Assembly (NCBI RefSeq): GCF_004217315.1
Contig: NZ_SGWR01000005.1
Span: forward strand, 1-64,000
DNA from: Corticibacter populi
Lineage (GTDB): Bacteria > Pseudomonadota > Gammaproteobacteria > Burkholderiales > Burkholderiaceae_C
DNA length: 64,000 bases
Direction of reading: 5' to 3'
Part shown: positions 1-64,000 of the stretch, piece after piece
How the letters are laid out: every line of letters starts with the position of its first letter
Numbering within the stretch: position 1 is the first letter of the stretch
The notes under the pieces: generated by a model
Seen by the model: the letters and a program-made list of their open reading frames with translations, nothing else
What the model was told of the DNA's origin: nothing
Database searches by the model: none
Made by a program: the position numbers and the translations under genes

Positions 1-636
<636 letters not shown>

Positions 637-662
637 TCGCCTGTGTGAAAGGAAAACACACA

Positions 663-974
663 GTGAGCAAGCAACGCATCCGCATCCGCCTCAAGGCGTT
701 CGACTACAAGCTGATTGACCAATCCGCTGCCGAGATCGTCGATACCGCCAAGCGCACCGGCGCCATCGTCAAGGGCCCCGTGCCCCTGCCGACACGCTTC
801 AAGCGCTTCGACATCCTGCGTTCGCCGCACGTCAACAAGACGAGCCGCGACCAGCTGGAAATCCGCACCCACCAGCGTCTGATGGACATCGTCGATCCGA
901 CCGACAAGACGGTCGACGCGCTGATGAAGCTGGACCTGCCGGCCGGCGTGGACGTCGAGATCAAGCTGCAGTAA
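663..974 (+). CDS. rpsJ: 30S ribosomal protein S10
   Basis: Small-subunit ribosomal protein, also the NusE partner of NusB in antitermination. The 103 residues match the usual S10 length exactly. I chose the GTG at 663 because it gives the canonical start [16 protein letters not shown] and has an AAAGGAAAA Shine-Dalgarno region just upstream; an in-frame GTG at 645 would add six unlikely residues. In most relatives S10 opens an unbroken operon with rplC next. Here a terminator and three unrelated genes follow, and rplC is about 7.7 kb downstream. Confidence 0.97.
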
Positions 975-1008
975 TCGATGCACGGCCGAGTGATCGGCCG
1001 AGCCCTGC

Positions 1009-1041
1009 AAGGCCCTGGCGCGATGCGTCGGGGCCTTTTTT
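1009..1041 (+). terminator. Rho-independent terminator after rpsJ
   Basis: Stem AAGGCCC (1009-1015) pairs with GGGCCTT (1031-1037), followed by a T run to 1041. It closes the tuf-rpsJ transcript and so physically separates rpsJ from the rest of the S10 operon. Confidence 0.8.
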
Positions 1042-1200
1042 CATGGTGCTGGCGACGGGGGCCGTGGCAACCCATGTGTCTGGCATTCGTCATGCCGGGC
1101 AGGCATACTGGCAGCGTGCATGCCTTTGCCCGGCCTGGCCTGGAAGCGGCTGGTGGCGTGCTTTTTGCTTGACGCCATCCACACTCTCCAGCCGCTGACC

Positions 1201-4200
1201 ATGACCATTCACGTTGCGCTCAACCACGTCACCCATTACCGATACGACCGTCCGGTCGAGCTGGGACCGCAAATCGTGCGCCTGCGCCCGGCCCCGCATT
1301 GCCGCACGCGCATTCTCTCGTTCAGCCAGCGCATCGAGCCGGCGAACCATTTCTGCAACTGGCAGCAGGACCCATTTGCCAACTACATGGCGCGGCTGGT
1401 CTTTCCCGAACGCACGCGGGAGTTCAAGGTCACCATCGATCTGGTGGCCGAGATGGCGGTCCACAATCCGTTCGACTTTTTCCTGGAGCCCGAAGCCGAG
1501 GAATTCCCGTTCAGCTACGCGCCGGAACTGCTGCAGGATCTGGTGCCCTACCGCACGCCCGGGCCGCTGACGCCGCTGCTGGCCCAATACCTCGGGCGTG
1601 TCGATCGCCGTCCGCGCCGCACGGTGGATTTCCTGGTGGACATCAACCGCATGCTCTACGAGGACATCGACTACACCATCCGCATGGAGCCGGGCGTGCA
1701 GACGCCCGAGCAGACCCTGCAGTTGCGCAGCGGCTCGTGCCGTGATTCCGGCTGGCTGCTGGTCAATCTGCTGCGCCACCTGGGACTGGCCGCGCGCTTC
1801 GTCTCGGGCTACCTGATCCAGCTGGCACCGGATGTCAAGGCGCTCGACGGCCCGAGCGGGCCCGAGAGCGATTTCACCGACCTGCATGCCTGGTGCGAGG
1901 TGTTTCTGCCCGGTGCCGGCTGGATCGGTCTCGATCCGACTTCCGGGCTGCTGGCCGGCGAAGGGCACATCCCGCTGGCCTGCACCCCACAGCCATCGTC
2001 AGCCGCACCAATCGAGGGCGCGGTGACCCAGTCCGAGGTGGAGTTCTCCCACCACATGGCGGTGATGCGCATCCATGAATCGCCGCGCGTGACCCGGCCC
2101 TACACCGACGAGCAATGGCAGTCTGTATTGACCCTGGGCGAGCAGGTCGAGCGCGATCTGGAAACCCGTGATGTGCGCCTGACGCAAGGGGGCGAACCGA
2201 CCTTCGTGGCCGACAGCGACCGCGACGCACCGGAATGGAACACGGCGGCACTCGGCCCCACCAAAAGGGGATATGCCAATGCACTGGTGCAAAAGCTGCG
2301 TGCCCATTATGGTGCGGGTGGATTCCTGCATTTCGGGCAGGGCAAGTGGTACCCGGGCGAGCAGTTGCCGCGCTGGGCACTGTCGATCTTCTGGCGAGCC
2401 GACGGTCAGCCGATCTGGCAGAACCCCGAACTCTTTGCCGACGAGCGCGAGGCGTCGCACTATGGCGGGGACGATGCCCAGCGCTTCATCGGTACGCTCA
2501 GCCGCACGCTGGGTTTGAGCGATGAGTTCGTCCAGCCAGGCTACGAGGATACCTGGTACTTTCTCTGGCGCGAGCGGCGTCTGCCGGTCAACGTCGATCC
2601 GTTCGATGCGCGCATCGACGATGAAATGGAGCGCGATCGTCTGCGCCGCTGGGCCCTCCAGGGTCTGGCGCACAAGGTCGGCTACGTGTTGCCACTCACC
2701 CCGGCCAGCGCCGTGGGCCTGAGTGGTTCGCGCTGGGAGACCGGCCCCTGGTTCTTGCGTGATGAGCGCATGTACCTGATCCCGGGTGACTCGGCCATGG
2801 GCTATCGCCTGCCGCTCGACTCGCTGCCCTGGGTCGGCAAGGGCGACTACCCGTACTTCATCGACCGCGATCCCTACGCGCCGCAGCAAGAGCTGCCGTC
2901 AGCGCGCACTTTCGCCGAGCGCTATGGCGCGGCAGGCGATGGCACGGCGCCGCTGCGCATGCAGCAACCCATTGCGGAAAAGGCTGACGGGATCGATGGC
3001 CCAACGGCTGGCCCGGTGGGTTCAACGGGCTTGAGTGGCTCGACGGGCGCGGGCGCGGCTGCGGCATCTGCCGGATCGGGGCCGGCGGGTTACCAGCCGG
3101 CCATTCCGACCTTGATGCCCCGGCGCTTCGAGTCGGCCTACTGGCTGATCCGCACCGCGCTGGTGGTGGAGGCGCGCCAGGGCGTGCTCTATGTATTCAT
3201 GCCGCCGCTGGCCGAGCTGGACGATTACCTCGACCTGCTGGCTGCCGTGGAGGCCACCGCCACGCAACTGGGCGTGAAGATCGTGCTCGAAGGCTATCCG
3301 CCACCGCGCGATGCGCGTCTGAAGGTGCTGCAGGTCACGCCCGACCCCGGAGTGATCGAGGTCAACATTCATCCCGCCAGCAACTGGAATGAGCTGGTCG
3401 AACACACTGAATTCCTTTACCAGTCTTCGTTCGAGACGCATCTGTGCGCCGAGAAGTTCGCGCTCGACGGGCGTCACACCGGCACCGGCGGCGGCAACCA
3501 TTTCGTGCTTGGTGGCAAGACACCGGCGGATTCGCCCTTCCTGCGCCGCCCCGAACTGCTGACCAGCCTGTTGGCTTACTGGAACAACCATCCCAGCCTG
3601 TCGTATCTCTTCAGCGGTCTCTTCATCGGCCCGACCAGCCAGGCTCCGCGCCTGGACGAGGCGCGCAACGATCAGATCTACGAACTGGAGATCGCCATTG
3701 CGCAGGTCGAGCGCAATCGCCGCATCCATGGCCAGGAGATGCCGCCCTGGGTACTCGACCGCACCTTGCGCAACATCCTCGTCGATGTGACCGGCAACAC
3801 TCACCGCAGCGAGTTCTCCATCGACAAGCTGTATTCGCCCGATGGCCCGACCGGCCGCCTGGGCCTCTTGGAGCTGCGTGCCTTCGAGATGCCGCCGCAT
3901 GCCCGCATGAGCATCGTGCAGCAGCTGCTGCTGCGTGCGCTGGTGGCCCGGTTCTGGAACCAGCCCTACCGTGCGCCGCTGGCGCGCTGGGAAACGGCGC
4001 TGCATGACCGTTTCATGCTGCCGACCTTCATCCGGATGGACTTCGAGGATGTGCTGGCCGAGCTGGCTTTGCCCGAGCATGGCGGCTATGCCTTCGATCC
4101 GGCCTGGTTCGCGCCGCATTTCGAGTTCCGTTTCCCGCAGTTTGGCGAAATTGCCGTACACGGCATGCAGTTGACGCTGCGCGGTGCGCTCGAACCCTGG

Positions 4201-4671
4201 CATGTGATGGGCGAGGAGGGCGCTGCGGCGGGGATGGTGCGTTACGTCGATTCCTCGCTGGAGCGCCTGGAAGTCAAGATGAGCGGCATGGCCGGCAGTC
4301 GCTATCTGGTCACTGTCAACGGCCATGCGCTGCCGCTGCAGCCCACCGGCACGGCGGGTGAATTCGTCGCCGGCGTGCGCTACAAGGCCTGGAACCCGCC
4401 CTCGGCGCTGCACCCGAGCATCGGCGTGCATGCGCCGCTGAGCTTCGACATCGTCGACACCTGGATGCAGCGCAGTCTGGGCGGCTGCCAATACCACGTG
4501 CAGCATCCTGGCGGGGCCAACCCTTCCACGTTCCCGATCAATGCCTATGAGGCAGAGTCGCGTCGGTTGGCGCGCTTCTTCCGCATCGGCCACACACCGG
4601 GACGCATGGTGGTGGCACAACCCAAGCCGAGCCGGGAAATGCCGTTCACGCTTGACCTGCGAAGGGTGTGA
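1201..4671 (+). CDS. Transglutaminase-like / DUF2126 fusion protein
   Basis: A 1156-residue two-part protein. The N-terminal part has a bacterial transglutaminase-like N domain and a papain-fold core with a visible catalytic triad: Cys in [10 protein letters not shown], His in LHAWCEVF and Asp in GLDPTSG. The rest, from [10 protein letters not shown] onward, is the DUF2126 type. The family is usually found beside circularly permuted ATP-grasp and alpha-E proteins, as here, and comparative genomics has suggested a peptide-ligation or modification role; substrate and product are unknown. ATG 1201 is chosen because [19 protein letters not shown] is the standard family start; in-frame sequence upstream looks non-coding. 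No strong Shine-Dalgarno is visible. A low-complexity Gly/Ala/Thr linker lies near residues 600-630. Confidence 0.88.
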
Positions 4672-4833
4672 AGGCCGTGGACGGTCAGGCGGGAGTCCGC
4701 TCGGACAGGCGTGCCGCAGTGGCCGCCTGTCGCGGTTTTTCCACGCTGAATGTCAACCGATTCTCGCCCGTGGGCAGGGACGTGGCCGCCAACTGATGGT
4801 TGGGGCCCGGCGGCATTACACTACGCGCCCACG

Positions 4834-7461
4834 ATGCCTATGTCCTTGTTCGATACCGAGCTTGCCGCGACCGATCTGGCCGACAGCCTGATCCCGCCAC
4901 TGGCCAACCATCCGCCCGCCGGTCATTTCGACAACCTGCGCGACGGGCTCGGCCGCGGCGGCCTGGCGAAGCACTGGAACACCTTTTTCGCCAGTGCCAT
5001 CGACAGCCTGCACAGCCAGGCCGGCATGGCCGATACGGCACACCTGCTGACCAGCCGCCTCGACGAACTGCAGCAAAGCCTGGTGCGCAGCGTCGAGGAC
5101 AACGGCATCACCTACAACCTGTATTCGGACGCCGTCAATCACAGCCGCCCCTGGTCGCTGGACCTGTTCCCGATGATCGTCACCCAGCAGGACTGGCAGG
5201 CGATCCGGGCCGGCGTGGCGCAGCGTGCCGAGCTGCTCAACCGCATTCTGGCCGATGTGTACGGCCCGCAGCACCTGGTGCAGGAGGGCCTGCTGCCCAG
5301 TGCGCTGGTGCATGGCCATCCCGGCTACTTCCGGGCGGCACATGGCATCGAGCCGGCGGGGGGAACCTACCTGCACATTGCCGCCTTCGATCTCGCACAG
5401 GGGCCGGATGGCCACTGGTGGGTCATGTCCCAGCGGGCCCAGGCGCCCTCGGGGCTGGGCTACGCGCTGGAGAACCGGCTGATCGTCTCGCGCCTGTTCC
5501 CGCAGGCCTTCTCCGCGCTGCGCATCGAGCGGCTGGTCGAGAGTTATTCGGCGCTGCTGCGCAGCCTGGCCGCGCACAGCAGCGCCGGTGACGACGCGCG
5601 CATCGTGCTGCTGACGCCCGGGCCTTATAGCGAGACCTATTTCGAACACATTTACCTGGCGCGCTACCTCGGCATCACGCTGGTCGAAGGCGGTGACCTG
5701 GTGGTGCGCGAGCAACGCGTCTGGCTCAAGACCATCAAGGGGCTGGAGCCGGTGCATGTGATCATCCGGCGGCTTGACGACGACTACCTCGACCCGCTCG
5801 AGTTGCGTGCCGATTCGGCGCTGGGCATCCCCGGCATGATGCAGGCCTGGCGCGCCGGCCATGTCGTCATCGCCAACGCGCCGGGCAGCGGCTTCCTGGA
5901 GTCGACCGCCGTGATGGGCTTTCTGCCCGCCATCAGCGAGCGTCTGCTGGGCGAGCCGCTGTCGCTGCCCTCGGTCGCCAGCTGGTGGTTTGGCGAGCGT
6001 GCTGCCATGCGCCACCTGCTGCCGCAATTGCCCGATTACGTGATCAAGCCGACCTTCAACGACCAGCCGCGCCGCTTCGTTCCGGCCATGGGCTTGCGGC
6101 TCAAGCCTGCCGAGCTGGCGCAGTGGCGCCAGCGCATCCAGGCCCGGCCCGAGGACCATGCCGCGCAGGCCTGGATTCCGCTCTCGCACATGCCCACCTG
6201 GCGGCCCGGCGGTGCGGCGGCGCAGGGCGAAGCCTCGCCTTACCAGGCTCCGATGGGCAGCCAGGCCATGATGATCCGCGTGTTCGCGCTTTCGGACGGT
6301 CCGGGCCGCTGGCATGTGATGCCGGGCGGCCTGACCCGCATCGCCCCGGTAGGCCGCGAAGTGGTCTCGATGTTCCGGGGCGGCAGTTCCGCCGATCTCT
6401 GGGTGATGGCCGATCGCGAGGTGCCCGATCGCCCCAGCGCCATGGGACCGCACCACCGACCCGGCAGCGTCATCACCAGCCGCGCCGCCGAGAACCTGTT
6501 CTGGCTGGGGCGCTATTCGGAGCGGCTCGACAACAGCGTGCGTCTCGCGCGCATCGTGCTCGAGGCGCTCAACAACATCGAGATGGACCTGACGCCGGTC
6601 ACCCTGGACTGGCTGCACCATCTGTGCGAGGACCACGGCCTGGTCAGCAAGGCAGCCCCATCGCCGCGTGTGGCCAAGGCCATGTTCGAGCGGGCCCTGG
6701 TGGCCTCGCTGGGCGACCGCCATGCCAAGCATGGCGCCTGGAGCGTGGCCACCGTGCTCGACTCGCTGCAGTTCTCCGCCTTTGCCGTGCGCGAGCGGCT
6801 GGCGCAAGAGCAGTGGACCATGGTCAACCAGGCCCAGCAGCAGTTTCTGGCGGCGCTGCAGGGCGAGCCGCTGCAGACGCGCCAGGCCCAGCGCGCACTG
6901 GAGTTGTTGGCTACCCAGGCCATGGCCATGACCGGCGCGCAGCTCGACCGCATGACCCGCGACGACGGCTGGCGCATGCTGTCACTGGGCCGTCAGGTCG
7001 AGCGACTGGGCACGCTGGCCGGCACACTGGGTTCGGCCTTCGAGTTGGGCGTGGTCGATGATGAGGCCGGCTTTGCGCTGCTGCTCGAGCTGTTCGACAG
7101 CACCATCACCTACCGTTCGCGCTACCAGCAGCACCGTGATGCCTACGCGCTGATCGAGCTATTGGTGCTCGAGCAGGAAAATCCCCGCTCGCTGGCCTGG
7201 ATTTCCGACACGCTCACCGGACGGCTGGCGCGCCTGCCTGGTCATCCACTGGCGGCCTGGCAGGTCGAGAGCGAGTTCCAGGGACTGCCACAGTGCTGGT
7301 GCTCGCAGGAGCTGCTGGGCTGGGCCGATCGCCGCGAGTACATGCACCTGGCGGCACGCATCCACACCGCGCGCATGGCCGCCCAGCACATCTCGGACCG
7401 CCTGACGCAGCAGTTCTTCATCCATGCCCACGCCGATAGCCATTCCGTCGGCGGTGGCTGA
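4834..7461 (+). CDS. Circularly permuted ATP-grasp / alpha-E domain protein
   Basis: About 875 residues. The N-terminal half is a circularly permuted ATP-grasp of the type paired with DUF2126 (features include NGITYNLYSD, VYGPQHLVQEGLLP and TPGPYSETYFEH); the C-terminal third from about ENLFWLGRYSERLDNSVRLAR is an alpha-E helical domain. ATP-grasp enzymes make amide or peptide bonds through acyl phosphates, so ligation is the expected chemistry; the substrate is unknown. ATG 4834 (MPMSLFDTEL) is the preferred start, with ATG 4840 as an alternative and an unlikely in-frame ATG at 4750. It lies between two transglutaminase genes and is probably in one operon with them. Confidence 0.85.
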   Translation: MPMSLFDTELAATDLADSLIPPLANHPPAGHFDNLRDGLGRGGLAKHWNTFFASAIDSLHSQAGMADTAHLLTSRLDELQQSLVRSVEDNGITYNLYSDAVNHSRPWSLDLFPMIVTQQDWQAIRAGVAQRAELLNRILADVYGPQHLVQEGLLPSALVHGHPGYFRAAHGIEPAGGTYLHIAAFDLAQGPDGHWWVMSQRAQAPSGLGYALENRLIVSRLFPQAFSALRIERLVESYSALLRSLAAHSSAGDDARIVLLTPGPYSETYFEHIYLARYLGITLVEGGDLVVREQRVWLKTIKGLEPVHVIIRRLDDDYLDPLELRADSALGIPGMMQAWRAGHVVIANAPGSGFLESTAVMGFLPAISERLLGEPLSLPSVASWWFGERAAMRHLLPQLPDYVIKPTFNDQPRRFVPAMGLRLKPAELAQWRQRIQARPEDHAAQAWIPLSHMPTWRPGGAAAQGEASPYQAPMGSQAMMIRVFALSDGPGRWHVMPGGLTRIAPVGREVVSMFRGGSSADLWVMADREVPDRPSAMGPHHRPGSVITSRAAENLFWLGRYSERLDNSVRLARIVLEALNNIEMDLTPVTLDWLHHLCEDHGLVSKAAPSPRVAKAMFERALVASLGDRHAKHGAWSVATVLDSLQFSAFAVRERLAQEQWTMVNQAQQQFLAALQGEPLQTRQAQRALELLATQAMAMTGAQLDRMTRDDGWRMLSLGRQVERLGTLAGTLGSAFELGVVDDEAGFALLLELFDSTITYRSRYQQHRDAYALIELLVLEQENPRSLAWISDTLTGRLARLPGHPLAAWQVESEFQGLPQCWCSQELLGWADRREYMHLAARIHTARMAAQHISDRLTQQFFIHAHADSHSVGGG

Positions 7462-7500
7462 GCGCCGGCCGTCCCTGCCGTTCCCGCCGAGTTCATCCCC

Positions 7501-8400
7501 ATGCAACTGAGCGTCATTCACGAAACCCGCTACCGGTACGAGACACCGGTGTTGCAGGCCCACCACATGGCCTATCTACGGCCGGTGAATTCGAGCGAGC
7601 AGCAGTTGCATGAATTCAGTCTCGCCATCGAACCCGAACCCTCGGCGCAGGCCTGGAGCATGGACCGCTATGGCCAGCAGCGCTGCTACTTCGAACTCAC
7701 CGAGCCGCACGAGGAACTGCTGGTGGTGGCCCGAAGCCGCCTGAGCACCACGGCCCTGCCGCCCGCATGGCAGGGCAAGTTCCCCAGTGTGGTGCTGCCC
7801 GACGGCATACCCTGGGAAGCCGTGGCGCGCGCCATGCAGTACGAGGCCGGCCAGGCCTTCGACGATGCGCGCGAATATGCCCAGCCGTCGCCGCTGGCAC
7901 CGGTGCAGGATTCCTTCCGGGACTATGCGCTGGCGACGGCGCCGCGCCGCGACTGGTCGGCACACCAAGTCGCCGCGGCGCTGTGCCACCGCATCTATCG
8001 CGACTTTCAGTACAAGCCGCAGGCCACCGATGTGAGCACGCCGCCGCTGCGTGCACTGGCGCTGCGTGCCGGCGTCTGCCAGGACTTTGCGCAGGTCATG
8101 ATCGCCGCGCTGCGCTCGCTGGGGCTGGCGGCGCGCTACGTCAGCGGCTACCTGCTCACCGAGCCACCGCCAGGCCAGCCGCGGCTGGTTGGCGCCGACG
8201 CCTCGCATGCCTGGGTCAGCGTGTACTGCCCGCAGGCCGGCTGGCTGGAGTTCGATCCGACGAACAACTGCCTCGCCGGCGAGACCCATGTGCGGCTGGC
8301 CTATGGCCGCGACTATGGCGATGTGGCACCGCTGCGCGGGGTGATTCGTGGTGGCGGCTCGCATGAGCTCGACGTGGGCGTGACCGTGATGCCCGAATGA
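7501..8400 (+). CDS. Transglutaminase family protein
   Basis: A 299-residue cytoplasmic-looking papain-fold protein without a signal peptide. An N-terminal bacterial transglutaminase-like domain (starting MQLSVIHETRYRYE) precedes the catalytic core with Cys in AGVCQDFAQVM, His in ASHAWVSVY and Asp in LEFDPTNN. Family members may act as proteases or amidases rather than cross-linking enzymes. It starts 39 bases after the ATP-grasp gene and is the last member of the three-gene module inserted in the S10 region. It is a separate paralogue of the transglutaminase part of the first gene in the module, sharing the motif order but not the DUF2126 extension. Confidence 0.88.
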   Translation: MQLSVIHETRYRYETPVLQAHHMAYLRPVNSSEQQLHEFSLAIEPEPSAQAWSMDRYGQQRCYFELTEPHEELLVVARSRLSTTALPPAWQGKFPSVVLPDGIPWEAVARAMQYEAGQAFDDAREYAQPSPLAPVQDSFRDYALATAPRRDWSAHQVAAALCHRIYRDFQYKPQATDVSTPPLRALALRAGVCQDFAQVMIAALRSLGLAARYVSGYLLTEPPPGQPRLVGADASHAWVSVYCPQAGWLEFDPTNNCLAGETHVRLAYGRDYGDVAPLRGVIRGGGSHELDVGVTVMPE

Positions 8401-8452
8401 TGTTCGAGTGTGGCGCCGGCGTTGCTGAGATGCACTTGGGCATGATGAATGC

Positions 8453-8481
8453 TTGCCCCCTTTCGAGGGGCGCGCTATAAT
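8453..8481 (+). promoter_or_regulatory. Sigma-70 promoter for the rplC-rpsQ operon
   Basis: A -35 box TTGCCC (8453-8458) and a perfect -10 box TATAAT (8476-8481) are separated by 17 bases, a near-ideal housekeeping promoter. It lies after the inserted transglutaminase module, so the detached ribosomal genes have their own promoter, with a leader of about 160 bases. Confidence 0.75.
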
Positions 8482-8505
8482 CTGCGGCTTCGCTAGGATT
8501 GGTGC

Positions 8506-8529
8506 GCCCATTGCATGGGTGGGCCTTTT
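8506..8529 (+). promoter_or_regulatory. Stem-loop with T run in the rplC leader
   Basis: GCCCA (8506-8510) can pair with TGGGC (8520-8524), followed by CTTTT; an alternative hairpin CCCAT-TGC-ATGGG overlaps it. The two competing hairpins would suit attenuation or autoregulation of the ribosomal operon, but this is only inferred from pairing. Confidence 0.35.
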
Positions 8530-8648
8530 CCGGTGGAGTCTTTTTATCAACCTTCTCTCATGCCTTGGCCTGGTCCGTGTCGCGGGCGGCCGCTGGCAAC
8601 ACAGCTCACCAATTGCAGTGGCTGTGGTGGGAGTTTTGGAGTAATAAC

Positions 8649-9320
8649 ATGAGTCTGAGTAACTCCCTGGGGTTGCTGGGCCGCAAGGTGGGCATGATGC
8701 GCATCTTCACCGACGACGGGGAATCGATCCCTGTCACGGTGGTGGACGTGTCCGGCAACCGCGTGACCCAGGTCAAAACCCAAGAGAATGACGGTTACAC
8801 CGCTCTGCAGGTGACCTTCGGGTCGCGCAAGGCCTCGCGTGTGACCAAGCCCCAAGCGGGTCACCTAGCCAAGGCTGGTGTCGAAGCGGGCGAAATCATT
8901 CGTGAATTCCGCGTCAGTGAAGAGACTGCCGGCCAATACGCCGCCGGAGCCACGGTTCCCGTGGCCAACCTCTTCGCTGCTGGCCAGAAGGTGGACGTGC
9001 AGGGTACTTCCATTGGTAAGGGCTACGCCGGTACCATCAAGCGCCACAACTTCGGTTCGCAGCGCGCCTCGCACGGTAACAGCCGCTCGCACAACGTGCC
9101 CGGCTCGATCGGCATGGCGCAGGATCCGGGTCGCATTTTCCCCGGCAAGCGCATGACTGGCCATATGGGTGACGAGACCGTGACGACGCAGAACCTGGAC
9201 ATCGTCCGCGTGGACGAAGCCCGCCAGCTGCTGCTCATCAAGGGTGCCGTGCCCGGCTCCAAGGGTGGTTTCGTGACCGTCCGTCCCGCCGTCAAGGCGC
9301 CTGTACAGAAGGGAGCATAA
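8649..9320 (+). CDS. rplC: 50S ribosomal protein L3
   Basis: A 223-residue large-subunit protein that binds the 3' end region of 23S rRNA. The start [15 protein letters not shown] and the central loop region with [19 protein letters not shown] are characteristic. ATG 8649 has TGGAG eight bases upstream; an in-frame ATG at 8499 lies in the leader and is rejected. First gene of the detached part of the S10 operon. Confidence 0.97.
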
Positions 9321-9323
9321 GCC

Positions 9324-9941
9324 ATGCAACTCGAGCTCCTGAATGACCAAGGCCAGGCATCGACCTTCGATGCGCCCGAGGACCTGTTCGGTCGTGACTA
9401 CAACGAATCGCTGATCCACCAGATCGTGGTGGCCTACCAGGCCAATGCCCGCCAAGGCACGCGTGCCCAGAAGGATCGCGAGCAGGTCAAGCACTCGACC
9501 AAGAAGCCGTTCCGCCAAAAGGGTACGGGCAATGCCCGTGCCGGTATGACGTCCTCGCCGATCTGGCGTGGGGGCGGTCGCGTGTTCCCGAACCTGCCGG
9601 AAGAAAACTTCTCGCACAAGGTCAACAAGAAGCAGTACCGCGCCGGTATCGTTTCGATCTTCTCGAAGCTGGTTGCCGATGGGCGCCTGTCGATCGTCGA
9701 GGACATCAAGCTGGACAGCCCGAAGACCAAGGCCTTCGCTTCCAAACTCAAGAACCTGAAGGTCGATTCCGCGCTGGTGATCGCCGAAGAGATTGATGAG
9801 AATCTCTACCTGGCGTCGCGCAATCTGACCAACGTGTATGTCGTCGAGCCGCGTTACGTGGATCCCCTGTCGCTGGTGCACTTCAAGAAGGTGCTGGTGA
9901 CCAAGGGTGCCGTCGACAAGCTCAAGGAGATGTTCGCATGA
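9324..9941 (+). CDS. rplD: 50S ribosomal protein L4
   Basis: A 205-residue ribosomal protein lining the exit tunnel. In some bacteria L4 also represses the S10 operon, and the leader upstream of rplC could be its target here. The typical block of basic residues around [19 protein letters not shown] and RGGGRVFPN is present. Only three bases separate it from rplC, and its end overlaps the rplW start. Confidence 0.97.
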
Positions 9942-10273
9942 GCCGCACCAACCCGACTCCCAAAGAGCGTCAGTTCACCGAAGGTCGTCTGTACCAGGTG
10001 CTGGTGGCTCCCATCGTCTCGGAGAAGGCCACTTTCGCGGCCGAACAGTCCAACGCCGTGACCTTCAAGGTCCTGCGTGATGCTACCAAGGCCGAAATCA
10101 AGGCCGCCGTCGAACTGCTGTTCAAGGTTGAAGTGGCTGGCGTCTCCGTCGTCAACGTCAAAGGCAAGACCAAGCGTTTCGGACGCACGACCGGCCGCCG
10201 CGACCATGTTCGCAAGGCTTATGTCCGTTTGAAGGAAGGTCAAGAGCTGAACCTGTCCGGGGAGGCTGCGTAA
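9938..10273 (+). CDS. rplW: 50S ribosomal protein L23
   Basis: A 111-residue ribosomal protein at the exit-tunnel rim, docking site for trigger factor and [18 protein letters not shown] and the C-terminal basic stretch are typical. It has about 10 more N-terminal residues ([12 protein letters not shown]) than the shortest family members. The ATG overlaps the rplD stop in an ATGA, pointing to translational coupling. Confidence 0.96.
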
Positions 10274-10276
10274 ACC

Positions 10277-11104
10277 ATGGCTATCATCAAACTCAAACCC
10301 CAGACCCCGGGTCAGCGCGGTGCGGTGAAGATCTCCCGCGACCACCTGCACAAGGGCAGTGGTTACGCCCCCCTGCTGGAGCCGCAGTTCCAGAAGTCGG
10401 GCCGCAACAACAACGGCCACATCACCACCCGTCACAAGGGCGGTGGTCACAAGCACCATTACCGCGTGGTCGACTTCTGCCGCAACGACAAGGATGGCAT
10501 CGCCGCCAAGATCGAGCGCATCGAGTACGACCCGAACCGTTCGGCCCATCTGGCCCTGGTGCTGTACGCCGATGGCGAGCGTCGCTACATCATCGCCCCG
10601 CGTGGCCTGGAAGTCGGTGCCACCGTGGTGTCCGGCTCGGAAGCGCCGATCAAGGCTGGCAACACGCTGCCGATCCGCAACATCCCCGTCGGTTCGACCA
10701 TCCACGCCATCGAGCTCAAGCCCGGTGCCGGTGCCCAGATCGCCCGTTCGGCCGGTACCTCGGCCACGTTGCTGGCCCGCGAAGGTGTGTACGCTCAGAT
10801 TCGCCTGCGTTCGGGTGAAGTGCGCAGGGTGCACATCGAGTGCCGTGCCACCATCGGTGAAGTCGCCAACGAAGAGCACAGCCTGCGCCGCTTCGGCAAG
10901 GCCGGTGTCAAGCGCTGGATGGGTATTCGCCCGACCGTGCGCGGTGTGGTGATGAACCCGGTTGACCACCCGCATGGTGGTGGTGAAGGCAAGACCGGTG
11001 AAGGCCGTCATCCTGTCGACCCATGGGGCAACCTGACCAAGGGCTACAGGACCCGTAACAACAAGCGGACACAGACTTTCATTGTGTCGCGTCGCAAGAA
11101 ATAA
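10277..11104 (+). CDS. rplB: 50S ribosomal protein L2
   Basis: A 275-residue primary 23S rRNA binding protein close to the peptidyl-transferase centre. The conserved HPHGGGEGK motif carrying the functionally important histidine is present near residue 235, and the length is canonical. It follows rplW by three bases. Confidence 0.97.
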
Positions 11105-11116
11105 GGGTAGGGCGCC

Positions 11117-11392
11117 ATGACACGTTCACTCAAAAAAGGTCCCTTCGTGGATCACCACCTGCTGGCCAAGGCCGAGAAGGCTGTCGCTGGCAAGGACAAG
11201 CGCCCGGTCAAGACCTGGTCGCGTCGTTCCATGGTGCTGCCGGAGTTCATCGGTCTGACGATCGCTGTGCACAACGGCAAGCAGCATGTGCCTGTTTATG
11301 TTACCGATCAAATGGTTGGCCACAAGCTGGGCGAGTTCGCACTGACTCGCACCTTCAAGGGTCACCCGGCTGATAAAAAAGCCAAGCGCTAA
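11117..11392 (+). CDS. rpsS: 30S ribosomal protein S19
   Basis: A 91-residue protein of the 30S head. It begins [16 protein letters not shown] and contains [13 protein letters not shown] and the basic end HPADKKAKR, all standard for S19. Located 12 bases after rplB in the same operon. Confidence 0.97.
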
Positions 11393-11402
11393 GGAGTAAA
11401 CC

Positions 11403-11735
11403 ATGTCTGAAACACGTGCTGTACTCCGTGGCGTCCGCCTCTCCGTGGACAAGGGCCGCCTGGTGGCAGACCTGATCCGCGGCAAGAAGGTGGACCAGGC
11501 CCTGAACATCCTGGCCTTCACGCCCAAGAAGGCGGCCGGCATCATCCAGAAAGTGCTCGAATCGGCCATCGCCAATGCCGAGCACAATGATGGCGCCGAC
11601 ATCGACGAGTTGCGGGTCAAGACCATCTATGTCGAGCAAGGTACGACGCTGAAGCGCTTCACCGCCCGCGCCAAGGGCCGTGGCAACCGCATCAGCAAAC
11701 CCACCTGCCATGTCTACGTGACCGTGGGCAATTAA
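11403..11735 (+). CDS. rplV: 50S ribosomal protein L22
   Basis: A 110-residue protein whose extended loop lines the exit tunnel. The family signature in the C-terminal third ([18 protein letters not shown]) is intact. AAGGAG lies just upstream of the ATG. Macrolide-resistance changes usually map to the loop; nothing abnormal is seen. Confidence 0.97.
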
Positions 11736-11749
11736 GCCAGAGGAAGACT

Positions 11750-12610
11750 ATGGGACAGAAAATCAACCCAACCGGTTTCCGCCTGGCGGTAAGCCGTGAT
11801 TGGTCCAGCCGTTGGTACGCCAACAACCGCGATTTCGCCGGCATGCTCGCCGAGGACATCGAGGTTCGCGCCTACCTCAAGAAGAAGCTCAAGAACGCGC
11901 AAGTCTCGCGCGTGCTGATCGAGCGCCCCGCCAAGAACGCCCGCATCACCATCTACTCGGCACGTCCGGGCGTGGTGATCGGCAAGAAGGGCGAGGACAT
12001 CGAGAATCTGAAGAAGGAACTCACCAAGCGCCTGGGCGTGCCCGTCGCAGTGAACATCGAGGAAGTGCGCAAGCCCGAAATCGATGCACAGCTGATCGCC
12101 GACAGCATCACCCAGCAGCTCGAGAAGCGCATCATGTTCCGCCGCGCTATGAAGCGAGCCATGCAGAACGCCATGCGTCTGGGTGCCCAGGGCATCAAGA
12201 TCATGTCGTCGGGCCGCCTGAACGGCATCGAAATCGCCCGTACCGAGTGGTACCGCGAAGGCCGAGTGCCGCTGCACACGCTGCGCGCCGATATCGACTA
12301 CGCGACGTCCGAAGCCTCCACCACCTACGGCATCATCGGTGTCAAGGTGTGGGTCTACAAGGGCGATACGCTGGGCCGGGGCGACCTGCCTGCTGCTCCC
12401 GAGCCGCGTGCCGATGACGAGCGCCGTCCGCGCGGCCGTCGTCCGGCCGGTGGTGGCCGTGGGGATCGTGGCGATCGCCGTGGACGTGGCAGCAATGCCG
12501 CGCCTGCAGACGGAAGTGACAAACCCGCAGAAGCCACAGGCTCTGCATCTACCGCCGTTAAGCGCGCCGAAAGCGCGCCCGCTACAGCTGCGGACGGTAA
12601 AGGAGAATAA
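11750..12610 (+). CDS. rpsC: 30S ribosomal protein S3 with long C-terminal tail
   Basis: A 286-residue protein at the mRNA entry site. The KH domain ([18 protein letters not shown]) and C-terminal S3 domain ([19 protein letters not shown]) are standard up to about residue 215. The last 70 residues are a low-complexity tail rich in Arg, Gly, Asp and then Ala, Ser and Glu. Tails of this sort are common in Burkholderiales S3, which is longer than the 233-residue E. coli protein. Confidence 0.96.
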
Positions 12611-12612
12611 CC

Positions 12613-13029
12613 ATGCTGCAACCTGCTCGTCGCAAATTCCGCAAAGAGCAAAAGGGTCGCAACACCGGCATCGCAACCCGTGGTAACACGGTGGCGTTCG
12701 GTGAATACGGCCTGAAGTCCACCGACCGCGGCCGTCTGACGGCCCGCCAGATCGAGTCGGCGCGCCGTGCGATCACCCGTCACGTCAAGCGTGGCGGCCG
12801 CATCTGGATCCGCGTGTTTCCGGACAAGCCCATTTCCACCAAGCCCGCCGAAGTGCGTATGGGTAACGGCAAGGGCAATCCGGATTACTACGTGGCCGAG
12901 ATCCAGCCGGGCAAGGTGATCTACGAGATCACCGGAGTCCCCGAGGATCTGGCGCGCGAGGCTTTCCGCCTGGCCGCAGCCAAGCTGCCGCTGCGCACCA
13001 CCTTCGTTGCCCGCCAGCTGGGCGCCTGA
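12613..13029 (+). CDS. rplP: 50S ribosomal protein L16
   Basis: A 138-residue protein near the A-site tRNA. It starts [17 protein letters not shown] and contains [13 protein letters not shown], the standard signatures. Only two bases separate it from rpsC, implying translational coupling. Confidence 0.97.
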
Positions 13030-13042
13030 TCAGGAGATGAAC

Positions 13043-13282
13043 ATGGCTAAGAAATCTGCTGACAAGCAAACCAAGGCTGAAGTGCTGCGCGGCAAGGATG
13101 TCGCCGGTCTGAAGGAAGAAGTCAAGTCGCTGCAAAAGGCCCATTTCGGCCTGCGCATGCAAGTGGCCACGCAACAGCTCGCCAACACCTCGGTGCTGCG
13201 CACGACGCGTCGCGACATTGCCCGCGCCAAGACGATCCTGGCCGAGAAACAGGCCGCTGAACAAGCCGCCAAAGCCAACTAA
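13043..13282 (+). CDS. rpmC: 50S ribosomal protein L29
   Basis: A 79-residue helical ribosomal protein at the exit-tunnel rim. The core ([26 protein letters not shown] ... [12 protein letters not shown], split here) is intact; the N-terminal [14 protein letters not shown] and the Ala-rich tail are longer than in the roughly 63-residue E. coli protein. ATG 13043 follows AGGAG by six bases; ATG 13037 is a possible alternative. Confidence 0.94.
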
Positions 13283-13291
13283 GGAGCCGAA

Positions 13292-13561
13292 ATGACGGAA
13301 GAAAAGAAATCCCTCAAGCGCACCTTGATTGGCAAGGTGGTCAGCGACAAGCGTGCCAAGACCGTGACCGTGCTGGTCGAACGCCGCGTCAAGCACCCGA
13401 TCTACGGCAAGATCGTGGTTCGTTCGAGCAAGTACCACGCTCATGACGAAACGGGCGAGTACAAGCTGGGCGATACCATCGAGATCACCGAGAGCCGTCC
13501 GCTTTCCAAGACCAAGAACTGGGTTGCCACCCGTCTGGTCCAGAAGGCTGGCCTGGTCTGA
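13292..13561 (+). CDS. rpsQ: 30S ribosomal protein S17
   Basis: An 89-residue primary 16S rRNA binding protein with an OB fold. [25 protein letters not shown] and [17 protein letters not shown] identify it. It is the last gene of the operon here: a terminator follows and the spc operon (rplN onward) is not adjacent. Confidence 0.97.
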
Positions 13562-13607
13562 TCGAGAAAGATCCTGCCCATGGCGCGCAATGCGTCAGTA
13601 GGCCCGA

Positions 13608-13637
13608 AGCCCTGCTTTTGCAGGGCTTTTTCTTTTT
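13608..13637 (+). terminator. Rho-independent terminator after rpsQ
   Basis: AGCCCTGC (13608-13615) pairs with GCAGGGCT (13620-13627) around a TTTT loop, followed by a run rich in T. It ends the S10 operon. Confidence 0.9.
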
Positions 13638-13765
13638 GCCTGACCCGCGTGCTACCCAGGGTTGATGCCTTTTCCTCTGAGAAACGGTGGACTCAATGGA
13701 ATCAGGCATCAAACGCATACCGCGTGACCATGCGCTGGCTTTAAGCTGTTGGTGCTCGAGCAGGT

Positions 13766-13976
13766 GTGGGAGGCAATGCCATGTACCTGCCCATCGATCG
13801 GGGATTCGTCTACCTCAGCCTGGTCACCGATGGGGGGCGTGCAAGATCGTGGGTCATCACGTGCACAACAGCTTGCTGTCGCGCAGGTCAGCCGCGCGCT
13901 GAGGGCGGCGCTCAAAGGCCGGCACGGGCAACAGGCGCTGGAGCATCACTTTGAGCGAGGTATCCAGTACTGTTCC
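13766..13976 (+). pseudogene. Decayed IS3-type transposase fragment
   Basis: Three reading frames together resemble the DDE integrase core of an IS3-family OrfB. Frame one gives MYLPIDRGFVYLSLVTDGG, like TYLPxxxGFVYLSLVTDAYSRK. A frameshift leads to CKIVGHHVHNSLLSRR. A second shift gives RALRAALKGRHGQQALEHHF and then ERGIQYCS, like HHSDRGIQYCS. The second catalytic Asp is replaced and the first Asp region is lost, so it cannot be active. No flanking inverted repeats were recognised. It sits in the 440-base gap after the S10 operon, which otherwise holds nothing I can support, and may mark an old rearrangement. Confidence 0.55.
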
Positions 13977-14080
13977 CATGGCAACCATGGACCGTCCTGC
14001 AGGCCGGCTCTGTGTCCCTCATAGGTGTCAACCTATGGCAGGACGGGTCAGGCCTCGATGAAGAGGTCTGTGGAGCCGCT

Positions 14081-14593
14081 TCAGCCCAGGCGCGGCGTGC
14101 CGTCGTCGGAGGCCGCTTGCGATGCTGGCGCAAGGGTGCTGCCCTGGCGCGATTGCAGCTGATCCTCGAGCTGGCCGATGTAGGCTGCAGTACTGTTGTC
14201 GGATGCATCGGCGCGGCTTTGCAGGCGGGCTTCCAGTGCGTCGAGGTGCTGCGTCAGTGCCTGCTGGCCCTGGCCGTAATACTCGATCAGGAACTCCCGC
14301 AGTTCGGTAAAGCGCGAGGCCTCGGCCTTGTCGGCCAGCTCACGCTGCTGCGCCATTTCCTTGCTGTGACGGTGGTAGTCCAGCAGCACCGTGCCCTGCA
14401 GCCACAGGATGTAGGCGAGGAACAGGGCTCCCAGCGCAATGGTCAGCACGAGGATGATGAGCCCCAGCGGCGCCTGCACCGTCATGAACCCCAGCGACAG
14501 TTCCGACGGGGTGATCAGGGTGCCCCAGTTCAGGAAGGAGATGCCCGCGAGTGCGGCCGTCAGCAGGAGGATGAGGATCAAGCGGATGTTCAT
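14081..14593 (-). CDS. LapA-like (DUF1049-type) inner-membrane protein
   Basis: A 170-residue protein with two N-terminal transmembrane segments (residues about 4-22 and 40-65), the first ending in the ISFLNW pattern common to LapA-domain proteins, followed by a long cytoplasmic helical region rich in Gln and Glu that should form a coiled coil. LapA in E. coli works in lipopolysaccharide assembly control; here the link is by domain only. The minus-strand ATG at 14593 has AAGGAG seven bases upstream. It is convergent with the S10 region and divergent from the cobA-type gene. Confidence 0.75.
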   Translation of the reverse strand: MNIRLILILLLTAALAGISFLNWGTLITPSELSLGFMTVQAPLGLIILVLTIALGALFLAYILWLQGTVLLDYHRHSKEMAQQRELADKAEASRFTELREFLIEYYGQGQQALTQHLDALEARLQSRADASDNSTAAYIGQLEDQLQSRQGSTLAPASQAASDDGTPRLG

Positions 14594-14785
14594 GGTGGCT
14601 CCTTGTTGGAATCGGCGCTGGCGCGCAGTGCCTTGGCCGGGTATTGCCGATACGGCCATTATCAGGGCATCCCGGGTGGTGCGTCGTTGCCGTCGCCATG
14701 TGGATGGGTTTGCCTCGCATGGCATTCTCCATATAAGAACAAGCATTCGGGAATTTCGGATAATGACGGGAAATTTGATATATCC

Positions 14786-15709
14786 ATGATGGACGCTGGC
14801 ACACTTCCCCCCTCCAGGCGCGCGCATGCGCCGACCGCCGATCCGGCTGGTATTCAGCAGCCGGGCCGCTGCATCCTGGTTGGCGCCGGGCCGGGAGATC
14901 CGGACTTGCTCACACTCAAGGCGGTCAAGGCCATGGGCCGTGCCACCGTGCTGCTGGTTGATGATCTGGTCGGCGACGCGGTGCTGGCCCATGCGGCGCC
15001 AGATGCGCGGGTCATCCACGTGGGCAAGCGCGGCGGCTGCAAGAGCACGCCGCAGGCCTTCATCGAGAAGCTGATGGTGCAGCAGGCGCGGGCAGGCGAG
15101 ACGGTAGTGCGCCTCAAGGGCGGTGATCCGCTGATCTTCGGCCGCAGCGGCGAGGAGCTCGAAGCCCTGCGGGCGGCCGGCATCGAGGTGGAGGTGATCA
15201 ATGGCATCACCTCGGGTCTGCAGGCGGCCACTGCACTGGGCGTGCCGCTGACGCACCGCGAGCACGCGCATGGCGTGGTGATGGTGACCGGCCACGCCGC
15301 GCCCGGCCAGCGCGAAATCGACTGGGCGCAATTGGCCCAGACCGCCCATGCCGCGCAACTCACGCTGGTGATCTACATGGGCGTCAAGTGCGCGGCGCGC
15401 ATCCAGGCCGGTTTGTTGCAGGGCTTGCCGGCACAGACGCCAGTGGCCGTCGTGCAGTCGGCCTCGCTTCCGGCGCAGCAGCGGCTGATCAGCACGCTGG
15501 AGCGGCTGTGCACCGACATGCAGGTGCATGGACTCGGCAGCCCCTCCATCATCGTCGTCGGCGATGTGCTCCGGGCCAGTGCCATGCTGCAACAATACGG
15601 GTATGCCAGCGTCCCGACCGAACTTTCTGAATCCGCCGAATCTACCGAATCTGCCGGATCATCCCATGTCCCTGCCGCCAGCAGGCAAGGACAATTCCAG
15701 TTTGGTTGA
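14786..15709 (+). CDS. cobA: Uroporphyrinogen-III C-methyltransferase
   Basis: A 307-residue SAM-dependent enzyme converting uroporphyrinogen III to precorrin-2, first step toward sirohaem. The CILVGAGPGDPDLLTLKA start motif, LKGGDPLIFGRSGEE and the GITSG segment are diagnostic of the SUMT family. No CysG-type dehydrogenase/ferrochelatase domain is fused. Sirohaem is needed by the sulfite reductase encoded 7 kb downstream. ATG 14786 (MMDAG) is preferred; sequence upstream in frame is intergenic. The 3' end, rich in Ser, Glu and Thr, overlaps the next gene by 44 bases. Confidence 0.9.
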   Translation: MMDAGTLPPSRRAHAPTADPAGIQQPGRCILVGAGPGDPDLLTLKAVKAMGRATVLLVDDLVGDAVLAHAAPDARVIHVGKRGGCKSTPQAFIEKLMVQQARAGETVVRLKGGDPLIFGRSGEELEALRAAGIEVEVINGITSGLQAATALGVPLTHREHAHGVVMVTGHAAPGQREIDWAQLAQTAHAAQLTLVIYMGVKCAARIQAGLLQGLPAQTPVAVVQSASLPAQQRLISTLERLCTDMQVHGLGSPSIIVVGDVLRASAMLQQYGYASVPTELSESAESTESAGSSHVPAASRQGQFQFG

Positions 15710-17000
15710 GGCCAGCGGTGCCGGCGCGCCTACCCAACGAGGCGGGAGTGATCCGGCCTGGTTCGATGCCATCATCCTCGGCGCCGGCGCGGCGGGGCTG
15801 TTCTGTGCCGCCCAGGCTGGCGCGGCCGGATGCCGGGTGCTGCTCATCGACCATGCACGCCGGTTGGCCGAGAAAATCCGCATCTCCGGCGGCGGGCGCT
15901 GCAACTTCACCAACCGCGAGCTGGATACACGCGCGCCGCAGCGCCACTTCATCAGCGATAACCCGAATTTCTGCCGCTCGGCGCTCTCCCGCTTCACGCC
16001 CCAGCATTTCGTGGATCTGATCGAGCGCCAGGGCATCGCTTACCACGAAAAGCACAAGGGGCAATTGTTCTGCGACCACCGTGCGCAGGACATCATCGAA
16101 TGGCTACAGGCGCAGTGTGCGGCTGCGGGCGTTCAGTCGTGGCGCCCCTGCACGGTGCTGGAGATCGACACCGTCACGCACCAGGCACAGAGCGGTTATG
16201 GGGTGCGCACGTCCGAAGGCACGGCCTGGGCGTCCAGTCTGGTGGTGGCGACCGGAGGCCTTTCCATTCCCAAGATCGGTGCGACCGACCTGGGCTACCG
16301 CATTGCCCGCCAGTTTGGCGTGCCGTTGGTGGCACAGCGCCCCGGCCTGGTGCCGCTGACCTTCGATGCGGCCAGCTGGCAGCCTTATGTCGAGCTGGCC
16401 GGGCTGGCGCTGCCGGTGGAAATCAGTGTCGGTGCCGGGCGGCAGCGCACGGCGTTTCTCGAGGACCTGCTGTTCACGCACCGGGGACTGTCCGGTCCGG
16501 CCATCCTGCAGATATCCAACTATTGGCAGGCCGGCATGCCGTTGGTGATCGACCTGCTGCCGGGGCAGGATGTGCCGGCGCTGCTGCTGGAGGCCAAGCA
16601 GACCAGCCGCAAACTGCTCGTCAATGTGCTGGCCGACCACCTGCCGGTGCGGCTGGCGCAGGCACTGGCCGGCGAGGACGTGCTCTGGCAGCGCGCCATC
16701 GATCAGGTGCCGGACAAGGCATTGGCCCGCCTTGCCGAGCGCATCCAGCACTGGCAGCTCACGCCCAGCGGCACCGAAGGCTATGCCAAGGCCGAAGTCA
16801 CGCTAGGGGGGGTCGATACCCGCGCGCTGTCTTCCAGAAGCATGGAATGCACGCAGCAGCCGGGGCTTTATTTCATTGGCGAGGTGGTGGACGTGACTGG
16901 TTGGCTGGGTGGCTACAACTTCCAGTGGGCCTGGGCCAGCGCCCATGCCTGCGCAGAGGCGCTGGCGGTGCAGCGTGTTGCAGCGACTGCTGCGAGTTGA
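15666..17000 (+). CDS. BaiN/HI0933-family FAD-dependent oxidoreductase
   Basis: A 444-residue flavoprotein. The FAD dinucleotide-binding motif GAGAAGLFCA lies near residue 35, followed by the family signature KIRISGGGRCNFTN. The second family motif is VVATGGLSIPKIGATDLGY, and the C-terminal FAD motif is GEVVDVTGWLGGYNFQWAW. Members are annotated as aminoacetone oxidase-like or NAD(P)/FAD-dependent; their physiological substrate is uncertain. ATG 15666 lies inside the end of the cobA-type gene in another frame, so the two are probably co-expressed. Confidence 0.85.
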   Translation: MSLPPAGKDNSSLVEASGAGAPTQRGGSDPAWFDAIILGAGAAGLFCAAQAGAAGCRVLLIDHARRLAEKIRISGGGRCNFTNRELDTRAPQRHFISDNPNFCRSALSRFTPQHFVDLIERQGIAYHEKHKGQLFCDHRAQDIIEWLQAQCAAAGVQSWRPCTVLEIDTVTHQAQSGYGVRTSEGTAWASSLVVATGGLSIPKIGATDLGYRIARQFGVPLVAQRPGLVPLTFDAASWQPYVELAGLALPVEISVGAGRQRTAFLEDLLFTHRGLSGPAILQISNYWQAGMPLVIDLLPGQDVPALLLEAKQTSRKLLVNVLADHLPVRLAQALAGEDVLWQRAIDQVPDKALARLAERIQHWQLTPSGTEGYAKAEVTLGGVDTRALSSRSMECTQQPGLYFIGEVVDVTGWLGGYNFQWAWASAHACAEALAVQRVAATAAS

Positions 17001-17086
17001 CCACAATGACCGCCTGCGGGGCGGCGGCTGCATGCCAATTGGCAGGGCGTGCGCGCTTGATGCTGTACTTTCCACAATGCCATGCT

Positions 17087-17092
17087 TATAAT
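17087..17092 (+). promoter_or_regulatory. Probable -10 box for rpsU
   Basis: A perfect TATAAT lies 127 bases upstream of the rpsU start. No good -35 box is at the usual distance, so the promoter may be extended or activator-dependent. Confidence 0.4.
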
Positions 17093-17219
17093 GGCCGACT
17101 TTGCTGGCAATTGCCCCATTGGCCAATACTAGTTTCGATAAATGGGGCGAAACCGCCGGGCCGCTTGCGGGTCTGATCTCCCTGCACACGCTGGCTTGGC
17201 ACAAGACATGTTTTTTTGA

Positions 17220-17432
17220 ATGACTACCATCCGTGTAAAAGAAAACGAGCCGTACGAAATCGCACTGCGCCGCTTCAAGCGCACCATCGAGAAGCTGGGC
17301 CTGCTCAATGAGCTGCGCGCCCGCGAGTTCTACGAAAAGCCGACTGCCGAGCGCAAGCGCAAGAAGGCTGCTGCGGTCAAGCGCCATTACAAGCGCGTGC
17401 GCAGCCAGCAGCTGCCCAAGCGCATGTACTGA
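17220..17432 (+). CDS. rpsU: 30S ribosomal protein S21
   Basis: A 70-residue protein next to the anti-Shine-Dalgarno region of 16S rRNA, starting [21 protein letters not shown] with the usual basic C terminus. The bases before the ATG are TTTTTTTGA with no recognisable Shine-Dalgarno, unlike the other ribosomal genes here. It precedes a GatB/YqeY gene, as in the classic rpsU-yqeY-dnaG order, but dnaG does not follow. Confidence 0.96.
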
Positions 17433-17481
17433 TGACCGGCTGGCGCATGCCAGCCAGGGACAAGTCAGGCAGCTTGCCGAC

Positions 17482-17519
17482 AACCGCGCCAGGGACGCCT
17501 TGCGCGGTTTTTTGTTTTT
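17482..17519 (+). terminator. Rho-independent terminator after rpsU
   Basis: AACCGCGC (17482-17489) pairs with GCGCGGTT (17502-17509) and is followed by a T-rich run to 17519. It would separate rpsU from the GatB/YqeY gene or attenuate read-through. Confidence 0.85.
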
Positions 17520-17598
17520 GTGACCCGCCCGCGAGCATTGGCGACGGGTCTGCGGCCGGGACGTCGAGGCACCGGCCTTTTCCTGGAGTATTTCAACC

Positions 17599-18048
17599 AT
17601 GAGCACACTCAAATCCCGTATCACCGAAGACATGAAGAACGCCATGCGCGCCAAGGAGGCTCAGCGCCTGGGTACGATCCGCCTGTTGCAGGCGGCGATC
17701 AAGCAGCGTGAGGTTGATGAGCGGATCGAACTCGACGATGCCGCCGTGGTCGCGCTCATCGACAAGCTGGTCAAGCAGCGCAAGGATTCGATTGCCGCCT
17801 TCGAGCAGGCCGGCCGCCAGGATCTGGTCGACCAGGAACAGGCCGAGCTGGAAGTGCTGCGCGCCTATCTGCCGGCGCGCATGGCCGCGGCCGAGATTGC
17901 CGCAGCAGTCGCCTCCATCGTTGCCGAGGTGGGTGCCAGCGGCCCTGGCGACATGGGCAAGGTGATGGGCGCGGCCAAGAAGGCACTGGCTGGCAAGGCC
18001 GACATGGGTGAGGTCTCGGCGGCGGTCAAGGCGGCACTGGCGGGTTGA
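17599..18048 (+). CDS. GatB/YqeY domain-containing protein
   Basis: A 149-residue protein corresponding to the tail domain of amidotransferase subunit GatB. The signatures SRITEDMKNAMRAKEAQRLGTIR, AYLPARM and GKVMGAAKKALAGKADMGEVS are present, and the length is standard. The function of the free-standing form is unclear; involvement in tRNA-dependent amidation is assumed from the domain. TGGAG lies upstream of the ATG. It ends in a convergent arrangement with the minus-strand ferredoxin reductase gene. Confidence 0.92.
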   Translation: MSTLKSRITEDMKNAMRAKEAQRLGTIRLLQAAIKQREVDERIELDDAAVVALIDKLVKQRKDSIAAFEQAGRQDLVDQEQAELEVLRAYLPARMAAAEIAAAVASIVAEVGASGPGDMGKVMGAAKKALAGKADMGEVSAAVKAALAG

Positions 18049-18134
18049 TGGATGGGCGGCCGGCTGTCTGACACCTGTCGGTCAGCCGGCATGCCGCCCG
18101 CCCGCTCAAGCCCTCGGAGCTCGATGCCTGGCGC

Positions 18135-19241
18135 TCAGTCGCGTGCTGCGGCGGGCTTGCCCAGGCGCTCGAGCAACTGCGTACTGGTGGTGGTGTACTG
18201 CAGCAGCACGGGCTGGCCGCGCAGTTGTTCGGCCAGGGCAAAGCCGGCCATGATGGCCTCGTGAAAGGCACTGGCGATCAGCTTGCGCTTGCCGGGGTAG
18301 TGGGCAATGTCGCCGATCGCATAGACGCCGGTGCGGCTGCTGCGCTGCGTGGCGGGATCGACGATGAAGTACTTGTTCTGCTGCGCCAGTCCCCAGTCGA
18401 GTGCCTCGCCGAGCTTGGGTGAGATACCCTGGTAGACCAGCAGCACGTCGATCGGCAGTTCCTGCGTGTTGCCTTCGGCATCGAGGATTTGCAGAGCCTG
18501 CAGGCGCGTCCGGCCATCCGGTGTGGCATCGGCGCTGGTGAGCAGCGCCTCGGGCTGGCCGATGTGCACACGGATGCGGCCTTGCGCGCGCAGCGCCTGC
18601 AGGGTTTGCAGTGACCGGGCATCGGCCTTGAACACATCGCGGCGGTGCAGCAGCCCGATGCTCTGGGGGGCCTGTTCGGCCGGCAGGGCCGCCAGCGTCA
18701 GGGCCTTGGCGACGGCCGTCTCGTCGCCGCCGTGGATGAGCACGCGTGCCCCGGCTACGGGGGCCAGACGGTCATGCGATTGCAGAAACACCTGATGGCC
18801 GCTGGCCAGCAGCGCCTCCAGGCCCTCCAGCCGTGGTTTGCGTGGCACAAAGGCGCCGGCACCAAGCGCCAGCACGACGGCCTGCGCGGTGATGCGCAGG
18901 CCCTGGGCCGTCTCGACCAGCAGGCGCCCGTCGGGCTGGTCGCGCAGCCCCGTGACCTGCTGACCCCAGTGCCAATCGATGGCAAACGGCGCCAGCTGTG
19001 CATGCAGGCGCTCGGCCAGTTCGGCGCCCGAACAGGCGGGCAGTGCCGGGATGTCGTAAATCGGCTTGTGGGGGTAGAGTTCGGCGCACTGGCCGCCAGG
19101 ATGCGGCAAAGCTTCGATGGCGTGACAGGCCAGGCCCTGCAGCCCGAGCTGGAACAGCTGGAACAGCCCGGCCGGTCCGGCGCCGATGACGACGACCTCG
19201 GTCTCCAGCGGGACGGAGATGGGCGCGGCCTCGGAGTGCAT
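18135..19241 (-). CDS. Ferredoxin--NADP(+) reductase, thioredoxin-reductase-like
   Basis: A 368-residue flavoprotein moving electrons between NADPH and ferredoxin. The FAD motif GAGPAGLFQL lies near residue 20. GQCAELYPHKPIYDIP and YAIGDIAHYPGKRKLI are characteristic of the TrxR-like ferredoxin reductases; the CxxC active site of true thioredoxin reductase is absent. It starts 45 bases after fdxA on the same strand, and both follow the cysN end. A role as electron supply for the sulfite reductase encoded upstream is my inference. Confidence 0.9.
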   Translation of the reverse strand: MHSEAAPISVPLETEVVVIGAGPAGLFQLFQLGLQGLACHAIEALPHPGGQCAELYPHKPIYDIPALPACSGAELAERLHAQLAPFAIDWHWGQQVTGLRDQPDGRLLVETAQGLRITAQAVVLALGAGAFVPRKPRLEGLEALLASGHQVFLQSHDRLAPVAGARVLIHGGDETAVAKALTLAALPAEQAPQSIGLLHRRDVFKADARSLQTLQALRAQGRIRVHIGQPEALLTSADATPDGRTRLQALQILDAEGNTQELPIDVLLVYQGISPKLGEALDWGLAQQNKYFIVDPATQRSSRTGVYAIGDIAHYPGKRKLIASAFHEAIMAGFALAEQLRGQPVLLQYTTTSTQLLERLGKPAAARD

Positions 19242-19286
19242 GGCTGGGGCGATCCTGATGGGGTCGGGCCTGGTGTTCAGCCTGCC

Positions 19287-19616
19287 TCAGCGCTCCAGGT
19301 ATTGCAGCTTGTCGGGCGTGCCGTTCCAGTCATCGGCATCGGGCAGCGAGGCCTTCTTCTTGGTCAGCGTCTTGTAGTTCTTGCTCTCGCACAGCTCGGC
19401 ATTGATCTGGATGAATTGCTGCTGATCGGCAGGCACGTCTTCCTCGGCGAAGATGGCTTCGGCCGGGCACTCGGGCACGCAGACGGCGCAGTCGATGCAT
19501 TCATCCGGGTCGATGATCAGGAAGTTCGGCCCTTCCTTGAAGCAGTCCACCGGACACACATCGACGCAATCCGTGTATTTGCACTTGATACAGTTTTCAG
19601 TGACGACGTGTGTCAT
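19287..19616 (-). CDS. fdxA: Seven-iron ferredoxin FdxA
   Basis: A 109-residue ferredoxin carrying one 3Fe-4S and one 4Fe-4S cluster. The cysteine pattern [18 protein letters not shown], followed by [12 protein letters not shown], and the C-terminal extension that ends DKLQYLER are typical of FdxA. It lies between cysN and the ferredoxin reductase gene, all on the minus strand, and probably forms a two-gene unit with the reductase. Confidence 0.95.
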
Positions 19617-19818
19617 GGCTGGGCAATCGATCTATGGTTGTGTTGGAGCGTGGGGGAAACCCGGATTTTAGTCCTGCGGCGCATTTCCGGCACCAGTTTG
19701 GACAAGGCGTCCGACGGCTGGTGTGGACTTGGTGCATCAATCGCTGCTTGAACCGGTGCGCGAATCGGTGCATCCATGCGGCATCGGGAGCGTCAGTGTG
19801 CCCGGCATGCTCCTTGTT

Positions 19819-21180
19819 TCAGTGGTTCACCAGCACCGCGGCGGCCGTCTTGTGGCTGGCCGTGTCCACCAGAATCAGCGCACCGAGCGAGCGCGACTGG
19901 CCGAAAGGCGCTGCCGGGATGGCCTCTTGCAGTACCAGTTCGACAGTTCCCAGCGCATTGGGCTCCAGCGTCTCGGCAGCCTCGCGTTCGAGCGTGTGGA
20001 TGTTCAGGCGTTGCACGATGCGGCGGATCTTGGCCTTGACCCAGCGATGGCCGTGCAGAGCCCAATAGACGCGGCCGAGGGCGGCTGGCTCGTCGTCCAT
20101 CCAGGCGATGGTGGCAGTGATCTCGCGCCGGCCCGGCCAGGCGTGTGCCGGTGCGGCCAGGGTGTCGAAATCGTCGAAGTCATCGTCGGCGCCGGTCGTG
20201 GCCGCAGGTGCCTCGGCGGCCAGCAGCCAGTCGCCGCGCGAGATGTCGAGCTCGCGGTCGAGCGCTACGCCGGCACTCGTGCCGGCATGCAGGCCGGTGG
20301 CGCCGACGGGCTGGCGGGCATGGTCCAGCACCTCGACGACGCGGGCGGCCTGGCCGCTCGGGAAGACGCGCACTTCCTGGCCGGCCTGCAGCCGGCCAGT
20401 GGCGACGCGCCCCCAGAAGATGCGGCGGCTTTTGCTGGTGTCGGCGGACGAGGAGAACTTCTCCACCCATTGCACCGGCAGTGCCAGCGGCAGCGTGGTG
20501 TCGGCCGGCGTGGTGGGCAGCGCCTCGAGCAGCGGCAGCAGGGCCGGGCCATCGTAGCCGGCAAAGCCAGGCTCGGTGTCGACCACGTTGTAGCCCTTGA
20601 GCGCCGAGATCGGCACGATGGCGGTGGGTTGCAGCCCCTCCGCATCAGTGAAGCGTTGCAAGGCCGCACGGATGTTGGCGAAGGCCTGGGCCGGATCGGC
20701 CACGGCATCGAGCTTGTTGACGGCAAAGATCAGCGAGGGCACGCGCAGCAGGTGTGCGAGCAGGCTGTGGCGCTTGGTTTGCGGCAGCAGCTGCAGCGCG
20801 GGGTTCTGCCAGTCGAGCTTGGTGGCATCGATCAGCACCACCGCGGCATCGGCGTTGCTGGCGGCGGTGACCATGTTGCGGGTGTACTGCTCGTGACCGG
20901 GGGCGTCGCCGATGATGAACTTGCGCGCGGCGGTCGAGAAGTAGCGCCAGGCGACGTCGATGGTGATGCCTTGTTCGCGTTCGGCGGCCAGGCCGTCAGT
21001 GAGTTGCGCGAGGTCGATCTCTTCCTTGCTCGCTGCGCTGTGGCGCGTGATGCCGGCGAGCTGGTCCTGCAGCACGCTCTTGCTGTCCACCAGCAGGCGG
21101 CCGATCAGGGTGCTCTTGCCATCATCGACGCTGCCGCAGGTGATGAAGCGCAAAGCGGCTTTTGGTTGGTCAGTGCTCAT
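19819..21180 (-). CDS. cysN: Sulfate adenylyltransferase subunit 1 (GTPase)
   Basis: A 453-residue GTPase subunit of ATP sulfurylase that drives APS synthesis by CysD. The P-loop GSVDDGKSTLIGRLL, DAPGHEQYTRNM and NKLD motifs are intact, followed by EF-Tu-like beta-barrel domains. It has no fused CysC (APS kinase) domain: the protein ends soon after SHKTAAAVLVNH. The start MSTDQPKAALRF at 21180 matches the family; longer in-frame sequence runs into the end of cysD. Third gene of the cysI-DUF934-cysD-cysN block. Confidence 0.95.
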   Translation of the reverse strand: MSTDQPKAALRFITCGSVDDGKSTLIGRLLVDSKSVLQDQLAGITRHSAASKEEIDLAQLTDGLAAEREQGITIDVAWRYFSTAARKFIIGDAPGHEQYTRNMVTAASNADAAVVLIDATKLDWQNPALQLLPQTKRHSLLAHLLRVPSLIFAVNKLDAVADPAQAFANIRAALQRFTDAEGLQPTAIVPISALKGYNVVDTEPGFAGYDGPALLPLLEALPTTPADTTLPLALPVQWVEKFSSSADTSKSRRIFWGRVATGRLQAGQEVRVFPSGQAARVVEVLDHARQPVGATGLHAGTSAGVALDRELDISRGDWLLAAEAPAATTGADDDFDDFDTLAAPAHAWPGRREITATIAWMDDEPAALGRVYWALHGHRWVKAKIRRIVQRLNIHTLEREAAETLEPNALGTVELVLQEAIPAAPFGQSRSLGALILVDTASHKTAAAVLVNH

Positions 21181-21233
21181 GTCATTCGTTGAGTGTTCGG
21201 GGCGCGGATTGCCGCGTGTGCCGCAGTGCTGGT

Positions 21234-22187
21234 TCAGAAATACCCATCCCGCTTGCGCTTTTCCATCGAGGCGTCGGAGGTCTTGTCGTCCATGCGGGTG
21301 GCACCGCGCTCGCTGACGCTGACGGTGAGGGTCTCGGCGACGATGTCGGCGGCACTGGCGGCGCTGCTGGCCACCGGGCAGGTGCAGGTGATGTCGCCGA
21401 CAGTGCGAAAGCGCACCTCGCGTTCGACCACGGCCTCGCCCGTCTGCGGCGGCGTCAGTGGCGTGACGGGCACCAGCAGGCCCTTGCGCTCGACCACCGG
21501 GCGGCGGTGCGCGTAGTAGAGGCTGGGCAGTTCGATGGCCTCGCGGTCGATGTATTGCCACACGTCCAGCTCGGTCCAGTTGCTGATGGGGAACACGCGG
21601 AAGTGCTCGCCTGGCGCCAGGCGGGTGTTGAAGAGCGTCCACAATTCCGGGCGCTGCGCCTTGGGCTGCCACTGGCCGAAGCTGTCGCGGTGGCTGAAGA
21701 TGCGCTCCTTGGCGCGGGCCTTCTCCTCGTCGCGGCGGGCGCCGCCGATCAGCGCGTCGAAGCGGAATTCCTCGATGGCTTCGAGCAGCGTGACCGACTG
21801 GTGGGCGTTGCGGCTTTCACCAGGGTGCGCCAGGCGCACGGTGCCGCGCGCCATCGAGTCCTCGACGCTGCGCACGATCAGCTCGGCGCCCAGCTCCCTG
21901 GCGCGGCGGTCGCGGAACTCGGTGACTTCGGGGAAGTTGTGGCCGGTGTCGATCATCAGCAGCGGGTAGGGAATGCGGCCGCTACTGGATGGGCTGCTTT
22001 TGCCTCCGAAAGCCTTCTCGGCGCACTTGAGCATGACCAGCGAGTCCTTGCCGCCGGAGAACAGCAGCGTGGGCCGCTCGAAGCTGGCAGCGACTTCGCG
22101 CAGGATGAAGATGGTCTCTTCCTCCAGCGCATCAAGGTGGGTGTTGGAGAGCTGGTTCAGCAGCGGGGCTTCGGCAACGGTGTTCAT
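21234..22187 (-). CDS. cysD: Sulfate adenylyltransferase subunit 2
   Basis: A 317-residue subunit that adenylates sulfate to APS. The PP-loop SGGKDSLVML lies near residue 45, with IDTGHNFPEVTEFRD and GGARRDEEKARAKER downstream, and the conserved end EKRKRDGYF. A short Ser/Gly insertion (GGKSSPSSSGR) precedes the second motif. It lies 53 bases upstream of cysN and 45 bases after the DUF934 gene. Confidence 0.96.
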   Translation of the reverse strand: MNTVAEAPLLNQLSNTHLDALEEETIFILREVAASFERPTLLFSGGKDSLVMLKCAEKAFGGKSSPSSSGRIPYPLLMIDTGHNFPEVTEFRDRRARELGAELIVRSVEDSMARGTVRLAHPGESRNAHQSVTLLEAIEEFRFDALIGGARRDEEKARAKERIFSHRDSFGQWQPKAQRPELWTLFNTRLAPGEHFRVFPISNWTELDVWQYIDREAIELPSLYYAHRRPVVERKGLLVPVTPLTPPQTGEAVVEREVRFRTVGDITCTCPVASSAASAADIVAETLTVSVSERGATRMDDKTSDASMEKRKRDGYF

Positions 22188-22232
22188 GGGCGGCTTCTTC
22201 TTTCTTCTCGGGCCTGGGGCTTCTCGGACGTC

Positions 22233-22631
22233 TCAGGCGCCTGCGCGCTCGGCGAAGTGCGGCTTGGCATGGATCGCATCGGCTTGGTAGAAACCGTGCG
22301 CAAAGCGGTCGAGCTGACGCTGGGCATCGGCCGGGTCCACACCTTCCTTGAGCACGGCGGTGGAGAAGCCGCTGCGCTGCATTTGCAGCAATTGGTCGAT
22401 CAGCACGTCGCCGGTGGCGCGGATGTCGCCGGTGAAGCGGCGGCGGCGGCGCAGCAGGTAGGCTTGGCTGAAGGCTCGGCCATCGGTGAAAGCGGGGAAA
22501 TCCAGGTCGATGCGGGTGACGCCGTCGAGCGGCACGGTCAGCGCGTCGGCGTCATTGGGCAGCGCCAGGATGCTGGTATCGCCCTCGGCGGGCGGCTGGT
22601 GCTGGTCGTGGGTGAGAACGTGGAAACTCAT
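22233..22631 (-). CDS. DUF934 family protein of the sulfate assimilation operon
   Basis: A 132-residue protein of the DUF934 type, almost always encoded after cysI in proteobacteria. Recognisable features are DGRAFSQAYLLRRR, a central ATGDVLIDQL and the C-terminal FYQAD segment. Biochemical role unknown, presumed to assist sulfite reduction. The start MSFHVLTHDQ at 22631 gives the usual length. In most relatives the next gene is cysH; here cysD follows directly after 45 bases. Confidence 0.85.
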   Translation of the reverse strand: MSFHVLTHDQHQPPAEGDTSILALPNDADALTVPLDGVTRIDLDFPAFTDGRAFSQAYLLRRRRRFTGDIRATGDVLIDQLLQMQRSGFSTAVLKEGVDPADAQRQLDRFAHGFYQADAIHAKPHFAERAGA

Positions 22632-22674
22632 GACGGGTTCGATTCGGTGGGGCAAGGGGGCGGTCTTTTGGCCT

Positions 22675-24471
22675 TCAGCCTTCCGCTTCTGCGGTCTCGG
22701 CCTCGGGCGCCGGGTGGCGCGCGGCGGCACCGGCTTTCTTGAACGGGTCGATGCCCACGCGGCGCACGGTGTCGATGAAGTGCTCGCCACGCTCGCGCAG
22801 ATCGCGGTAGGTGGTCAGCAAGGCCTCGATGACGTCCGGCACCTCACCCGCCGAGAACGACGGGCCGATCACCTTGCCGGCCTGCGCCGGACCCGAGAGG
22901 GTCGAGCCGTCCGAGCCACCGACGGTGATCTGGTACCACTCCTTGCCGTCCTTGTCGACGCCGAGGATGCCGATGTTGCCGGTGTGGTGGTGGCCGCAGG
23001 AGTTGATGCAGCCGCTGATGTGCAGGTCGATGTCGCCGATGTCGTCGAGCTCGTCGAGGTCCTGGTAGCGCTCGGTGATGGTCGCGGCGATCGGCAGCGA
23101 GCGGGCATTGGCCAGCGCGCACAGGTCACCACCGGGGCAGGCGATCATGTCGGTCAGCAGGTCGACGTTGGTGCTGGCCAGGCCCAGTTGCTTGGCTCTT
23201 TCCCACAGCGCGTGCAGTTGCGAGGCATGCACCCAGGGCAGCACGACGTTCTGGTCGTGCGTGACGCGTGCCTCGCCGGCCGAGAACTGGTCGACCAGAT
23301 CGGCCAGCGCGTCGAGCTGGTCGGCCGAGGCGTCGCCCGGTGCCTGGCCGACGCGCTTGAACGACAGCGTCACGGCACGCAGTGCCGGGATGCGGTGCGG
23401 GTGCACGTTGCGCCCCAGCCAGCGGGCGAAGGTGGGTTCGGCCGCAGCCTGTTGCGCCAGCAGCTGCTCGGCGTCCGCACCGTTCAAAGCCGGGTAGTGG
23501 CTCAGGTCGGGATCGGTGAAGCAGGCCTTGACGCGCTCCAGCTCGGCATCGGGCACGGTGTGCGGGCCGCCGTCGACTTCGACGATCTGGCGGAATTCCT
23601 CTTCCACGTCGTCGATGTACTTCTGGCCCTCGGCCTTGACCAGAATCTTGATGCGCGCCTTGTACTTGTTGTCGCGCCGGCCATGCTCGTTGTAGACGCG
23701 CACGATGGCCTCGATGTAGTTCATGATCTGGTTCCACGGTAGGAACTCGCGGATCGGCGTGCCGATCACCGGCGTGCGGCCCATGCCGCCGCCGACGAAG
23801 ACCTTGAAGCCGATCTCGCCGGCCTCGTTCCTGACCAGGTGCAGGCCCACGTCATGCCAGCCGGTGGCGGCGCGGTCTTCCTGGGCACCGCTGATGGCGA
23901 TCTTGAACTTGCGCGGCAGGAAGGCGAACTCCGGGTGCAGCGTGGTCCACTGGCGCAGTATCTCGGCATACGGGCGTGGATCGATGATCTCGTCGATCGC
24001 CACGCCGGCCAGCGCGTCGGTGGTGGTGTTGCGGATGCAGTTGCCGCTGGTCTGGATGCCGTGCATGCTGACGGATGCCAGCAGGTCCATCACATCGGCG
24101 GCTTTGGACAGCGGAATCCAGTTGAACTGCACATTGGTGCGGGTGGTGAAGTGGGCGTAGTGCGTGGGCAGGTAAGTGGTGCCCATGGCGCCCTGGATAT
24201 CCAGCGCCTGGCGGTAGGCCTCGGCCTCGGGCTCGTCGTACTCGCGCGCGATCCGGGCCAGCACGCGCAACTGGGGCGCGGAGATCTCGCCATAGGGCAC
24301 GGCCACGCGCAACATCGGCGCGTAGCGCTGCACGTACCAGCCGTTCTGCAGGCGCAGCGGGCGGAACTCGTCCTCGCTGATCTTGCCGGTCTGCCAGCGC
24401 TCGAGCTGGTCGCGGAACTGCTCCGAGCGCTTGCGCACGAAATCCTGGTCGAAATCGGTGTATTGGTACAT
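22675..24471 (-). CDS. cysI: Sulfite reductase haemoprotein beta subunit
   Basis: A 598-residue enzyme reducing sulfite to sulfide with a sirohaem and a 4Fe-4S cluster. The cluster cysteines are in ACPGGDLCAL and SGCINSCGHHHTG, and the ferredoxin-like repeats (HYAHFTTRTNVQFNW) are present. The start MYQYTDFDQDFV is the family standard. No cysJ flavoprotein is encoded nearby, so electrons must come from another donor; fdxA and a ferredoxin reductase are downstream on the same strand. A strong palindrome lies about 140 bases upstream of the start. Confidence 0.95.
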   Translation of the reverse strand: MYQYTDFDQDFVRKRSEQFRDQLERWQTGKISEDEFRPLRLQNGWYVQRYAPMLRVAVPYGEISAPQLRVLARIAREYDEPEAEAYRQALDIQGAMGTTYLPTHYAHFTTRTNVQFNWIPLSKAADVMDLLASVSMHGIQTSGNCIRNTTTDALAGVAIDEIIDPRPYAEILRQWTTLHPEFAFLPRKFKIAISGAQEDRAATGWHDVGLHLVRNEAGEIGFKVFVGGGMGRTPVIGTPIREFLPWNQIMNYIEAIVRVYNEHGRRDNKYKARIKILVKAEGQKYIDDVEEEFRQIVEVDGGPHTVPDAELERVKACFTDPDLSHYPALNGADAEQLLAQQAAAEPTFARWLGRNVHPHRIPALRAVTLSFKRVGQAPGDASADQLDALADLVDQFSAGEARVTHDQNVVLPWVHASQLHALWERAKQLGLASTNVDLLTDMIACPGGDLCALANARSLPIAATITERYQDLDELDDIGDIDLHISGCINSCGHHHTGNIGILGVDKDGKEWYQITVGGSDGSTLSGPAQAGKVIGPSFSAGEVPDVIEALLTTYRDLRERGEHFIDTVRRVGIDPFKKAGAAARHPAPEAETAEAEG

Positions 24472-24774
24472 GGGGATTCTGTTATCTCTGGGCCTTGGCC
24501 GTCCTGTCGCACCGGGGCGCAGGGCCAAAGGTGGCATCTTCCGCTGTTGAGGGCGCTACTGTAGCCTTGGCGCGTCGGATTTCAAACGAATGAATACTCA
24601 CGCATGTATAACCAAATGGTTATAAAGAACAATGCATGTGGGTAGAACGAGCCGCGAACTGGCCCGGTGGGCGGCGCCGGTCACGGCGCCGTCCTGCTCC
24701 TGCTGTCTTTGGGCGGCGGACGCCTATTTTGACGCAAGCCGACACCATCCGCTGCCGTGCATCCAGAGTGCAGC
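24472..24774. other. Intergenic region upstream of cysI
   Basis: About 300 bases between the cysI start and the dgt stop, both on the minus strand. It is clearly more AT-rich around 24580-24640, where the LysR-type palindrome lies. I see no coding potential; it should hold the cys promoter and the dgt transcript end. Confidence 0.6.
24607..24624. promoter_or_regulatory. Palindrome, possible CysB/LysR-type operator
   Basis: TATAACCA (24607-24614) and TGGTTATA (24617-24624) form a perfect 8-base inverted repeat with a two-base centre, in an otherwise plain intergenic region. LysR-type regulators bind such sites and CysB is the usual activator of sulfur genes, so a CysB-like operator for the cysI operon is the best guess. 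Confidence 0.5.
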
Positions 24775-26139
24775 TCAGTGGGCCGGAAAGGCGCCGATGC
24801 CGGGCATGAACAGGCGGCCATAGCCGAGCGTGGCCTCGCGGTCCGTCATGCTGGCGAGGTGGTCGCAGACCGTGCGCTCCAGCGCTGCGCCCTGTTCCAG
24901 CAGTTGCTGGCAGTCAAGCGGCAGCAGCCGGCGGGGATTCTCCAGCAGCACCTCGAAGAGGCGCATAAGCATGTGCTGGCCTTTGTATTCCAGTTCCTGC
25001 ACTTGCTGCCGCAGGATCACGTACTGCATCACGAAATCCTTGAGCAGCGCCAGAAAGCCCTGCACGCCCGGTGCCATGACGGCCTGCAGGTCCAGCAGCG
25101 GTGCCTCGAAGCGGTGCTGGGGTTCGATGCGGATATGCCGCACCAGAAAGCCCACGATCCTGCTGATGGCGTGCTTGCGCGGCTTCTCGCCATCCCCAAA
25201 GAGCTGGGCGCTGGCAAACGTCAGCAATTCGCCGAACTGCTGCGCCTGCTCGGGCGTGTCCCAGCGCAGGGCGTCGGCACGTGCAACCACGTTGGCCTGC
25301 CACTGCGCGGCGGTGACCAGGCGCAGCGCGATGGCGTCCTCCAGGTCGTGCACGCCGTAGGCGATGTCGTCGGCCAGTTCCATGATGGACGTATCGAAAG
25401 CCTTGTGGCGGGTGCGGGCATGGCGGCCTGGCGTCGCCGGGGCGTCGATGGCGGTGAAGCGCTGCCGGTCCCCCGAAGAGAACGGCGCCAGGATCCAGGC
25501 CAGCACATCGGCTTCGTCGTCGTGGATGCACTTGGGCGGCTTGCAGGCCTGCCGGGGAATACCGCTGCCTGGCGCGGGCGCCTGCCAGCCCGCATCCGGC
25601 TGCGGGTAATGCGCCACGCGGTGGTGCGGCGCGGGGTACTTGAGCAGGCCCAGCAGGGTGCGGCGCGTCAGGTCCAGCCCATGCGCTTCGGAGTATTCGC
25701 CCAGCCGGGTGGCGATGCGCAGCGTCTGGCCGTTGCCCTCGAAGCCGCCATGGTCCTTCATGAAGGTATTGAGCGCGCCCTCGCCGCCATGGCCGAAGGG
25801 CGGGTGGCCCAGATCGTGGGCCAGGCAGATGGCCTCGATCAGCATCGGCGAGGGAATGCAGGCCCTGTACTCGGCCGGTTGCGTTGCCGCCAACTGCGCG
25901 CAGATGCCGGAACCCAGTTGCGCGACTTCCAGCGAGTGGGTCAGGCGGGTGCGGTAGAAATCGCTCTCGCCGGGCTTGAGTACCTGGGTTTTCGACTGCA
26001 GGCGCCGGAACGCGGCGCTGTGGATGATGCGGGCGCGGTCGCGCTGGTACTGGGCGTCGGGGGCACCGGAATTGAAATCGGCACCGACATAGGGTTCGTC
26101 GCTCTGGCGCTTGCGTTCGATCCAGGTGGAGGAGGACAT
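24775..26139 (-). CDS. dgt: Deoxyguanosinetriphosphate triphosphohydrolase-like protein
   Basis: A 454-residue HD-domain enzyme that hydrolyses dNTPs to deoxynucleoside and triphosphate. The metal-binding HD residues are in RLTHSLEVAQ, CLAHDLGHPPFGHGG and ELADDIAYGVHDLEDA. The chosen start (MSSSTWIERKRQSDEP, 26139) resembles other family members; in-frame sequence upstream is unlike the family. It is divergent from the DUF2946-type gene across 161 bases. Confidence 0.88.
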   Translation of the reverse strand: MSSSTWIERKRQSDEPYVGADFNSGAPDAQYQRDRARIIHSAAFRRLQSKTQVLKPGESDFYRTRLTHSLEVAQLGSGICAQLAATQPAEYRACIPSPMLIEAICLAHDLGHPPFGHGGEGALNTFMKDHGGFEGNGQTLRIATRLGEYSEAHGLDLTRRTLLGLLKYPAPHHRVAHYPQPDAGWQAPAPGSGIPRQACKPPKCIHDDEADVLAWILAPFSSGDRQRFTAIDAPATPGRHARTRHKAFDTSIMELADDIAYGVHDLEDAIALRLVTAAQWQANVVARADALRWDTPEQAQQFGELLTFASAQLFGDGEKPRKHAISRIVGFLVRHIRIEPQHRFEAPLLDLQAVMAPGVQGFLALLKDFVMQYVILRQQVQELEYKGQHMLMRLFEVLLENPRRLLPLDCQQLLEQGAALERTVCDHLASMTDREATLGYGRLFMPGIGAFPAH

Positions 26140-26300
26140 GGGCTTGCTGTGGAGATGGTTTGGATGGCCAATGTACCGCAGAGACGGTGGCCGCGTTTTG
26201 GTGCTGCCAGTGCTGGCGGTACTGTGCCGGTACTGCCGGTGCACGGCCCCGGACGATCACGACATGCCCGCATGGCAGGCGTCTGCGGCACAATGCGGGC

Positions 26301-26849
26301 ATGGATGACATCGTCAAGCAAGCCATGGCCAAGTGGCCGAACGTGCCGGCCTGCCGCGGCTGGCTGGGGCTCGATGCGCGTGGGCACTGGTTCATGCGCG
26401 ACGATGCCACGCAGCAGCGCGGGCCGTTCCCGCAAAGCAAAGGTGCCGAGCTGCAGCACGAGGGCCTGGTCGCCTTCATCGGGCGCAACTATGCCTGTGA
26501 TGCCGATGGCTGCTGGTATTTCCAGAACGGCCCGCAGCGCGTCTATGTCGAACTGGAATCGGCGCCCTGGGTGTTGCGCGTCGATGAGGCCGGGGAGGTC
26601 AGCACCCACACCGGTCTGCCGGTGCAGTGCCAGGGCTGCCATGAGGACGAGGCGGGCCGCATCTATATGGAGACCCAGCGCGGCCTGGGACTGGTGCACA
26701 GCATGGACATGCTGTTCTTCGCCAATGCGCTGGAGCGGCAGCCCGCCTGGCAGCCCCTGCCGGCGCGCTGGGCCGATCTGCCGGGGCGTTTCGGTTTCGT
26801 GCGCAGTCTGCAGCGGGCTGCCGGCGAGGGACGACATGCCGGGCCTTGA
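26301..26849 (+). CDS. DUF2946-type conserved protein
   Basis: A 182-residue soluble protein that I recognise as a betaproteobacterial family annotated, from memory, as DUF2946. Typical features are MDDIVKQAMAKWPNVPAC, the YACDADGCWYFQNGPQRVYVELE region (split here) and a cysteine pair in CQGC. No signal peptide or membrane segment. Function unknown. The family often lies near coaD and a ferredoxin gene; the ferredoxin is present 245 bases downstream but coaD is not seen. Confidence 0.65.
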   Translation: MDDIVKQAMAKWPNVPACRGWLGLDARGHWFMRDDATQQRGPFPQSKGAELQHEGLVAFIGRNYACDADGCWYFQNGPQRVYVELESAPWVLRVDEAGEVSTHTGLPVQCQGCHEDEAGRIYMETQRGLGLVHSMDMLFFANALERQPAWQPLPARWADLPGRFGFVRSLQRAAGEGRHAGP

Positions 26850-27055
26850 TGTGGCCTGCGCAGCCGGGTATGGTCTGTACCTTGATGATGTGCCGCAGCG
26901 CTTGTGAGCCGCTGTCGATGGCTTGCACCACAAAACCCATGCGCGGTGGCAGGACTGGTCGCAGCGCGTATGCTTGGGGCCTCTCCGGCGCCATGGTGTG
27001 CCCGGGCAAGACCCCGTTTAAAACCCGTTTTTCCAGAATCCCCGTTTCCCGATGA

Positions 27056-27370
<315 letters not shown>

Positions 27371-27425
27371 CGCGGTTTTTCCCTTGGTCCGCGTGCCGTG
27401 CGGTGCCGTGGCGGTACATGGGGAG

Positions 27426-29258
27426 TCAGCGCGCCCCGTTGCCTCCCTCTGCTTTCGGAGCAGGTGGTGGTGCATCGGCCGATTCGCTTGTCCTGGGTGC
27501 GGCGGTTGGCGGTGCGTCACCAGAAGCCGCCGGCGGCAAGGCGGCATCGGGCGCAGCCGGCAGGCCGCTGCCCGCCCGCGTCTCGGCTGCGCTGGCGGCC
27601 TTGCGTTCGGCCACTTTCTTCTTGCGCAGCCGCGTCGGCGCCAGCACCCCGGTGGGCTCAAGCACCGGGTAGGCGACGGCGCACAGCATCGAGTTGACGC
27701 GGCGCAGGTCGCTGATGAGGTCGATGTGCAGCGAGCTGGTTTCCATGCTGCGCGGGGTCTGGTTGGAGAGGCGCTGCAGGTGCGAGGCGGCGTATTGGCG
27801 TTCGAGATCGCGAAAACGCGCCTTCTCCTCGAGCAGCCGTCGCGCGTCGCGCACATTGCCGTTGAGGAACACGCTCATGGCCAGCTGCATGTTGGCCACC
27901 AGCATGGTATGCATGGCGCGGATTTCCTGCATGCCGGCCTCGGAGAATTGCAGGCCCCGGCGGATCTTCTTGTCCTCCACATCCTGCAGCACGCGCTCGA
28001 TGACGTCGGCGATCTGCTCCATGTTGATGGTGAAGTCCATGATGTCGGTCCAGCGCTTGCTTTCGTCGGCATCAAGCTCGGCGCGGGAGATGCGTGTCAT
28101 GTAGTACTTGATGGCCGAGTGCAGGCTGTCGACGGTGTCATCGAGTTCCTGCAATTCGTGCGCGAGGCGCTGGTCGTTGTTCTGGATGACGGCCAGCAGA
28201 CCGCGCAGCATGGTCTCGACCACGTCGGCCTGGTGCAGGGCCTCGCGCGCGGCCGCGGAGATCGCCAGCGACGGCGTGGCCAGTGCCGAGGCGTCCAGGT
28301 GCAGCGGACGCAGCAGCGGCGACTCGGTACTCTCCTCATCGGGCAGCAGGCGCTGGACCAGGCGCGCCACCGAGCCGCACAGGCCGATGCAGACCAGCAC
28401 GGTGGCGAGGTTGAAGGCCAGGTGGAACAGCACCACCTGAGCGATGCGATCGTCGATGTGCGGCACCGCGTATTGCAGCCAGACGCCGATCAGCGGCGCC
28501 ATCAGGCACACCCCGATGAGCTTGAAAACGAGGTTGCCCAGTGGCACTTGGCGCGTGGCGATGCTGGACTTGAGCGTGGTGAGCACCGCCAGGATGCCGC
28601 TGCCCAGGTTGGCGCCCACCACCAGCCCCAGCGCCACTTCGAGCGGAATGCCGCCCGAGCCCGCCAGCGTGGCCGTCAGCAGCACGGTCGCCAGGCTGCT
28701 GTAGGAGAGCACGGCCAGCGCCGCGCCCAGCGTGATCTCCAGCATCAGGTCGCTGCTGAGGGCCTCGAGCAGGCTGCGGATCACCTCCGACTGCGTCAGC
28801 GTGGTGGTGGTCTCGGTGATCAGCCGCAGCGACAGCAGCATCAGCCCCAGGCCGATCATGGTGCGTCCGAACCGGCCGGCATTGCTGTCCTGGCGCGAGA
28901 TGAACAGCACCACGCCCAGGAAGATCAGCAGCGGCGAGAGCCACGACAGGTCCAGCGAGAACACCACCGCCATCACGCTGGTGCCGATGTCGGCGCCCAG
29001 CATCACCGCCAGCGCCGCACTCAGGCCCATCAGCCCCTTGCCGACGAAGGAGGAAACGATCAGCGCGGTGGCCGTGCTCGACTGCACCAGCGCCGTCACG
29101 CCCAGGCCAGAGAGCATGGCCGTCAGGCGCGTGCGCACGCCGTGCGAGATGATCTGGCGCAGGTTGGCGCCAAACACCTGCAGGATGCCGGCACGCACCA
29201 GATGCGTGCCCCAGACCAGCAGGGCGATGGCGGCAAGCAGATTGAGAAGATGTTGCAT
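27426..29258 (-). CDS. Na/Pi cotransporter family protein with PhoU-like domain
   Basis: A 610-residue inner-membrane protein with two inverted Na_Pi_cotrans repeats. The QSST-type motif VQSSTATALIVSS in the first repeat and YSSLATVLLTATLAGSG in the second are visible, within about eight hydrophobic segments up to residue 320. A PhoU-like helical domain follows (about 345-540), then a disordered tail rich in Pro and Ala. Likely sodium-driven phosphate transport or its regulation. The start MQHLLNLLAAIALLVWG is the family norm; no Shine-Dalgarno is apparent. Confidence 0.88.
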   Translation of the reverse strand: MQHLLNLLAAIALLVWGTHLVRAGILQVFGANLRQIISHGVRTRLTAMLSGLGVTALVQSSTATALIVSSFVGKGLMGLSAALAVMLGADIGTSVMAVVFSLDLSWLSPLLIFLGVVLFISRQDSNAGRFGRTMIGLGLMLLSLRLITETTTTLTQSEVIRSLLEALSSDLMLEITLGAALAVLSYSSLATVLLTATLAGSGGIPLEVALGLVVGANLGSGILAVLTTLKSSIATRQVPLGNLVFKLIGVCLMAPLIGVWLQYAVPHIDDRIAQVVLFHLAFNLATVLVCIGLCGSVARLVQRLLPDEESTESPLLRPLHLDASALATPSLAISAAAREALHQADVVETMLRGLLAVIQNNDQRLAHELQELDDTVDSLHSAIKYYMTRISRAELDADESKRWTDIMDFTINMEQIADVIERVLQDVEDKKIRRGLQFSEAGMQEIRAMHTMLVANMQLAMSVFLNGNVRDARRLLEEKARFRDLERQYAASHLQRLSNQTPRSMETSSLHIDLISDLRRVNSMLCAVAYPVLEPTGVLAPTRLRKKKVAERKAASAAETRAGSGLPAAPDAALPPAASGDAPPTAAPRTSESADAPPPAPKAEGGNGAR

Positions 29259-29363
29259 AGGGAGGCCAAGGACTATACCCCTTGCGCGCGCGACCACGCT
29301 GCCGTTGCGGCATGATGTGCGCCACATCGATTCCATTTCGCCGTCTTTGACCGGAGCTGCGCC

Positions 29364-29852
29364 ATGCCGCCGACCACCGTCTTCGATTTCACCGTCACCG
29401 CCATCGACGGCACGCCGCTGGCGCTGCGGCAGTACCAGGGTCAGGTCCTGCTGATCGTCAACACCGCCAGCGCCTGTGGCTTCACGCCGCAGCTTGGCGG
29501 CCTGGAAGGCCTGTGGCGCCAGTATCGCGAGCGGGGGCTGGTGGTGCTGGGTTTTCCGTGCAACCAGTTCGGTGGCCAGGATCCGGGCGCCAACGGCGAG
29601 ATCGCACAGTTCTGCGAGCGCAACTACGGCGTGGACTTTCCGATGATGGCCAAGGTCGACGTGCAGGGCAGCGATGCCAGCCCGCTGTTCGCGTGGCTGA
29701 CCGCGCAGGCGCCGGGCGTCCTGGGCACGCGGCGCATCAAGTGGAATTTCACCAAGTTCCTGGTGGGGCGCGACGGCCAGGTGCTGCGGCGCTTCGCGCC
29801 GGCGACCCGGCCCGAGCGGCTGGCCGCCGCGATCGAGCGTGCGCTGGGCTGA
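29364..29852 (+). CDS. Glutathione peroxidase-family thiol peroxidase
   Basis: A 162-residue thioredoxin-fold peroxidase reducing hydroperoxides. The peroxidatic cysteine is in NTASACGFTPQ, the Gln in LGFPCNQFGGQ and the Trp/Asn in KWNFTKFLV, completing the catalytic set; it is the cysteine form, which commonly uses thioredoxin rather than glutathione. No signal peptide. Monocistronic by position, ending about 44 bases before the ahcY promoter. Confidence 0.93.
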   Translation: MPPTTVFDFTVTAIDGTPLALRQYQGQVLLIVNTASACGFTPQLGGLEGLWRQYRERGLVVLGFPCNQFGGQDPGANGEIAQFCERNYGVDFPMMAKVDVQGSDASPLFAWLTAQAPGVLGTRRIKWNFTKFLVGRDGQVLRRFAPATRPERLAAAIERALG

Positions 29853-29895
29853 ACGCAGGGCAGGGGCCGCTGACACCTGCCGCACGCCCTTGCCT

Positions 29896-29901
29896 TATAA
29901 T
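29896..29901 (+). promoter_or_regulatory. -10 box of the ahcY promoter
   Basis: A perfect TATAAT sits 12 bases before the riboswitch. A weak -35-like CTGACA lies at 29870-29875, at a spacing of 20 rather than 17. Transcription from here would start just before the SAH aptamer. Confidence 0.6.
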
Positions 29902-29912
29902 CGGCCTCCGTT

Positions 29913-30048
29913 TTCGAGGAGCGTTGCAGCACCGGCGTGGCCAGATGGGCCCACTGCCCCGGTGTGAGGCTCGAGAACCGGCGCAGGCCCCATGCTGCCA
30001 TGGCTGGGCGTTTGTCCCCTTCATCATTCGCAACGACGCTCATCCGCG
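29913..30048 (+). ncRNA. S-adenosylhomocysteine riboswitch
   Basis: The conserved pieces of the SAH aptamer occur in order: CGAGGAGCGTTGCAGC at its start, GTGAGGCTCG in the middle, and CAACGACGCTCATC at the 3' side. GAGCGTT pairs with AACGACGCTC-type bases to close P1, as in the known SAH element. It lies between a TATAAT box and ahcY, the standard target. When SAH accumulates, the aptamer turns on ahcY. The segment between the two conserved halves carries a long variable stem. Confidence 0.85.
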
Positions 30049-30140
30049 GCACGGGCCGGAGGGCGTGGCATTCCATCCTCAGCGCAACCCCTCTCCTGCC
30101 GGCGGCTTGTTCCAACTGCTGAATTGAATTGGAGAGTTCC

Positions 30141-31592
<1,452 letters not shown>

Positions 31593-31757
31593 TCGATCGC
31601 TGCTGGTGCGTGCCGGCTGCCCCGCCTGGCAGGCGGCAGCGGGCGGCGCTATGATCGGGCCGAACCTGTTGCTGCGAGTCCCTGCCGAAGGCAGCGCCGC
31701 AGCGTCTGCACTCCGCAGCGGCGCGGGTGCGCTGCAAATGGCTGGAAGGAGCCGTCG

Positions 31758-32105
31758 ATGATCTTCAATCTGCTACTCACCTGGATCCTCAGTGCGCTGG
31801 CCCTGATGGGCGTGGCCTATGTCATGCCCTCCGTGCATGTCGAGAACTTCAAGGCGGCGTTGCTGGCCGCGGTCGTGCTGGGCCTCATCAATGCGCTGCT
31901 GCGCCCCGTGCTGGTGGTCATGACCTTTCCGCTGACGGTGCTGACGCTGGGACTCTTTTACGTGGTCCTCAACGGTCTGCTGTTCTGGCTGGCCGGCAGC
32001 GTCACGCAGAGCTTCCGGGTCGAGGGCTTCTGGTCCGGTGTCTTCGGTGGTGTGCTCTACGGGCTCATCATCTGGCTGCTGACCAGCGTGTTCGCACGCG
32101 GCTGA
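31758..32105 (+). CDS. Small membrane protein of the YvlD/phage holin 4-like family
   Basis: A 115-residue protein with four hydrophobic segments (about 2-24, 33-54, 58-80, 87-111). The LLAAVVLGLINALLRPVL and PLTVLTLGLFYVVLNGLLF segments identify the Phage_holin_4_2 (YvlD) family. Despite the name, members are ordinary chromosomal membrane proteins, and in betaproteobacteria one regularly stands between ahcY and metF. GGAAGGAG lies upstream of the ATG. Function unknown. Confidence 0.85.
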   Translation: MIFNLLLTWILSALALMGVAYVMPSVHVENFKAALLAAVVLGLINALLRPVLVVMTFPLTVLTLGLFYVVLNGLLFWLAGSVTQSFRVEGFWSGVFGGVLYGLIIWLLTSVFARG

Positions 32106-32133
32106 CACCGGGGCTGAAGGGCTGTCCGGGCAA

Positions 32134-32889
32134 ATGCGAGCCGATCAGTTGCTGGTGCAGGCCGGGCTGGCCCGGACCCGTTCGCAGGCGCAGCGGCTGA
32201 TTGCCGCCGGCGCGCAGTGGCGGCTGGCGGGCGGTGCCTGGCAGCCGGTGCGCAAGAACGGCGATGAACTGCCTCTGGCGGCCGAATTGCAGTTGCTCGA
32301 CGATGCGGAGGCGCGCTACGTCTCGCGCGGCGGCCTCAAGCTCGAAGGCGCGCTCGATGCCTGTGGTCTTGTGGTGCGCGGCTGGCGTTGTCTGGACGTC
32401 GGCCAGTCCACCGGTGGCTTCACCGATTGCCTGCTGCAACGCGGCGCTGCCGCGGTGGTGGGGGTGGACGTGGGCCATGGCCAGCTGCACCCGCGCCTGG
32501 CTGGCGATGTGCGCGTAACAAGTCTGGAGAAGTGCAACGCACGGGAACTGCAGCGCGCGCAGGTCGATCCAGCGGGTGCTGGCTTTGCGCTGATTACCGG
32601 GGATCTCTCCTTCATCTCGCTGGCGCTGGTGTTGCCGGCGCTGGCGGCGTGCATGGATGGTGACACCCAGTTGCTGATGCTGGTCAAGCCCCAGTTCGAG
32701 CTGCAGCCGCAGCAACTGGGCAAGGGCGGAGTGGTGCGCGACGAGCGGCTCTACGCCGAGGTCGAGGCGCGCATCCGCGCCGCCTGCTTGCCGCTGGATC
32801 TGCAGGTGCGCCAATGGCTCCCCAGCCCCATCACCGGAGGCGATGGCAATCGGGAGTTTTTCATGTGGGCGGTGCGCGCACGCGCGTGA
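32134..32889 (+). CDS. TlyA family RNA methyltransferase / S4-domain protein
   Basis: A 251-residue protein with an N-terminal S4 RNA-binding domain (MRADQLLVQAGLARTRSQAQ) and an FtsJ-like methyltransferase domain with the SAM motif LDVGQSTGGFTDCLLQ. Mycobacterial relatives 2'-O-methylate 16S and 23S rRNA; substrate here is assumed. It lies in the ahcY-metF segment, both genes being linked to SAM metabolism, starting 28 bases after the small membrane protein. Confidence 0.9.
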   Translation: MRADQLLVQAGLARTRSQAQRLIAAGAQWRLAGGAWQPVRKNGDELPLAAELQLLDDAEARYVSRGGLKLEGALDACGLVVRGWRCLDVGQSTGGFTDCLLQRGAAAVVGVDVGHGQLHPRLAGDVRVTSLEKCNARELQRAQVDPAGAGFALITGDLSFISLALVLPALAACMDGDTQLLMLVKPQFELQPQQLGKGGVVRDERLYAEVEARIRAACLPLDLQVRQWLPSPITGGDGNREFFMWAVRARA

Positions 32890-33024
32890 ACTGCTCGCGC
32901 CAATCGGGCTGCGATTCGGTTGCGGCCGGCGGTTGGATGGCGATTCGATGCGGAAGCCCGTTCCGTGGCGGCCCGATGGCCGGCATGGCCGACTGCCGTG
33001 TATTTTTTGACAGAGGACGCTGTG

Positions 33025-33894
33025 GTGAATCACACGCAACACAACAAGCACGGCAGCCCACTGCCGGTCAGTCTGGAATTCTTTCCACCCAAGACCGAGG
33101 CGGGCGCCGCCAAGCTCAAGGGCGTGCGGCAGGCGCTCTATGCCCTGCAGCCGGAATTCTGCTCGGTGACCTATGGCGCGGGCGGCTCCACGCAGGCCGG
33201 CACCTTTGCCACCGTGGCCGAGATCCAGGCCGAGGGCATCCCGGCCGCCTCGCACTTTTCCTGCATCGGTGCCACGCGCGAGAAAGTGCGTGCCGAGCTG
33301 CAGCAGCTGCGAGGCATGGGGGTCAAGCGTCTGGTGGCGTTGCGCGGCGACCTGCCCAGCGGTTATGGCATGGGCGGCGATTTCCATTACGCCAGCGATC
33401 TGGTGGCCTTCATCCGGGCGGAGACCGGCGATGCCTTCCACATCGAGGTGGCAGCCTACCCGGAGATGCATCCGCAGGCCCATTCGCCCGAGCAGGATCT
33501 GCAGGCTTTCGCGACCAAGGTGCGGGCCGGTGCCAACTCCGCCATCACCCAGTATTTTTTCAACGCGGATGCCTACTTCCGCTTTGTCGACGAGGTGCGT
33601 GCCATGGGCATCGAGGCGCCCATCGTCCCGGGCATCATGCCGATCCTCGGTGCCAGCCAGTTGCTGCGCTTTTCCGATGCCTGTGGCGCGGAGGTGCCGC
33701 GCTGGCTGCGCCTGCGCCTGCGCGGCTATGGCGATGACGTGGAATCCATCCGCGCCTTCGGGCTGGATGTGGTGACGGCCTTGTGCGAGCGGCTGATCGC
33801 CCAGGGCGTGCCCAGCCTGCACTTCTACACCATGAACCAGAGCGAGCCGGTGCGGGAAATCGCTCGCCGCCTGGGACTCGGGCCCCATGGCTGA
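33025..33894 (+). CDS. metF: 5,10-methylenetetrahydrofolate reductase
   Basis: A 289-residue FAD enzyme making 5-methyl-THF for methionine synthesis. The N-terminal SLEFFPPKTEAG, the CSVTYGAGGST loop and the LHFYTMNQSE motif near the end are standard. I chose GTG 33025 because GAGGA lies at an ideal seven-base spacing; GTG 33022 is one codon earlier. The C-terminal codons overlap the rlpA start by eight bases, implying coupling. Confidence 0.95.
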   Translation: MNHTQHNKHGSPLPVSLEFFPPKTEAGAAKLKGVRQALYALQPEFCSVTYGAGGSTQAGTFATVAEIQAEGIPAASHFSCIGATREKVRAELQQLRGMGVKRLVALRGDLPSGYGMGGDFHYASDLVAFIRAETGDAFHIEVAAYPEMHPQAHSPEQDLQAFATKVRAGANSAITQYFFNADAYFRFVDEVRAMGIEAPIVPGIMPILGASQLLRFSDACGAEVPRWLRLRLRGYGDDVESIRAFGLDVVTALCERLIAQGVPSLHFYTMNQSEPVREIARRLGLGPHG

Positions 33895-34585
33895 GCGGCT
33901 GCATCGCTGGCGGATCGCGCTCGCGGTGGCTCTGTCACTGCTGCTGGCGTCGTGTACCGGCCTGCAACAGCGCCAGGCTCTGGAGGACGAGCGCTGGGAC
34001 GTGATGGAAATCCTGGGCGTCGCCACTGCCCCGGACGTCTATGAGCTGCTGACACCGCGTGCGCAACTGACGGGTTCGCTTGGCCTGCGCGCCAGCGAGG
34101 CCTCGATCAACGCCCGATTGATACCGGGATTCCGGGAATGGGAGCGCCGCATCGACGAGACCGTCAAGGACCTGTACCAGACCGGCACGGCTTCCTGGTA
34201 TGGCGACCGCTTCCATGGCCGGAGCACGGCCAATGGCGAGCGCTACAACATGAATGCGCTGACGGCGGCGCACCGCAGCCTGCCGTTCGGCACCGAGGTG
34301 TGCGTGCGCGGCCTGCTGACCGGGCGTGAGGTGCTGGTGCGCATCAACGACCGCGGCCCGTATTCCGGCCATCGCATCATCGACTTGAGCCGCGCGGCCG
34401 CCGAGCGCCTGGGCATGGTCAACCAGGGCCTCAAGGACGTCGCACTGTGGATTCCGGACGAGGATGATCCCGCGTGCGGCGATGGCGAGACCGCACTGGC
34501 GGGCCTGCCGGACGCTGGCAGCCAGCGCGCCGGTGGCACGGCGGTCTCCAGGGCGTCGTCGCGCCAGTCGACCTTGCGGCGCTGA
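33887..34585 (+). CDS. rlpA: RlpA family septal lipoprotein
   Basis: A 232-residue lipoprotein: signal peptide with lipobox LLASC (Cys at about residue 24), then a double-psi beta-barrel with TASWYGDRFHGRSTANGERY, SLPFGTEV and INDRGPY...RIIDLS. RlpA proteins are septal lytic transglycosylases or murein binders. No C-terminal SPOR domain is present; the end is a short low-complexity tail, so septal targeting by SPOR is lacking. The start overlaps metF. Confidence 0.9.
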   Translation: MAERLHRWRIALAVALSLLLASCTGLQQRQALEDERWDVMEILGVATAPDVYELLTPRAQLTGSLGLRASEASINARLIPGFREWERRIDETVKDLYQTGTASWYGDRFHGRSTANGERYNMNALTAAHRSLPFGTEVCVRGLLTGREVLVRINDRGPYSGHRIIDLSRAAAERLGMVNQGLKDVALWIPDEDDPACGDGETALAGLPDAGSQRAGGTAVSRASSRQSTLRR

Positions 34586-34850
34586 TGTCCAGCCCCGGGA
34601 TGGGGCAGAAGTCTTGCCCAGCCGATGGTGGAGGCCCTGCCGTCATGTCGCATGGCCGCATGCCGCGATGACGGCAGCCATGAAGAAGCATCATGCGGGC
34701 TGCGTGCGGTCATTGTGCAAAGCATGGTGATTGCCTAAAAAAACAGCAGTACAATCCGCCCTCCTTATTCGGCCTGTCGTCGCACTCGCACGCGGGTCCG
34801 CCTCCCGCGCCTGCTTGGCGCAGGTGATCCTCCTCCAGCACTCCCCCGCC

Positions 34851-35966
34851 ATGCAGATCGGCCCTTTCACGCCTGCCAATCGCCTGTTCGTCGCTCCCAT
34901 GGCCGGGGTGACGGACCGGCCGTTTCGCATGCTGTGCCGCCGGCTTGGCGCCGGCCATGCGGTCAGCGAGATGGTGACCTCCCGGCCCGATCTGTTCCAG
35001 AGCCTCAAGACCTCGCGCCGCGCCAACCATGCCGGAGAGCCCGGGCCGATCGCGGTGCAGATCGCCGGCACCGATGCGGCCATGATGGCCGAGGCGGCGC
35101 GCTACAACATCGAGCGCGGCGCGCAGATCATCGACATCAACATGGGTTGCCCGGCCAAGAAGGTCTGCAACAAGTGGGCCGGCTCGGCGCTGATGCAGAA
35201 CGAGCCGCTGGCGGTGGCCATCGCCGAGGCCGTGGTGGCTGTCTGCGCGCCGCATGGCGTGCCGGTGACGCTGAAAATGCGCACCGGCTGGTCGCAGCAG
35301 CAGCGCAATGCCACGGTGCTGGCGCGGCGCTTCGAGGAGGCTGGCATCCAGATGCTGACCGTGCACGGGCGCACCCGCGAGCAGGGTTACCGGGGCGCGG
35401 CGGAATATGCGACGATCGCCGCCGTCAAGCAGGCGGTGCGCATTCCGGTGGTGGCCAACGGCGACATCGGCAGTGGCGCCAAGGCCCGGCAGGTGTTGGC
35501 AGCCACCGGTGCCGATGCGCTGATGATTGGCCGCGCCGCGCAGGGGCGGCCCTGGATCTTTCGGGAAATCGCCCATTTTCTGGAGACAGGTCAAGATTTG
35601 CCCGCGCCTTCGGTAGTAGAAGTGCGGCAGTGGCTGCTCGATCACCTGCTGGACCATTACCAGCTTTATGGCGAAGCCAGTGGCGTGCGCAGCGCACGCA
35701 AGCACATCGGCTGGTATCTGCATGGCGTGCCCGGCGGCGATGCATTCCGGCGCCACATGAACACGATCGAAGAGGCGCGCCTGCAATGGCAGGCAGTGGC
35801 GGATTTTCTGGGTGAACTGGCCGCCCAGCATGAACAATGGCCAGCAACCATCGAAGACAACGAGAACAGGATCAGAAATGGCGAGCCTGCTGGGGCGGCA
35901 GCCCCGGCCCGGCAGGCCCGCCATGACGCAGATGCTGTGTCCGAGCAAGAAGAATTGAGCATATGA
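34851..35966 (+). CDS. dusB: tRNA-dihydrouridine synthase B
   Basis: A 371-residue FMN enzyme reducing uridine in tRNA. MAGVTDRPFRMLCRRLGAG, the active-site cysteine motif INMGCPAKKVCNK and the FMN-binding DALMIGRAAQGRPWIF identify DusB. ATG 34851 begins MQIGPFTPANR, the usual N terminus; upstream in-frame sequence is not family-like. The last codons overlap fis in an ATGA, the conserved dusB-fis arrangement. Confidence 0.94.
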   Translation: MQIGPFTPANRLFVAPMAGVTDRPFRMLCRRLGAGHAVSEMVTSRPDLFQSLKTSRRANHAGEPGPIAVQIAGTDAAMMAEAARYNIERGAQIIDINMGCPAKKVCNKWAGSALMQNEPLAVAIAEAVVAVCAPHGVPVTLKMRTGWSQQQRNATVLARRFEEAGIQMLTVHGRTREQGYRGAAEYATIAAVKQAVRIPVVANGDIGSGAKARQVLAATGADALMIGRAAQGRPWIFREIAHFLETGQDLPAPSVVEVRQWLLDHLLDHYQLYGEASGVRSARKHIGWYLHGVPGGDAFRRHMNTIEEARLQWQAVADFLGELAAQHEQWPATIEDNENRIRNGEPAGAAAPARQARHDADAVSEQEELSI

Positions 35967-36214
35967 GCCTGAATATCGAAGAATGTGTCCGCCAGAGCCT
36001 GCGGCAGTATTTCAGTGACCTGGGCGAGCAGACCCCGTCCAATCTGTATGAGATGGTGCTGCATCTGGTCGAGAAGCCGCTGCTCGACGAGGTCATGCAG
36101 CAGGCCGGCAGCAACCAGTCGCGTGCGGCCGAGTGGCTTGGCCTGAACCGCAACACACTGCGCAAGAAGCTGCTCGAGCATGGCCTGACCCAGGTGGCCG
36201 AGCGTGTCTCGTAA
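35963..36214 (+). CDS. fis: DNA-binding protein Fis
   Basis: An 83-residue nucleoid protein and transcription regulator, active as a dimer. The C-terminal helix-turn-helix (SNQSRAAEWLGLNRNTLRKKL) is intact; the N-terminal arm is shorter than in E. coli (98 residues), as is normal in betaproteobacteria. Translationally coupled to dusB. Relatives often have purH next; here an EamA transporter and a repeat element stand between. Confidence 0.95.
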   Translation: MSLNIEECVRQSLRQYFSDLGEQTPSNLYEMVLHLVEKPLLDEVMQQAGSNQSRAAEWLGLNRNTLRKKLLEHGLTQVAERVS

Positions 36215-36232
36215 ACTCCCAGCGGGTGTCCG

Positions 36233-37135
36233 GTGAGCGTCGATCAGCCGGCTGCCCGCAGCCCGGCCGGCTTGGCCTTGCTGCTGTCCTTGCCGCCGCT
36301 GTTCTGGGCTGGCAATTTCATCGTCGGGCGTGCCATGAGCGGCACGGTGCCGCCGGTGACGCTCTCGTTCCTGCGCTGGGTGATCGCGCTGCTTTGCCTG
36401 CTGCCGTTCGCATTGCGGCCGTTGCGCCGCGACTGGCGGCTTTACTGGCATTACCGCTGGCGTGTGCTGGGCCTCTCCATCGTCGGCGTGGCCGCTTTCA
36501 ATACGCTGGTCTACACCGGCCTGCAGAGCACCACGGCCACCAACGGCATTCTGCTCAACTCCTTTATCCCGATCCTGATTGCGCTGCTGGGCTGGCTGTT
36601 TTATGGGCAGGCCTTGCGCCGACCGCAGGCGCTGGGCCTGCTGCTGTCATTCTGCGGCGTGCTCACCATCGTCCTGCACGGGGATTGGTCGCGCCTGCTG
36701 GGCCTGTCGTTCGGGCGTGGCGACCTGATCGTCTTTTCGGCCATGGTGTGCTGGGCGGTCTATACCCTGTGGCTGCGCGCCATTCCGGCCGGAATCGACC
36801 GTACCGGCCTGCTGGCCGTGCAGATGGCACTGGCGCTGCTGGCGCTGTTGCCGCTCTGGCTGTGGGAGCGCCATGGCGGGGCATTGCCGGTGTGGACGGC
36901 CAGTTCATTGCTGGCGCTGGCCTACATCGGCATTTTTCCGTCGGTGCTGGCCTATCTGCTCTACAACTGGGGTGTGGCCCAGGCCGGTGCGGCGCGCGCC
37001 GGCCTGTTCATCCACCTGATGCCCCTTTTTGGGGTGTTGCTCTCGGCTGTGCTGCTGGACGAGCAGCCCCAGCCTTACCAGGTCGTGGGCATGGCCGCGA
37101 TCCTGGCGGGCATTGCGCTGTCAGGGCGGCGCTGA
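36233..37135 (+). CDS. EamA family transporter (DMT superfamily)
   Basis: A 300-residue inner-membrane protein with ten hydrophobic segments in two EamA repeats (PPLFWAGNFIVGRAMSG opens the first; LAYLLYNWGVAQAGAARAG is in the second). Likely a metabolite exporter; substrate unknown. The GTG start at 36233 lies 18 bases after fis. The stop codon TGA is shared with the left end of the 269-bp repeat element. Confidence 0.87.
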   Translation: MSVDQPAARSPAGLALLLSLPPLFWAGNFIVGRAMSGTVPPVTLSFLRWVIALLCLLPFALRPLRRDWRLYWHYRWRVLGLSIVGVAAFNTLVYTGLQSTTATNGILLNSFIPILIALLGWLFYGQALRRPQALGLLLSFCGVLTIVLHGDWSRLLGLSFGRGDLIVFSAMVCWAVYTLWLRAIPAGIDRTGLLAVQMALALLALLPLWLWERHGGALPVWTASSLLALAYIGIFPSVLAYLLYNWGVAQAGAARAGLFIHLMPLFGVLLSAVLLDEQPQPYQVVGMAAILAGIALSGRR

Positions 37136-37403
37136 GAACCTGTTGACGATCTTTTCATGGGTCACGTTGTCCCGACAGACGATGCGATGCAAGGCGCAAA
37201 CCGCAGTCGGGCCGGTGGCTCGGCGAGGATTTGTCACACCGCAGAGCGCGCCTGCCGGGGCAACCCGAAGGGCAGGAGGTCAAAAACGCACCGGGCGGCT
37301 TTGCCCGCCTTGCCCAGACGTCCAGTCTGGGCTGCGACGGGTGTCTTGCCCACTGCGTTTTTGACCTCCCGCGTGACCCATGAAAAGATCGTCAACAGGT
37401 TCT
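37135..37403 (+). repeat. 269-bp inverted-repeat element, copy 1 (MITE-like)
   Basis: A 269-base unit bounded by perfect 32-base terminal inverted repeats (37135-37166 and 37372-37403; outermost bases AGAACCTGTTGACGATC). Inside is a second perfect 16-base inverted repeat (37275-37290 with 37354-37369, containing TCAAAAACGCA) around a GC-rich core with its own small hairpin. Copy 2 has the same length and about 92% identity. It starts in the TGA stop of the EamA gene and ends in GGTTC-TGA. No transposase is encoded; the short frames within are not convincing genes. Confidence 0.85.
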
Positions 37404-37520
37404 GAGGCGAAACTGAAACTGAAGTCAAGAACGGAACGGCACTGGGGTGGAGGCGCAATGCCTCATTGCAGGGGAATCGATGCGTCTTATGCGTCTTATT
37501 TGTGCCTTCTGAGTGGGAGC

Positions 37521-37826
37521 TCAACCTCTTGCACCGAAACGGTGATCCCTGAGCAGGGGTGAGGGCTTCCGGGGTGTGTCCGTGGCGGCGGGAGCTTCCC
37601 CGGCCGTACTGACTGGTGCCGGCCGGTTGAGGCGGCTGCGCAGGCGCACCAGCAATATCAGCAGGTCTTCGTCCTCTGCTTCGTTTTCGACGGCACGCAG
37701 CATGGCACTGGCGTAGGTTTTGTCGTTGGCCATTTGCTCCAGATCAACGGCAAGACCGAGGTGCTTGCGCACATGCAGCTTGAAGCGGGCCATCAATTGG
37801 GCCAGTTCAAATTCCGATTCACTCAT
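37521..37826 (-). CDS. Small conserved hypothetical protein
   Basis: A 101-residue soluble protein I do not recognise by function. The N-terminal 70 residues (ESEFELAQLMARFKLHVRK, then YASAMLRAVENEAEDEDLLILLVRLR) look like a folded helical domain; the last 30, rich in Pro and Ala, look disordered. It lies alone on the minus strand between the repeat element and purH, with an inverted repeat TTTAAC-GTTAAA upstream. Codon use is like its neighbours. It resembles unnamed betaproteobacterial proteins, but I cannot verify that. Confidence 0.6.
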   Translation of the reverse strand: MSESEFELAQLMARFKLHVRKHLGLAVDLEQMANDKTYASAMLRAVENEAEDEDLLILLVRLRSRLNRPAPVSTAGEAPAATDTPRKPSPLLRDHRFGARG

Positions 37827-37892
37827 TTTGCAATGTGCCTCCAGTCTGCATCCGGAATGGATGGGAGGGGGGAAGCCAGAATCGTGCCAATG

Positions 37893-37909
37893 TTTAACGA
37901 AGTGTTAAA
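37893..37909. promoter_or_regulatory. Short palindrome upstream of the small hypothetical gene
   Basis: TTTAAC (37893-37898) and GTTAAA (37904-37909) flank five bases, 67 bases upstream of the minus-strand start and within an AT-rich patch. Possible operator or promoter element; nothing more can be said. Confidence 0.3.
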
Positions 37910-38069
37910 TATGGTTCATTGGGTACGTGATGCCTGCCACTGACGCGAACGCTGGCCGAGCCTGTCTGCCCGCCCGTCGCCATGCCAAGCCGGCTGCCGC
38001 AGGCTTGGCGGCTCGTCATGGGGCATGGCGCCTACAATAATGGTTTTGTCCGCTCTCAGGCCTTTGACC

Positions 38070-39674
38070 ATGTCTTTTACCGCCCTTTTATCCGTTTCCG
38101 ACAAAACCGGCATTGTGGAATTTGCCCAGTCGCTGCAGCAACTCGGCGCACGCCTGCTCTCGACGGGGGGCACGGCCAAACTGCTGGCCGAGGCGGGTCT
38201 GGCCGTGACCGAGGTGGCGGAGGTGACCGAGTTCCCGGAAATGCTCGATGGCCGGGTCAAGACGCTGCATCCAAAGATCCATGGCGGCCTGCTGGCACGC
38301 CGTGACGTTCCCAGCCATGTCGAGGCGCTCAAGGCCCATGGCATCGACACCATCGATCTGCTGGTGGTCAACCTCTACCCGTTCGAGGCCACGGTGGCCA
38401 AGCCCGGTGTGACGCTGGCCGATGCGATCGAGAACATCGACATTGGCGGCCCGGCCATGGTGCGCAGCGCCGCCAAGAACTGGAAGGACGTGGGCGTGGT
38501 CACCGATGCATCGCAGTACGCCGAGGTGCTGGCCGAACTCAACGCGGGCCCGCTGAGCGATGCACTGCGCTTCAAGCTGGCGGTGGCGGCATTCAACCGC
38601 ATTGCCCAGTATGACGCGGCCATCAGCAACTTTCTCTCGGCCGTGCAACTCGACGACAGCCGGGCCTCCGACGAGGCCTATGCCCCGACGCGCAGCGAGT
38701 TTCCCGGCCAGCTCAACAGCAGCTTCGTCAAACTGCAGGACCTGCGCTATGGCGAGAACCCGCACCAGCACGCCGCCTTCTACCGCGACCTGTATCCGGC
38801 GCCGGGTTCGCTGGTCACCGCCCAGCAGCTGCAGGGCAAGGAGCTGAGCTACAACAACATCGCCGATTCGGACGCGGCCTGGGAATGCGTCAAGAGCTTC
38901 GACGTGCCCGCCTGCGTGATCATCAAGCATGCCAATCCGTGTGGCGTGGCCGTGGGCGCCGATCCCTTCGAGGCTTACTCCAAGGCCTTCCAGACCGATC
39001 CGACCAGTGCTTTCGGCGGCATCATCGCCTTCAACCGCACGCTCGATGGCAAGGCGGCCGAGGCGGTGGTCAAGCAGTTCGTCGAGGTGCTGATCGCGCC
39101 CGATTTCACACCCGAGGCACAAGAGGTCTTCAAGGCCAAGGCCAATGTGCGCCTGCTGCGGATCGCGCTGCCCGAAGGCGGCGCCACGCCCTGGCTGCAG
39201 GGCCGCAACGCGCAGGAAGCCAAGCGCATTGGCTCCGGCATTCTGGTGCAGAGTTCGGACAACCACGTGCTCGCTGCCAGCGACCTCAAGGTGGTGACCA
39301 CCAAGCAGCCGACACCCGAGCAACTGCAGGACCTGCTGTTCGCCTGGAAGGTGGCCAAGTTCGTCAAGAGCAATGCCATTGTGTTCTGCAAGGGTGGCAT
39401 GACCATGGGTGTGGGGGCAGGGCAGATGAGCCGCCTCGATTCGGCCCGCATTGCCAGCATCAAGGCCGAACACGCCAAGCTCTCGCTGCAGGGCACGGCG
39501 GTGGCCAGCGACGCCTTCTTCCCGTTCCGCGACGGGCTGGACGTGGTGGTCGATGCCGGTGCCACCAGCGTGATCCAGCCGGGCGGCTCGATGCGCGACC
39601 AGGAAGTCATCGACGCGGCCAACGAGCGCGGCGTGGTGATGGTGTTCTCGGGCGTGCGGCACTTCCTGCATTGA
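38070..39674 (+). CDS. purH: Bifunctional AICAR transformylase / IMP cyclohydrolase
   Basis: A 534-residue enzyme for the last two steps of IMP synthesis. The N-terminal cyclohydrolase domain shows [25 protein letters not shown] and [15 protein letters not shown]; the C-terminal AICARFT domain includes [13 protein letters not shown] and [15 protein letters not shown]. Length is standard. ATG 38070 ([12 protein letters not shown]) is the family start; TACAAT at 38033 may be its -10 box. In relatives purH follows fis directly. Confidence 0.96.
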
Positions 39675-39740
39675 GGCGCGGCAGGCGCCAGCCAGGCGTC
39701 AACCCTGCGCGCGCAGCAATCGCTGCACCAACGGCGTCGG

Positions 39741-39845
39741 CTCGACGTCCTGTGGGCGGCCATTGCGACGGTGGCGCAGGCCAATGGCGTGCCTTTTCTG
39801 GCCTTTCGCGCCGTCAGCTATCTGGCCGGTGGCCGCTCCAACGCC
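39741..39845 (+). pseudogene. Remnant resembling a nucleosidase/nucleoside phosphorylase C terminus
   Basis: Directly after the purH stop the frame reads LDVLWAAIATVAQANGVPFLAFRAVSYLAGG, close to the pattern MEGAAIAQVAxxNGVPFLAFRxxSDLAGG that ends 5'-methylthioadenosine/SAH nucleosidases and related phosphorylases. The catalytic Glu and Asp positions (MEG, SDL) read LWA and SYL, and no start or N-terminal part exists. It is best seen as a dead gene end. Confidence 0.45.
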
Positions 39846-39952
39846 ACCGATACCGACATGACCGCGGACACTGCCCCTGCAGCCCTGTCACCACGCGAAC
39901 AGGCAAGCCAGGCTGCGCATGGCGATAATCGCGGGCTGACCCCGGCTTCCGC

Positions 39953-41386
39953 ATGGCAACCTTGAATTCTCCGCTTCCCCATCTCCCGTCCCACCAGGAT
40001 GGCCTGCCACCGGCCCAGCGCCGCAAGGCCGTGCTGGTGATTTTGCTCGGGCTGGTGCTGGTGGTGCTCGATGGCTCGATCGCCACGCTGGCGCTGCCCC
40101 GGATCGCCGCGGCCATGGATGTCTCGGCCGCCGATGCGGTGTGGGTCATCACCGGCTATCAGCTGGCGGTGCTGGGCTTGCTGCTGCCGATGGCCTCGCT
40201 CGGCGAGCGCATCGGCTACCACCGCGTCTACCTGCATGGCATGGTGGTGTTTGGCGTGGCCTCGCTGCTGTGCGCGCTGTCGCAGACGCTGTGGCAACTG
40301 GTGGTGTTCCGCACCGTGCAGGGCCTGGCCGGCGCGGCGGTGATGGGTGTCAATGCGGCGCTGGTGCGGCAGGTCTATCCGCTGGGCCTGCTCGGGCGGG
40401 GCATTGCGCTCAATGCCATGGTGGTGGCGGTTGCCTCGGTGGCGGGGCCGTCGCTGGCTGCCGTGATTCTCTCGGCGCTGAGCTGGCCGTGGCTGTTCGG
40501 CCTGAACGTGCCGCTGGTGGCTCTGACGGTATGGCTGGGCTGGCGCTGCCTGCCGCCGAGTGAGGCCCACGGGCAGACGCACATCGTGCTGCTGGATGTG
40601 ATCCTCAACATTCTCGCCTTCGGTCTGTTCTTCTGGGCATTCGACGGCCTGAGCACGCGCGGCTTCGCCGACTGGCGGCTCACGTCCCAGGGTGTCAACA
40701 GCCTGGCGGCATTGCTGGTCAGCCTGTTCCTGTGGGGCTGGTACGTGCGGCGCCAATGGCACCTGGCCGCGCCCCTGTTGCCGCTCGATCTGCTGCGCAT
40801 GCCGGTGTTTGCGCTGTCGATGTGCAGTTCGGTGATGGCTTTCAGCGCACAGATGCTCACTTTCATCGCATTGCCTTTCCTGTGCCTGACGATCCTGCAC
40901 CAGACGCCGCTGCAGGCCGGCCTGGTGGTCAGCGTCTGGCCGGTGGCCATTGTGCTGATGGCCCCATTGGCGGGGCGCCTGATCGGACGGTATTCGGGCG
41001 CGGTGCTCGGCGGCATCGGCATGGCCATGCTGACGCTGGGGTCGCTGCTGCTGGCGCTGCTCTCGCCCGCGGATGCGTCGCCCTGGCAACTGGCTTGGCG
41101 CCTGGCGTTGTGCGGCCTGGGCTTCGGGCTGTTCCAGTCGCCCAACAACCATGTGATCCTCACCACCGGTCCACGCGAGCGAGCCGGCGCAGCCGGCGGC
41201 ATGCTGGGCACCGGCCGGCTGACCGGCCAGTCGCTGGGCGCGGCGCTGGCCGCCGGCGTGTTTGCGCTGTGGCCGCCGACGCTGGCGCCGCAGGGGCCGC
41301 AGGTGGCCTTTGCGCTGGCTGCAGGCTGTGCACTGCTGGCGGGCATCGCCAGTTCGCTGCGCGCCCCGGCGGCGGCGCGGTCCTGA
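39953..41386 (+). CDS. MFS transporter, DHA2 (14-segment) type
   Basis: A 477-residue inner-membrane drug/proton antiporter-like protein with about 14 hydrophobic segments. LVVLDGSIATLALPRIAAAM in segment 1 (motif D1-like), LGERIGYHRVYLHG (motif A) and FRTVQGLAGAAVMGVNAALVRQVYP are typical of the DHA2 efflux family. Substrate unknown. It begins at the edge of the nucleosidase remnant and is followed by a 190-base gap before the PTS-IIC-like gene. Confidence 0.87.
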   Translation: MATLNSPLPHLPSHQDGLPPAQRRKAVLVILLGLVLVVLDGSIATLALPRIAAAMDVSAADAVWVITGYQLAVLGLLLPMASLGERIGYHRVYLHGMVVFGVASLLCALSQTLWQLVVFRTVQGLAGAAVMGVNAALVRQVYPLGLLGRGIALNAMVVAVASVAGPSLAAVILSALSWPWLFGLNVPLVALTVWLGWRCLPPSEAHGQTHIVLLDVILNILAFGLFFWAFDGLSTRGFADWRLTSQGVNSLAALLVSLFLWGWYVRRQWHLAAPLLPLDLLRMPVFALSMCSSVMAFSAQMLTFIALPFLCLTILHQTPLQAGLVVSVWPVAIVLMAPLAGRLIGRYSGAVLGGIGMAMLTLGSLLLALLSPADASPWQLAWRLALCGLGFGLFQSPNNHVILTTGPRERAGAAGGMLGTGRLTGQSLGAALAAGVFALWPPTLAPQGPQVAFALAAGCALLAGIASSLRAPAAARS

Positions 41387-41575
41387 ACCTTGCTGGCACA
41401 GCTACAGGCACAGGCACTGACGCAGGCGACGGCGGTGAGCTGCCAGCGCTGGTTTGGCCGCTCCCGTTGCCGGTGATTCCCACTCCTGTTTTCGGATATA
41501 GTGGCGTCCAATTCAAATAATACTCATAAAGAGCATTTTAACGGCTCAGCCATCCGAATGGAAAGGGACCGCGCC

Positions 41576-42595
41576 ATGTCGCTCAAGGCATTCCTGCAAT
41601 CGCGCAACATCGAGTTTTCGCTGCGCCGCTATGGTATCGACGCGCTCAATTACATGACGCTGGGGCTCTTCGGCTCATTGGTGATCGGCCTGATCCTCAA
41701 GACCGTGGGCGGGTGGACCGGGCAGGCCTGGCTGGTCGAGGCTGGCGCGATGGCCCAGCAGAGCATGGGCGCAGCCATTGGCGTGGCCGTGGCCTATGGC
41801 CTGCAAGGGCCGCCGATCGTGATCTTTGCCAGTGCCGCCATCGGTGCGCTGGGCGCCAGGCTGGGCGGGCCGGTGGGCTGCTTCGTGGCGGTGGCGGTGG
41901 CCACCGAGATGAGCAAGCTGGTCTCCAAGACCACGCCGATCGACATCATCGTCACGCCCGCCACGGCGCTGGCCAGCGGCTTTCTGGTGGCCCACTGGCT
42001 TTCACCGCTGATCGGCAACGTGCTGGAGGTGACGGGCAATACCATTCAGTGGGCCATGACCTGGCAGCCGTTGCTGATGAGCATCTTCCTGGCGGTGGTG
42101 ATGGGCATGATCCTCACCGGGCCCACGTCCAGCGCGGCGTTGGCCATCTCGCTGAACCTGGGTGGCCTCGCCGGTGGTGCGGCGACCGTGGGCTGCGCCT
42201 CACAGATGATCGGCTTTGCCGTCATGAGCTACCGGGAGAACGGCTTCTCGGGCCTGCTCAGCCAGGGGCTGGGCACCAGCATGCTGCAGTTGCCCAACAT
42301 CGTGCGCAATCCGCGCATCTGGATTCCGCCCACGCTCAGTGCCGCCATCCTCGGGCCAGTGGCTACGCTGCTGTTCGGCATGCAGAACGTTCCGACCGGC
42401 TCCGGCATGGGTACCAGCGGCTTCGTGGGGCAGGTCGGCACGCTCGCAGCCATGGGCGATGGCGCCAGCGTATGGCTCTCGATCGGCCTGCTGCACTTCC
42501 TGCTGCCGGCATTGCTGACGTTGTTGTTTGCCGCCGTGCTGCGGCACTGGGGCTGGATTCGCCCGGGGGATCTCAAGGTCAATGCCCGTATCTGA
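41576..42595 (+). CDS. PTS EIIC-like (PTS_EIIC_2/PfoR-type) membrane protein
   Basis: A 339-residue membrane protein with about nine hydrophobic segments. YGIDALNYMTLGLFGSLVIGLILKTVG near the start, TPIDIIVTPATALASG and the Gly-rich NVPTGSGMGTSGFVGQ segment place it in the free-standing IIC-like family that includes PfoR. Such proteins lack IIA/IIB partners, and none is nearby, so sugar phosphotransfer is unlikely; function unknown. ATG 41576 has AAAGGGA upstream; ATG 41558 is an alternative. Its stop TGA is the left edge of repeat copy 2. Confidence 0.8.
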   Translation: MSLKAFLQSRNIEFSLRRYGIDALNYMTLGLFGSLVIGLILKTVGGWTGQAWLVEAGAMAQQSMGAAIGVAVAYGLQGPPIVIFASAAIGALGARLGGPVGCFVAVAVATEMSKLVSKTTPIDIIVTPATALASGFLVAHWLSPLIGNVLEVTGNTIQWAMTWQPLLMSIFLAVVMGMILTGPTSSAALAISLNLGGLAGGAATVGCASQMIGFAVMSYRENGFSGLLSQGLGTSMLQLPNIVRNPRIWIPPTLSAAILGPVATLLFGMQNVPTGSGMGTSGFVGQVGTLAAMGDGASVWLSIGLLHFLLPALLTLLFAAVLRHWGWIRPGDLKVNARI

Positions 42596-42863
42596 GAACC
42601 TGTTGACGATCTTTTCGCGAGCTACGTTGCCCCGGCAGGCGATGCGATGCAAGGCGCAAACCGCAGTCGGGCTGGTGGCCCGGCGAGGATTTGTAACGCC
42701 GCAGCGCGCGCCTGCCGGGGCAACCCGAAGGGCAGGATGTCAAAAACGCACCGGGCGGCGTTGCCCGCCTTGCCCAGACGGCCAGTCTGGGCTGCGACGG
42801 GCGTCTTGCCCACTGCATTTTTGACCGCCTGCGTGGCCCACGAAAAGATCGTCAACAGGTTCT
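42595..42863 (+). repeat. 269-bp inverted-repeat element, copy 2
   Basis: Same length and orientation as the copy at 37135, about 22 base differences. The outer 22 bases of each end are perfect inverted repeats (42595-42616 and 42842-42863); inward of that the pairing has decayed to 7 of 10, and the inner inverted repeat is imperfect, so this copy is older or less constrained. Again the left end is fused to a stop codon (TGA of the PTS-IIC-like gene), and the right end reads GGTTC-TAA. Confidence 0.85.
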
Positions 42864-42995
42864 AAGAAACGGCTGCTGGCGGTACACGTCGTCTGGTGGA
42901 CCGGCCAGGCCGCGCCTGCCGGAATGGCATCTGGAAGGGGTGATCCGGGACAGGTATCATGGAACGCCTGTTCATCCGGTTTCCCATTTCGGTCC

Positions 42996-43502
42996 ATGTT
43001 TTCAAACAGTCACTTCCCCCGCTTCGGTCGCATCGCCTGCGGGCTGTGCGCGGTAGCACTGCTGACGGCCCTGGCTGGGTGCGGCTCCCCCTATCTGGGC
43101 GTGGGGGTGCCGGTAGGGCCGGTGTCAGTGGGTGTCGGAGTGGGTAGCGGTGGTGTCTCCGCCGGGGTTGGCACCGGTGCCGGACCGGTGGGCGTCGGGG
43201 TTGGTGTGAACCAGCGCGGCCAGGTCAGTGGAGGTGTCGGGGTCGGTGCCAGTACCTCGGTGGGCGGGGGGGCACGCGTGGGGGTGGGCACCGGTGTGGG
43301 CACCGTGCTCTACGATCCCGATCGGCCCGACGCCAGGCCGTTGCATGCCCAGCCGGCAGCTTCGCCGGTGGCGGGGCCTGCTGATGTGCGCGAGCCCCAG
43401 ACCGATGGCGAGCGCCAATGGCGTGGAGCGAATGGCGAGTTGGTGCCGCCATGTCGCGTGCATGGCGGCTGTGCGGACAATGCCGCTCCAACTCCATATT
43501 GA
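42996..43502 (+). CDS. Gly/Val-rich repeat lipoprotein
   Basis: A 168-residue predicted lipoprotein: signal peptide with lipobox ALAGC (Cys near residue 27), then about 75 residues built from GVGVG-type repeats (VGVPVGPVSVGVGVG, GVSAGVGTG, GVGVGVNQRGQVSGGVGVG), then a hydrophilic tail with two cysteines (PPCRVHGGC). The repeat could form a stacked glycine-rich surface. The ATG at 42996 is chosen because it gives a clean signal peptide. I do not recognise the function. Confidence 0.65.
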   Translation: MFSNSHFPRFGRIACGLCAVALLTALAGCGSPYLGVGVPVGPVSVGVGVGSGGVSAGVGTGAGPVGVGVGVNQRGQVSGGVGVGASTSVGGGARVGVGTGVGTVLYDPDRPDARPLHAQPAASPVAGPADVREPQTDGERQWRGANGELVPPCRVHGGCADNAAPTPY

Positions 43503-43633
43503 CCATTGGTCGATCCTTCGATCGGTGCATCGGTGTGGCTCGCCAATGGCCCTGCATGATTTTTTGCACTGCCTCGTCCCGGCCTTGATGGCTTGAGGCA
43601 AGATGGCGGCTTTCAACCCGGGGTCTTCTCAGC

Positions 43634-45169
43634 ATGGCCAACACCGAGATCGAATTCAAATTCTGCATTCCGCCTGAGCAGCACAAGGCCGTCGAGGCGG
43701 CAGTGCGGCGTGGCAGCGTCGAGCGCACCCGCCTGCAGGCGCGCTACTTCGACACGGCCTCCAGTGTGCTGGCTCGCCATGGCATCGCCCTGCGCTTGCG
43801 CAAGGAAGGAAGCCGCTGGGTGCAGACCGTCAAGGCCGCTGGCGAGGGCAGCCTGCAACGCCTGGAGCACAACGTCGATCTGGGCGTGGCGTGCTCTGGT
43901 GCGCAGCCCGAACCCGATCCGTCCCTGCATGCCGATACGCCGGCGGGGCAGTTGCTGCTCAAGACCCTGTCGGGCACCGATGAGCCGCTGGGCCTGACCT
44001 ATGAGACCGACATCTGGCGTCTGACACGCCTGCTGCGCATTCCGGGCGGCTGGGTCGAGCTGGCGCTCGACCAAGGCTGGATTCGCGCGCAGTCACCGGA
44101 AGGAGGACGGCGCCGGCGCGCTCCGGTGCTGGAACTCGAGCTGGAACTGGTCAAGGGAGAACTGGCCGGACTGACGGCCCTCGCGCAGCGCTGGGCCAGC
44201 CGACACGGCCTGTGGCTGAGCACCGTCAGCAAGGCCGAGCAGGGCGAGCGTCTGCGCGCGGGCATCACGCGGGTGCCGGCGGTCAAGGCAGAGCCCACGC
44301 GCTTTGCAAGCCGGAACCCGGGCGGACGCGAGATCGTGCAAGCGGCCGTGGCCTCCTGTCTGGCGCAGATTCTTCCCAATGCCAGCGAAATCGCCGCGGG
44401 CAGCGACGATGCCGAGCAGATCCACCAGTTGCGCATCGGCATTCGCCGCTTGCGCACCGCCTTGCGGGAGTTGGCGCCACTGGCGCCGCAGGCCATCGAC
44501 CCGGGCTGGCAGGCGCCGCTGGTGGCGGTGTTCCGGGCGCTGGGAGAACTGCGTGACCGGGACGAGGTGCTCGAAGCCACGCGGGCGCAACTGCTGGCGG
44601 CGGGCGGCCCGCCGGTGGCTTTGCCGCCGGCATCCGGTGGCCCTGGCGCGCAGGCGATCGTGCGTCATGCGGCCTTTCAGAGCGCCCTCGCGGGCCTGGC
44701 AGGCTTTGCGGCCGAGTCCATTGCTGCCGATTCAGTCTCGGAGCCACAGGGTGGTGATGCGACCGGGCTTGACGCTGATGCAGCCATGGCGCTGCTGCGT
44801 CAACGTCTGGCGCGCCTGCATGCGCGCAGCGTGCGTGCAGGCAAGCGGTTTGCGAAGCTCGCGCCGCAAGAGCGGCACGCGGCACGCAAGCGGCTCAAGC
44901 GGCTGCGTTACCTGGGTGAATTCGTCGGTGGCTTGTTCGACAGGTCGCAGTCTGCGCGCTATCTGGCCCGGCTGCGGCCGGTGCAGGATGCGCTGGGCCA
45001 CTACAACGACGAGGTGGTGGCACTGCAGGTCTGGCGAGAGTTGTGCGACACGCAGCCACAGGCATGGTTCGGCGTGGGCTGGCTCAGCGCCCGCCAGCCA
45101 CAGCTGGTGCGCGATTGTGCCGACAGCCTGCGTAGCTTGAGCGAGGTGCCGCGCTTCTGGTCGCGGTGA
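43634..45169 (+). CDS. CYTH and CHAD domain protein (triphosphatase-like)
   Basis: A 511-residue protein. The N-terminal CYTH domain carries the ExExK signature as EIEFKF and basic/acidic strands (ALRLRKEG, LELELELVKGELAGL), the tunnel fold of inorganic triphosphatases such as YgiF. The C-terminal CHAD domain has conserved His/Arg helices (QIHQLRIGIRRLRTALREL and ARKRLKRLRYLGEF) that bind polyphosphate. Likely acts on tripolyphosphate or associates with polyphosphate granules. Monocistronic. Confidence 0.9.
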   Translation: MANTEIEFKFCIPPEQHKAVEAAVRRGSVERTRLQARYFDTASSVLARHGIALRLRKEGSRWVQTVKAAGEGSLQRLEHNVDLGVACSGAQPEPDPSLHADTPAGQLLLKTLSGTDEPLGLTYETDIWRLTRLLRIPGGWVELALDQGWIRAQSPEGGRRRRAPVLELELELVKGELAGLTALAQRWASRHGLWLSTVSKAEQGERLRAGITRVPAVKAEPTRFASRNPGGREIVQAAVASCLAQILPNASEIAAGSDDAEQIHQLRIGIRRLRTALRELAPLAPQAIDPGWQAPLVAVFRALGELRDRDEVLEATRAQLLAAGGPPVALPPASGGPGAQAIVRHAAFQSALAGLAGFAAESIAADSVSEPQGGDATGLDADAAMALLRQRLARLHARSVRAGKRFAKLAPQERHAARKRLKRLRYLGEFVGGLFDRSQSARYLARLRPVQDALGHYNDEVVALQVWRELCDTQPQAWFGVGWLSARQPQLVRDCADSLRSLSEVPRFWSR

Positions 45170-45207
45170 GCGCAACGTGATGGAGCGGATGCAGCGGCGT
45201 CCGCTCA

Positions 45208-45240
45208 GAACCCGTTCACGAAAAGACCGTGAACAGGTTC
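45208..45240. repeat. Palindromic relative of the 269-bp element ends
   Basis: GAACCCGTTCACG (45208-45220) and CGTGAACAGGTTC (45228-45240) pair with one mismatch around AAAAGAC. The arms resemble the two ends of the 269-bp elements fused together with the interior lost. On the minus strand it overlaps the TGA stop of fabA (45239-45241), the same position relative to a gene as in the full copies. With the T-rich loop it could also act as a terminator. Confidence 0.65.
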
Positions 45241-45751
45241 AGGCCTTCTTGGCGCCGGTCTCGAACAGGCCCACACGCAGGTCATGGGCCGTATAGATTT
45301 CCTGGTCATCGGCCAGCAGGCGGGCGTCGCCGATGGCCATGATGAGCTTGCGCTTGATGACGCGCTTGATGTCGATCTCGTAGGTGACGAGCTTGACGTC
45401 CGGCTTGACCTCGCCGGTGAACTTGACCTCGCCGGCACCCAGCGCACGCCCCTTGCCCGGCAGCTTCAGCCAGGTCAGGTAAAAGCCGATGAGTTGCCAC
45501 ATGGCGTCCAGACCCAGGCAGCCAGGCATGACCGGATCACCCTTGAAATGGCAGTCGAAGAACCAGAGATCGGGCTTGATGTCGAGCTCGGCGGTGATCC
45601 GGCCGAGGCCGTGGGAGCCGCTTTCATCGTCGATATGGCTGATGCGATCGAACATCAGCATCGGGGGCAGGGGCAGCTTGCCGCTGTCGGGGCCAAACAG
45701 CCGGCCCTCGCCGGATGCGATCAGTTGCTCGTAGGTAAAGGATTCAACCAT
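45239..45751 (-). CDS. fabA: 3-hydroxydecanoyl-ACP dehydratase/isomerase
   Basis: A 170-residue hot-dog-fold enzyme that dehydrates 3-hydroxydecanoyl-ACP and isomerises the trans-2 to the cis-3 product, starting unsaturated fatty acid synthesis. The catalytic His is in [11 protein letters not shown] and the Asp in LGLDAMWQL; the length is canonical. The start [10 protein letters not shown] at 45751 is the family standard. The usual partner fabB is not adjacent. Confidence 0.95.
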
Positions 45752-45894
45752 GTCTTTGTTGTTGGTGAAAGCGCGCGCCTGATCTCCAGCACAGAACCAG
45801 GGAGTCAGCAGGACAAAACGGTTGAGTATATCGCCTGCGTCCTTGGTGCGCGAGACCCTCTGCACACAAGGCAGGGCGATCGTGCGAATGTTTC

Positions 45895-46001
45895 CGTCAT
45901 TCCCGCGAGGGAGGGAATCCAGGTGGCGTGGCCCTGGTGATGAAGACCGTCGCACCCATGGGGCCGACGTCACTGACTTCGGGGACGAGCACGGAATGAC
46001 G
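45895..46001. repeat. 107-bp repeat bounded by CGTCATT / AATGACG, copy A
   Basis: Starts CGTCATTCCCGCGAGG and ends CACGGAATGACG, short terminal inverted repeats. The CATTCCCGC...GGGAATCC unit is the widespread palindromic repeat type of beta- and gammaproteobacteria (compare neisserial dRS3). It lies in the 379-base gap between fabA and the first sigma factor gene, which holds no gene I can support. Confidence 0.6.
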
Positions 46002-46130
46002 AAAACATCCACCCGATAGCCCCGCGCACCGGGCTGGCGCAGTGCCGAGCGGGAAGGCGCATGAGTTCATGCAAATGAGTTTTATTGCCCTTCGATACAA
46101 TCATCATCTTGCCCAACATCATCAGGCTGC

Positions 46131-46634
46131 ATGGCGCAGGATCCTCACATCGTTTTTCTCGGCCACCGTCAGGAATTGCTGGCGTGGCTTATGCGCCATC
46201 TTCGCGAGCGGGAGCAGGCCGAGGATGTGGTGCAGGAGTTGTACCTGCGCTACGTCCAATATGCGTCCACCCACGTGATAGAGGACTCGCGCGCTTACCT
46301 GTTCCAGATGGCGCGCAACATGCTGATTGATCTGAGGCGCCAGCAGCAGGCAAGGCCGACCGAGTCGCTCGGCCACGACGAATTGGTGCTGGTCTCTGCG
46401 CCTGACACCGCACCCGGGCCCGAGCAAATTGCGGCCGCACGGTCGCGGCTGCGCCAACTGGTGGCGTGTCTCGAACAGCTGCCGGAGCTGACCCAGCAGA
46501 TATTTCTGCTCAATCGGGTCCATGACATGAGCTACAAGGAAGTCGCCGACCAACTGGGGGTTTCCGTCAGTACGGTCCAGAAGCACCTTACGCGTGCCCT
46601 GGCCCATGTGACCGAGCGGATGAAGCCCCACTGA
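46131..46634 (+). CDS. FecI-type ECF sigma factor, first copy
   Basis: A 167-residue sigma-70 family regulator of the iron-uptake (FecI) type. Region 2 (ELLAWLMRHLREREQAEDVVQELYLRY) and region 4 helix-turn-helix (MSYKEVADQLGVSVSTVQKHL) are clear, linked by a short spacer. It should direct transcription of the receptor gene downstream when released by its FecR. A TACAAT -10-like box is at 46096 and an imperfect Fur-like stretch (AATGAGTTTTATTG) at about 46073-46088. FecR follows after 165 bases. Confidence 0.9.
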   Translation: MAQDPHIVFLGHRQELLAWLMRHLREREQAEDVVQELYLRYVQYASTHVIEDSRAYLFQMARNMLIDLRRQQQARPTESLGHDELVLVSAPDTAPGPEQIAAARSRLRQLVACLEQLPELTQQIFLLNRVHDMSYKEVADQLGVSVSTVQKHLTRALAHVTERMKPH

Positions 46635-46799
46635 GGTGTTTTGCACATATCCAGCCCACCATGACCACTCCAGGCCCTGCCGACGCCTTGATCACCCGGG
46701 GCATGAATTACGCGATTGCGCCCGTGCATACGTCTTCATTGCATCGACCACAAAAAACGGCCGACAGCAGCGTTCCCGTCATCCCCACGCCTTGAAAAC

Positions 46800-47936
46800 A
46801 TGCCAAGATTCCGAGCAAACGGCGCACCCACGCCATCTTCAGCCTCCCCCGGTGATATGCCCGTGGCCGAGCAGGCCGCTGCTTGGGTGGTCGCACTGGA
46901 TGGTGAGCAGTGTCCCGGACAGCAGCGTGCATTCGAGCAATGGCTGCAGGCGTCGGAGTTGCATCGCAGTGCCTATGAACAGGCACTGCAGAACTGGCTG
47001 ATGGCTGCGCAACTGCGGCAGATGCCTGAGCTGCTCGATGAGCTGATGCCCGAGTTGCCCATGCAAGTTTCAGATGGTCTTTCTGCCGGGCCAGTCGCGC
47101 AGCCGCACATGCCGGCGCGGACGCAGACACGGAAGCAGATGCACATGTCGACGACGGCGGAGCAGCCTTCGGCGTGGTCGTCCGCCTGGACAAGGCAGGT
47201 CCGCCGCGCGGGCATGCTGGCCACTCTGGCAGTGGCAGTGCTGGTGGGCGGGCTATTGTCCTGGTCCGGTGGCGATCCATACACGGCTGTGCTGGCCGAC
47301 TATCGCAGCGCCACGGGCGAGATCCGCGACGTGCAGCTTTCTGATGGTTCCACCGTCCGGCTCGACTCGGCCAGCGCGATTGCCGTGCACTATGGCCAGG
47401 ACCAGCGCCGCATTGAATTGCTCAAAGGCCGGGCCCTGTTCTTGGCGGCGCCGATTGGCGCTGCTGCAGCGGGAGGACGACCTTTTGTCGTGGCAACAGA
47501 CGATGGCCGCACCCAGGCGCTGGGCACGCAATTCATCGTCGAGCGACTGGGCCGCCAGACCGTCGTCACCGGCGTCGAGCATCACATCGCGGTGGGCACC
47601 CATGGCATGCCGCTCGCCGACGCCGTCATTCTCGCGCCAGGACAGAGCGTGCGCTACGACGAAAATGGGCTGGGGCCGGTCGAAAGCATCCCGCTGGCCC
47701 AGGCGCAGTCCTGGGAGAAGGGCATGCTGCTGTTCGACGACGCACCGCTGCAGGAAGTGCTGGCGCAATTGGAGCGCTACCAGGGCGGACGCATCGTGCT
47801 CCGGGCCGAGGCGATGGCGCAGCGCCACGTCAGCGCCTCCGTGCCCGCGCAGGACATCAGGGCAGGCCTTGACGCCATTGCCGCCGAACTGGGCCTGCGT
47901 GTGCAGCACCTGCCGCTGCTGACGGTGTTGTACTGA
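46800..47936 (+). CDS. FecR-type anti-sigma regulator, first copy
   Basis: A 378-residue inner-membrane regulator. Cytoplasmic DUF4880 domain (AEQAAAWVVALDGEQCPG, residues about 20-75), a single transmembrane segment (MLATLAVAVLVGGLLSW), then the periplasmic FecR domain (DVQLSDGSTVRLDSASAI, GTQFIVERLG) and a C-terminal STN-like portion that meets the receptor. ATG 46800 is preferred; ATG 46857 would also retain the domain. A long linker rich in Thr, Met and Gln precedes the membrane segment. It relays receptor occupancy to the sigma factor. Confidence 0.88.
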   Translation: MPRFRANGAPTPSSASPGDMPVAEQAAAWVVALDGEQCPGQQRAFEQWLQASELHRSAYEQALQNWLMAAQLRQMPELLDELMPELPMQVSDGLSAGPVAQPHMPARTQTRKQMHMSTTAEQPSAWSSAWTRQVRRAGMLATLAVAVLVGGLLSWSGGDPYTAVLADYRSATGEIRDVQLSDGSTVRLDSASAIAVHYGQDQRRIELLKGRALFLAAPIGAAAAGGRPFVVATDDGRTQALGTQFIVERLGRQTVVTGVEHHIAVGTHGMPLADAVILAPGQSVRYDENGLGPVESIPLAQAQSWEKGMLLFDDAPLQEVLAQLERYQGGRIVLRAEAMAQRHVSASVPAQDIRAGLDAIAAELGLRVQHLPLLTVLY

Positions 47937-47954
47937 GTGGGATGAGCCATGCAT

Positions 47955-47974
47955 GCCAGGGCTTCCTGGCTTTT
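47955..47974 (+). terminator. Terminator between fecR and the receptor gene
   Basis: GCCAGG (47955-47960) and CCTGGC (47965-47970) form a hairpin with a four-base loop followed by TTTT. It separates the regulator genes from the receptor, so the receptor should have its own promoter. Confidence 0.65.
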
Positions 47975-48014
47975 CTGGTGCATACGTCATTTAGTAATAA
48001 GAAAAAGAATAAAA

Positions 48015-48034
48015 AATAATCGCATTACTATTAC
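48015..48034. promoter_or_regulatory. Possible Fur-binding site upstream of the receptor gene
   Basis: AATAATCGCATTACTATTAC is an AT-rich imperfect match to the GATAATGATAATCATTATC consensus, in the most AT-rich part of the 203-base region before the receptor. Iron control is expected, but the match is moderate. Confidence 0.35.
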
Positions 48035-48139
48035 TTTTTTGGATTTCATGGAACGTCTCCTAGGGTAGTTGCAAGAACAAGACTGCCAGCCGCGCAAGCA
48101 CAAGCATGTACGCGGGGCAAGAACCCAGGAAGATCATTC

Positions 48140-51082
48140 ATGAGCGAACCCATTCGCGCGGCGGGAGAACATGCGCTGCCACCAGAGTTTGCGGCGTTTG
48201 CTTCGCGCATGCCTCGCATGCCGCGCAAGCCATTGGCGGTTTTCGGGCGGCTCGGCTGCGCAACGCTGGCCCATGTCGTCATCGCGATGCTGGTTGCGGC
48301 CACGGCTACCGTTCGTGCACCGGCGGTGCGAGCGCAGTCAGCCACCCAGGTCGCCGTTGTCGCCGCAAGCCATGACTTCGCACTGCCAGCCTCGGACTTG
48401 AGCCAGGCTTTGCTGCAGGTGGGAGGCACCGCAGGCATCCGCGTGGTGTTCGACCCGCAATCGGTACAGGGTCTGCACACCATTGGAATCCAGGGACGCT
48501 TCACGGTCGAGGAGGCGCTGCAACGTCTTTTGCAGGGCACTGGTCTGGCGCATCGATACACCGATGGCGGCACCGTGGTGCTTGAACAGGCGGCGGGAGC
48601 TGGCAGGGCGGGGCAAGCGGCTGGCCAGGCGTCCGAGTCCCTGCCCGTCGATGGGGTGGTCGCCACGGCATCACTCAATGAAGTGGTCGTCACCGCCACA
48701 CCGGATGACGACATCCTGACCAAGGACCAGACTTTTCAAGAGGCACGCTCGACCAGCGTCCTATCGCGCGACGACATCGAGCGTTTTCGCGGCACCTCGG
48801 TGGGCGACATCTTCAAGGGCAGCACCGGCGTGCTGGTGGGCGAAAACCGCAACAGCGGCGGCCTGGACATCAACATCCGCGGCATGCAGGGGCAGGGGCG
48901 CGTGCCCATCCTCGTCGACGGCGCGCGGCAGGAAACCACCGTCTATCGCGGGTACTCGGGCGTCAGCTCGCGCAGCTACATCGACCCCGATCTGATCGGC
49001 GGCATACAGATCGACAAGGGCCCCGTCATGTCGGCCGATGGCACGGGCGCCACAGGCGGCCTGGTGAGTATGCGCACCATCAATGCCGACGATATCGCCA
49101 AGCCCGGCAAGAGCTTCGGTTTGCGCCTCCGGGGTCAGGCCATTGGCAACACCACCGGCTCACCCATGGCGGCCGACACGCCCGCTGGCCTGCCGGCCGG
49201 TCTGTACTCCGGCAGCAGCAATGCCACTTACCGCACCGATTGCGCCACGCCCAGCCTCTGCTCCGGCCAGTACGCCCTGCCCACCGAGTGGGGCAACCCC
49301 GAGGGGCTGAACCGCCCCTCCACCTTCGATTTCAAGAACTGGGCAGGCAGCATCGCCGCTGCCAGGCGCTGGGAGAAGATCGACCTCGTGGCCGCCTACG
49401 CCCAGCGGCGCCAGGGCAACTACTATGCGGGCGAGCACGGTCCCGGGGCCTGGGTCGACACCGCCAGCCAGCGCAAGCTGCCCTTCTATACCGAGGTCTA
49501 TCCCACAGTCGAGGGCGCCTCCGTCTTCCAGACCGGCGAACGCATTCCTGGCACCAACTTCGAGAGCAAGTCCGGCCTGCTCAAGGGCAAGCTGTTTCTG
49601 CCGGCCGACCAGGAACTGGAACTCAGCTACCTGCGCTACAGCAGCGTCTACAGCGAGATCATGCCCTCGCAGATCCTGCGGGCTCTTGGCACGTCCTATG
49701 TCACCCAGCCGCGCAACAGTGACGTAGTGGCCCAGACCTACACCAGTCGCTACCGCTGGAACCCGTATGACCGCCCGCTCGTCGATCTGCGCGTCAACCT
49801 CTGGCACACCCGCACCAAATCCACCAACAACAGCCCCAGCGACACCGAGGTCGGGCTCTACAACAACGACCTGGAGCAATACCGCCGTACCGGTTTCGAC
49901 CTCAGCAACACCAGCACCGTGCGCCACCCCGGCAACTGGGGCGAGAGCCAGCTTCGTTATGGACTGGCCGTGCAGCGGGAAGACGTTGGCACCACCCAGC
50001 TGACCTATGACGTCCGCGACGCCGGGCGCGATGGCGACCGGCAGGAATACAGCGTGTTCGCGGCCTGGCAATACAAGCCCGTGCAAAGCATCACCTTCGA
50101 TGCCGGCTTGCGCCATACCCGCTTCAAGTCCTTTGACGCCAAGGGCATCACCGTCTACGACTCCGAGAGTTCGTACTGCACCGACGCCGATGGCGACGGC
50201 GCCTGCGACACCCTTGCCAGCCGCAACAAGAAAAGCGGCACCGCACCCATCGTCAGCCTGAGTTGGGAGCCGGGCAACCGCGGTCTGCAGTTCTATGGCC
50301 GCTATGCCGAAGCCTACCGCATGCCCAGCCTGTTCGAGAGCACCAGCGGCTACTCCTTCACTACCCAGCCGGACATCAACCTCAGCCCCGAGCACGCCAG
50401 GAACAAGGAATTCGGCATCAACTACCTCAAGGACGGTGTGCTGCGCAGCAACGACAAGCTGCGCCTGAAGTTCGCCTACTTCCGCAACGACATCAGCGAC
50501 TACCTCACCCGCACCACCGCCAACCTCTGGGAAGAGGGTGGCAGCACCAACTCGATCAGCACCGAGCTGGTCATGCGCAACATCCAGAGCGCCAGCTTCC
50601 ACGGCCTGGAACTCTCCGGCTCCTACGACCTTGGCGCGGTGTTCACCGAATTCGGCGCCACCAAGTACAACAAGATCGAGGTCTGTCACGCGGGCAGCTA
50701 CCGCGTCAACCCGTGCAACGACTACGGCATCGCCGGCAGCTACATCAACAACATGGTGCCGCCCAACTGGCACGGCAACCTCACGCTCGGCACGCGCCTG
50801 CTGCAGCGCAAGCTCACCCTGGGCGTGCGCGGCATCTTCATGGGCAAGCGCAATGCCGAGCCCGAATACAACAACGACACCTCGCGCAGCTTCCTGCGCG
50901 TCGTGCCCTGGCACTCCTACAAGGTGTTCGACTTCTTTGCCAGCTACAAGGTCAACGACAGCCTCAGCGTCGACTTCAACCTCGACAACTTCACCGACCG
51001 CTACTACATCGACGCGCTCAGCCTCGGCCTCATTCCCGCGCCCGGCCGCACTGCGCGCCTGAGCGCGACGCTGACGTTCTGA
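48140..51082 (+). CDS. TonB-dependent receptor with STN signalling domain, first copy
   Basis: A 980-residue outer-membrane transducer-receptor. Signal peptide with a long polar start, cleaved near residue 65 (VRA-QS); STN domain at about 77-150 (FALPASDLSQALLQVGG...IGIQGRFTVEEAL); TonB box EVVVTAT at about 181; plug domain (SVGDIFKGSTGVLV, NIRGMQGQGRVPILVDGARQ); 22-strand barrel ending in Phe. A barrel-wall motif EAYRMPSLFE is in the place of the FRAP box of haem receptors. AGGAAG precedes the ATG. With FecI/FecR upstream and a hemophilin-like gene downstream, haem-hemophore is the likely ligand. A paralogue is at 61847. Confidence 0.9.
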   Translation: MSEPIRAAGEHALPPEFAAFASRMPRMPRKPLAVFGRLGCATLAHVVIAMLVAATATVRAPAVRAQSATQVAVVAASHDFALPASDLSQALLQVGGTAGIRVVFDPQSVQGLHTIGIQGRFTVEEALQRLLQGTGLAHRYTDGGTVVLEQAAGAGRAGQAAGQASESLPVDGVVATASLNEVVVTATPDDDILTKDQTFQEARSTSVLSRDDIERFRGTSVGDIFKGSTGVLVGENRNSGGLDINIRGMQGQGRVPILVDGARQETTVYRGYSGVSSRSYIDPDLIGGIQIDKGPVMSADGTGATGGLVSMRTINADDIAKPGKSFGLRLRGQAIGNTTGSPMAADTPAGLPAGLYSGSSNATYRTDCATPSLCSGQYALPTEWGNPEGLNRPSTFDFKNWAGSIAAARRWEKIDLVAAYAQRRQGNYYAGEHGPGAWVDTASQRKLPFYTEVYPTVEGASVFQTGERIPGTNFESKSGLLKGKLFLPADQELELSYLRYSSVYSEIMPSQILRALGTSYVTQPRNSDVVAQTYTSRYRWNPYDRPLVDLRVNLWHTRTKSTNNSPSDTEVGLYNNDLEQYRRTGFDLSNTSTVRHPGNWGESQLRYGLAVQREDVGTTQLTYDVRDAGRDGDRQEYSVFAAWQYKPVQSITFDAGLRHTRFKSFDAKGITVYDSESSYCTDADGDGACDTLASRNKKSGTAPIVSLSWEPGNRGLQFYGRYAEAYRMPSLFESTSGYSFTTQPDINLSPEHARNKEFGINYLKDGVLRSNDKLRLKFAYFRNDISDYLTRTTANLWEEGGSTNSISTELVMRNIQSASFHGLELSGSYDLGAVFTEFGATKYNKIEVCHAGSYRVNPCNDYGIAGSYINNMVPPNWHGNLTLGTRLLQRKLTLGVRGIFMGKRNAEPEYNNDTSRSFLRVVPWHSYKVFDFFASYKVNDSLSVDFNLDNFTDRYYIDALSLGLIPAPGRTARLSATLTF

Positions 51083-51174
51083 ATGTGAATAGCTGCTGCG
51101 ATGGCTAGCCGCACCACCGGATTTTTCATCAACCCGCCCACGCTCAACGGGCACTCATGCATAGGACATTCGCA

Positions 51175-53550
51175 ATGAAGCTCTCTCTGCGCAACCTGAT
51201 GGCAGGGCTGGGAACAGCCCTGTTCCTCGCCGCTTGCGGCGGCGGCGGGGATGACAGCCCCGCACCCACCGTCACTCCTCCCACGGCAGCCATCTCGGCC
51301 AGCGTCCAGAGCGTGCCGATCGGCACCGCCGTCACGCTCGACGGCAGTGGCAGCAGTACGCCCAATACCGGCAGCATCACCTATTCCTGGGCCCTGAGCA
51401 GCAAGCCCGATGACAGCGCGGTGGAACTCTCCGGCACCGCCGCCACCGTCAGCTTCACGCCGGATGTGGAAGGCGACTACGTGGCCGAGCTCACCGTCAA
51501 CGATGGCACGGCCACCAACAGCACCAGTCAGACCATCAGCGCCACCAATCCGAGCCCTGTAGCCGTCATCAGCCCCGCGAGCGCCGCCGTGCTGTTGGGC
51601 AAAACCGTCACGCTCGACGGCAGCGGCAGCCGCCCGCCCACCGGCAAGGACGCCAGCGCCCTGACTTACCAGTGGACGCTGACCGAGCAGCCCGATGGCG
51701 ACACCACCACTCTGGGCGATGCCACCGCATCCAGCATCAGTTTTCTGCCAGCTACCGTGGGCATCTATAGGCTCAGGCTGGTGGTCAGCTATGGAGACTT
51801 GACCAGCGAGGCCGGGGCCGAAGTCATCGTCAATGTCGCCAACAGCAGCCCGGTGGCTGTCGCCAAGATCAATGGCGAAGAGGTCACTGCCCTCACCGTG
51901 ACCAGGGGCAGTACCGTCAGCCTGGATGGCAACGCCAGCAGTGACCCCGATGGAGACATCCTGCACTATCGCTGGTCCTTTCCTGCCATTCTGAGCAGCA
52001 AGCGCATTCCACGCGCGTCCAATGCGGAAATCAGCAACCACACCAGCGCCCAGGCCAGCTTCGTGGCCGATGCCGTGGGTACTTTTTATGTGGATTTCAC
52101 GGTCTATGACCAGAGTGTTGCCACAACGAAGCAACTGACCATCACCGTTGTCAAGGCCGAGGCTGACACCAGCAACACCGCGCCAGTGGCCGTCATCGGA
52201 CTCTGGGGAGAGGACATAGATAGCTTGGAATGTGAAACAGGCGGCATGGGGACGATATGGCCGTATTGCACCATCTACGCATCCCACTCCTATGACGTGG
52301 ATGGCGGAACATGGACCTATGCTTGGAAGTACTGGAACAAGGAAGACACCGCCAAGGTGTATGAGGCGAGTGGCAGTACCATCAATGTGCCCGCGGCCAC
52401 TGCCGGCACATGGAGGATCGAACTCACACTCACCGACGCCCAAGGTGCGACCGGTACGGACAGTGTTGATCTGATCATCAAGAACGGCGCCAACGTCGCA
52501 CCCTCGGTGAGGGCCGCGGTTGAGCTTGCCAAGGTGCTGGTGGGCGATACCATCATCTTCGACGGCAGCGGCAGCAAAGACGACAACGACGACGAACTGA
52601 CCTATCAGTGGACACTGCGTGACCGGCCCGATGGCAGTAACGCCGTATTGAACGCCAGCGGCTCCACCGCAACCGTGGTGGCCGACCAGCCCGGCATCTA
52701 CAGTGCCGAATTGCTGGTGATCGACTCCAAGGGGGTGGCGAGCCGGAGCACTTCCACCAACTATTCAGTGGTCAATGTCTTTGCCAAAAAGACCAACAAC
52801 CCGCCAGTGGTCGGCAGCCTGGGTTTATCGCAATATGGCAAGGCGGAAGGCCAGGTCAGGATCATTGCGGATGGCGCAACAACCGCTGGGACGAATCTGT
52901 ACGCCAGCATATACGACCCGGATCAGGATACCCCGTTGTACTACGCGTGGACGGTTGCCAGCAGACCCGCAGGCAGTGCCGAAATAGCCGACTATTCCAG
53001 TTCGGTCGCCGTCACGGGCGGCTCGGCAACCGTTAATAGGGCATTTCCGTCGCTGATCGCGGGTGATTATGAAGTGGAGTTTCTCCTCAGCGATGGCGTG
53101 GAAACCAGCGCGGAATCGTTCACGCTCAGCGTGGTTCCACGCGAAAACTATCCAACCCTTTTGCTTGAGTACGCAGGTGTTCTCGGAGACGTGGTCAACC
53201 CGCCTGCAGATACCGCGGAATGGCTTCAGGCATTTTTACCAATCCGTAAATCCGGCGGTGTGTATGCAGTGGACGGCAGCACCAGCACCACCTCGATTGT
53301 TGCTTGGTATCGCCTGACGGCTTTCGACCAGGATTACACGATTACCGTGCAGGACAACTCCAGTGGCATTGTGACCCTGGTGCGAGGAGTGTCAGACGGT
53401 CAAATCATCCGCAAAGGCGAGTCGGTGATTTTCAGTGTCGCTTATGAGACGGAGCCGGCTTCCGCGTATGAGTTGAATGTGGTGGTGGGGGTCAAGGAAA
53501 GGGAAAGCCATTTCGTTTCCTGGATACAGACCGGCGCCGGAAGTGAATAA
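51175..53550 (+). CDS. PKD-repeat outer-membrane lipoprotein
   Basis: A 791-residue lipoprotein: signal peptide with lipobox LAAC (Cys at residue 21), then GGGGDDS, predicting outer-membrane sorting. The body holds about six PKD/Ig-like repeats of 90-115 residues, each with a VTLDGSGS-type strand, a YxWxL strand and a GxYxxELxVxD strand, then a C-terminal region of about 170 residues I do not recognise. ATG 51175 has AGGA seven bases upstream. It lies between receptor and hemophilin-like genes on the same strand. A surface adhesin or a host-haemoprotein binder would fit; neither is shown. Confidence 0.75.
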   Translation: MKLSLRNLMAGLGTALFLAACGGGGDDSPAPTVTPPTAAISASVQSVPIGTAVTLDGSGSSTPNTGSITYSWALSSKPDDSAVELSGTAATVSFTPDVEGDYVAELTVNDGTATNSTSQTISATNPSPVAVISPASAAVLLGKTVTLDGSGSRPPTGKDASALTYQWTLTEQPDGDTTTLGDATASSISFLPATVGIYRLRLVVSYGDLTSEAGAEVIVNVANSSPVAVAKINGEEVTALTVTRGSTVSLDGNASSDPDGDILHYRWSFPAILSSKRIPRASNAEISNHTSAQASFVADAVGTFYVDFTVYDQSVATTKQLTITVVKAEADTSNTAPVAVIGLWGEDIDSLECETGGMGTIWPYCTIYASHSYDVDGGTWTYAWKYWNKEDTAKVYEASGSTINVPAATAGTWRIELTLTDAQGATGTDSVDLIIKNGANVAPSVRAAVELAKVLVGDTIIFDGSGSKDDNDDELTYQWTLRDRPDGSNAVLNASGSTATVVADQPGIYSAELLVIDSKGVASRSTSTNYSVVNVFAKKTNNPPVVGSLGLSQYGKAEGQVRIIADGATTAGTNLYASIYDPDQDTPLYYAWTVASRPAGSAEIADYSSSVAVTGGSATVNRAFPSLIAGDYEVEFLLSDGVETSAESFTLSVVPRENYPTLLLEYAGVLGDVVNPPADTAEWLQAFLPIRKSGGVYAVDGSTSTTSIVAWYRLTAFDQDYTITVQDNSSGIVTLVRGVSDGQIIRKGESVIFSVAYETEPASAYELNVVVGVKERESHFVSWIQTGAGSE

Positions 53551-53666
53551 ATACCGGGCTTGATTCCTTGCACGTGATATATCCCTCTCTCCGAATGGGG
53601 GGAAGGGCTTCCCTCAGGGTTTTGGCAGATGAGCAGAACCGTGAGGAAAATCTTCGATTTCACCTC

Positions 53667-53764
53667 CGTTATTCAGGGCCAAGCTCGGAATCCATTGTCA
53701 GTATTTCCAGATGGCCTTTGAGGCCTCGGTCGTGCCACTGGTTCCTGCCTGCTTGGGAATGACG
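53667..53764. repeat. CGTCATT/AATGACG-type repeat, decayed copy C
   Basis: Begins CGTTATTCAGGGCC, has GGAATCCA at the expected place and ends GCTTGGGAATGACG; 98 bases. It matches the ends of copies A and B with several substitutions. Confidence 0.45.
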
Positions 53765-54234
53765 GGAGATCAGCGGGAATGCGGGGAGTGTTCGCAGGCA
53801 TGCCCGTATGAAATGGGTCTGATCGGCTCTTTGGGTGCAGGCACAGGCTGTTTGTCCCCGATCCGGGGCGCGGACGCGTGGGGTTTGGGGGGATGCGATC
53901 TCGGTCACGGCATTTGGCATGGCGGGAGACGGACACCGTATCCTTCCATCTCCATACGGATCCAGGGATTTTTTTGGTCTTCCCCAGTTTTTTGTCAGGG
54001 AGTGTAAATCCAGATAGATATTTTTGAAATACGCATATGGCAGTTCAGCCAGTCAATGACAGCGGAATGAATCATTTGTGTTGAATTGATGATGAAATTG
54101 ATATGAAAAATCCTTTGCAATGCAAAGGCGTGGAATTTTTGTTTTTAATATCTGGCATATCAGTCGGAGGGGATTAATCATTCTTCCAAATAATATTGGC
54201 ACTATTATCATGGGTAATTTGGATTGCTTGGAAA

Positions 54235-54253
54235 AATGAGAATTTTCTGAAAT
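54235..54253. promoter_or_regulatory. Candidate Fur box upstream of the hemophilin-like gene
   Basis: AATGAGAATTTTCTGAAAT: the left half AATGAGAAT is a perfect Fur half-site of the AATGAGAATCATTCTCATT type, and AGAA-TT-TTCT is itself palindromic. It lies 100 bases before the start codon, as expected for iron repression. Confidence 0.5.
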
Positions 54254-54352
54254 CATGGCGCCGTCCCCAACAAAAGGCGCAAGCTTGGCGGTAGGGACAT
54301 TTCAAGCAAACCGTGTGCCATGCACACAATTCCCTTTGTCAAGGAGTTCCAT

Positions 54353-55087
54353 ATGAAGAAGACAGTCATTGCTACCGCACTGCTGGCCGTCGTAGGCGTT
54401 GCCAGCGCATTTGACTCCGTCGGTGAGACGACGAAGTCCTTTCTGAATGTCGGCGGATCGACTTTCGCGGACACCCATTTCCATGGGCCCAATGGCGCGC
54501 CGGGCGTCGGATTTGCTGATTACGTCATCAGCCTGAGCAGCATTTCGTTCTCCGCGCTGCAAGTAGGCTCGGAGTCTGGGTTCAACCGCTACCAGTTGCT
54601 GGGTTACACCCATCCGGGTGTTGATGGCATCGAGAACTACAACTTCAACTGGGCGCAGGTGCCGACCGGCAACCAGGAAGTGTATTTCGGCCTGGTCACC
54701 AACACCGACAGCAGCGACACCGCCGCCTTCTACGTGGGCGATCGCACGGGCTGGGCCATCCCGACCAGCAACACCAGCTACACCACGGTGGCGCTGGTTG
54801 AGACGACTGGCAACGGCAGTTCCCCTGCCGTGCTGCAAGGTACGCTGAATCTGGTCAATGGCAATCTGAATACCGCTGGCGCGGGCCTGACGGATGGCAC
54901 CAACACCCTGGTGATCAATACCGCTGTGAATGCGGGCGCCGGTACGTTCAGCGGTACTTCTGCCTACAACAGCGATTCCGGTACTGCTAGCGGAGCTTTC
55001 TTCGGCAGTGGCTCCAGCAGTGCCGTGGCGGGTGTTGCCGATGGTGGTTCCGCCTACCAGGCAGCCTTCGGCGGCATTGCGCAATAA
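54353..55087 (+). CDS. Hemophilin-like secreted protein, probable Slam substrate
   Basis: A 244-residue protein with a clean Sec signal peptide (first 19 residues, cleaved after VASA) and no lipobox. The mature protein lacks cysteine and is rich in Gly, Ser and Thr. Its C-terminal 100 residues read as a small beta-barrel ending GTASGAFFG...AFGG, the hairpin and FGG end shared by Slam-exported proteins such as TbpB and hemophilins. His42, His44 and His87 in the N-terminal half are possible haem ligands. ATG 54353 has AAGGAG at six bases. The Slam gene follows and a haem oxygenase is next, so a haem-scavenging hemophore is the best reading; haem binding is not proven by sequence. Confidence 0.72.
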   Translation: MKKTVIATALLAVVGVASAFDSVGETTKSFLNVGGSTFADTHFHGPNGAPGVGFADYVISLSSISFSALQVGSESGFNRYQLLGYTHPGVDGIENYNFNWAQVPTGNQEVYFGLVTNTDSSDTAAFYVGDRTGWAIPTSNTSYTTVALVETTGNGSSPAVLQGTLNLVNGNLNTAGAGLTDGTNTLVINTAVNAGAGTFSGTSAYNSDSGTASGAFFGSGSSSAVAGVADGGSAYQAAFGGIAQ

Positions 55088-55166
55088 GCCGAGCTGACGC
55101 CAGTCAATAACAACAAATCCATATAGCCACATAGAAGTGAAGCCAGTTGAACCATGATGATCCTTG

Positions 55167-55191
55167 GAACCTGCCTGCGGGCAGGTTCTTT
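55167..55191 (+). terminator. Terminator or attenuator between hemophilin-like and Slam genes
   Basis: GAACCTGC (55167-55174) and GCAGGTTC (55181-55188) form a perfect eight-base stem with a six-base loop, then TTTC. The short T run suggests partial read-through, letting the exported protein be made in excess over its translocon. Confidence 0.65.
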
Positions 55192-55408
55192 CACATGAAC
55201 GTTTGGCGCGCTCTGCCATGAACAGTCTGTTTTTCGCTGCCCGTTGTTTGGCCCGTGCGGCAGTTTGGCGCGGACATGCAGTGTTCATCGCAGAGCGTGG
55301 CGGGCGACAAGCCCTGTGATTGCCATGAATTTCATCTCCATTCTTGTCTCGTCTGCCTTGCGCAGGTGGCGTGACTGGGCCTTTGGCCCAATGCTGTTGC
55401 CTTTGCCT

Positions 55409-55516
55409 CGTCATTTCGGGTTTGACCCGGCATGCAGTGGCGCCGTGTGCATTGGTCGCCGTTTCCTTCAGCGCCACAATCGGGCCACCTGGATTCCCGC
55501 CTTCGCCGGAATGACG
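55409..55516. repeat. 108-bp repeat bounded by CGTCATT / AATGACG, copy B
   Basis: Begins CGTCATTTCGGGTTTGACC and ends CGCCTTCGCCGGAATGACG; nearly the same length as copy A. It lies directly upstream of the Slam gene; read in frame it gives the WIPAFAGMT peptide commonly mis-annotated as coding, which shows that the Slam start is downstream. Confidence 0.65.
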
Positions 55517-55543
55517 GTGGAAGGTGCGGGGAAAGGTTCGGAA

Positions 55544-57049
55544 ATGGCCGGGGAATGTGCGCGAATGACGGGGACGTTTTTGAGCAAAGCCGCAGGGGCT
55601 ATTGGCCTGGCTGGCTGGCTGGCTTTCACAAGCCCTGCGGCACATGCGCAGCAGGATACGGCCGACCGGCTCTGGCAGGGCTCGGAGCAGCAGTCCCAGC
55701 AGTTGCGCCAGCAGGCGGCGCCCGGGCCCGACGAGGAAGAAGACGAGACGGTCAGCGAATCCTACCGGCAGGCGCTGGAAGCCATGACGCAAAGCCCGCG
55801 CACGCGCCTGCAGCGGCTGATGCTGGAAGTGCTGGGCGCGGTGAACCGCCGCGACTGGTTCGGCGCGGACCGGTCGTTGCGCCAGTACCAGCAGGTGCCG
55901 CAGCATGATCCGGCGCTGGCCGTTTTCGTCGATGCCAGCCGCGCCGCCGCCGAGGGTGATTTGGCCCGCGCCATCGAGGGCTACCGCGAGGTGATGCGCA
56001 GCAACCCGCAGTTCGTGCGCGGCGAGTTGGACCTGGCCCGCGCGCTGTATGCCGATGGCCGCCTGCGCGATGCCCGCGAGGTGTACGCGCACCTCAAGGG
56101 CCAGCAGGTGCCGCCGGTGATTGCCCGGCACGTGGATGAATCGCTGGCGAACATTGCGCGGCGCACGCGCTGGCAGTTGAACCTGTCGCTGGCGCTGGTG
56201 CATGAGGACAACCTGAATAGTGCCTCGACGGTGGTCGAGCAGTGCGCGTGGGTTCTTCAAGGGGTTTGCCTGCGGAACAACCCGGGCCACGAGATCCATG
56301 GCACGGGTCTGAACTTCGAGGCCACCATCAACAAACTGTGGCCGCTGGCGGGCAATCATGCGGTGATGCTGCGCAGCATCAACTACGGCAACACCTACCG
56401 GGAGGAGGGGGACTACGACAACCTGGTCTCCACCACGTACCTGGGCTACCAGTACGGCTCGGCCCGCAACCAGCTCCAACTGCTGCCGCTGTTCGAGTTC
56501 AACCGGGAGTATGGCGAGAAGATCTACCACGCCTTTGGCGCGCGCGCGAGCTTTCGCCGGCAGTTGACGGCGCGTGCCCAGGTCGAGGCGAGCTACGAGT
56601 ACAAGGTACGCAATTTCTCGCGCGACTACCAGACGCTGGAGGGCAATTTCACCGGCCTGAGCCTGTTTGCCAACTACGCCGTCAAGCCCGATCTCGTGGC
56701 CTATGGCGGCTTGTACTGGCGCGACAACGAGGCGCAGCAGTCTGTTTACTCCTACCGCGAGAAGGTGGCCCGGCTGGGCGTCTACAAATCCTTTGCCGGG
56801 CAGGCCACCTTGAACGTGGCCTACGGCCACCGCCTGAAGGTGGCGGAAGCCCGCAATGCCATTTTTGGCGGCAGGCGCCAGCGTGACCATGAGAACAGCC
56901 TCTACGTGCAGGCCACCTTCCCGAGCCTGCAGTGGCAGGGCTTGACGCCGGCCGTCAGCTACGAACACCGTCGCAACAACAGCACCATTCCCCATGCGTA
57001 CAACTACCGCAAGAATCGCGTCACGCTGGGCTTCAACAAGGTGTTTTGA
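55544..57049 (+). CDS. Slam-family (DUF560) outer-membrane translocon
   Basis: About 501 residues. Signal peptide ending SPAAHA (residues to about 35), an N-terminal helical TPR region (about 75-205; AVFVDASRAAAEGDLARAIEGY, NPQFVRGELDLARALYADGR), then a 14-strand-type barrel from RWQLNLSLALVHEDNLN to the terminal Phe. This two-part plan is that of the surface lipoprotein assembly modulator, which moves TbpB- and hemophilin-type proteins across the outer membrane. ATG 55544 has GGGGAAAGG upstream; ATG 55565 gives a neater signal peptide. Earlier in-frame ATGs run through a repeat and are rejected. The substrate is probably the small protein just upstream. Confidence 0.85.
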   Translation: MAGECARMTGTFLSKAAGAIGLAGWLAFTSPAAHAQQDTADRLWQGSEQQSQQLRQQAAPGPDEEEDETVSESYRQALEAMTQSPRTRLQRLMLEVLGAVNRRDWFGADRSLRQYQQVPQHDPALAVFVDASRAAAEGDLARAIEGYREVMRSNPQFVRGELDLARALYADGRLRDAREVYAHLKGQQVPPVIARHVDESLANIARRTRWQLNLSLALVHEDNLNSASTVVEQCAWVLQGVCLRNNPGHEIHGTGLNFEATINKLWPLAGNHAVMLRSINYGNTYREEGDYDNLVSTTYLGYQYGSARNQLQLLPLFEFNREYGEKIYHAFGARASFRRQLTARAQVEASYEYKVRNFSRDYQTLEGNFTGLSLFANYAVKPDLVAYGGLYWRDNEAQQSVYSYREKVARLGVYKSFAGQATLNVAYGHRLKVAEARNAIFGGRRQRDHENSLYVQATFPSLQWQGLTPAVSYEHRRNNSTIPHAYNYRKNRVTLGFNKVF

Positions 57050-57121
57050 TGCCTTTGGGGGCGGACAGCCTTCCGTTTTTCCGTTTTTCATTGACCTCCT
57101 GAAGATTCAAGATCCATCACC

Positions 57122-57775
57122 ATGAGCACACAACAGGCCCACCACCATCATCATCACCATGCCGGATTCGCGGCGGCTGGCCGCCGCGCGGCCCTCAAGG
57201 AAGCGACACGCGGCGTTCATGAAAAGCTGGACCGCCGCATCATGGCGTTCAACCCGTTCGCCGACCGCCAGCGCTACCAGGCCTTTTTGCTGACCCAGTA
57301 CCGTCTGCACCGCGATGTCGAGGCCTTCTACGTGGCGCCGCAGCTCAATGCCGCGCTGCCGCAACTGGCCGAGCGCAGCCGGCTGGCGCTGGTAGAGCTG
57401 GACCTGCACGACCTGGGCGTGGCGCTGCCGCTGCCCGGCCTGCCCGAGCCGCGTTTCGCCGCCGGGAAGGATGTGGACGTCGCCACTGCGCTGGGCTGGC
57501 TGTATGCGGTCGAGGGCTCCAACATTGGCGCGGCCTTCCTGCTCAAGGCGGCTGCGGCGCTGGAACTCGGTGGCGGGTTCGGCGCGCGCCACCTCGCGCC
57601 GCACCCCGATGGCCGGGCCGCGCACTGGCGCGACTTCATCGCGCAGTTCGACGATGTGGCGCTTCCGGCAGCCGATGAGGCGCGCTGCGTCGAGGGTGCG
57701 AACGCGGCCTTTGCGCAGGCGCTGGGCTATGTGGAACAGTACTGCGCGCTGCCGGCCGATGGCGTGCGGGCCTGA
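57122..57775 (+). CDS. Biliverdin-producing haem oxygenase
   Basis: A 217-residue all-helical enzyme that opens haem to biliverdin, CO and iron in the cytoplasm. The proximal His is His33 in ATRGVHEKLD, and the distal-helix glycines are in YAVEGSNIGAAFLLKA; length and pattern fit the HemO/PigA branch. Unusual is a natural run of seven histidines (residues 7-13) before the conserved core. No clear Shine-Dalgarno is seen at ATG 57122. It follows the Slam gene by 72 bases and precedes the TPR gene by 16, so it is part of the same unit. Confidence 0.88.
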   Translation: MSTQQAHHHHHHHAGFAAAGRRAALKEATRGVHEKLDRRIMAFNPFADRQRYQAFLLTQYRLHRDVEAFYVAPQLNAALPQLAERSRLALVELDLHDLGVALPLPGLPEPRFAAGKDVDVATALGWLYAVEGSNIGAAFLLKAAAALELGGGFGARHLAPHPDGRAAHWRDFIAQFDDVALPAADEARCVEGANAAFAQALGYVEQYCALPADGVRA

Positions 57776-57791
57776 ATCGGGAGGCCCGCCC

Positions 57792-59291
57792 GTGCGCAAT
57801 GCCCGCCTCATCCGTTCCGGTTTTCGATTCCTCCTCCGATTCCGGTCCACGCCGCGTTGGCAACGGCTTGTGGCGGCTTTGCTGCTGGCCATTGCTGCCG
57901 CTACGGGCTTGGGATCCGGTATGGCGCTGGCTGCCGCCGATGATGCCGCGGCCGGCCAGCGGCAATGGCAAAGCCTGTACGCGCGGGCGCAGGATGCCTA
58001 TGGCAGGCGCGACTGGACGGGCGCCGAGCAGGCCGCTCGGCAGGCATTGGCGCAGGCCCGTGCCGGCCAGGGTCAGACCGGCCCTTTTGTGGCCAGCAGC
58101 CAGAACATCCTGGCGCTGAGCCTGCAGCGCCAGGGGCGGCTCCAGGAGGCGGCCGAACTGCTCGGCGAAGCCTTGGAGACCAGCCGGCAGACGCTGGGCC
58201 GGCATGCCAACACCGCCTCGCTGGCCTTTAACCTGGGCAGCGTGCAGGAAGAGCTGGGGCCAGGGCAAACTGCAGACCAGCAGCATGCGCTGGCCAGCTA
58301 TGAACAGGCCTTGCGGATTGCCGACGCACTGCCCGGCGACACGGCGGCCACCCAGGTGGGACAGCAGGCGCTGGCGGCATTGGGCCGCCTGCATGCAGAG
58401 CGTGGCGAGGCGCAGCGCGCCGATGCCTACAACCGCCGCCTGTTGCAGTCGCAGGCCAGCCTGCCGCCAGATCTGCGCGCCGATGCGCTGCTGCGCCAGG
58501 GCATGGCGTTGACGCAACAGGGCCAGTGGTCCGAGGCGCAGGCCGCGCTCGAAGAGAGCCTGCAGCTGTTCGAGGCCGCGCACGGCGCGCGGGATGCGGC
58601 TGTGGTGCCGGCATTGACTGCACTGGCGAATCTGCACCACGCCAGCGGCCAGCATGAGCGGGCCGTGCCGCTGCACCAGCGGGCGATGGACATCCTGCGG
58701 CAGCAGACGGTGCAAGGGGGGGCGCAGGAGGCGGTCCTGGCCGGGCACCTCAACGAACTGGCCTTGTGGCAGTTGCAGGACAGGCAGTTCGAGCCAGCCC
58801 GCGCAGGCTTCGAGGAGGTGCTGGCGCTGCTGGAGCGGCAGAATGGCGATGCGAAGACGGCGGGCGAGAAGACCCTGGCGCGGGCGGACGTCGTCGGCAA
58901 TCTGGCGCAACTCGAAGGGCAGGCCGGGCAGGACGATGTATCCAGGGATCTGCACCGCCAGGCCTTGGCGCTGTACCGCGCCGCGCCACAGGGCCTGCCG
59001 GCGCAGTTGGGGCAGGCGCGCAGCCTGAACTTTCTGGCGGCTTTCGACTATCGCCGCAGGCGCTTTGCGGAGGCCGAACCGCAATTCCTGCAGGCGCTGG
59101 CGCTGATGGAGCAGGCGCTGGGCACGGCGGACGAGCGGCTGCTGCCGGTGTTGCAGAACCTGGAGGCGCTGTACCTGAGCCAGGGCCGGGCCGAGCAGGC
59201 CAGGCCGTACCAGTTGCGGGTGCATGAGCTGCAGCGCAAGCAGCAAGCCGGGCAGCAGGCTGGGGATGCGGCTGGTACGGCAGGGCCATGA
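57792..59291 (+). CDS. Secreted TPR-repeat protein
   Basis: A 499-residue protein with a signal peptide (hydrophobic LVAALLLAIAAATGLGSG, cleaved near MALA) followed almost entirely by tetratricopeptide repeats of the kinesin-light-chain kind (for example NTASLAFNLGSVQEELG, VVPALTALANLHHASGQHERA, LLPVLQNLEALYLSQGRAEQA). The GTG at 57792 is the best start: GGGAGG sits seven bases upstream. It should be a periplasmic scaffold. It lies between haem oxygenase and DUF454 genes and overlaps the latter by four bases. Function in haem uptake or Slam export is unknown. Confidence 0.8.
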   Translation: MRNARLIRSGFRFLLRFRSTPRWQRLVAALLLAIAAATGLGSGMALAAADDAAAGQRQWQSLYARAQDAYGRRDWTGAEQAARQALAQARAGQGQTGPFVASSQNILALSLQRQGRLQEAAELLGEALETSRQTLGRHANTASLAFNLGSVQEELGPGQTADQQHALASYEQALRIADALPGDTAATQVGQQALAALGRLHAERGEAQRADAYNRRLLQSQASLPPDLRADALLRQGMALTQQGQWSEAQAALEESLQLFEAAHGARDAAVVPALTALANLHHASGQHERAVPLHQRAMDILRQQTVQGGAQEAVLAGHLNELALWQLQDRQFEPARAGFEEVLALLERQNGDAKTAGEKTLARADVVGNLAQLEGQAGQDDVSRDLHRQALALYRAAPQGLPAQLGQARSLNFLAAFDYRRRRFAEAEPQFLQALALMEQALGTADERLLPVLQNLEALYLSQGRAEQARPYQLRVHELQRKQQAGQQAGDAAGTAGP

Positions 59292-59728
59292 ACGACGAGC
59301 AACGCGAGGACAGGGCGCATGTGGCGGCAGTCCGCCCCGGACTGCCGCAGCAGCCATTGGCGCGCTCGCGCCTGCTGCGTGCCGTCTGGCTGACCGTGGC
59401 GGTGCTGAGCCTGGGCGTGGCCTGCGTGGGCGTGGTGGTGCCTGGGCTGCCGAGCACGGAGTTCGTGCTGCTGTCTGCCTGGGCGGGGGCGCGCGGCTCG
59501 AGCCGGTTCCACAGCTGGCTGCTGAGGCACCGGCTGTTCGGGCCAATGCTGCGCAACTGGCGCGATGGCAGAAAGGTCAGCCGGCGTGCCAAGTGGGCAG
59601 CGAGCGTGTCGATGCTGTTGTGCTCATGGCTGATGCTGTGGACGATCCCGCACCGGGTGCCGGTGTGGATCGCCATCGGCTGCATGGCGGGGGTACAGTT
59701 CTGGCTCTGGCGCAGGCCCGAGCCTTGA
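59288..59728 (+). CDS. DUF454 (YbaN) family inner-membrane protein
   Basis: A 146-residue membrane protein with hydrophobic segments at about 31-50, 96-112 and 117-135. The family motif VVPGLPSTEFVLLSAW and RHRLFGPMLRNWRDG are intact. DUF454 genes are often found beside haem oxygenase or haem uptake genes, as here, but the role is not known. The start overlaps the TPR gene stop (ATGA). Confidence 0.85.
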   Translation: MNDEQREDRAHVAAVRPGLPQQPLARSRLLRAVWLTVAVLSLGVACVGVVVPGLPSTEFVLLSAWAGARGSSRFHSWLLRHRLFGPMLRNWRDGRKVSRRAKWAASVSMLLCSWLMLWTIPHRVPVWIAIGCMAGVQFWLWRRPEP

Positions 59729-60062
59729 GCCTCGGGTCTTGCGCCGGGCCGATGTTGCGGAAACCATCAGGTGTCGCCGACCACGGTACGGGCCAAGCGC
59801 AAAAGATGGCCGGAGTGCCAGGCCTGAGGCGTTCGCGAGGCCCTGGCGTGCAAACACCTTGCGGTGAGCAGGCTTGATGGAAATGCTATAAATCGGGCCC
59901 TATAACACCTCAACCCGTCCTGCGCCGGCCCTATCGGGGCGTGGGAAGCCGCCCGGCGGCGCCAGAGACGGGGATTACCACGATGGCTGGAAGTGCCGCA
60001 GCAGACATGCCACATGCCTGCTGCGGCACTGATCGAAACCGCAGAAAGGTTGCAGGCCATCC
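59729..60062. other. Intergenic region before the second sigma factor gene
   Basis: 334 bases without a supported gene. It holds two TATAA-type stretches at 59887 and 59901 that may be -10 boxes, and a strong hairpin close to the start of the sigma factor gene. Confidence 0.5.
59992..60030 (+). promoter_or_regulatory. Perfect 13-bp stem-loop in the fecI2 leader
   Basis: AGTGCCGCAGCAG (59992-60004) pairs perfectly with CTGCTGCGGCACT (60018-60030) around a 13-base loop, ending 32 bases before the ATG. No T run follows, so it is not a simple terminator; it could be an RNA regulatory structure or a protein-binding site. Confidence 0.5.
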
Positions 60063-60710
60063 ATGTTTGATTCTCTCTCTGACCGCGCTTCGCCGGGGTG
60101 GGGCGCGCATACGCCGCACCGGCAGATCGCCAAGCCATCCGTCGAGAGCCGCCGAGGCGACGCCGCCGGAACGGACGCTTCGGCCGATACCTGGTTGGGT
60201 ATCGACATTCATTGGCTCTACGGCACCTTGCTCCAGGCGCTGCTCAAGAAGACCCAATGCCCGCATCAGGCCGGAGATGTGCTGCATGACGCGCTGATCC
60301 GCTACGCGTCCACGGCCATGCGCAAGCCGGTCGGGCAGCCCCATGCGTATCTTTGGCGCGTTGCCGAATCGGCGCTGATCGATCAGCACCGGCGGGCCAG
60401 GCGCTTCGTGCCACTGCCGGAACTGCAGGAGGGCGAGGACGGCTGCGCCTCCGAGCTGCAGGATACGGCGCAGCCATCCATGGAAACGCTGATGCATTTG
60501 CGCCAGCGTCTCGAGCATTTGCAGAAGCTCTTCGATTGCCTTCCGCCCCGTTGTCGCGAGACATTCTGGATGTTGCGCGTCGAGGGCTACAGCCAGGCGG
60601 AGATCGCCGAGCGTCTGGGCATCAGCATCAAGACCGTCGAGGGACATGTGGCGCGGGCGCTGCTGCAGCTCGTCGCATGGCGCGAGGCACACCGGGACGC
60701 ATTGCCATGA
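60063..60710 (+). CDS. FecI-type ECF sigma factor, second copy
   Basis: A 215-residue sigma factor. Region 2 (WLYGTLLQALLKKTQCPHQAGDVLHDALIRY) and the region 4 helix-turn-helix (YSQAEIAERLGISIKTVEGH) are clear. The first 45 residues are a polar extension without recognisable homology, absent from the first copy; a later start is possible but no better ATG was seen. The stop overlaps fecR2 by four bases, unlike the spaced first pair. Confidence 0.87.
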   Translation: MFDSLSDRASPGWGAHTPHRQIAKPSVESRRGDAAGTDASADTWLGIDIHWLYGTLLQALLKKTQCPHQAGDVLHDALIRYASTAMRKPVGQPHAYLWRVAESALIDQHRRARRFVPLPELQEGEDGCASELQDTAQPSMETLMHLRQRLEHLQKLFDCLPPRCRETFWMLRVEGYSQAEIAERLGISIKTVEGHVARALLQLVAWREAHRDALP

Positions 60711-61711
60711 ACAGCAGCAAGGTTCACAGGGAGGCGGCGCAATGGTTTGCCCACATGCAGAACGTGGCGCAGGACGATGTCTCGGAGCGAGCCCGCTTCG
60801 AGCGGTGGTTGCTGGCCCATCCGATGCACACGGCTGCCTACCAGCGGCTGGCGCTGATCTGGGAGGATTTCGATTCGCCGCAGCGCCTGGCCTCCCTGGC
60901 GTCTGCCGCCGCGTATGGGCAGGGCGTTGCCCGGCGCTCGCGCCGCAAGGCCATCAAGGGGGGGCTGGTGGGCGCGGTCGCTGTGCTCGGCGTCGGCACC
61001 GTAGGTTGGCGCGTGTTGCAGCATGGTGGTGCGCCGGACTACCACGCCACATTGCATGTGCCGGCCGGCCAGGCGGCGAGCGTGCATACGCTGCCCGATG
61101 GCAGCCGTGTCACGCTCGGGGCCGCCACGCGCCTGAGCATCCGCTACGAACGCGATGCGCGGATCATCGAGTTGCACCAGGGCGTGGCCGCTTTCGAGGT
61201 GCAGGCCGACGCCTTGCGCCCGTTCGTGGTGAACGGGGAGTACACCAGGGTCACGGTGCTGGGTACGTATTTCGTGGTCGACCGGCTCACCGATACGCTC
61301 ACCCGGGTCAGCGTTGAACGCGGCAGGGTGCGGGTGGCGCGCATGCGGCCATGGTTCGGCAAGCGCTTCTGGCAGGAACGGGAGCACTGGATACTGGGGG
61401 CCGGCGAGGTCATTGACGTGCGCGAGCAGGGCGGCGAGCGGCAGGACATTCCCGCTACCGACGGCTTCGCCTGGCAACGCAATGCGCTGGTGTTCTCCGG
61501 CGCGACCCTGCAGGAGCTTGCGACGCGCCTGAGCCGCTATAGCCGCCGGCCGGTGCTGGCGCCGCAGGAGCGGCGAGGCAATGGGCCGGTGCCGCGGATC
61601 GTCGCGGTGGTGCAGTTCGGCGACATCGAGCAGTTCATCGACCGGCTGCCCGCGCTGGCTGCGGTCGATGTCGAGCAGGACGATGCCGCCGTCTACCTGT
61701 ATCCGCGCTGA
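60707..61711 (+). CDS. FecR-type anti-sigma regulator, second copy
   Basis: A 334-residue regulator with an N-terminal DUF4880 domain (REAAQWFAHMQN...FERWLLAHPMHTAAYQRL), a transmembrane segment (GLVGAVAVLGVGTVGW), the periplasmic FecR domain (VHTLPDGSRVTLGAATRLSI, VLGTYFVVDRL) and a C-terminal receptor-facing part. The ATG overlaps the sigma factor stop, so the two are translationally coupled. It precedes a receptor gene by 135 bases. Confidence 0.88.
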   Translation: MNSSKVHREAAQWFAHMQNVAQDDVSERARFERWLLAHPMHTAAYQRLALIWEDFDSPQRLASLASAAAYGQGVARRSRRKAIKGGLVGAVAVLGVGTVGWRVLQHGGAPDYHATLHVPAGQAASVHTLPDGSRVTLGAATRLSIRYERDARIIELHQGVAAFEVQADALRPFVVNGEYTRVTVLGTYFVVDRLTDTLTRVSVERGRVRVARMRPWFGKRFWQEREHWILGAGEVIDVREQGGERQDIPATDGFAWQRNALVFSGATLQELATRLSRYSRRPVLAPQERRGNGPVPRIVAVVQFGDIEQFIDRLPALAAVDVEQDDAAVYLYPR

Positions 61712-61846
61712 ACGCCCTGGATCAATTGTCAAAACGAATGATGTTGCAAATTAATACAATTTAGACCCAGGGTGGCAGGAGTGGTTCTTCGTCATTGAGA
61801 GTGGGCGCATTGACGCGCCACTCAACCGCAACCGAAGAATCACTGC

Positions 61847-64000
61847 ATGCACTCCTCACTCCGCGCGGGTCTGGCCGTCGGCGCTGCCATGGTGCTGGCC
61901 GCTGCTGCCCAGGCACAGTCCATCGAGTTCAACATTTCGCCGCAGCCGCTGGCCGAGGCCATCGGCCAGTTCGGGCTGCAGACGGGTCTTTCGGTCGTCG
62001 CCGATTCCGGTCTGACGGCCGGCAAACGGTCGGCTGGTGTGCGCGGCCGGTTTGCCGCTGCCGATGCACTGGCCCTGCTGTTGCGCGATACCGGGCTGGA
62101 GGGGCGAGTCGATGGCCGCTTCGTGACCATTGTCCGCACGCTGCCGATGCCGCTCGCCAGCGAAGATAGCCTGCCGGAAGTGAGCGTGACGGCCAGCGCC
62201 ATGGATACCGAAGACAAGGACAGCACCTACCGGAGTGCCGGGTCCACCAATGTGCTGACGCGCGATGAGATCGAATTGTTCCGCGGCACCTCGGTCGGCG
62301 ACATCTTTAAGGGTACGGCCGGCGTTCTTGTGGGCGAGAACCGCAACAGCGGCGGGCTGGATGTGAACATCCGCGGCATGCAGGGGCAGGGGCGCGTGCC
62401 GGTGATCGTCGATGGCGCGCGGCAGGAAACCACGGTGTATCGAGGGTATGCGGGCGTGGCATCGCGCAGCTATGTCGATCCAGACCTGATCGGCGGTATC
62501 CAGATCGACAAGGGGCCAGTGATGGGGGCGCAGGGGACCGGTGCCACCGGCGGCTTGGTCAGCATGCGAACCATCAACGCCGACGACATCGTGCGTCCGG
62601 GCAAGGACTTCGGCCTGCGTGTGCGTGCGCAGGCCATCGGCAACAACAGCGGCTCGGTGCCGCAGCCAGGCACCCCATCGGGATACAACACCGGCGGAGA
62701 TGCGGCCGGAGGAACCGCCGGCGTGTATCGCATCAATTGCGTGATTGCCAGCCTGTGCCAAGGGCCATTCGATATCGCCCATGCACAGGGCTCCACGGAG
62801 GGCATGAACCGCCCAGGCCTGTTGAAGCCCAAGAGCTGGGCGGGCAGCGTTGCGCTGGCCAAGCGCCTTGAGGCCGTTGATCTGGTGGCCGCCTACGCGC
62901 AGCGTCGGCAGGGCAACTACTATGCGGGCACCAAGGGGCCAGCACCCTACCTGGACCTCTCCGATACCACCAACCGGGGCTTCTATACCGAGGTGCGTCC
63001 GGAGATTGTCGGCGCCACGCGATTCCGTGCCGGCGAGCGCATCGCCAACACCAATTACGAGAGCAAGTCCACGCTGCTCAAAGGCAAGCTCTACCTGGCC
63101 GACGCGCACGAACTGGAGTTGAGCTACCTGCGCTATGACAGCACCTATGGCGAGTTGATGCCTTCCCAGCTGATCTGGCTCGGCCAGGTGCGCCAGACCA
63201 GCAACAGCGAGGTCACCGCCAATACCTACGCGGGTCGCTATCGCTGGAACCCGGCTGACGATGCCATGCTCGACCTGCGCGCCAACCTGTGGCATACCGA
63301 TACCACCAGTCTCAACCGCAACTATTCCGAAGGGGTGTGGAGCAACATGTTCGACATCGGCACCGAGCGTTACAAGCGCTGGGGTGCTGATCTGAGCAAC
63401 AGCATGCAATTCGACCAATGGGGCGGCATCAAGCTCGATTACGGCCTGGCCTACCAGACCGAGAAGGTGCATGGCGATGGTGATGCCAATTCCTTCTCGG
63501 CGGGTGGCCGCGCTGGCAGCCGCAAGGAACTGAGCCTGTTCACTTCGGCGCAGTGGAAGCCGGCTGCCAAGTGGACGCTGGAAGCCGGTATCCGCCATAC
63601 CCGCTTCCAGTCGCAGGACGACAAGCCACGCTATGTGACTGTGGAGAGCGATTACTGTGTCAATCCCGATGCGGAGGGCGATTGCGATCCTGTCATGATG
63701 AAGTCCAGGCGCAGTGGTTCAGCGCCGCTGCTGAGCCTGCAATGGGAGCCGCGTCCGGGGTTGCAGGTGTATGGGCGCTACGCAGAGGCGCTGCGCATGC
63801 CCAGCTTGTTCGAGACCACGGCCGGATTCTCCGTTGCACCGTCGCAGGACATCCACCTCAAGCCCGAACACACCAGGAACAAGGAAATAGGCATCGGCTT
63901 CATGAAGGATGGTCTTTGGCGCAGCAGCGACAAGTTTCGCGCCAAGCTGGCGTACTTCCGCAACCACACCAAGGACTATCTGACGCGCACCATTCCCAAT
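61847..64000 (+). CDS. TonB-dependent receptor with STN domain, second copy (3' end outside window)
   Basis: Open to the window edge, 718 codons visible. Signal peptide to about residue 24 (AAAAQAQS), STN domain (FNISPQPLAEAIGQFGLQTG), TonB-box-like EVSVTAS, plug and most of the barrel. The plug is nearly identical in pattern to the first receptor (TSVGDIFKG, GQGRVPVIVDGARQETTVYRGY), as is the EALRMPSLFE barrel motif, so the two are paralogues. Differences concentrate in extracellular loop regions (GSVPQPGTPSGYN), suggesting a different ligand or host protein. It follows fecI2-fecR2, its probable regulators. Confidence 0.9.
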   Translation, partial: MHSSLRAGLAVGAAMVLAAAAQAQSIEFNISPQPLAEAIGQFGLQTGLSVVADSGLTAGKRSAGVRGRFAAADALALLLRDTGLEGRVDGRFVTIVRTLPMPLASEDSLPEVSVTASAMDTEDKDSTYRSAGSTNVLTRDEIELFRGTSVGDIFKGTAGVLVGENRNSGGLDVNIRGMQGQGRVPVIVDGARQETTVYRGYAGVASRSYVDPDLIGGIQIDKGPVMGAQGTGATGGLVSMRTINADDIVRPGKDFGLRVRAQAIGNNSGSVPQPGTPSGYNTGGDAAGGTAGVYRINCVIASLCQGPFDIAHAQGSTEGMNRPGLLKPKSWAGSVALAKRLEAVDLVAAYAQRRQGNYYAGTKGPAPYLDLSDTTNRGFYTEVRPEIVGATRFRAGERIANTNYESKSTLLKGKLYLADAHELELSYLRYDSTYGELMPSQLIWLGQVRQTSNSEVTANTYAGRYRWNPADDAMLDLRANLWHTDTTSLNRNYSEGVWSNMFDIGTERYKRWGADLSNSMQFDQWGGIKLDYGLAYQTEKVHGDGDANSFSAGGRAGSRKELSLFTSAQWKPAAKWTLEAGIRHTRFQSQDDKPRYVTVESDYCVNPDAEGDCDPVMMKSRRSGSAPLLSLQWEPRPGLQVYGRYAEALRMPSLFETTAGFSVAPSQDIHLKPEHTRNKEIGIGFMKDGLWRSSDKFRAKLAYFRNHTKDYLTRTIPN

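Follow-up and report, generated by a model that had tools for sequence, protein, structure and literature searches.

How does a hemophilin that carries haem find its receptor? The window analysed here, i.e. the whole 64,000-nucleotide stretch from Corticibacter populi (contig NZ_SGWR01000005.1), bears on this point, as it holds a gene for a PKD-repeat lipoprotein between those of a haem receptor and a hemophilin-like secreted protein. What kind of uptake system is this, and what part may the lipoprotein have in it?

Composition of the island and its known relatives

Domain searches of the window ORFs find all genes named by the first-pass annotation in the order it gave, every one on the + strand, and the E-values of the matches rule out chance. 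The features are listed below.

46131-46634, +, ECF sigma factor, FecI type (module 1); Pfam Sigma70_r2, Sigma70_r4_2 2.1e-20
46716-47936, +, FecR-type signal relay (module 1); FecR 3.5e-18, DUF4880
48140-51082, +, TBDR1, STN TonB-dependent haem receptor; STN 2.8e-13, Plug, barrel, TIGR01785 339.4 bits
51157-53550, +, PKD-repeat lipoprotein (PKD1), directly 3' of TBDR1; PKD families
54353-55087, +, divergent hemophilin-like secreted protein, candidate Slam cargo; profile against PDB, phmmer
55565-57049, +, Slam/type XI secretion outer-membrane protein; PF04575 2.2e-47, TPR_Slam 4.1e-16, start by eye
57122-57775, +, haem oxygenase 1; PF01126 2.5e-19
57790-59291, +, TPR protein with apparent signal peptide; TPR_12 3.6e-34, start approximate, by eye
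59288-59728, +, DUF454 (YbaN-type) membrane protein; PF04304 4.2e-35
60063-60710, +, ECF sigma factor, FecI type (module 2); Sigma70_r4_2 1.3e-15
60707-61711, +, FecR-type relay (module 2); FecR 4.4e-15
61847-64549 (window stops at 64000), +, TBDR2, STN TonB-dependent haem receptor; STN 2.1e-8, Plug, barrel
64649-67222, beyond the window, PKD2
67296-67931, beyond the window, haem oxygenase 2
about 67837-69378, beyond the window, TPR2
69329-69808, beyond the window, DUF454-2

The Slam protein combines a SlipAM barrel (PF04575, 162.4 bits against a cut-off of 22, covering model positions 1-288 of 288) with N-terminal TPR repeats (TPR_Slam, 59.7 bits, cut-off 35.2), and a candidate cargo gene adjoins it; a start near 55565 is more likely, judging the signal peptide by eye. 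The parts of FecIR surface signalling, i.e. ECF sigma factor, FecR and an STN domain on the receptor, are complete in both modules (STN of TBDR2, 34.3 bits, cut-off 28.4). As such, domain matches bear out the annotated Slam-hemophilin haem-acquisition island with its receptor, FecIR pair and haem oxygenase, with the hemophilin relation resting on profile comparison. The system had also been called complete, but the island ORFs read include no TonB or FecCD permease, both of which are found elsewhere in the genome. Control by Fur finds no support: no Fur box scores above mononucleotide shuffles in the 10 gaps searched. Promoters show no excess.

Set against known systems, the core of the island is not special. 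As tabulated in PMC10483418, the Acinetobacter baumannii hemO cluster (heme cluster 2) runs ECF sigma factor, anti-sigma factor, hphR, hphA, hsmA, a TonB-related gene, haem oxygenase and a hypothetical gene. From sigma factor to haem oxygenase its parts and order are those of the window, except for the TonB-related gene, which precedes haem oxygenase. The same list names no PKD or TPR protein, whereas the window has DUF454 at the end of the gene run and a second module besides. Hemophore, Slam and receptor of A. baumannii have been tested, according to PMC8560813. Two Novosphingobium loci (NZ_CP141945.1, NZ_CP017076.1) also present FecI, FecR, receptor, hemophilin, Slam and haem oxygenase in the order of the window, followed by a TonB match in one and DUF454 in the other; unlike the window, they have no PKD or TPR match in their 16.7-kb stretches. 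According to PMC12282271, which names Xenorhabdus, Acinetobacter and Haemophilus as sources of characterised hemophilins, haem oxygenase and DUF454 are enriched in the neighbourhood of T11SS genes. Because its core follows A. baumannii hemO and two Novosphingobium replicons, the system is of a known kind.

The island itself is found in 3 of 250 family genomes, and a related locus (G004) has its haem oxygenase only elsewhere in the genome. Among the matches listed, this genome alone is hit by the hemophilin profile in 258 class genomes and by the PKD profile in 399 order genomes.

Occurrence and make-up of the PKD lipoprotein

PKD1 is a single protein of 797 aa with a lipobox, LAAC, followed by GGGG (by eye). 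Its structure model scores 70-88 over much of residues 40-530 and is low in the C-terminal part, a 145-aa domain with no Pfam match. This C-terminal domain is common to the PKD proteins (profile A7 against A6, probability 94.4, E 9.2e-8). Pfam finds no barrel family of the TbpB C-terminal type in PKD1 or PKD2; with the barrel missing, a role as Slam cargo or Slam-dependent surface lipoprotein is not favoured.

A PKD gene lies directly behind all five receptors of the TBDR1 lineage (clade support 98/99, and 100/99 in a second tree), and directly before the hemophilin gene in 4/4 loci of this hemophilin, one of which (G025) has its receptor side cut by a contig end. In the other receptor lineage it is absent in 5 of 7 cases, the exceptions being two Vibrio hemophilin loci. 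These loci, from Vibrio campbellii LJC015 and Vibrio sp. THAF190c (NZ_CP050465.1, NZ_CP045339.1), show FecI, FecR, receptor, PKD lipoproteins, hemophilin and Slam in the order of the window. They differ in receptor lineage, and in place of the single 797-aa protein they have two or three shorter PKD proteins, each about 440-470 aa long, between receptor and hemophilin. ExbB, ExbD and TonB follow, and the stretches read show no match to haem oxygenase, TPR or DUF454. In one of them, the adjoining hemophilin is a near copy of V. harveyi HphA, whose structure is solved (8gm3), with 5 differences in 219 residues. On a 17-row receptor tree, two changes are required for PKD; no branch of the PKD tree itself reaches the starred support level.

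The lipoprotein is no local addition, as it recurs in other hemophilin regions. For example, the Pseudoalteromonas sp. KG3 plasmid pPsKG3_1 (NZ_CP098525.1) carries a TBDR1-lineage receptor followed by a full-length PKD relative, and its haem region shares FecIR, haem oxygenase and DUF454 with the window. Unlike in the window, hemophilin and Slam adjoin a different receptor at a distance of some 12 kb, TonB, ExbB and ExbD are present, and there is no TPR match. A further possible likeness is seen in a table of PMC6461280, where Kerstersia gyiorum has a PKD domain protein listed twice with FecI, FecR and a TonB receptor (FecI-FecR-FecA-PKD), the receptors being annotated as citrate type. The plasmid receptor comparison covers 6 of 20 matching records, and the locus comparison leaves out the Pseudoalteromonas THAF3 plasmid record.

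Three simpler rules for the distribution of PKD fail. A tie to one receptor clade is ruled out by the FecI-FecR-receptor-PKD-hemophilin-Slam order of Vibrio, where the receptor is of the other lineage. A general companion of FecI-linked receptors is rejected, as no PKD gene lies behind the seven sister receptors (L065-L071), nor in L005, L006, L049, L094 or L095; receptor L072 has none adjoining, though there is one on the same plasmid. A general Slam companion is likewise rejected, as none of the 12 stretches fetched from 24 other Slam matches shows PKD at 1e-5, in a search that missed the known Slam in 5 of these 12 and is therefore insensitive to distant genes.

Could the lipoprotein be an adhesin or envelope protein of general function, carried along in the operon but uninvolved in taking up haem? 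PKD proteins are common enough to suggest it: they match in 20 of 250 family genomes, in 17 of these only in parts, and the eight part-matching genomes examined have no receptor match at 1e-5 (two of the stretches being short). A Sphingomonas PKD protein resembles those of Vibrio over nearly its whole length with no hemophilin, Slam or FecIR matches nearby, and PKD is missing from the hemophilin loci of Novosphingobium and G022 and from this genome's own L006. Against this, the PKD gene keeps one position in the cluster across beta- and gammaproteobacteria and across two receptor lineages, PKD is retained in module 2, and the C-terminal domain is shared. Moreover, 3 of the 5 plasmid records that match PKD1 at 1e-15 hold a hemophilin region, although a hemophilin match occurs in only 11 of 72,556 records of the collection (the four Acinetobacter and two Proteus records among the 11 lie outside the locus comparison and are not among the PKD-matching ones). 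We regard a mere rider as unlikely, and favour a part for the lipoprotein in haem uptake.

The secreted protein and the second module

Sequence comparison marks the 54353 product as a divergent hemophilin-like protein. It has a signal peptide and no lipobox (by eye), reaches no Pfam family on its own (HphA_N and HphA_C included) and scores 43.4 bits with NF041636, below the cut-off of 80. A profile of four orthologues, however, finds the solved hemophilins 8gmm (3.6e-17 over positions 30-255) and 8gm3 (1.2e-13) in the PDB, with homology over clamp and barrel. HphA 7re4, 8glo, 9us7 and 6om5 stay outside E 1 with this profile, and they appear only once a paralogue, itself over the NF041636 cut-off, is added. 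Single-sequence phmmer matches 6om5 at 3.6e-6 in the barrel part only, and hhalign pairs the protein with a Pseudoalteromonas hemophilin (probability 97.4, E 1.3e-11) that in turn matches 8gmm at 1.6e-55. Within the orthologue group, HphA_N exceeds its gathering score of 22 in 2 of 4 members (L009, 22.1; L014, 28.5) and is missed by the window protein and L013; L009, L013 and L014 match no NCBIfam entry at 0.01. The predicted structure is of poor quality (pLDDT 37.6), being built on a two-row alignment, which is too few; with it, the first Foldseek match is 8gm3 (V. harveyi HphA) at E 6.6e-3, none reaching 1e-3.

The candidate haem ligands are H42 or H44, plus H87. H42 pairs with HphA H43 in the paralogue-extended profile alignment (chain 9us7), and H87 with HphA H106 via the Pseudoalteromonas hemophilin and then 8gmm, although the paralogue-extended alignment shifts that loop. 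These pairings speak against a hemophilin relative with a changed ligand, i.e. another porphyrin or metal complex, as do the haem oxygenase in the same gene run and the scores of TBDR1 and of a piece of TBDR2 (L004, 354.9 bits), which exceed the TIGR01785 haem/haemoglobin receptor cut-off of 316.85 bits. Such a change would fit the failure to reach HphA_N, shared with a Xylophilus relative, and a loop that reads GPH in two other orthologues and HFHGPN in the window protein, but we consider it improbable and retain haem as the likely ligand.

The annotated duplicate of a signalling-receptor module does contain a second FecI, FecR and receptor, but it is really a fuller module with PKD, haem oxygenase, TPR and DUF454, i.e. 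a second, nearly whole cluster extending past the window end. Neither hemophilin nor Slam is found among its genes through DUF454-2, and it is very improbable that this absence marks a decaying duplicate, as all seven frames are open, the domains are intact where tested, and identity to module 1 is 87% for haem oxygenase, 89% for DUF454, 56% for the receptor and 37% for PKD.

How the island may work

The sequence establishes which components there are and how they are ordered, that a second module follows, and that a PKD gene recurs next to the receptor, on its 3' side. We think it likely that the genes form a haem-piracy island of the hemO type known from Acinetobacter, with the PKD lipoprotein as a putative docking helper. 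The hemophilin-like protein would pass Sec and then Slam to the outside, bind haem, probably by two His, and pass it to TBDR1, which would import it using TonB encoded elsewhere. Once loaded, the receptor would signal by its STN domain via FecR to FecI, raising expression of the cluster, and haem oxygenase would open the ring in the cytoplasm, freeing iron. As for the PKD lipoprotein, a lipid-anchored string of Ig-like domains, its most likely place would be next to the receptor at the outer membrane, where it would aid docking of the hemophore or another haem carrier. Module 2 would run the same uptake without its own hemophore, on other haem sources or a shared hemophilin.

What is new, as far as gene content goes, is module 2 as a near-whole hemophore-free cluster, PKD behind receptors of two lineages, and the rarity of the island. 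More tentatively, hemophilin-type uptake in beta- and gammaproteobacteria may have an unrecognised partner in the PKD-repeat lipoproteins with the common C-terminal domain. Encoded behind FecIR-controlled receptors of two lineages, they would act as docking rods on a lipid anchor, in contrast to the Slam-exported co-receptors TbpB and HpuA, and hemophilin and Slam would be a plug-in.

The secreted protein adds a divergent branch to the hemophilins. The PKD lipoprotein, the stronger point of the two, is possibly an overlooked helper, present in some marine bacteria as well: as distantly related bacteria repeatedly have its gene between those of receptor and hemophilin, it is a direct candidate for hemophilin-receptor contact. 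The two modules allow a comparison with and without the hemophore in one genome, which, if this reading is true, would carry hemophore-bearing and hemophore-free versions of the same machine side by side.

Organization of the haem-uptake island

The window spans bases 1-64000 of contig C5 in the 4.2-Mb genome of Corticibacter populi. The genes from 46131 follow on a single strand the order proposed by the first-pass annotation: ECF sigma factor, FecR, STN receptor (TBDR1), PKD lipoprotein (PKD1), small secreted protein, Slam, haem oxygenase, TPR protein, and DUF454 protein. The duplicated signalling-receptor module noted there is also present, with a second sigma factor, FecR, and receptor (TBDR2), and proves to be larger than described, as it includes its own PKD lipoprotein (PKD2), haem oxygenase 2, TPR2, and DUF454-2 beyond the window. 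TBDR2 ends at 64549, outside the window, and is directly followed by:

64649-67222, PKD2, also beyond the window

Reading frames and domain searches give the order after PKD2 as haem oxygenase 2, TPR2, and DUF454-2, and neither hemophilin nor Slam is present in this second module. Protein identity between modules is high for haem oxygenase (87%) and DUF454 (89%), and lower for TPR (57%), the receptors (56%), and PKD (37%), while DNA similarity is confined to haem oxygenase (84%), TPR-DUF454 (74%), and two receptor parts (71%). By eye, a natural run of seven histidines opens haem oxygenase 1 (57122-57160 of the window) and is absent from the module 2 copy, and the gaps flanking the hemophilin gene (53700-53800 and 55430-55560) have the appearance of a possible dispersed repeat. 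Elsewhere, the genome has 4 TonB_C matches over the cut-off and 14 FecCD matches.

The core of this system is of a known kind. The A. baumannii hemO locus is described with an ECF sigma factor, anti-sigma factor, hphR, hphA, hsmA, TonB-related protein, haem oxygenase, and hypothetical protein (PMC10483418), and HphA, HsmA, and HphR are reported to take part in haem uptake (PMC8560813). Near cluster 1 T11SS genes, haem oxygenase is reported for 137 of 1,111 and DUF454 for 118 of 1,111 (PMC12282271).

The genome has two other Slam loci. The second (G000:C1:240000-256000, 838-8595) carries FecR, a receptor, an ELWxxDGT-repeat lipoprotein (TIGR04534, 100 bits), and Slam, with no hemophilin match; this lipoprotein is a possible, unusual Slam cargo candidate. 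The third (L006; G000:C1:458000-476000, 4828-10586) carries a receptor, a Slam-dependent lipoprotein-type protein, and Slam, an arrangement repeated in the related genome G022 (L049).

The small secreted protein as a divergent hemophilin homologue

As a single sequence, the 54353-55087 product matches no Pfam family, falls short of the NF041636 cut-off (43.4 versus 80 bits), and has 6om5 as its sole solved match (3.6e-6). A profile of four orthologues, two of which pass Pfam HphA_N, reaches the solved hemophilins 8gmm (3.6e-17) and 8gm3 (1.2e-13), with the remaining five hits at 0.23 or above and 7re4, 8glo, 6om5, and 9us7 missed. Adding the L006 paralogue, itself over the NF041636 cut-off (80.7 bits), brings in these four at 2.9e-14 or better. 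The haem ligands of HphA are given as H43 and H106 (PMC8560813). H42 of the small protein aligns with H43 in the profile including the paralogue; H87 can be linked to H106 through a two-step alignment, the loop being shifted in the former. The AlphaFold model, built from a two-row alignment, is poor, yet its top and only high-probability Foldseek match is V. harveyi HphA (E 6.6e-3). Judged by sequence, the small protein is a divergent hemophilin homologue and a putative haem binder.

Of 10 genus genomes, 2 carry this hemophilin, as do 3 of 250 family genomes, C. populi being counted in both sets. Full-length PKD occurs in the same three family genomes, the other 17 matching genomes having partial matches only, and Slam is present in 25 of the 250. 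TBDR1 is found at 1e-100 in two family genomes; in the third hemophilin genome (G025), the contig begins ~1 kb ahead of PKD. At 1e-60, TBDR1 is found in 3 of 300 order genomes, 2 of them from another family. Among the four hemophilin loci compared (C. populi, G004, G025, and G031), Slam and PKD occur in all, haem oxygenase and TPR in three, and DUF454 in two. TPR partners haem oxygenase in both C. populi modules, G031, and G025, and the haem oxygenase of G004 sits on another contig than its hemophilin locus. In G025 (C38 4861-7047, L016), one TAG lies within the Slam match and one within the haem oxygenase match, which may reflect decay or assembly error.

PKD lipoproteins behind haem receptors

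PKD directly follows the receptor in modules 1 and 2, G004, G031, and plasmid pPsKG3_1 of Pseudoalteromonas sp. KG3. The pPsKG3_1 receptor is 46% identical to TBDR1, and the 810-aa "hypothetical protein" after it can be aligned with PKD1 throughout most of its length (28%; hhalign probability 100). A tree branch sets these five receptors apart from the others (98/99 with 16 rows; 100/99 with 17 rows), the rows being hand-chosen and the long L005 row, from the second Slam locus, excluded from the 17-row tree. Hemophilin and Slam adjoin a second receptor on pPsKG3_1. The whole haem-uptake region of this cheese-rind plasmid (NZ_CP098525.1 144579-162281; L064, L072) has transposase genes on both sides.

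A restriction of PKD to one receptor clade is overturned by two Vibrio loci that combine PKD with receptors of another lineage. Specifically, V. campbellii and Vibrio sp. THAF190c carry, in an unannotated region, FecI, FecR, receptor, PKD lipoproteins (two and three, respectively), hemophilin, and Slam, then ExbB, ExbD, and TonB. Their receptors group with L006, L049, and L072 (100/100, 17-row tree), and comparison of the V. campbellii hemophilin with solved 8gm3 shows 5 differences in 219 residues. One V. campbellii PKD protein aligns with PKD1 over the lipobox and first repeats (probability 99.9). In their C-terminal parts, the five Vibrio PKD proteins are similar to the ones that follow the beta receptors (probability 94.4, E 9.2e-8). 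The PKD1 C-terminal domain has no Pfam match, nor a PDB match below 0.1. In THAF190c (L074 6374-9244), two of the three PKD genes after the receptor are tandem near copies.

PKD is missing from other loci. None of seven FecI-linked sister receptors (L065-L071) is followed by PKD, including two located beside hemophilin-like genes and Slam. Within the other receptor lineage, PKD adjoins two of seven (the Vibrio L073 and L074, not L006, L049, L072, L094, or L095), with the Novosphingobium L094 and L095 assigned by tblastn, outside the tree. The plasmid collection yields 11 hemophilin records: PKD lies within the region in three, is lacking from two of Novosphingobium, and the remaining six do not appear in the PKD-match lists. 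Conversely, three of five plasmid records matching PKD1 at 1e-15 hold a hemophilin region, a count taken from four, the fifth being Pseudoalteromonas THAF3. The Sphingomonas record has no hemophilin region within 17 kb; its PKD protein is similar to those of Vibrio almost end to end, and ~3 kb away, on the opposite strand, there is an annotated TonB receptor. As PKD is present in some loci and missing from others, it is an optional but recurring component of such systems.

In the open-licence literature, we find no paper joining hemophilin with PKD, and Vibrio hemophilin structure papers may show these neighbours. One paper pairs a PKD domain with FecI and a TonB-dependent receptor: a table in this paper, on Kerstersia gyiorum, lists FecI, FecR, FecA, and a PKD domain protein in two places.

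A putative route of haem uptake

From the observed parts, their order, homology, and recurrence, we infer the functional steps. The hemophilin-like protein would be exported via Slam, capture haem, and deliver it to TBDR1; the signal would pass from STN to FecR to FecI, and haem oxygenase would open the ring. The PKD lipoprotein, in which glycines follow the lipobox (by eye), is a putative docking partner for receptor and hemophore, the reading we favour. Two features are worth testing: the repeated occurrence of the PKD lipoprotein, and the side-by-side presence of one module with a hemophore and one without.
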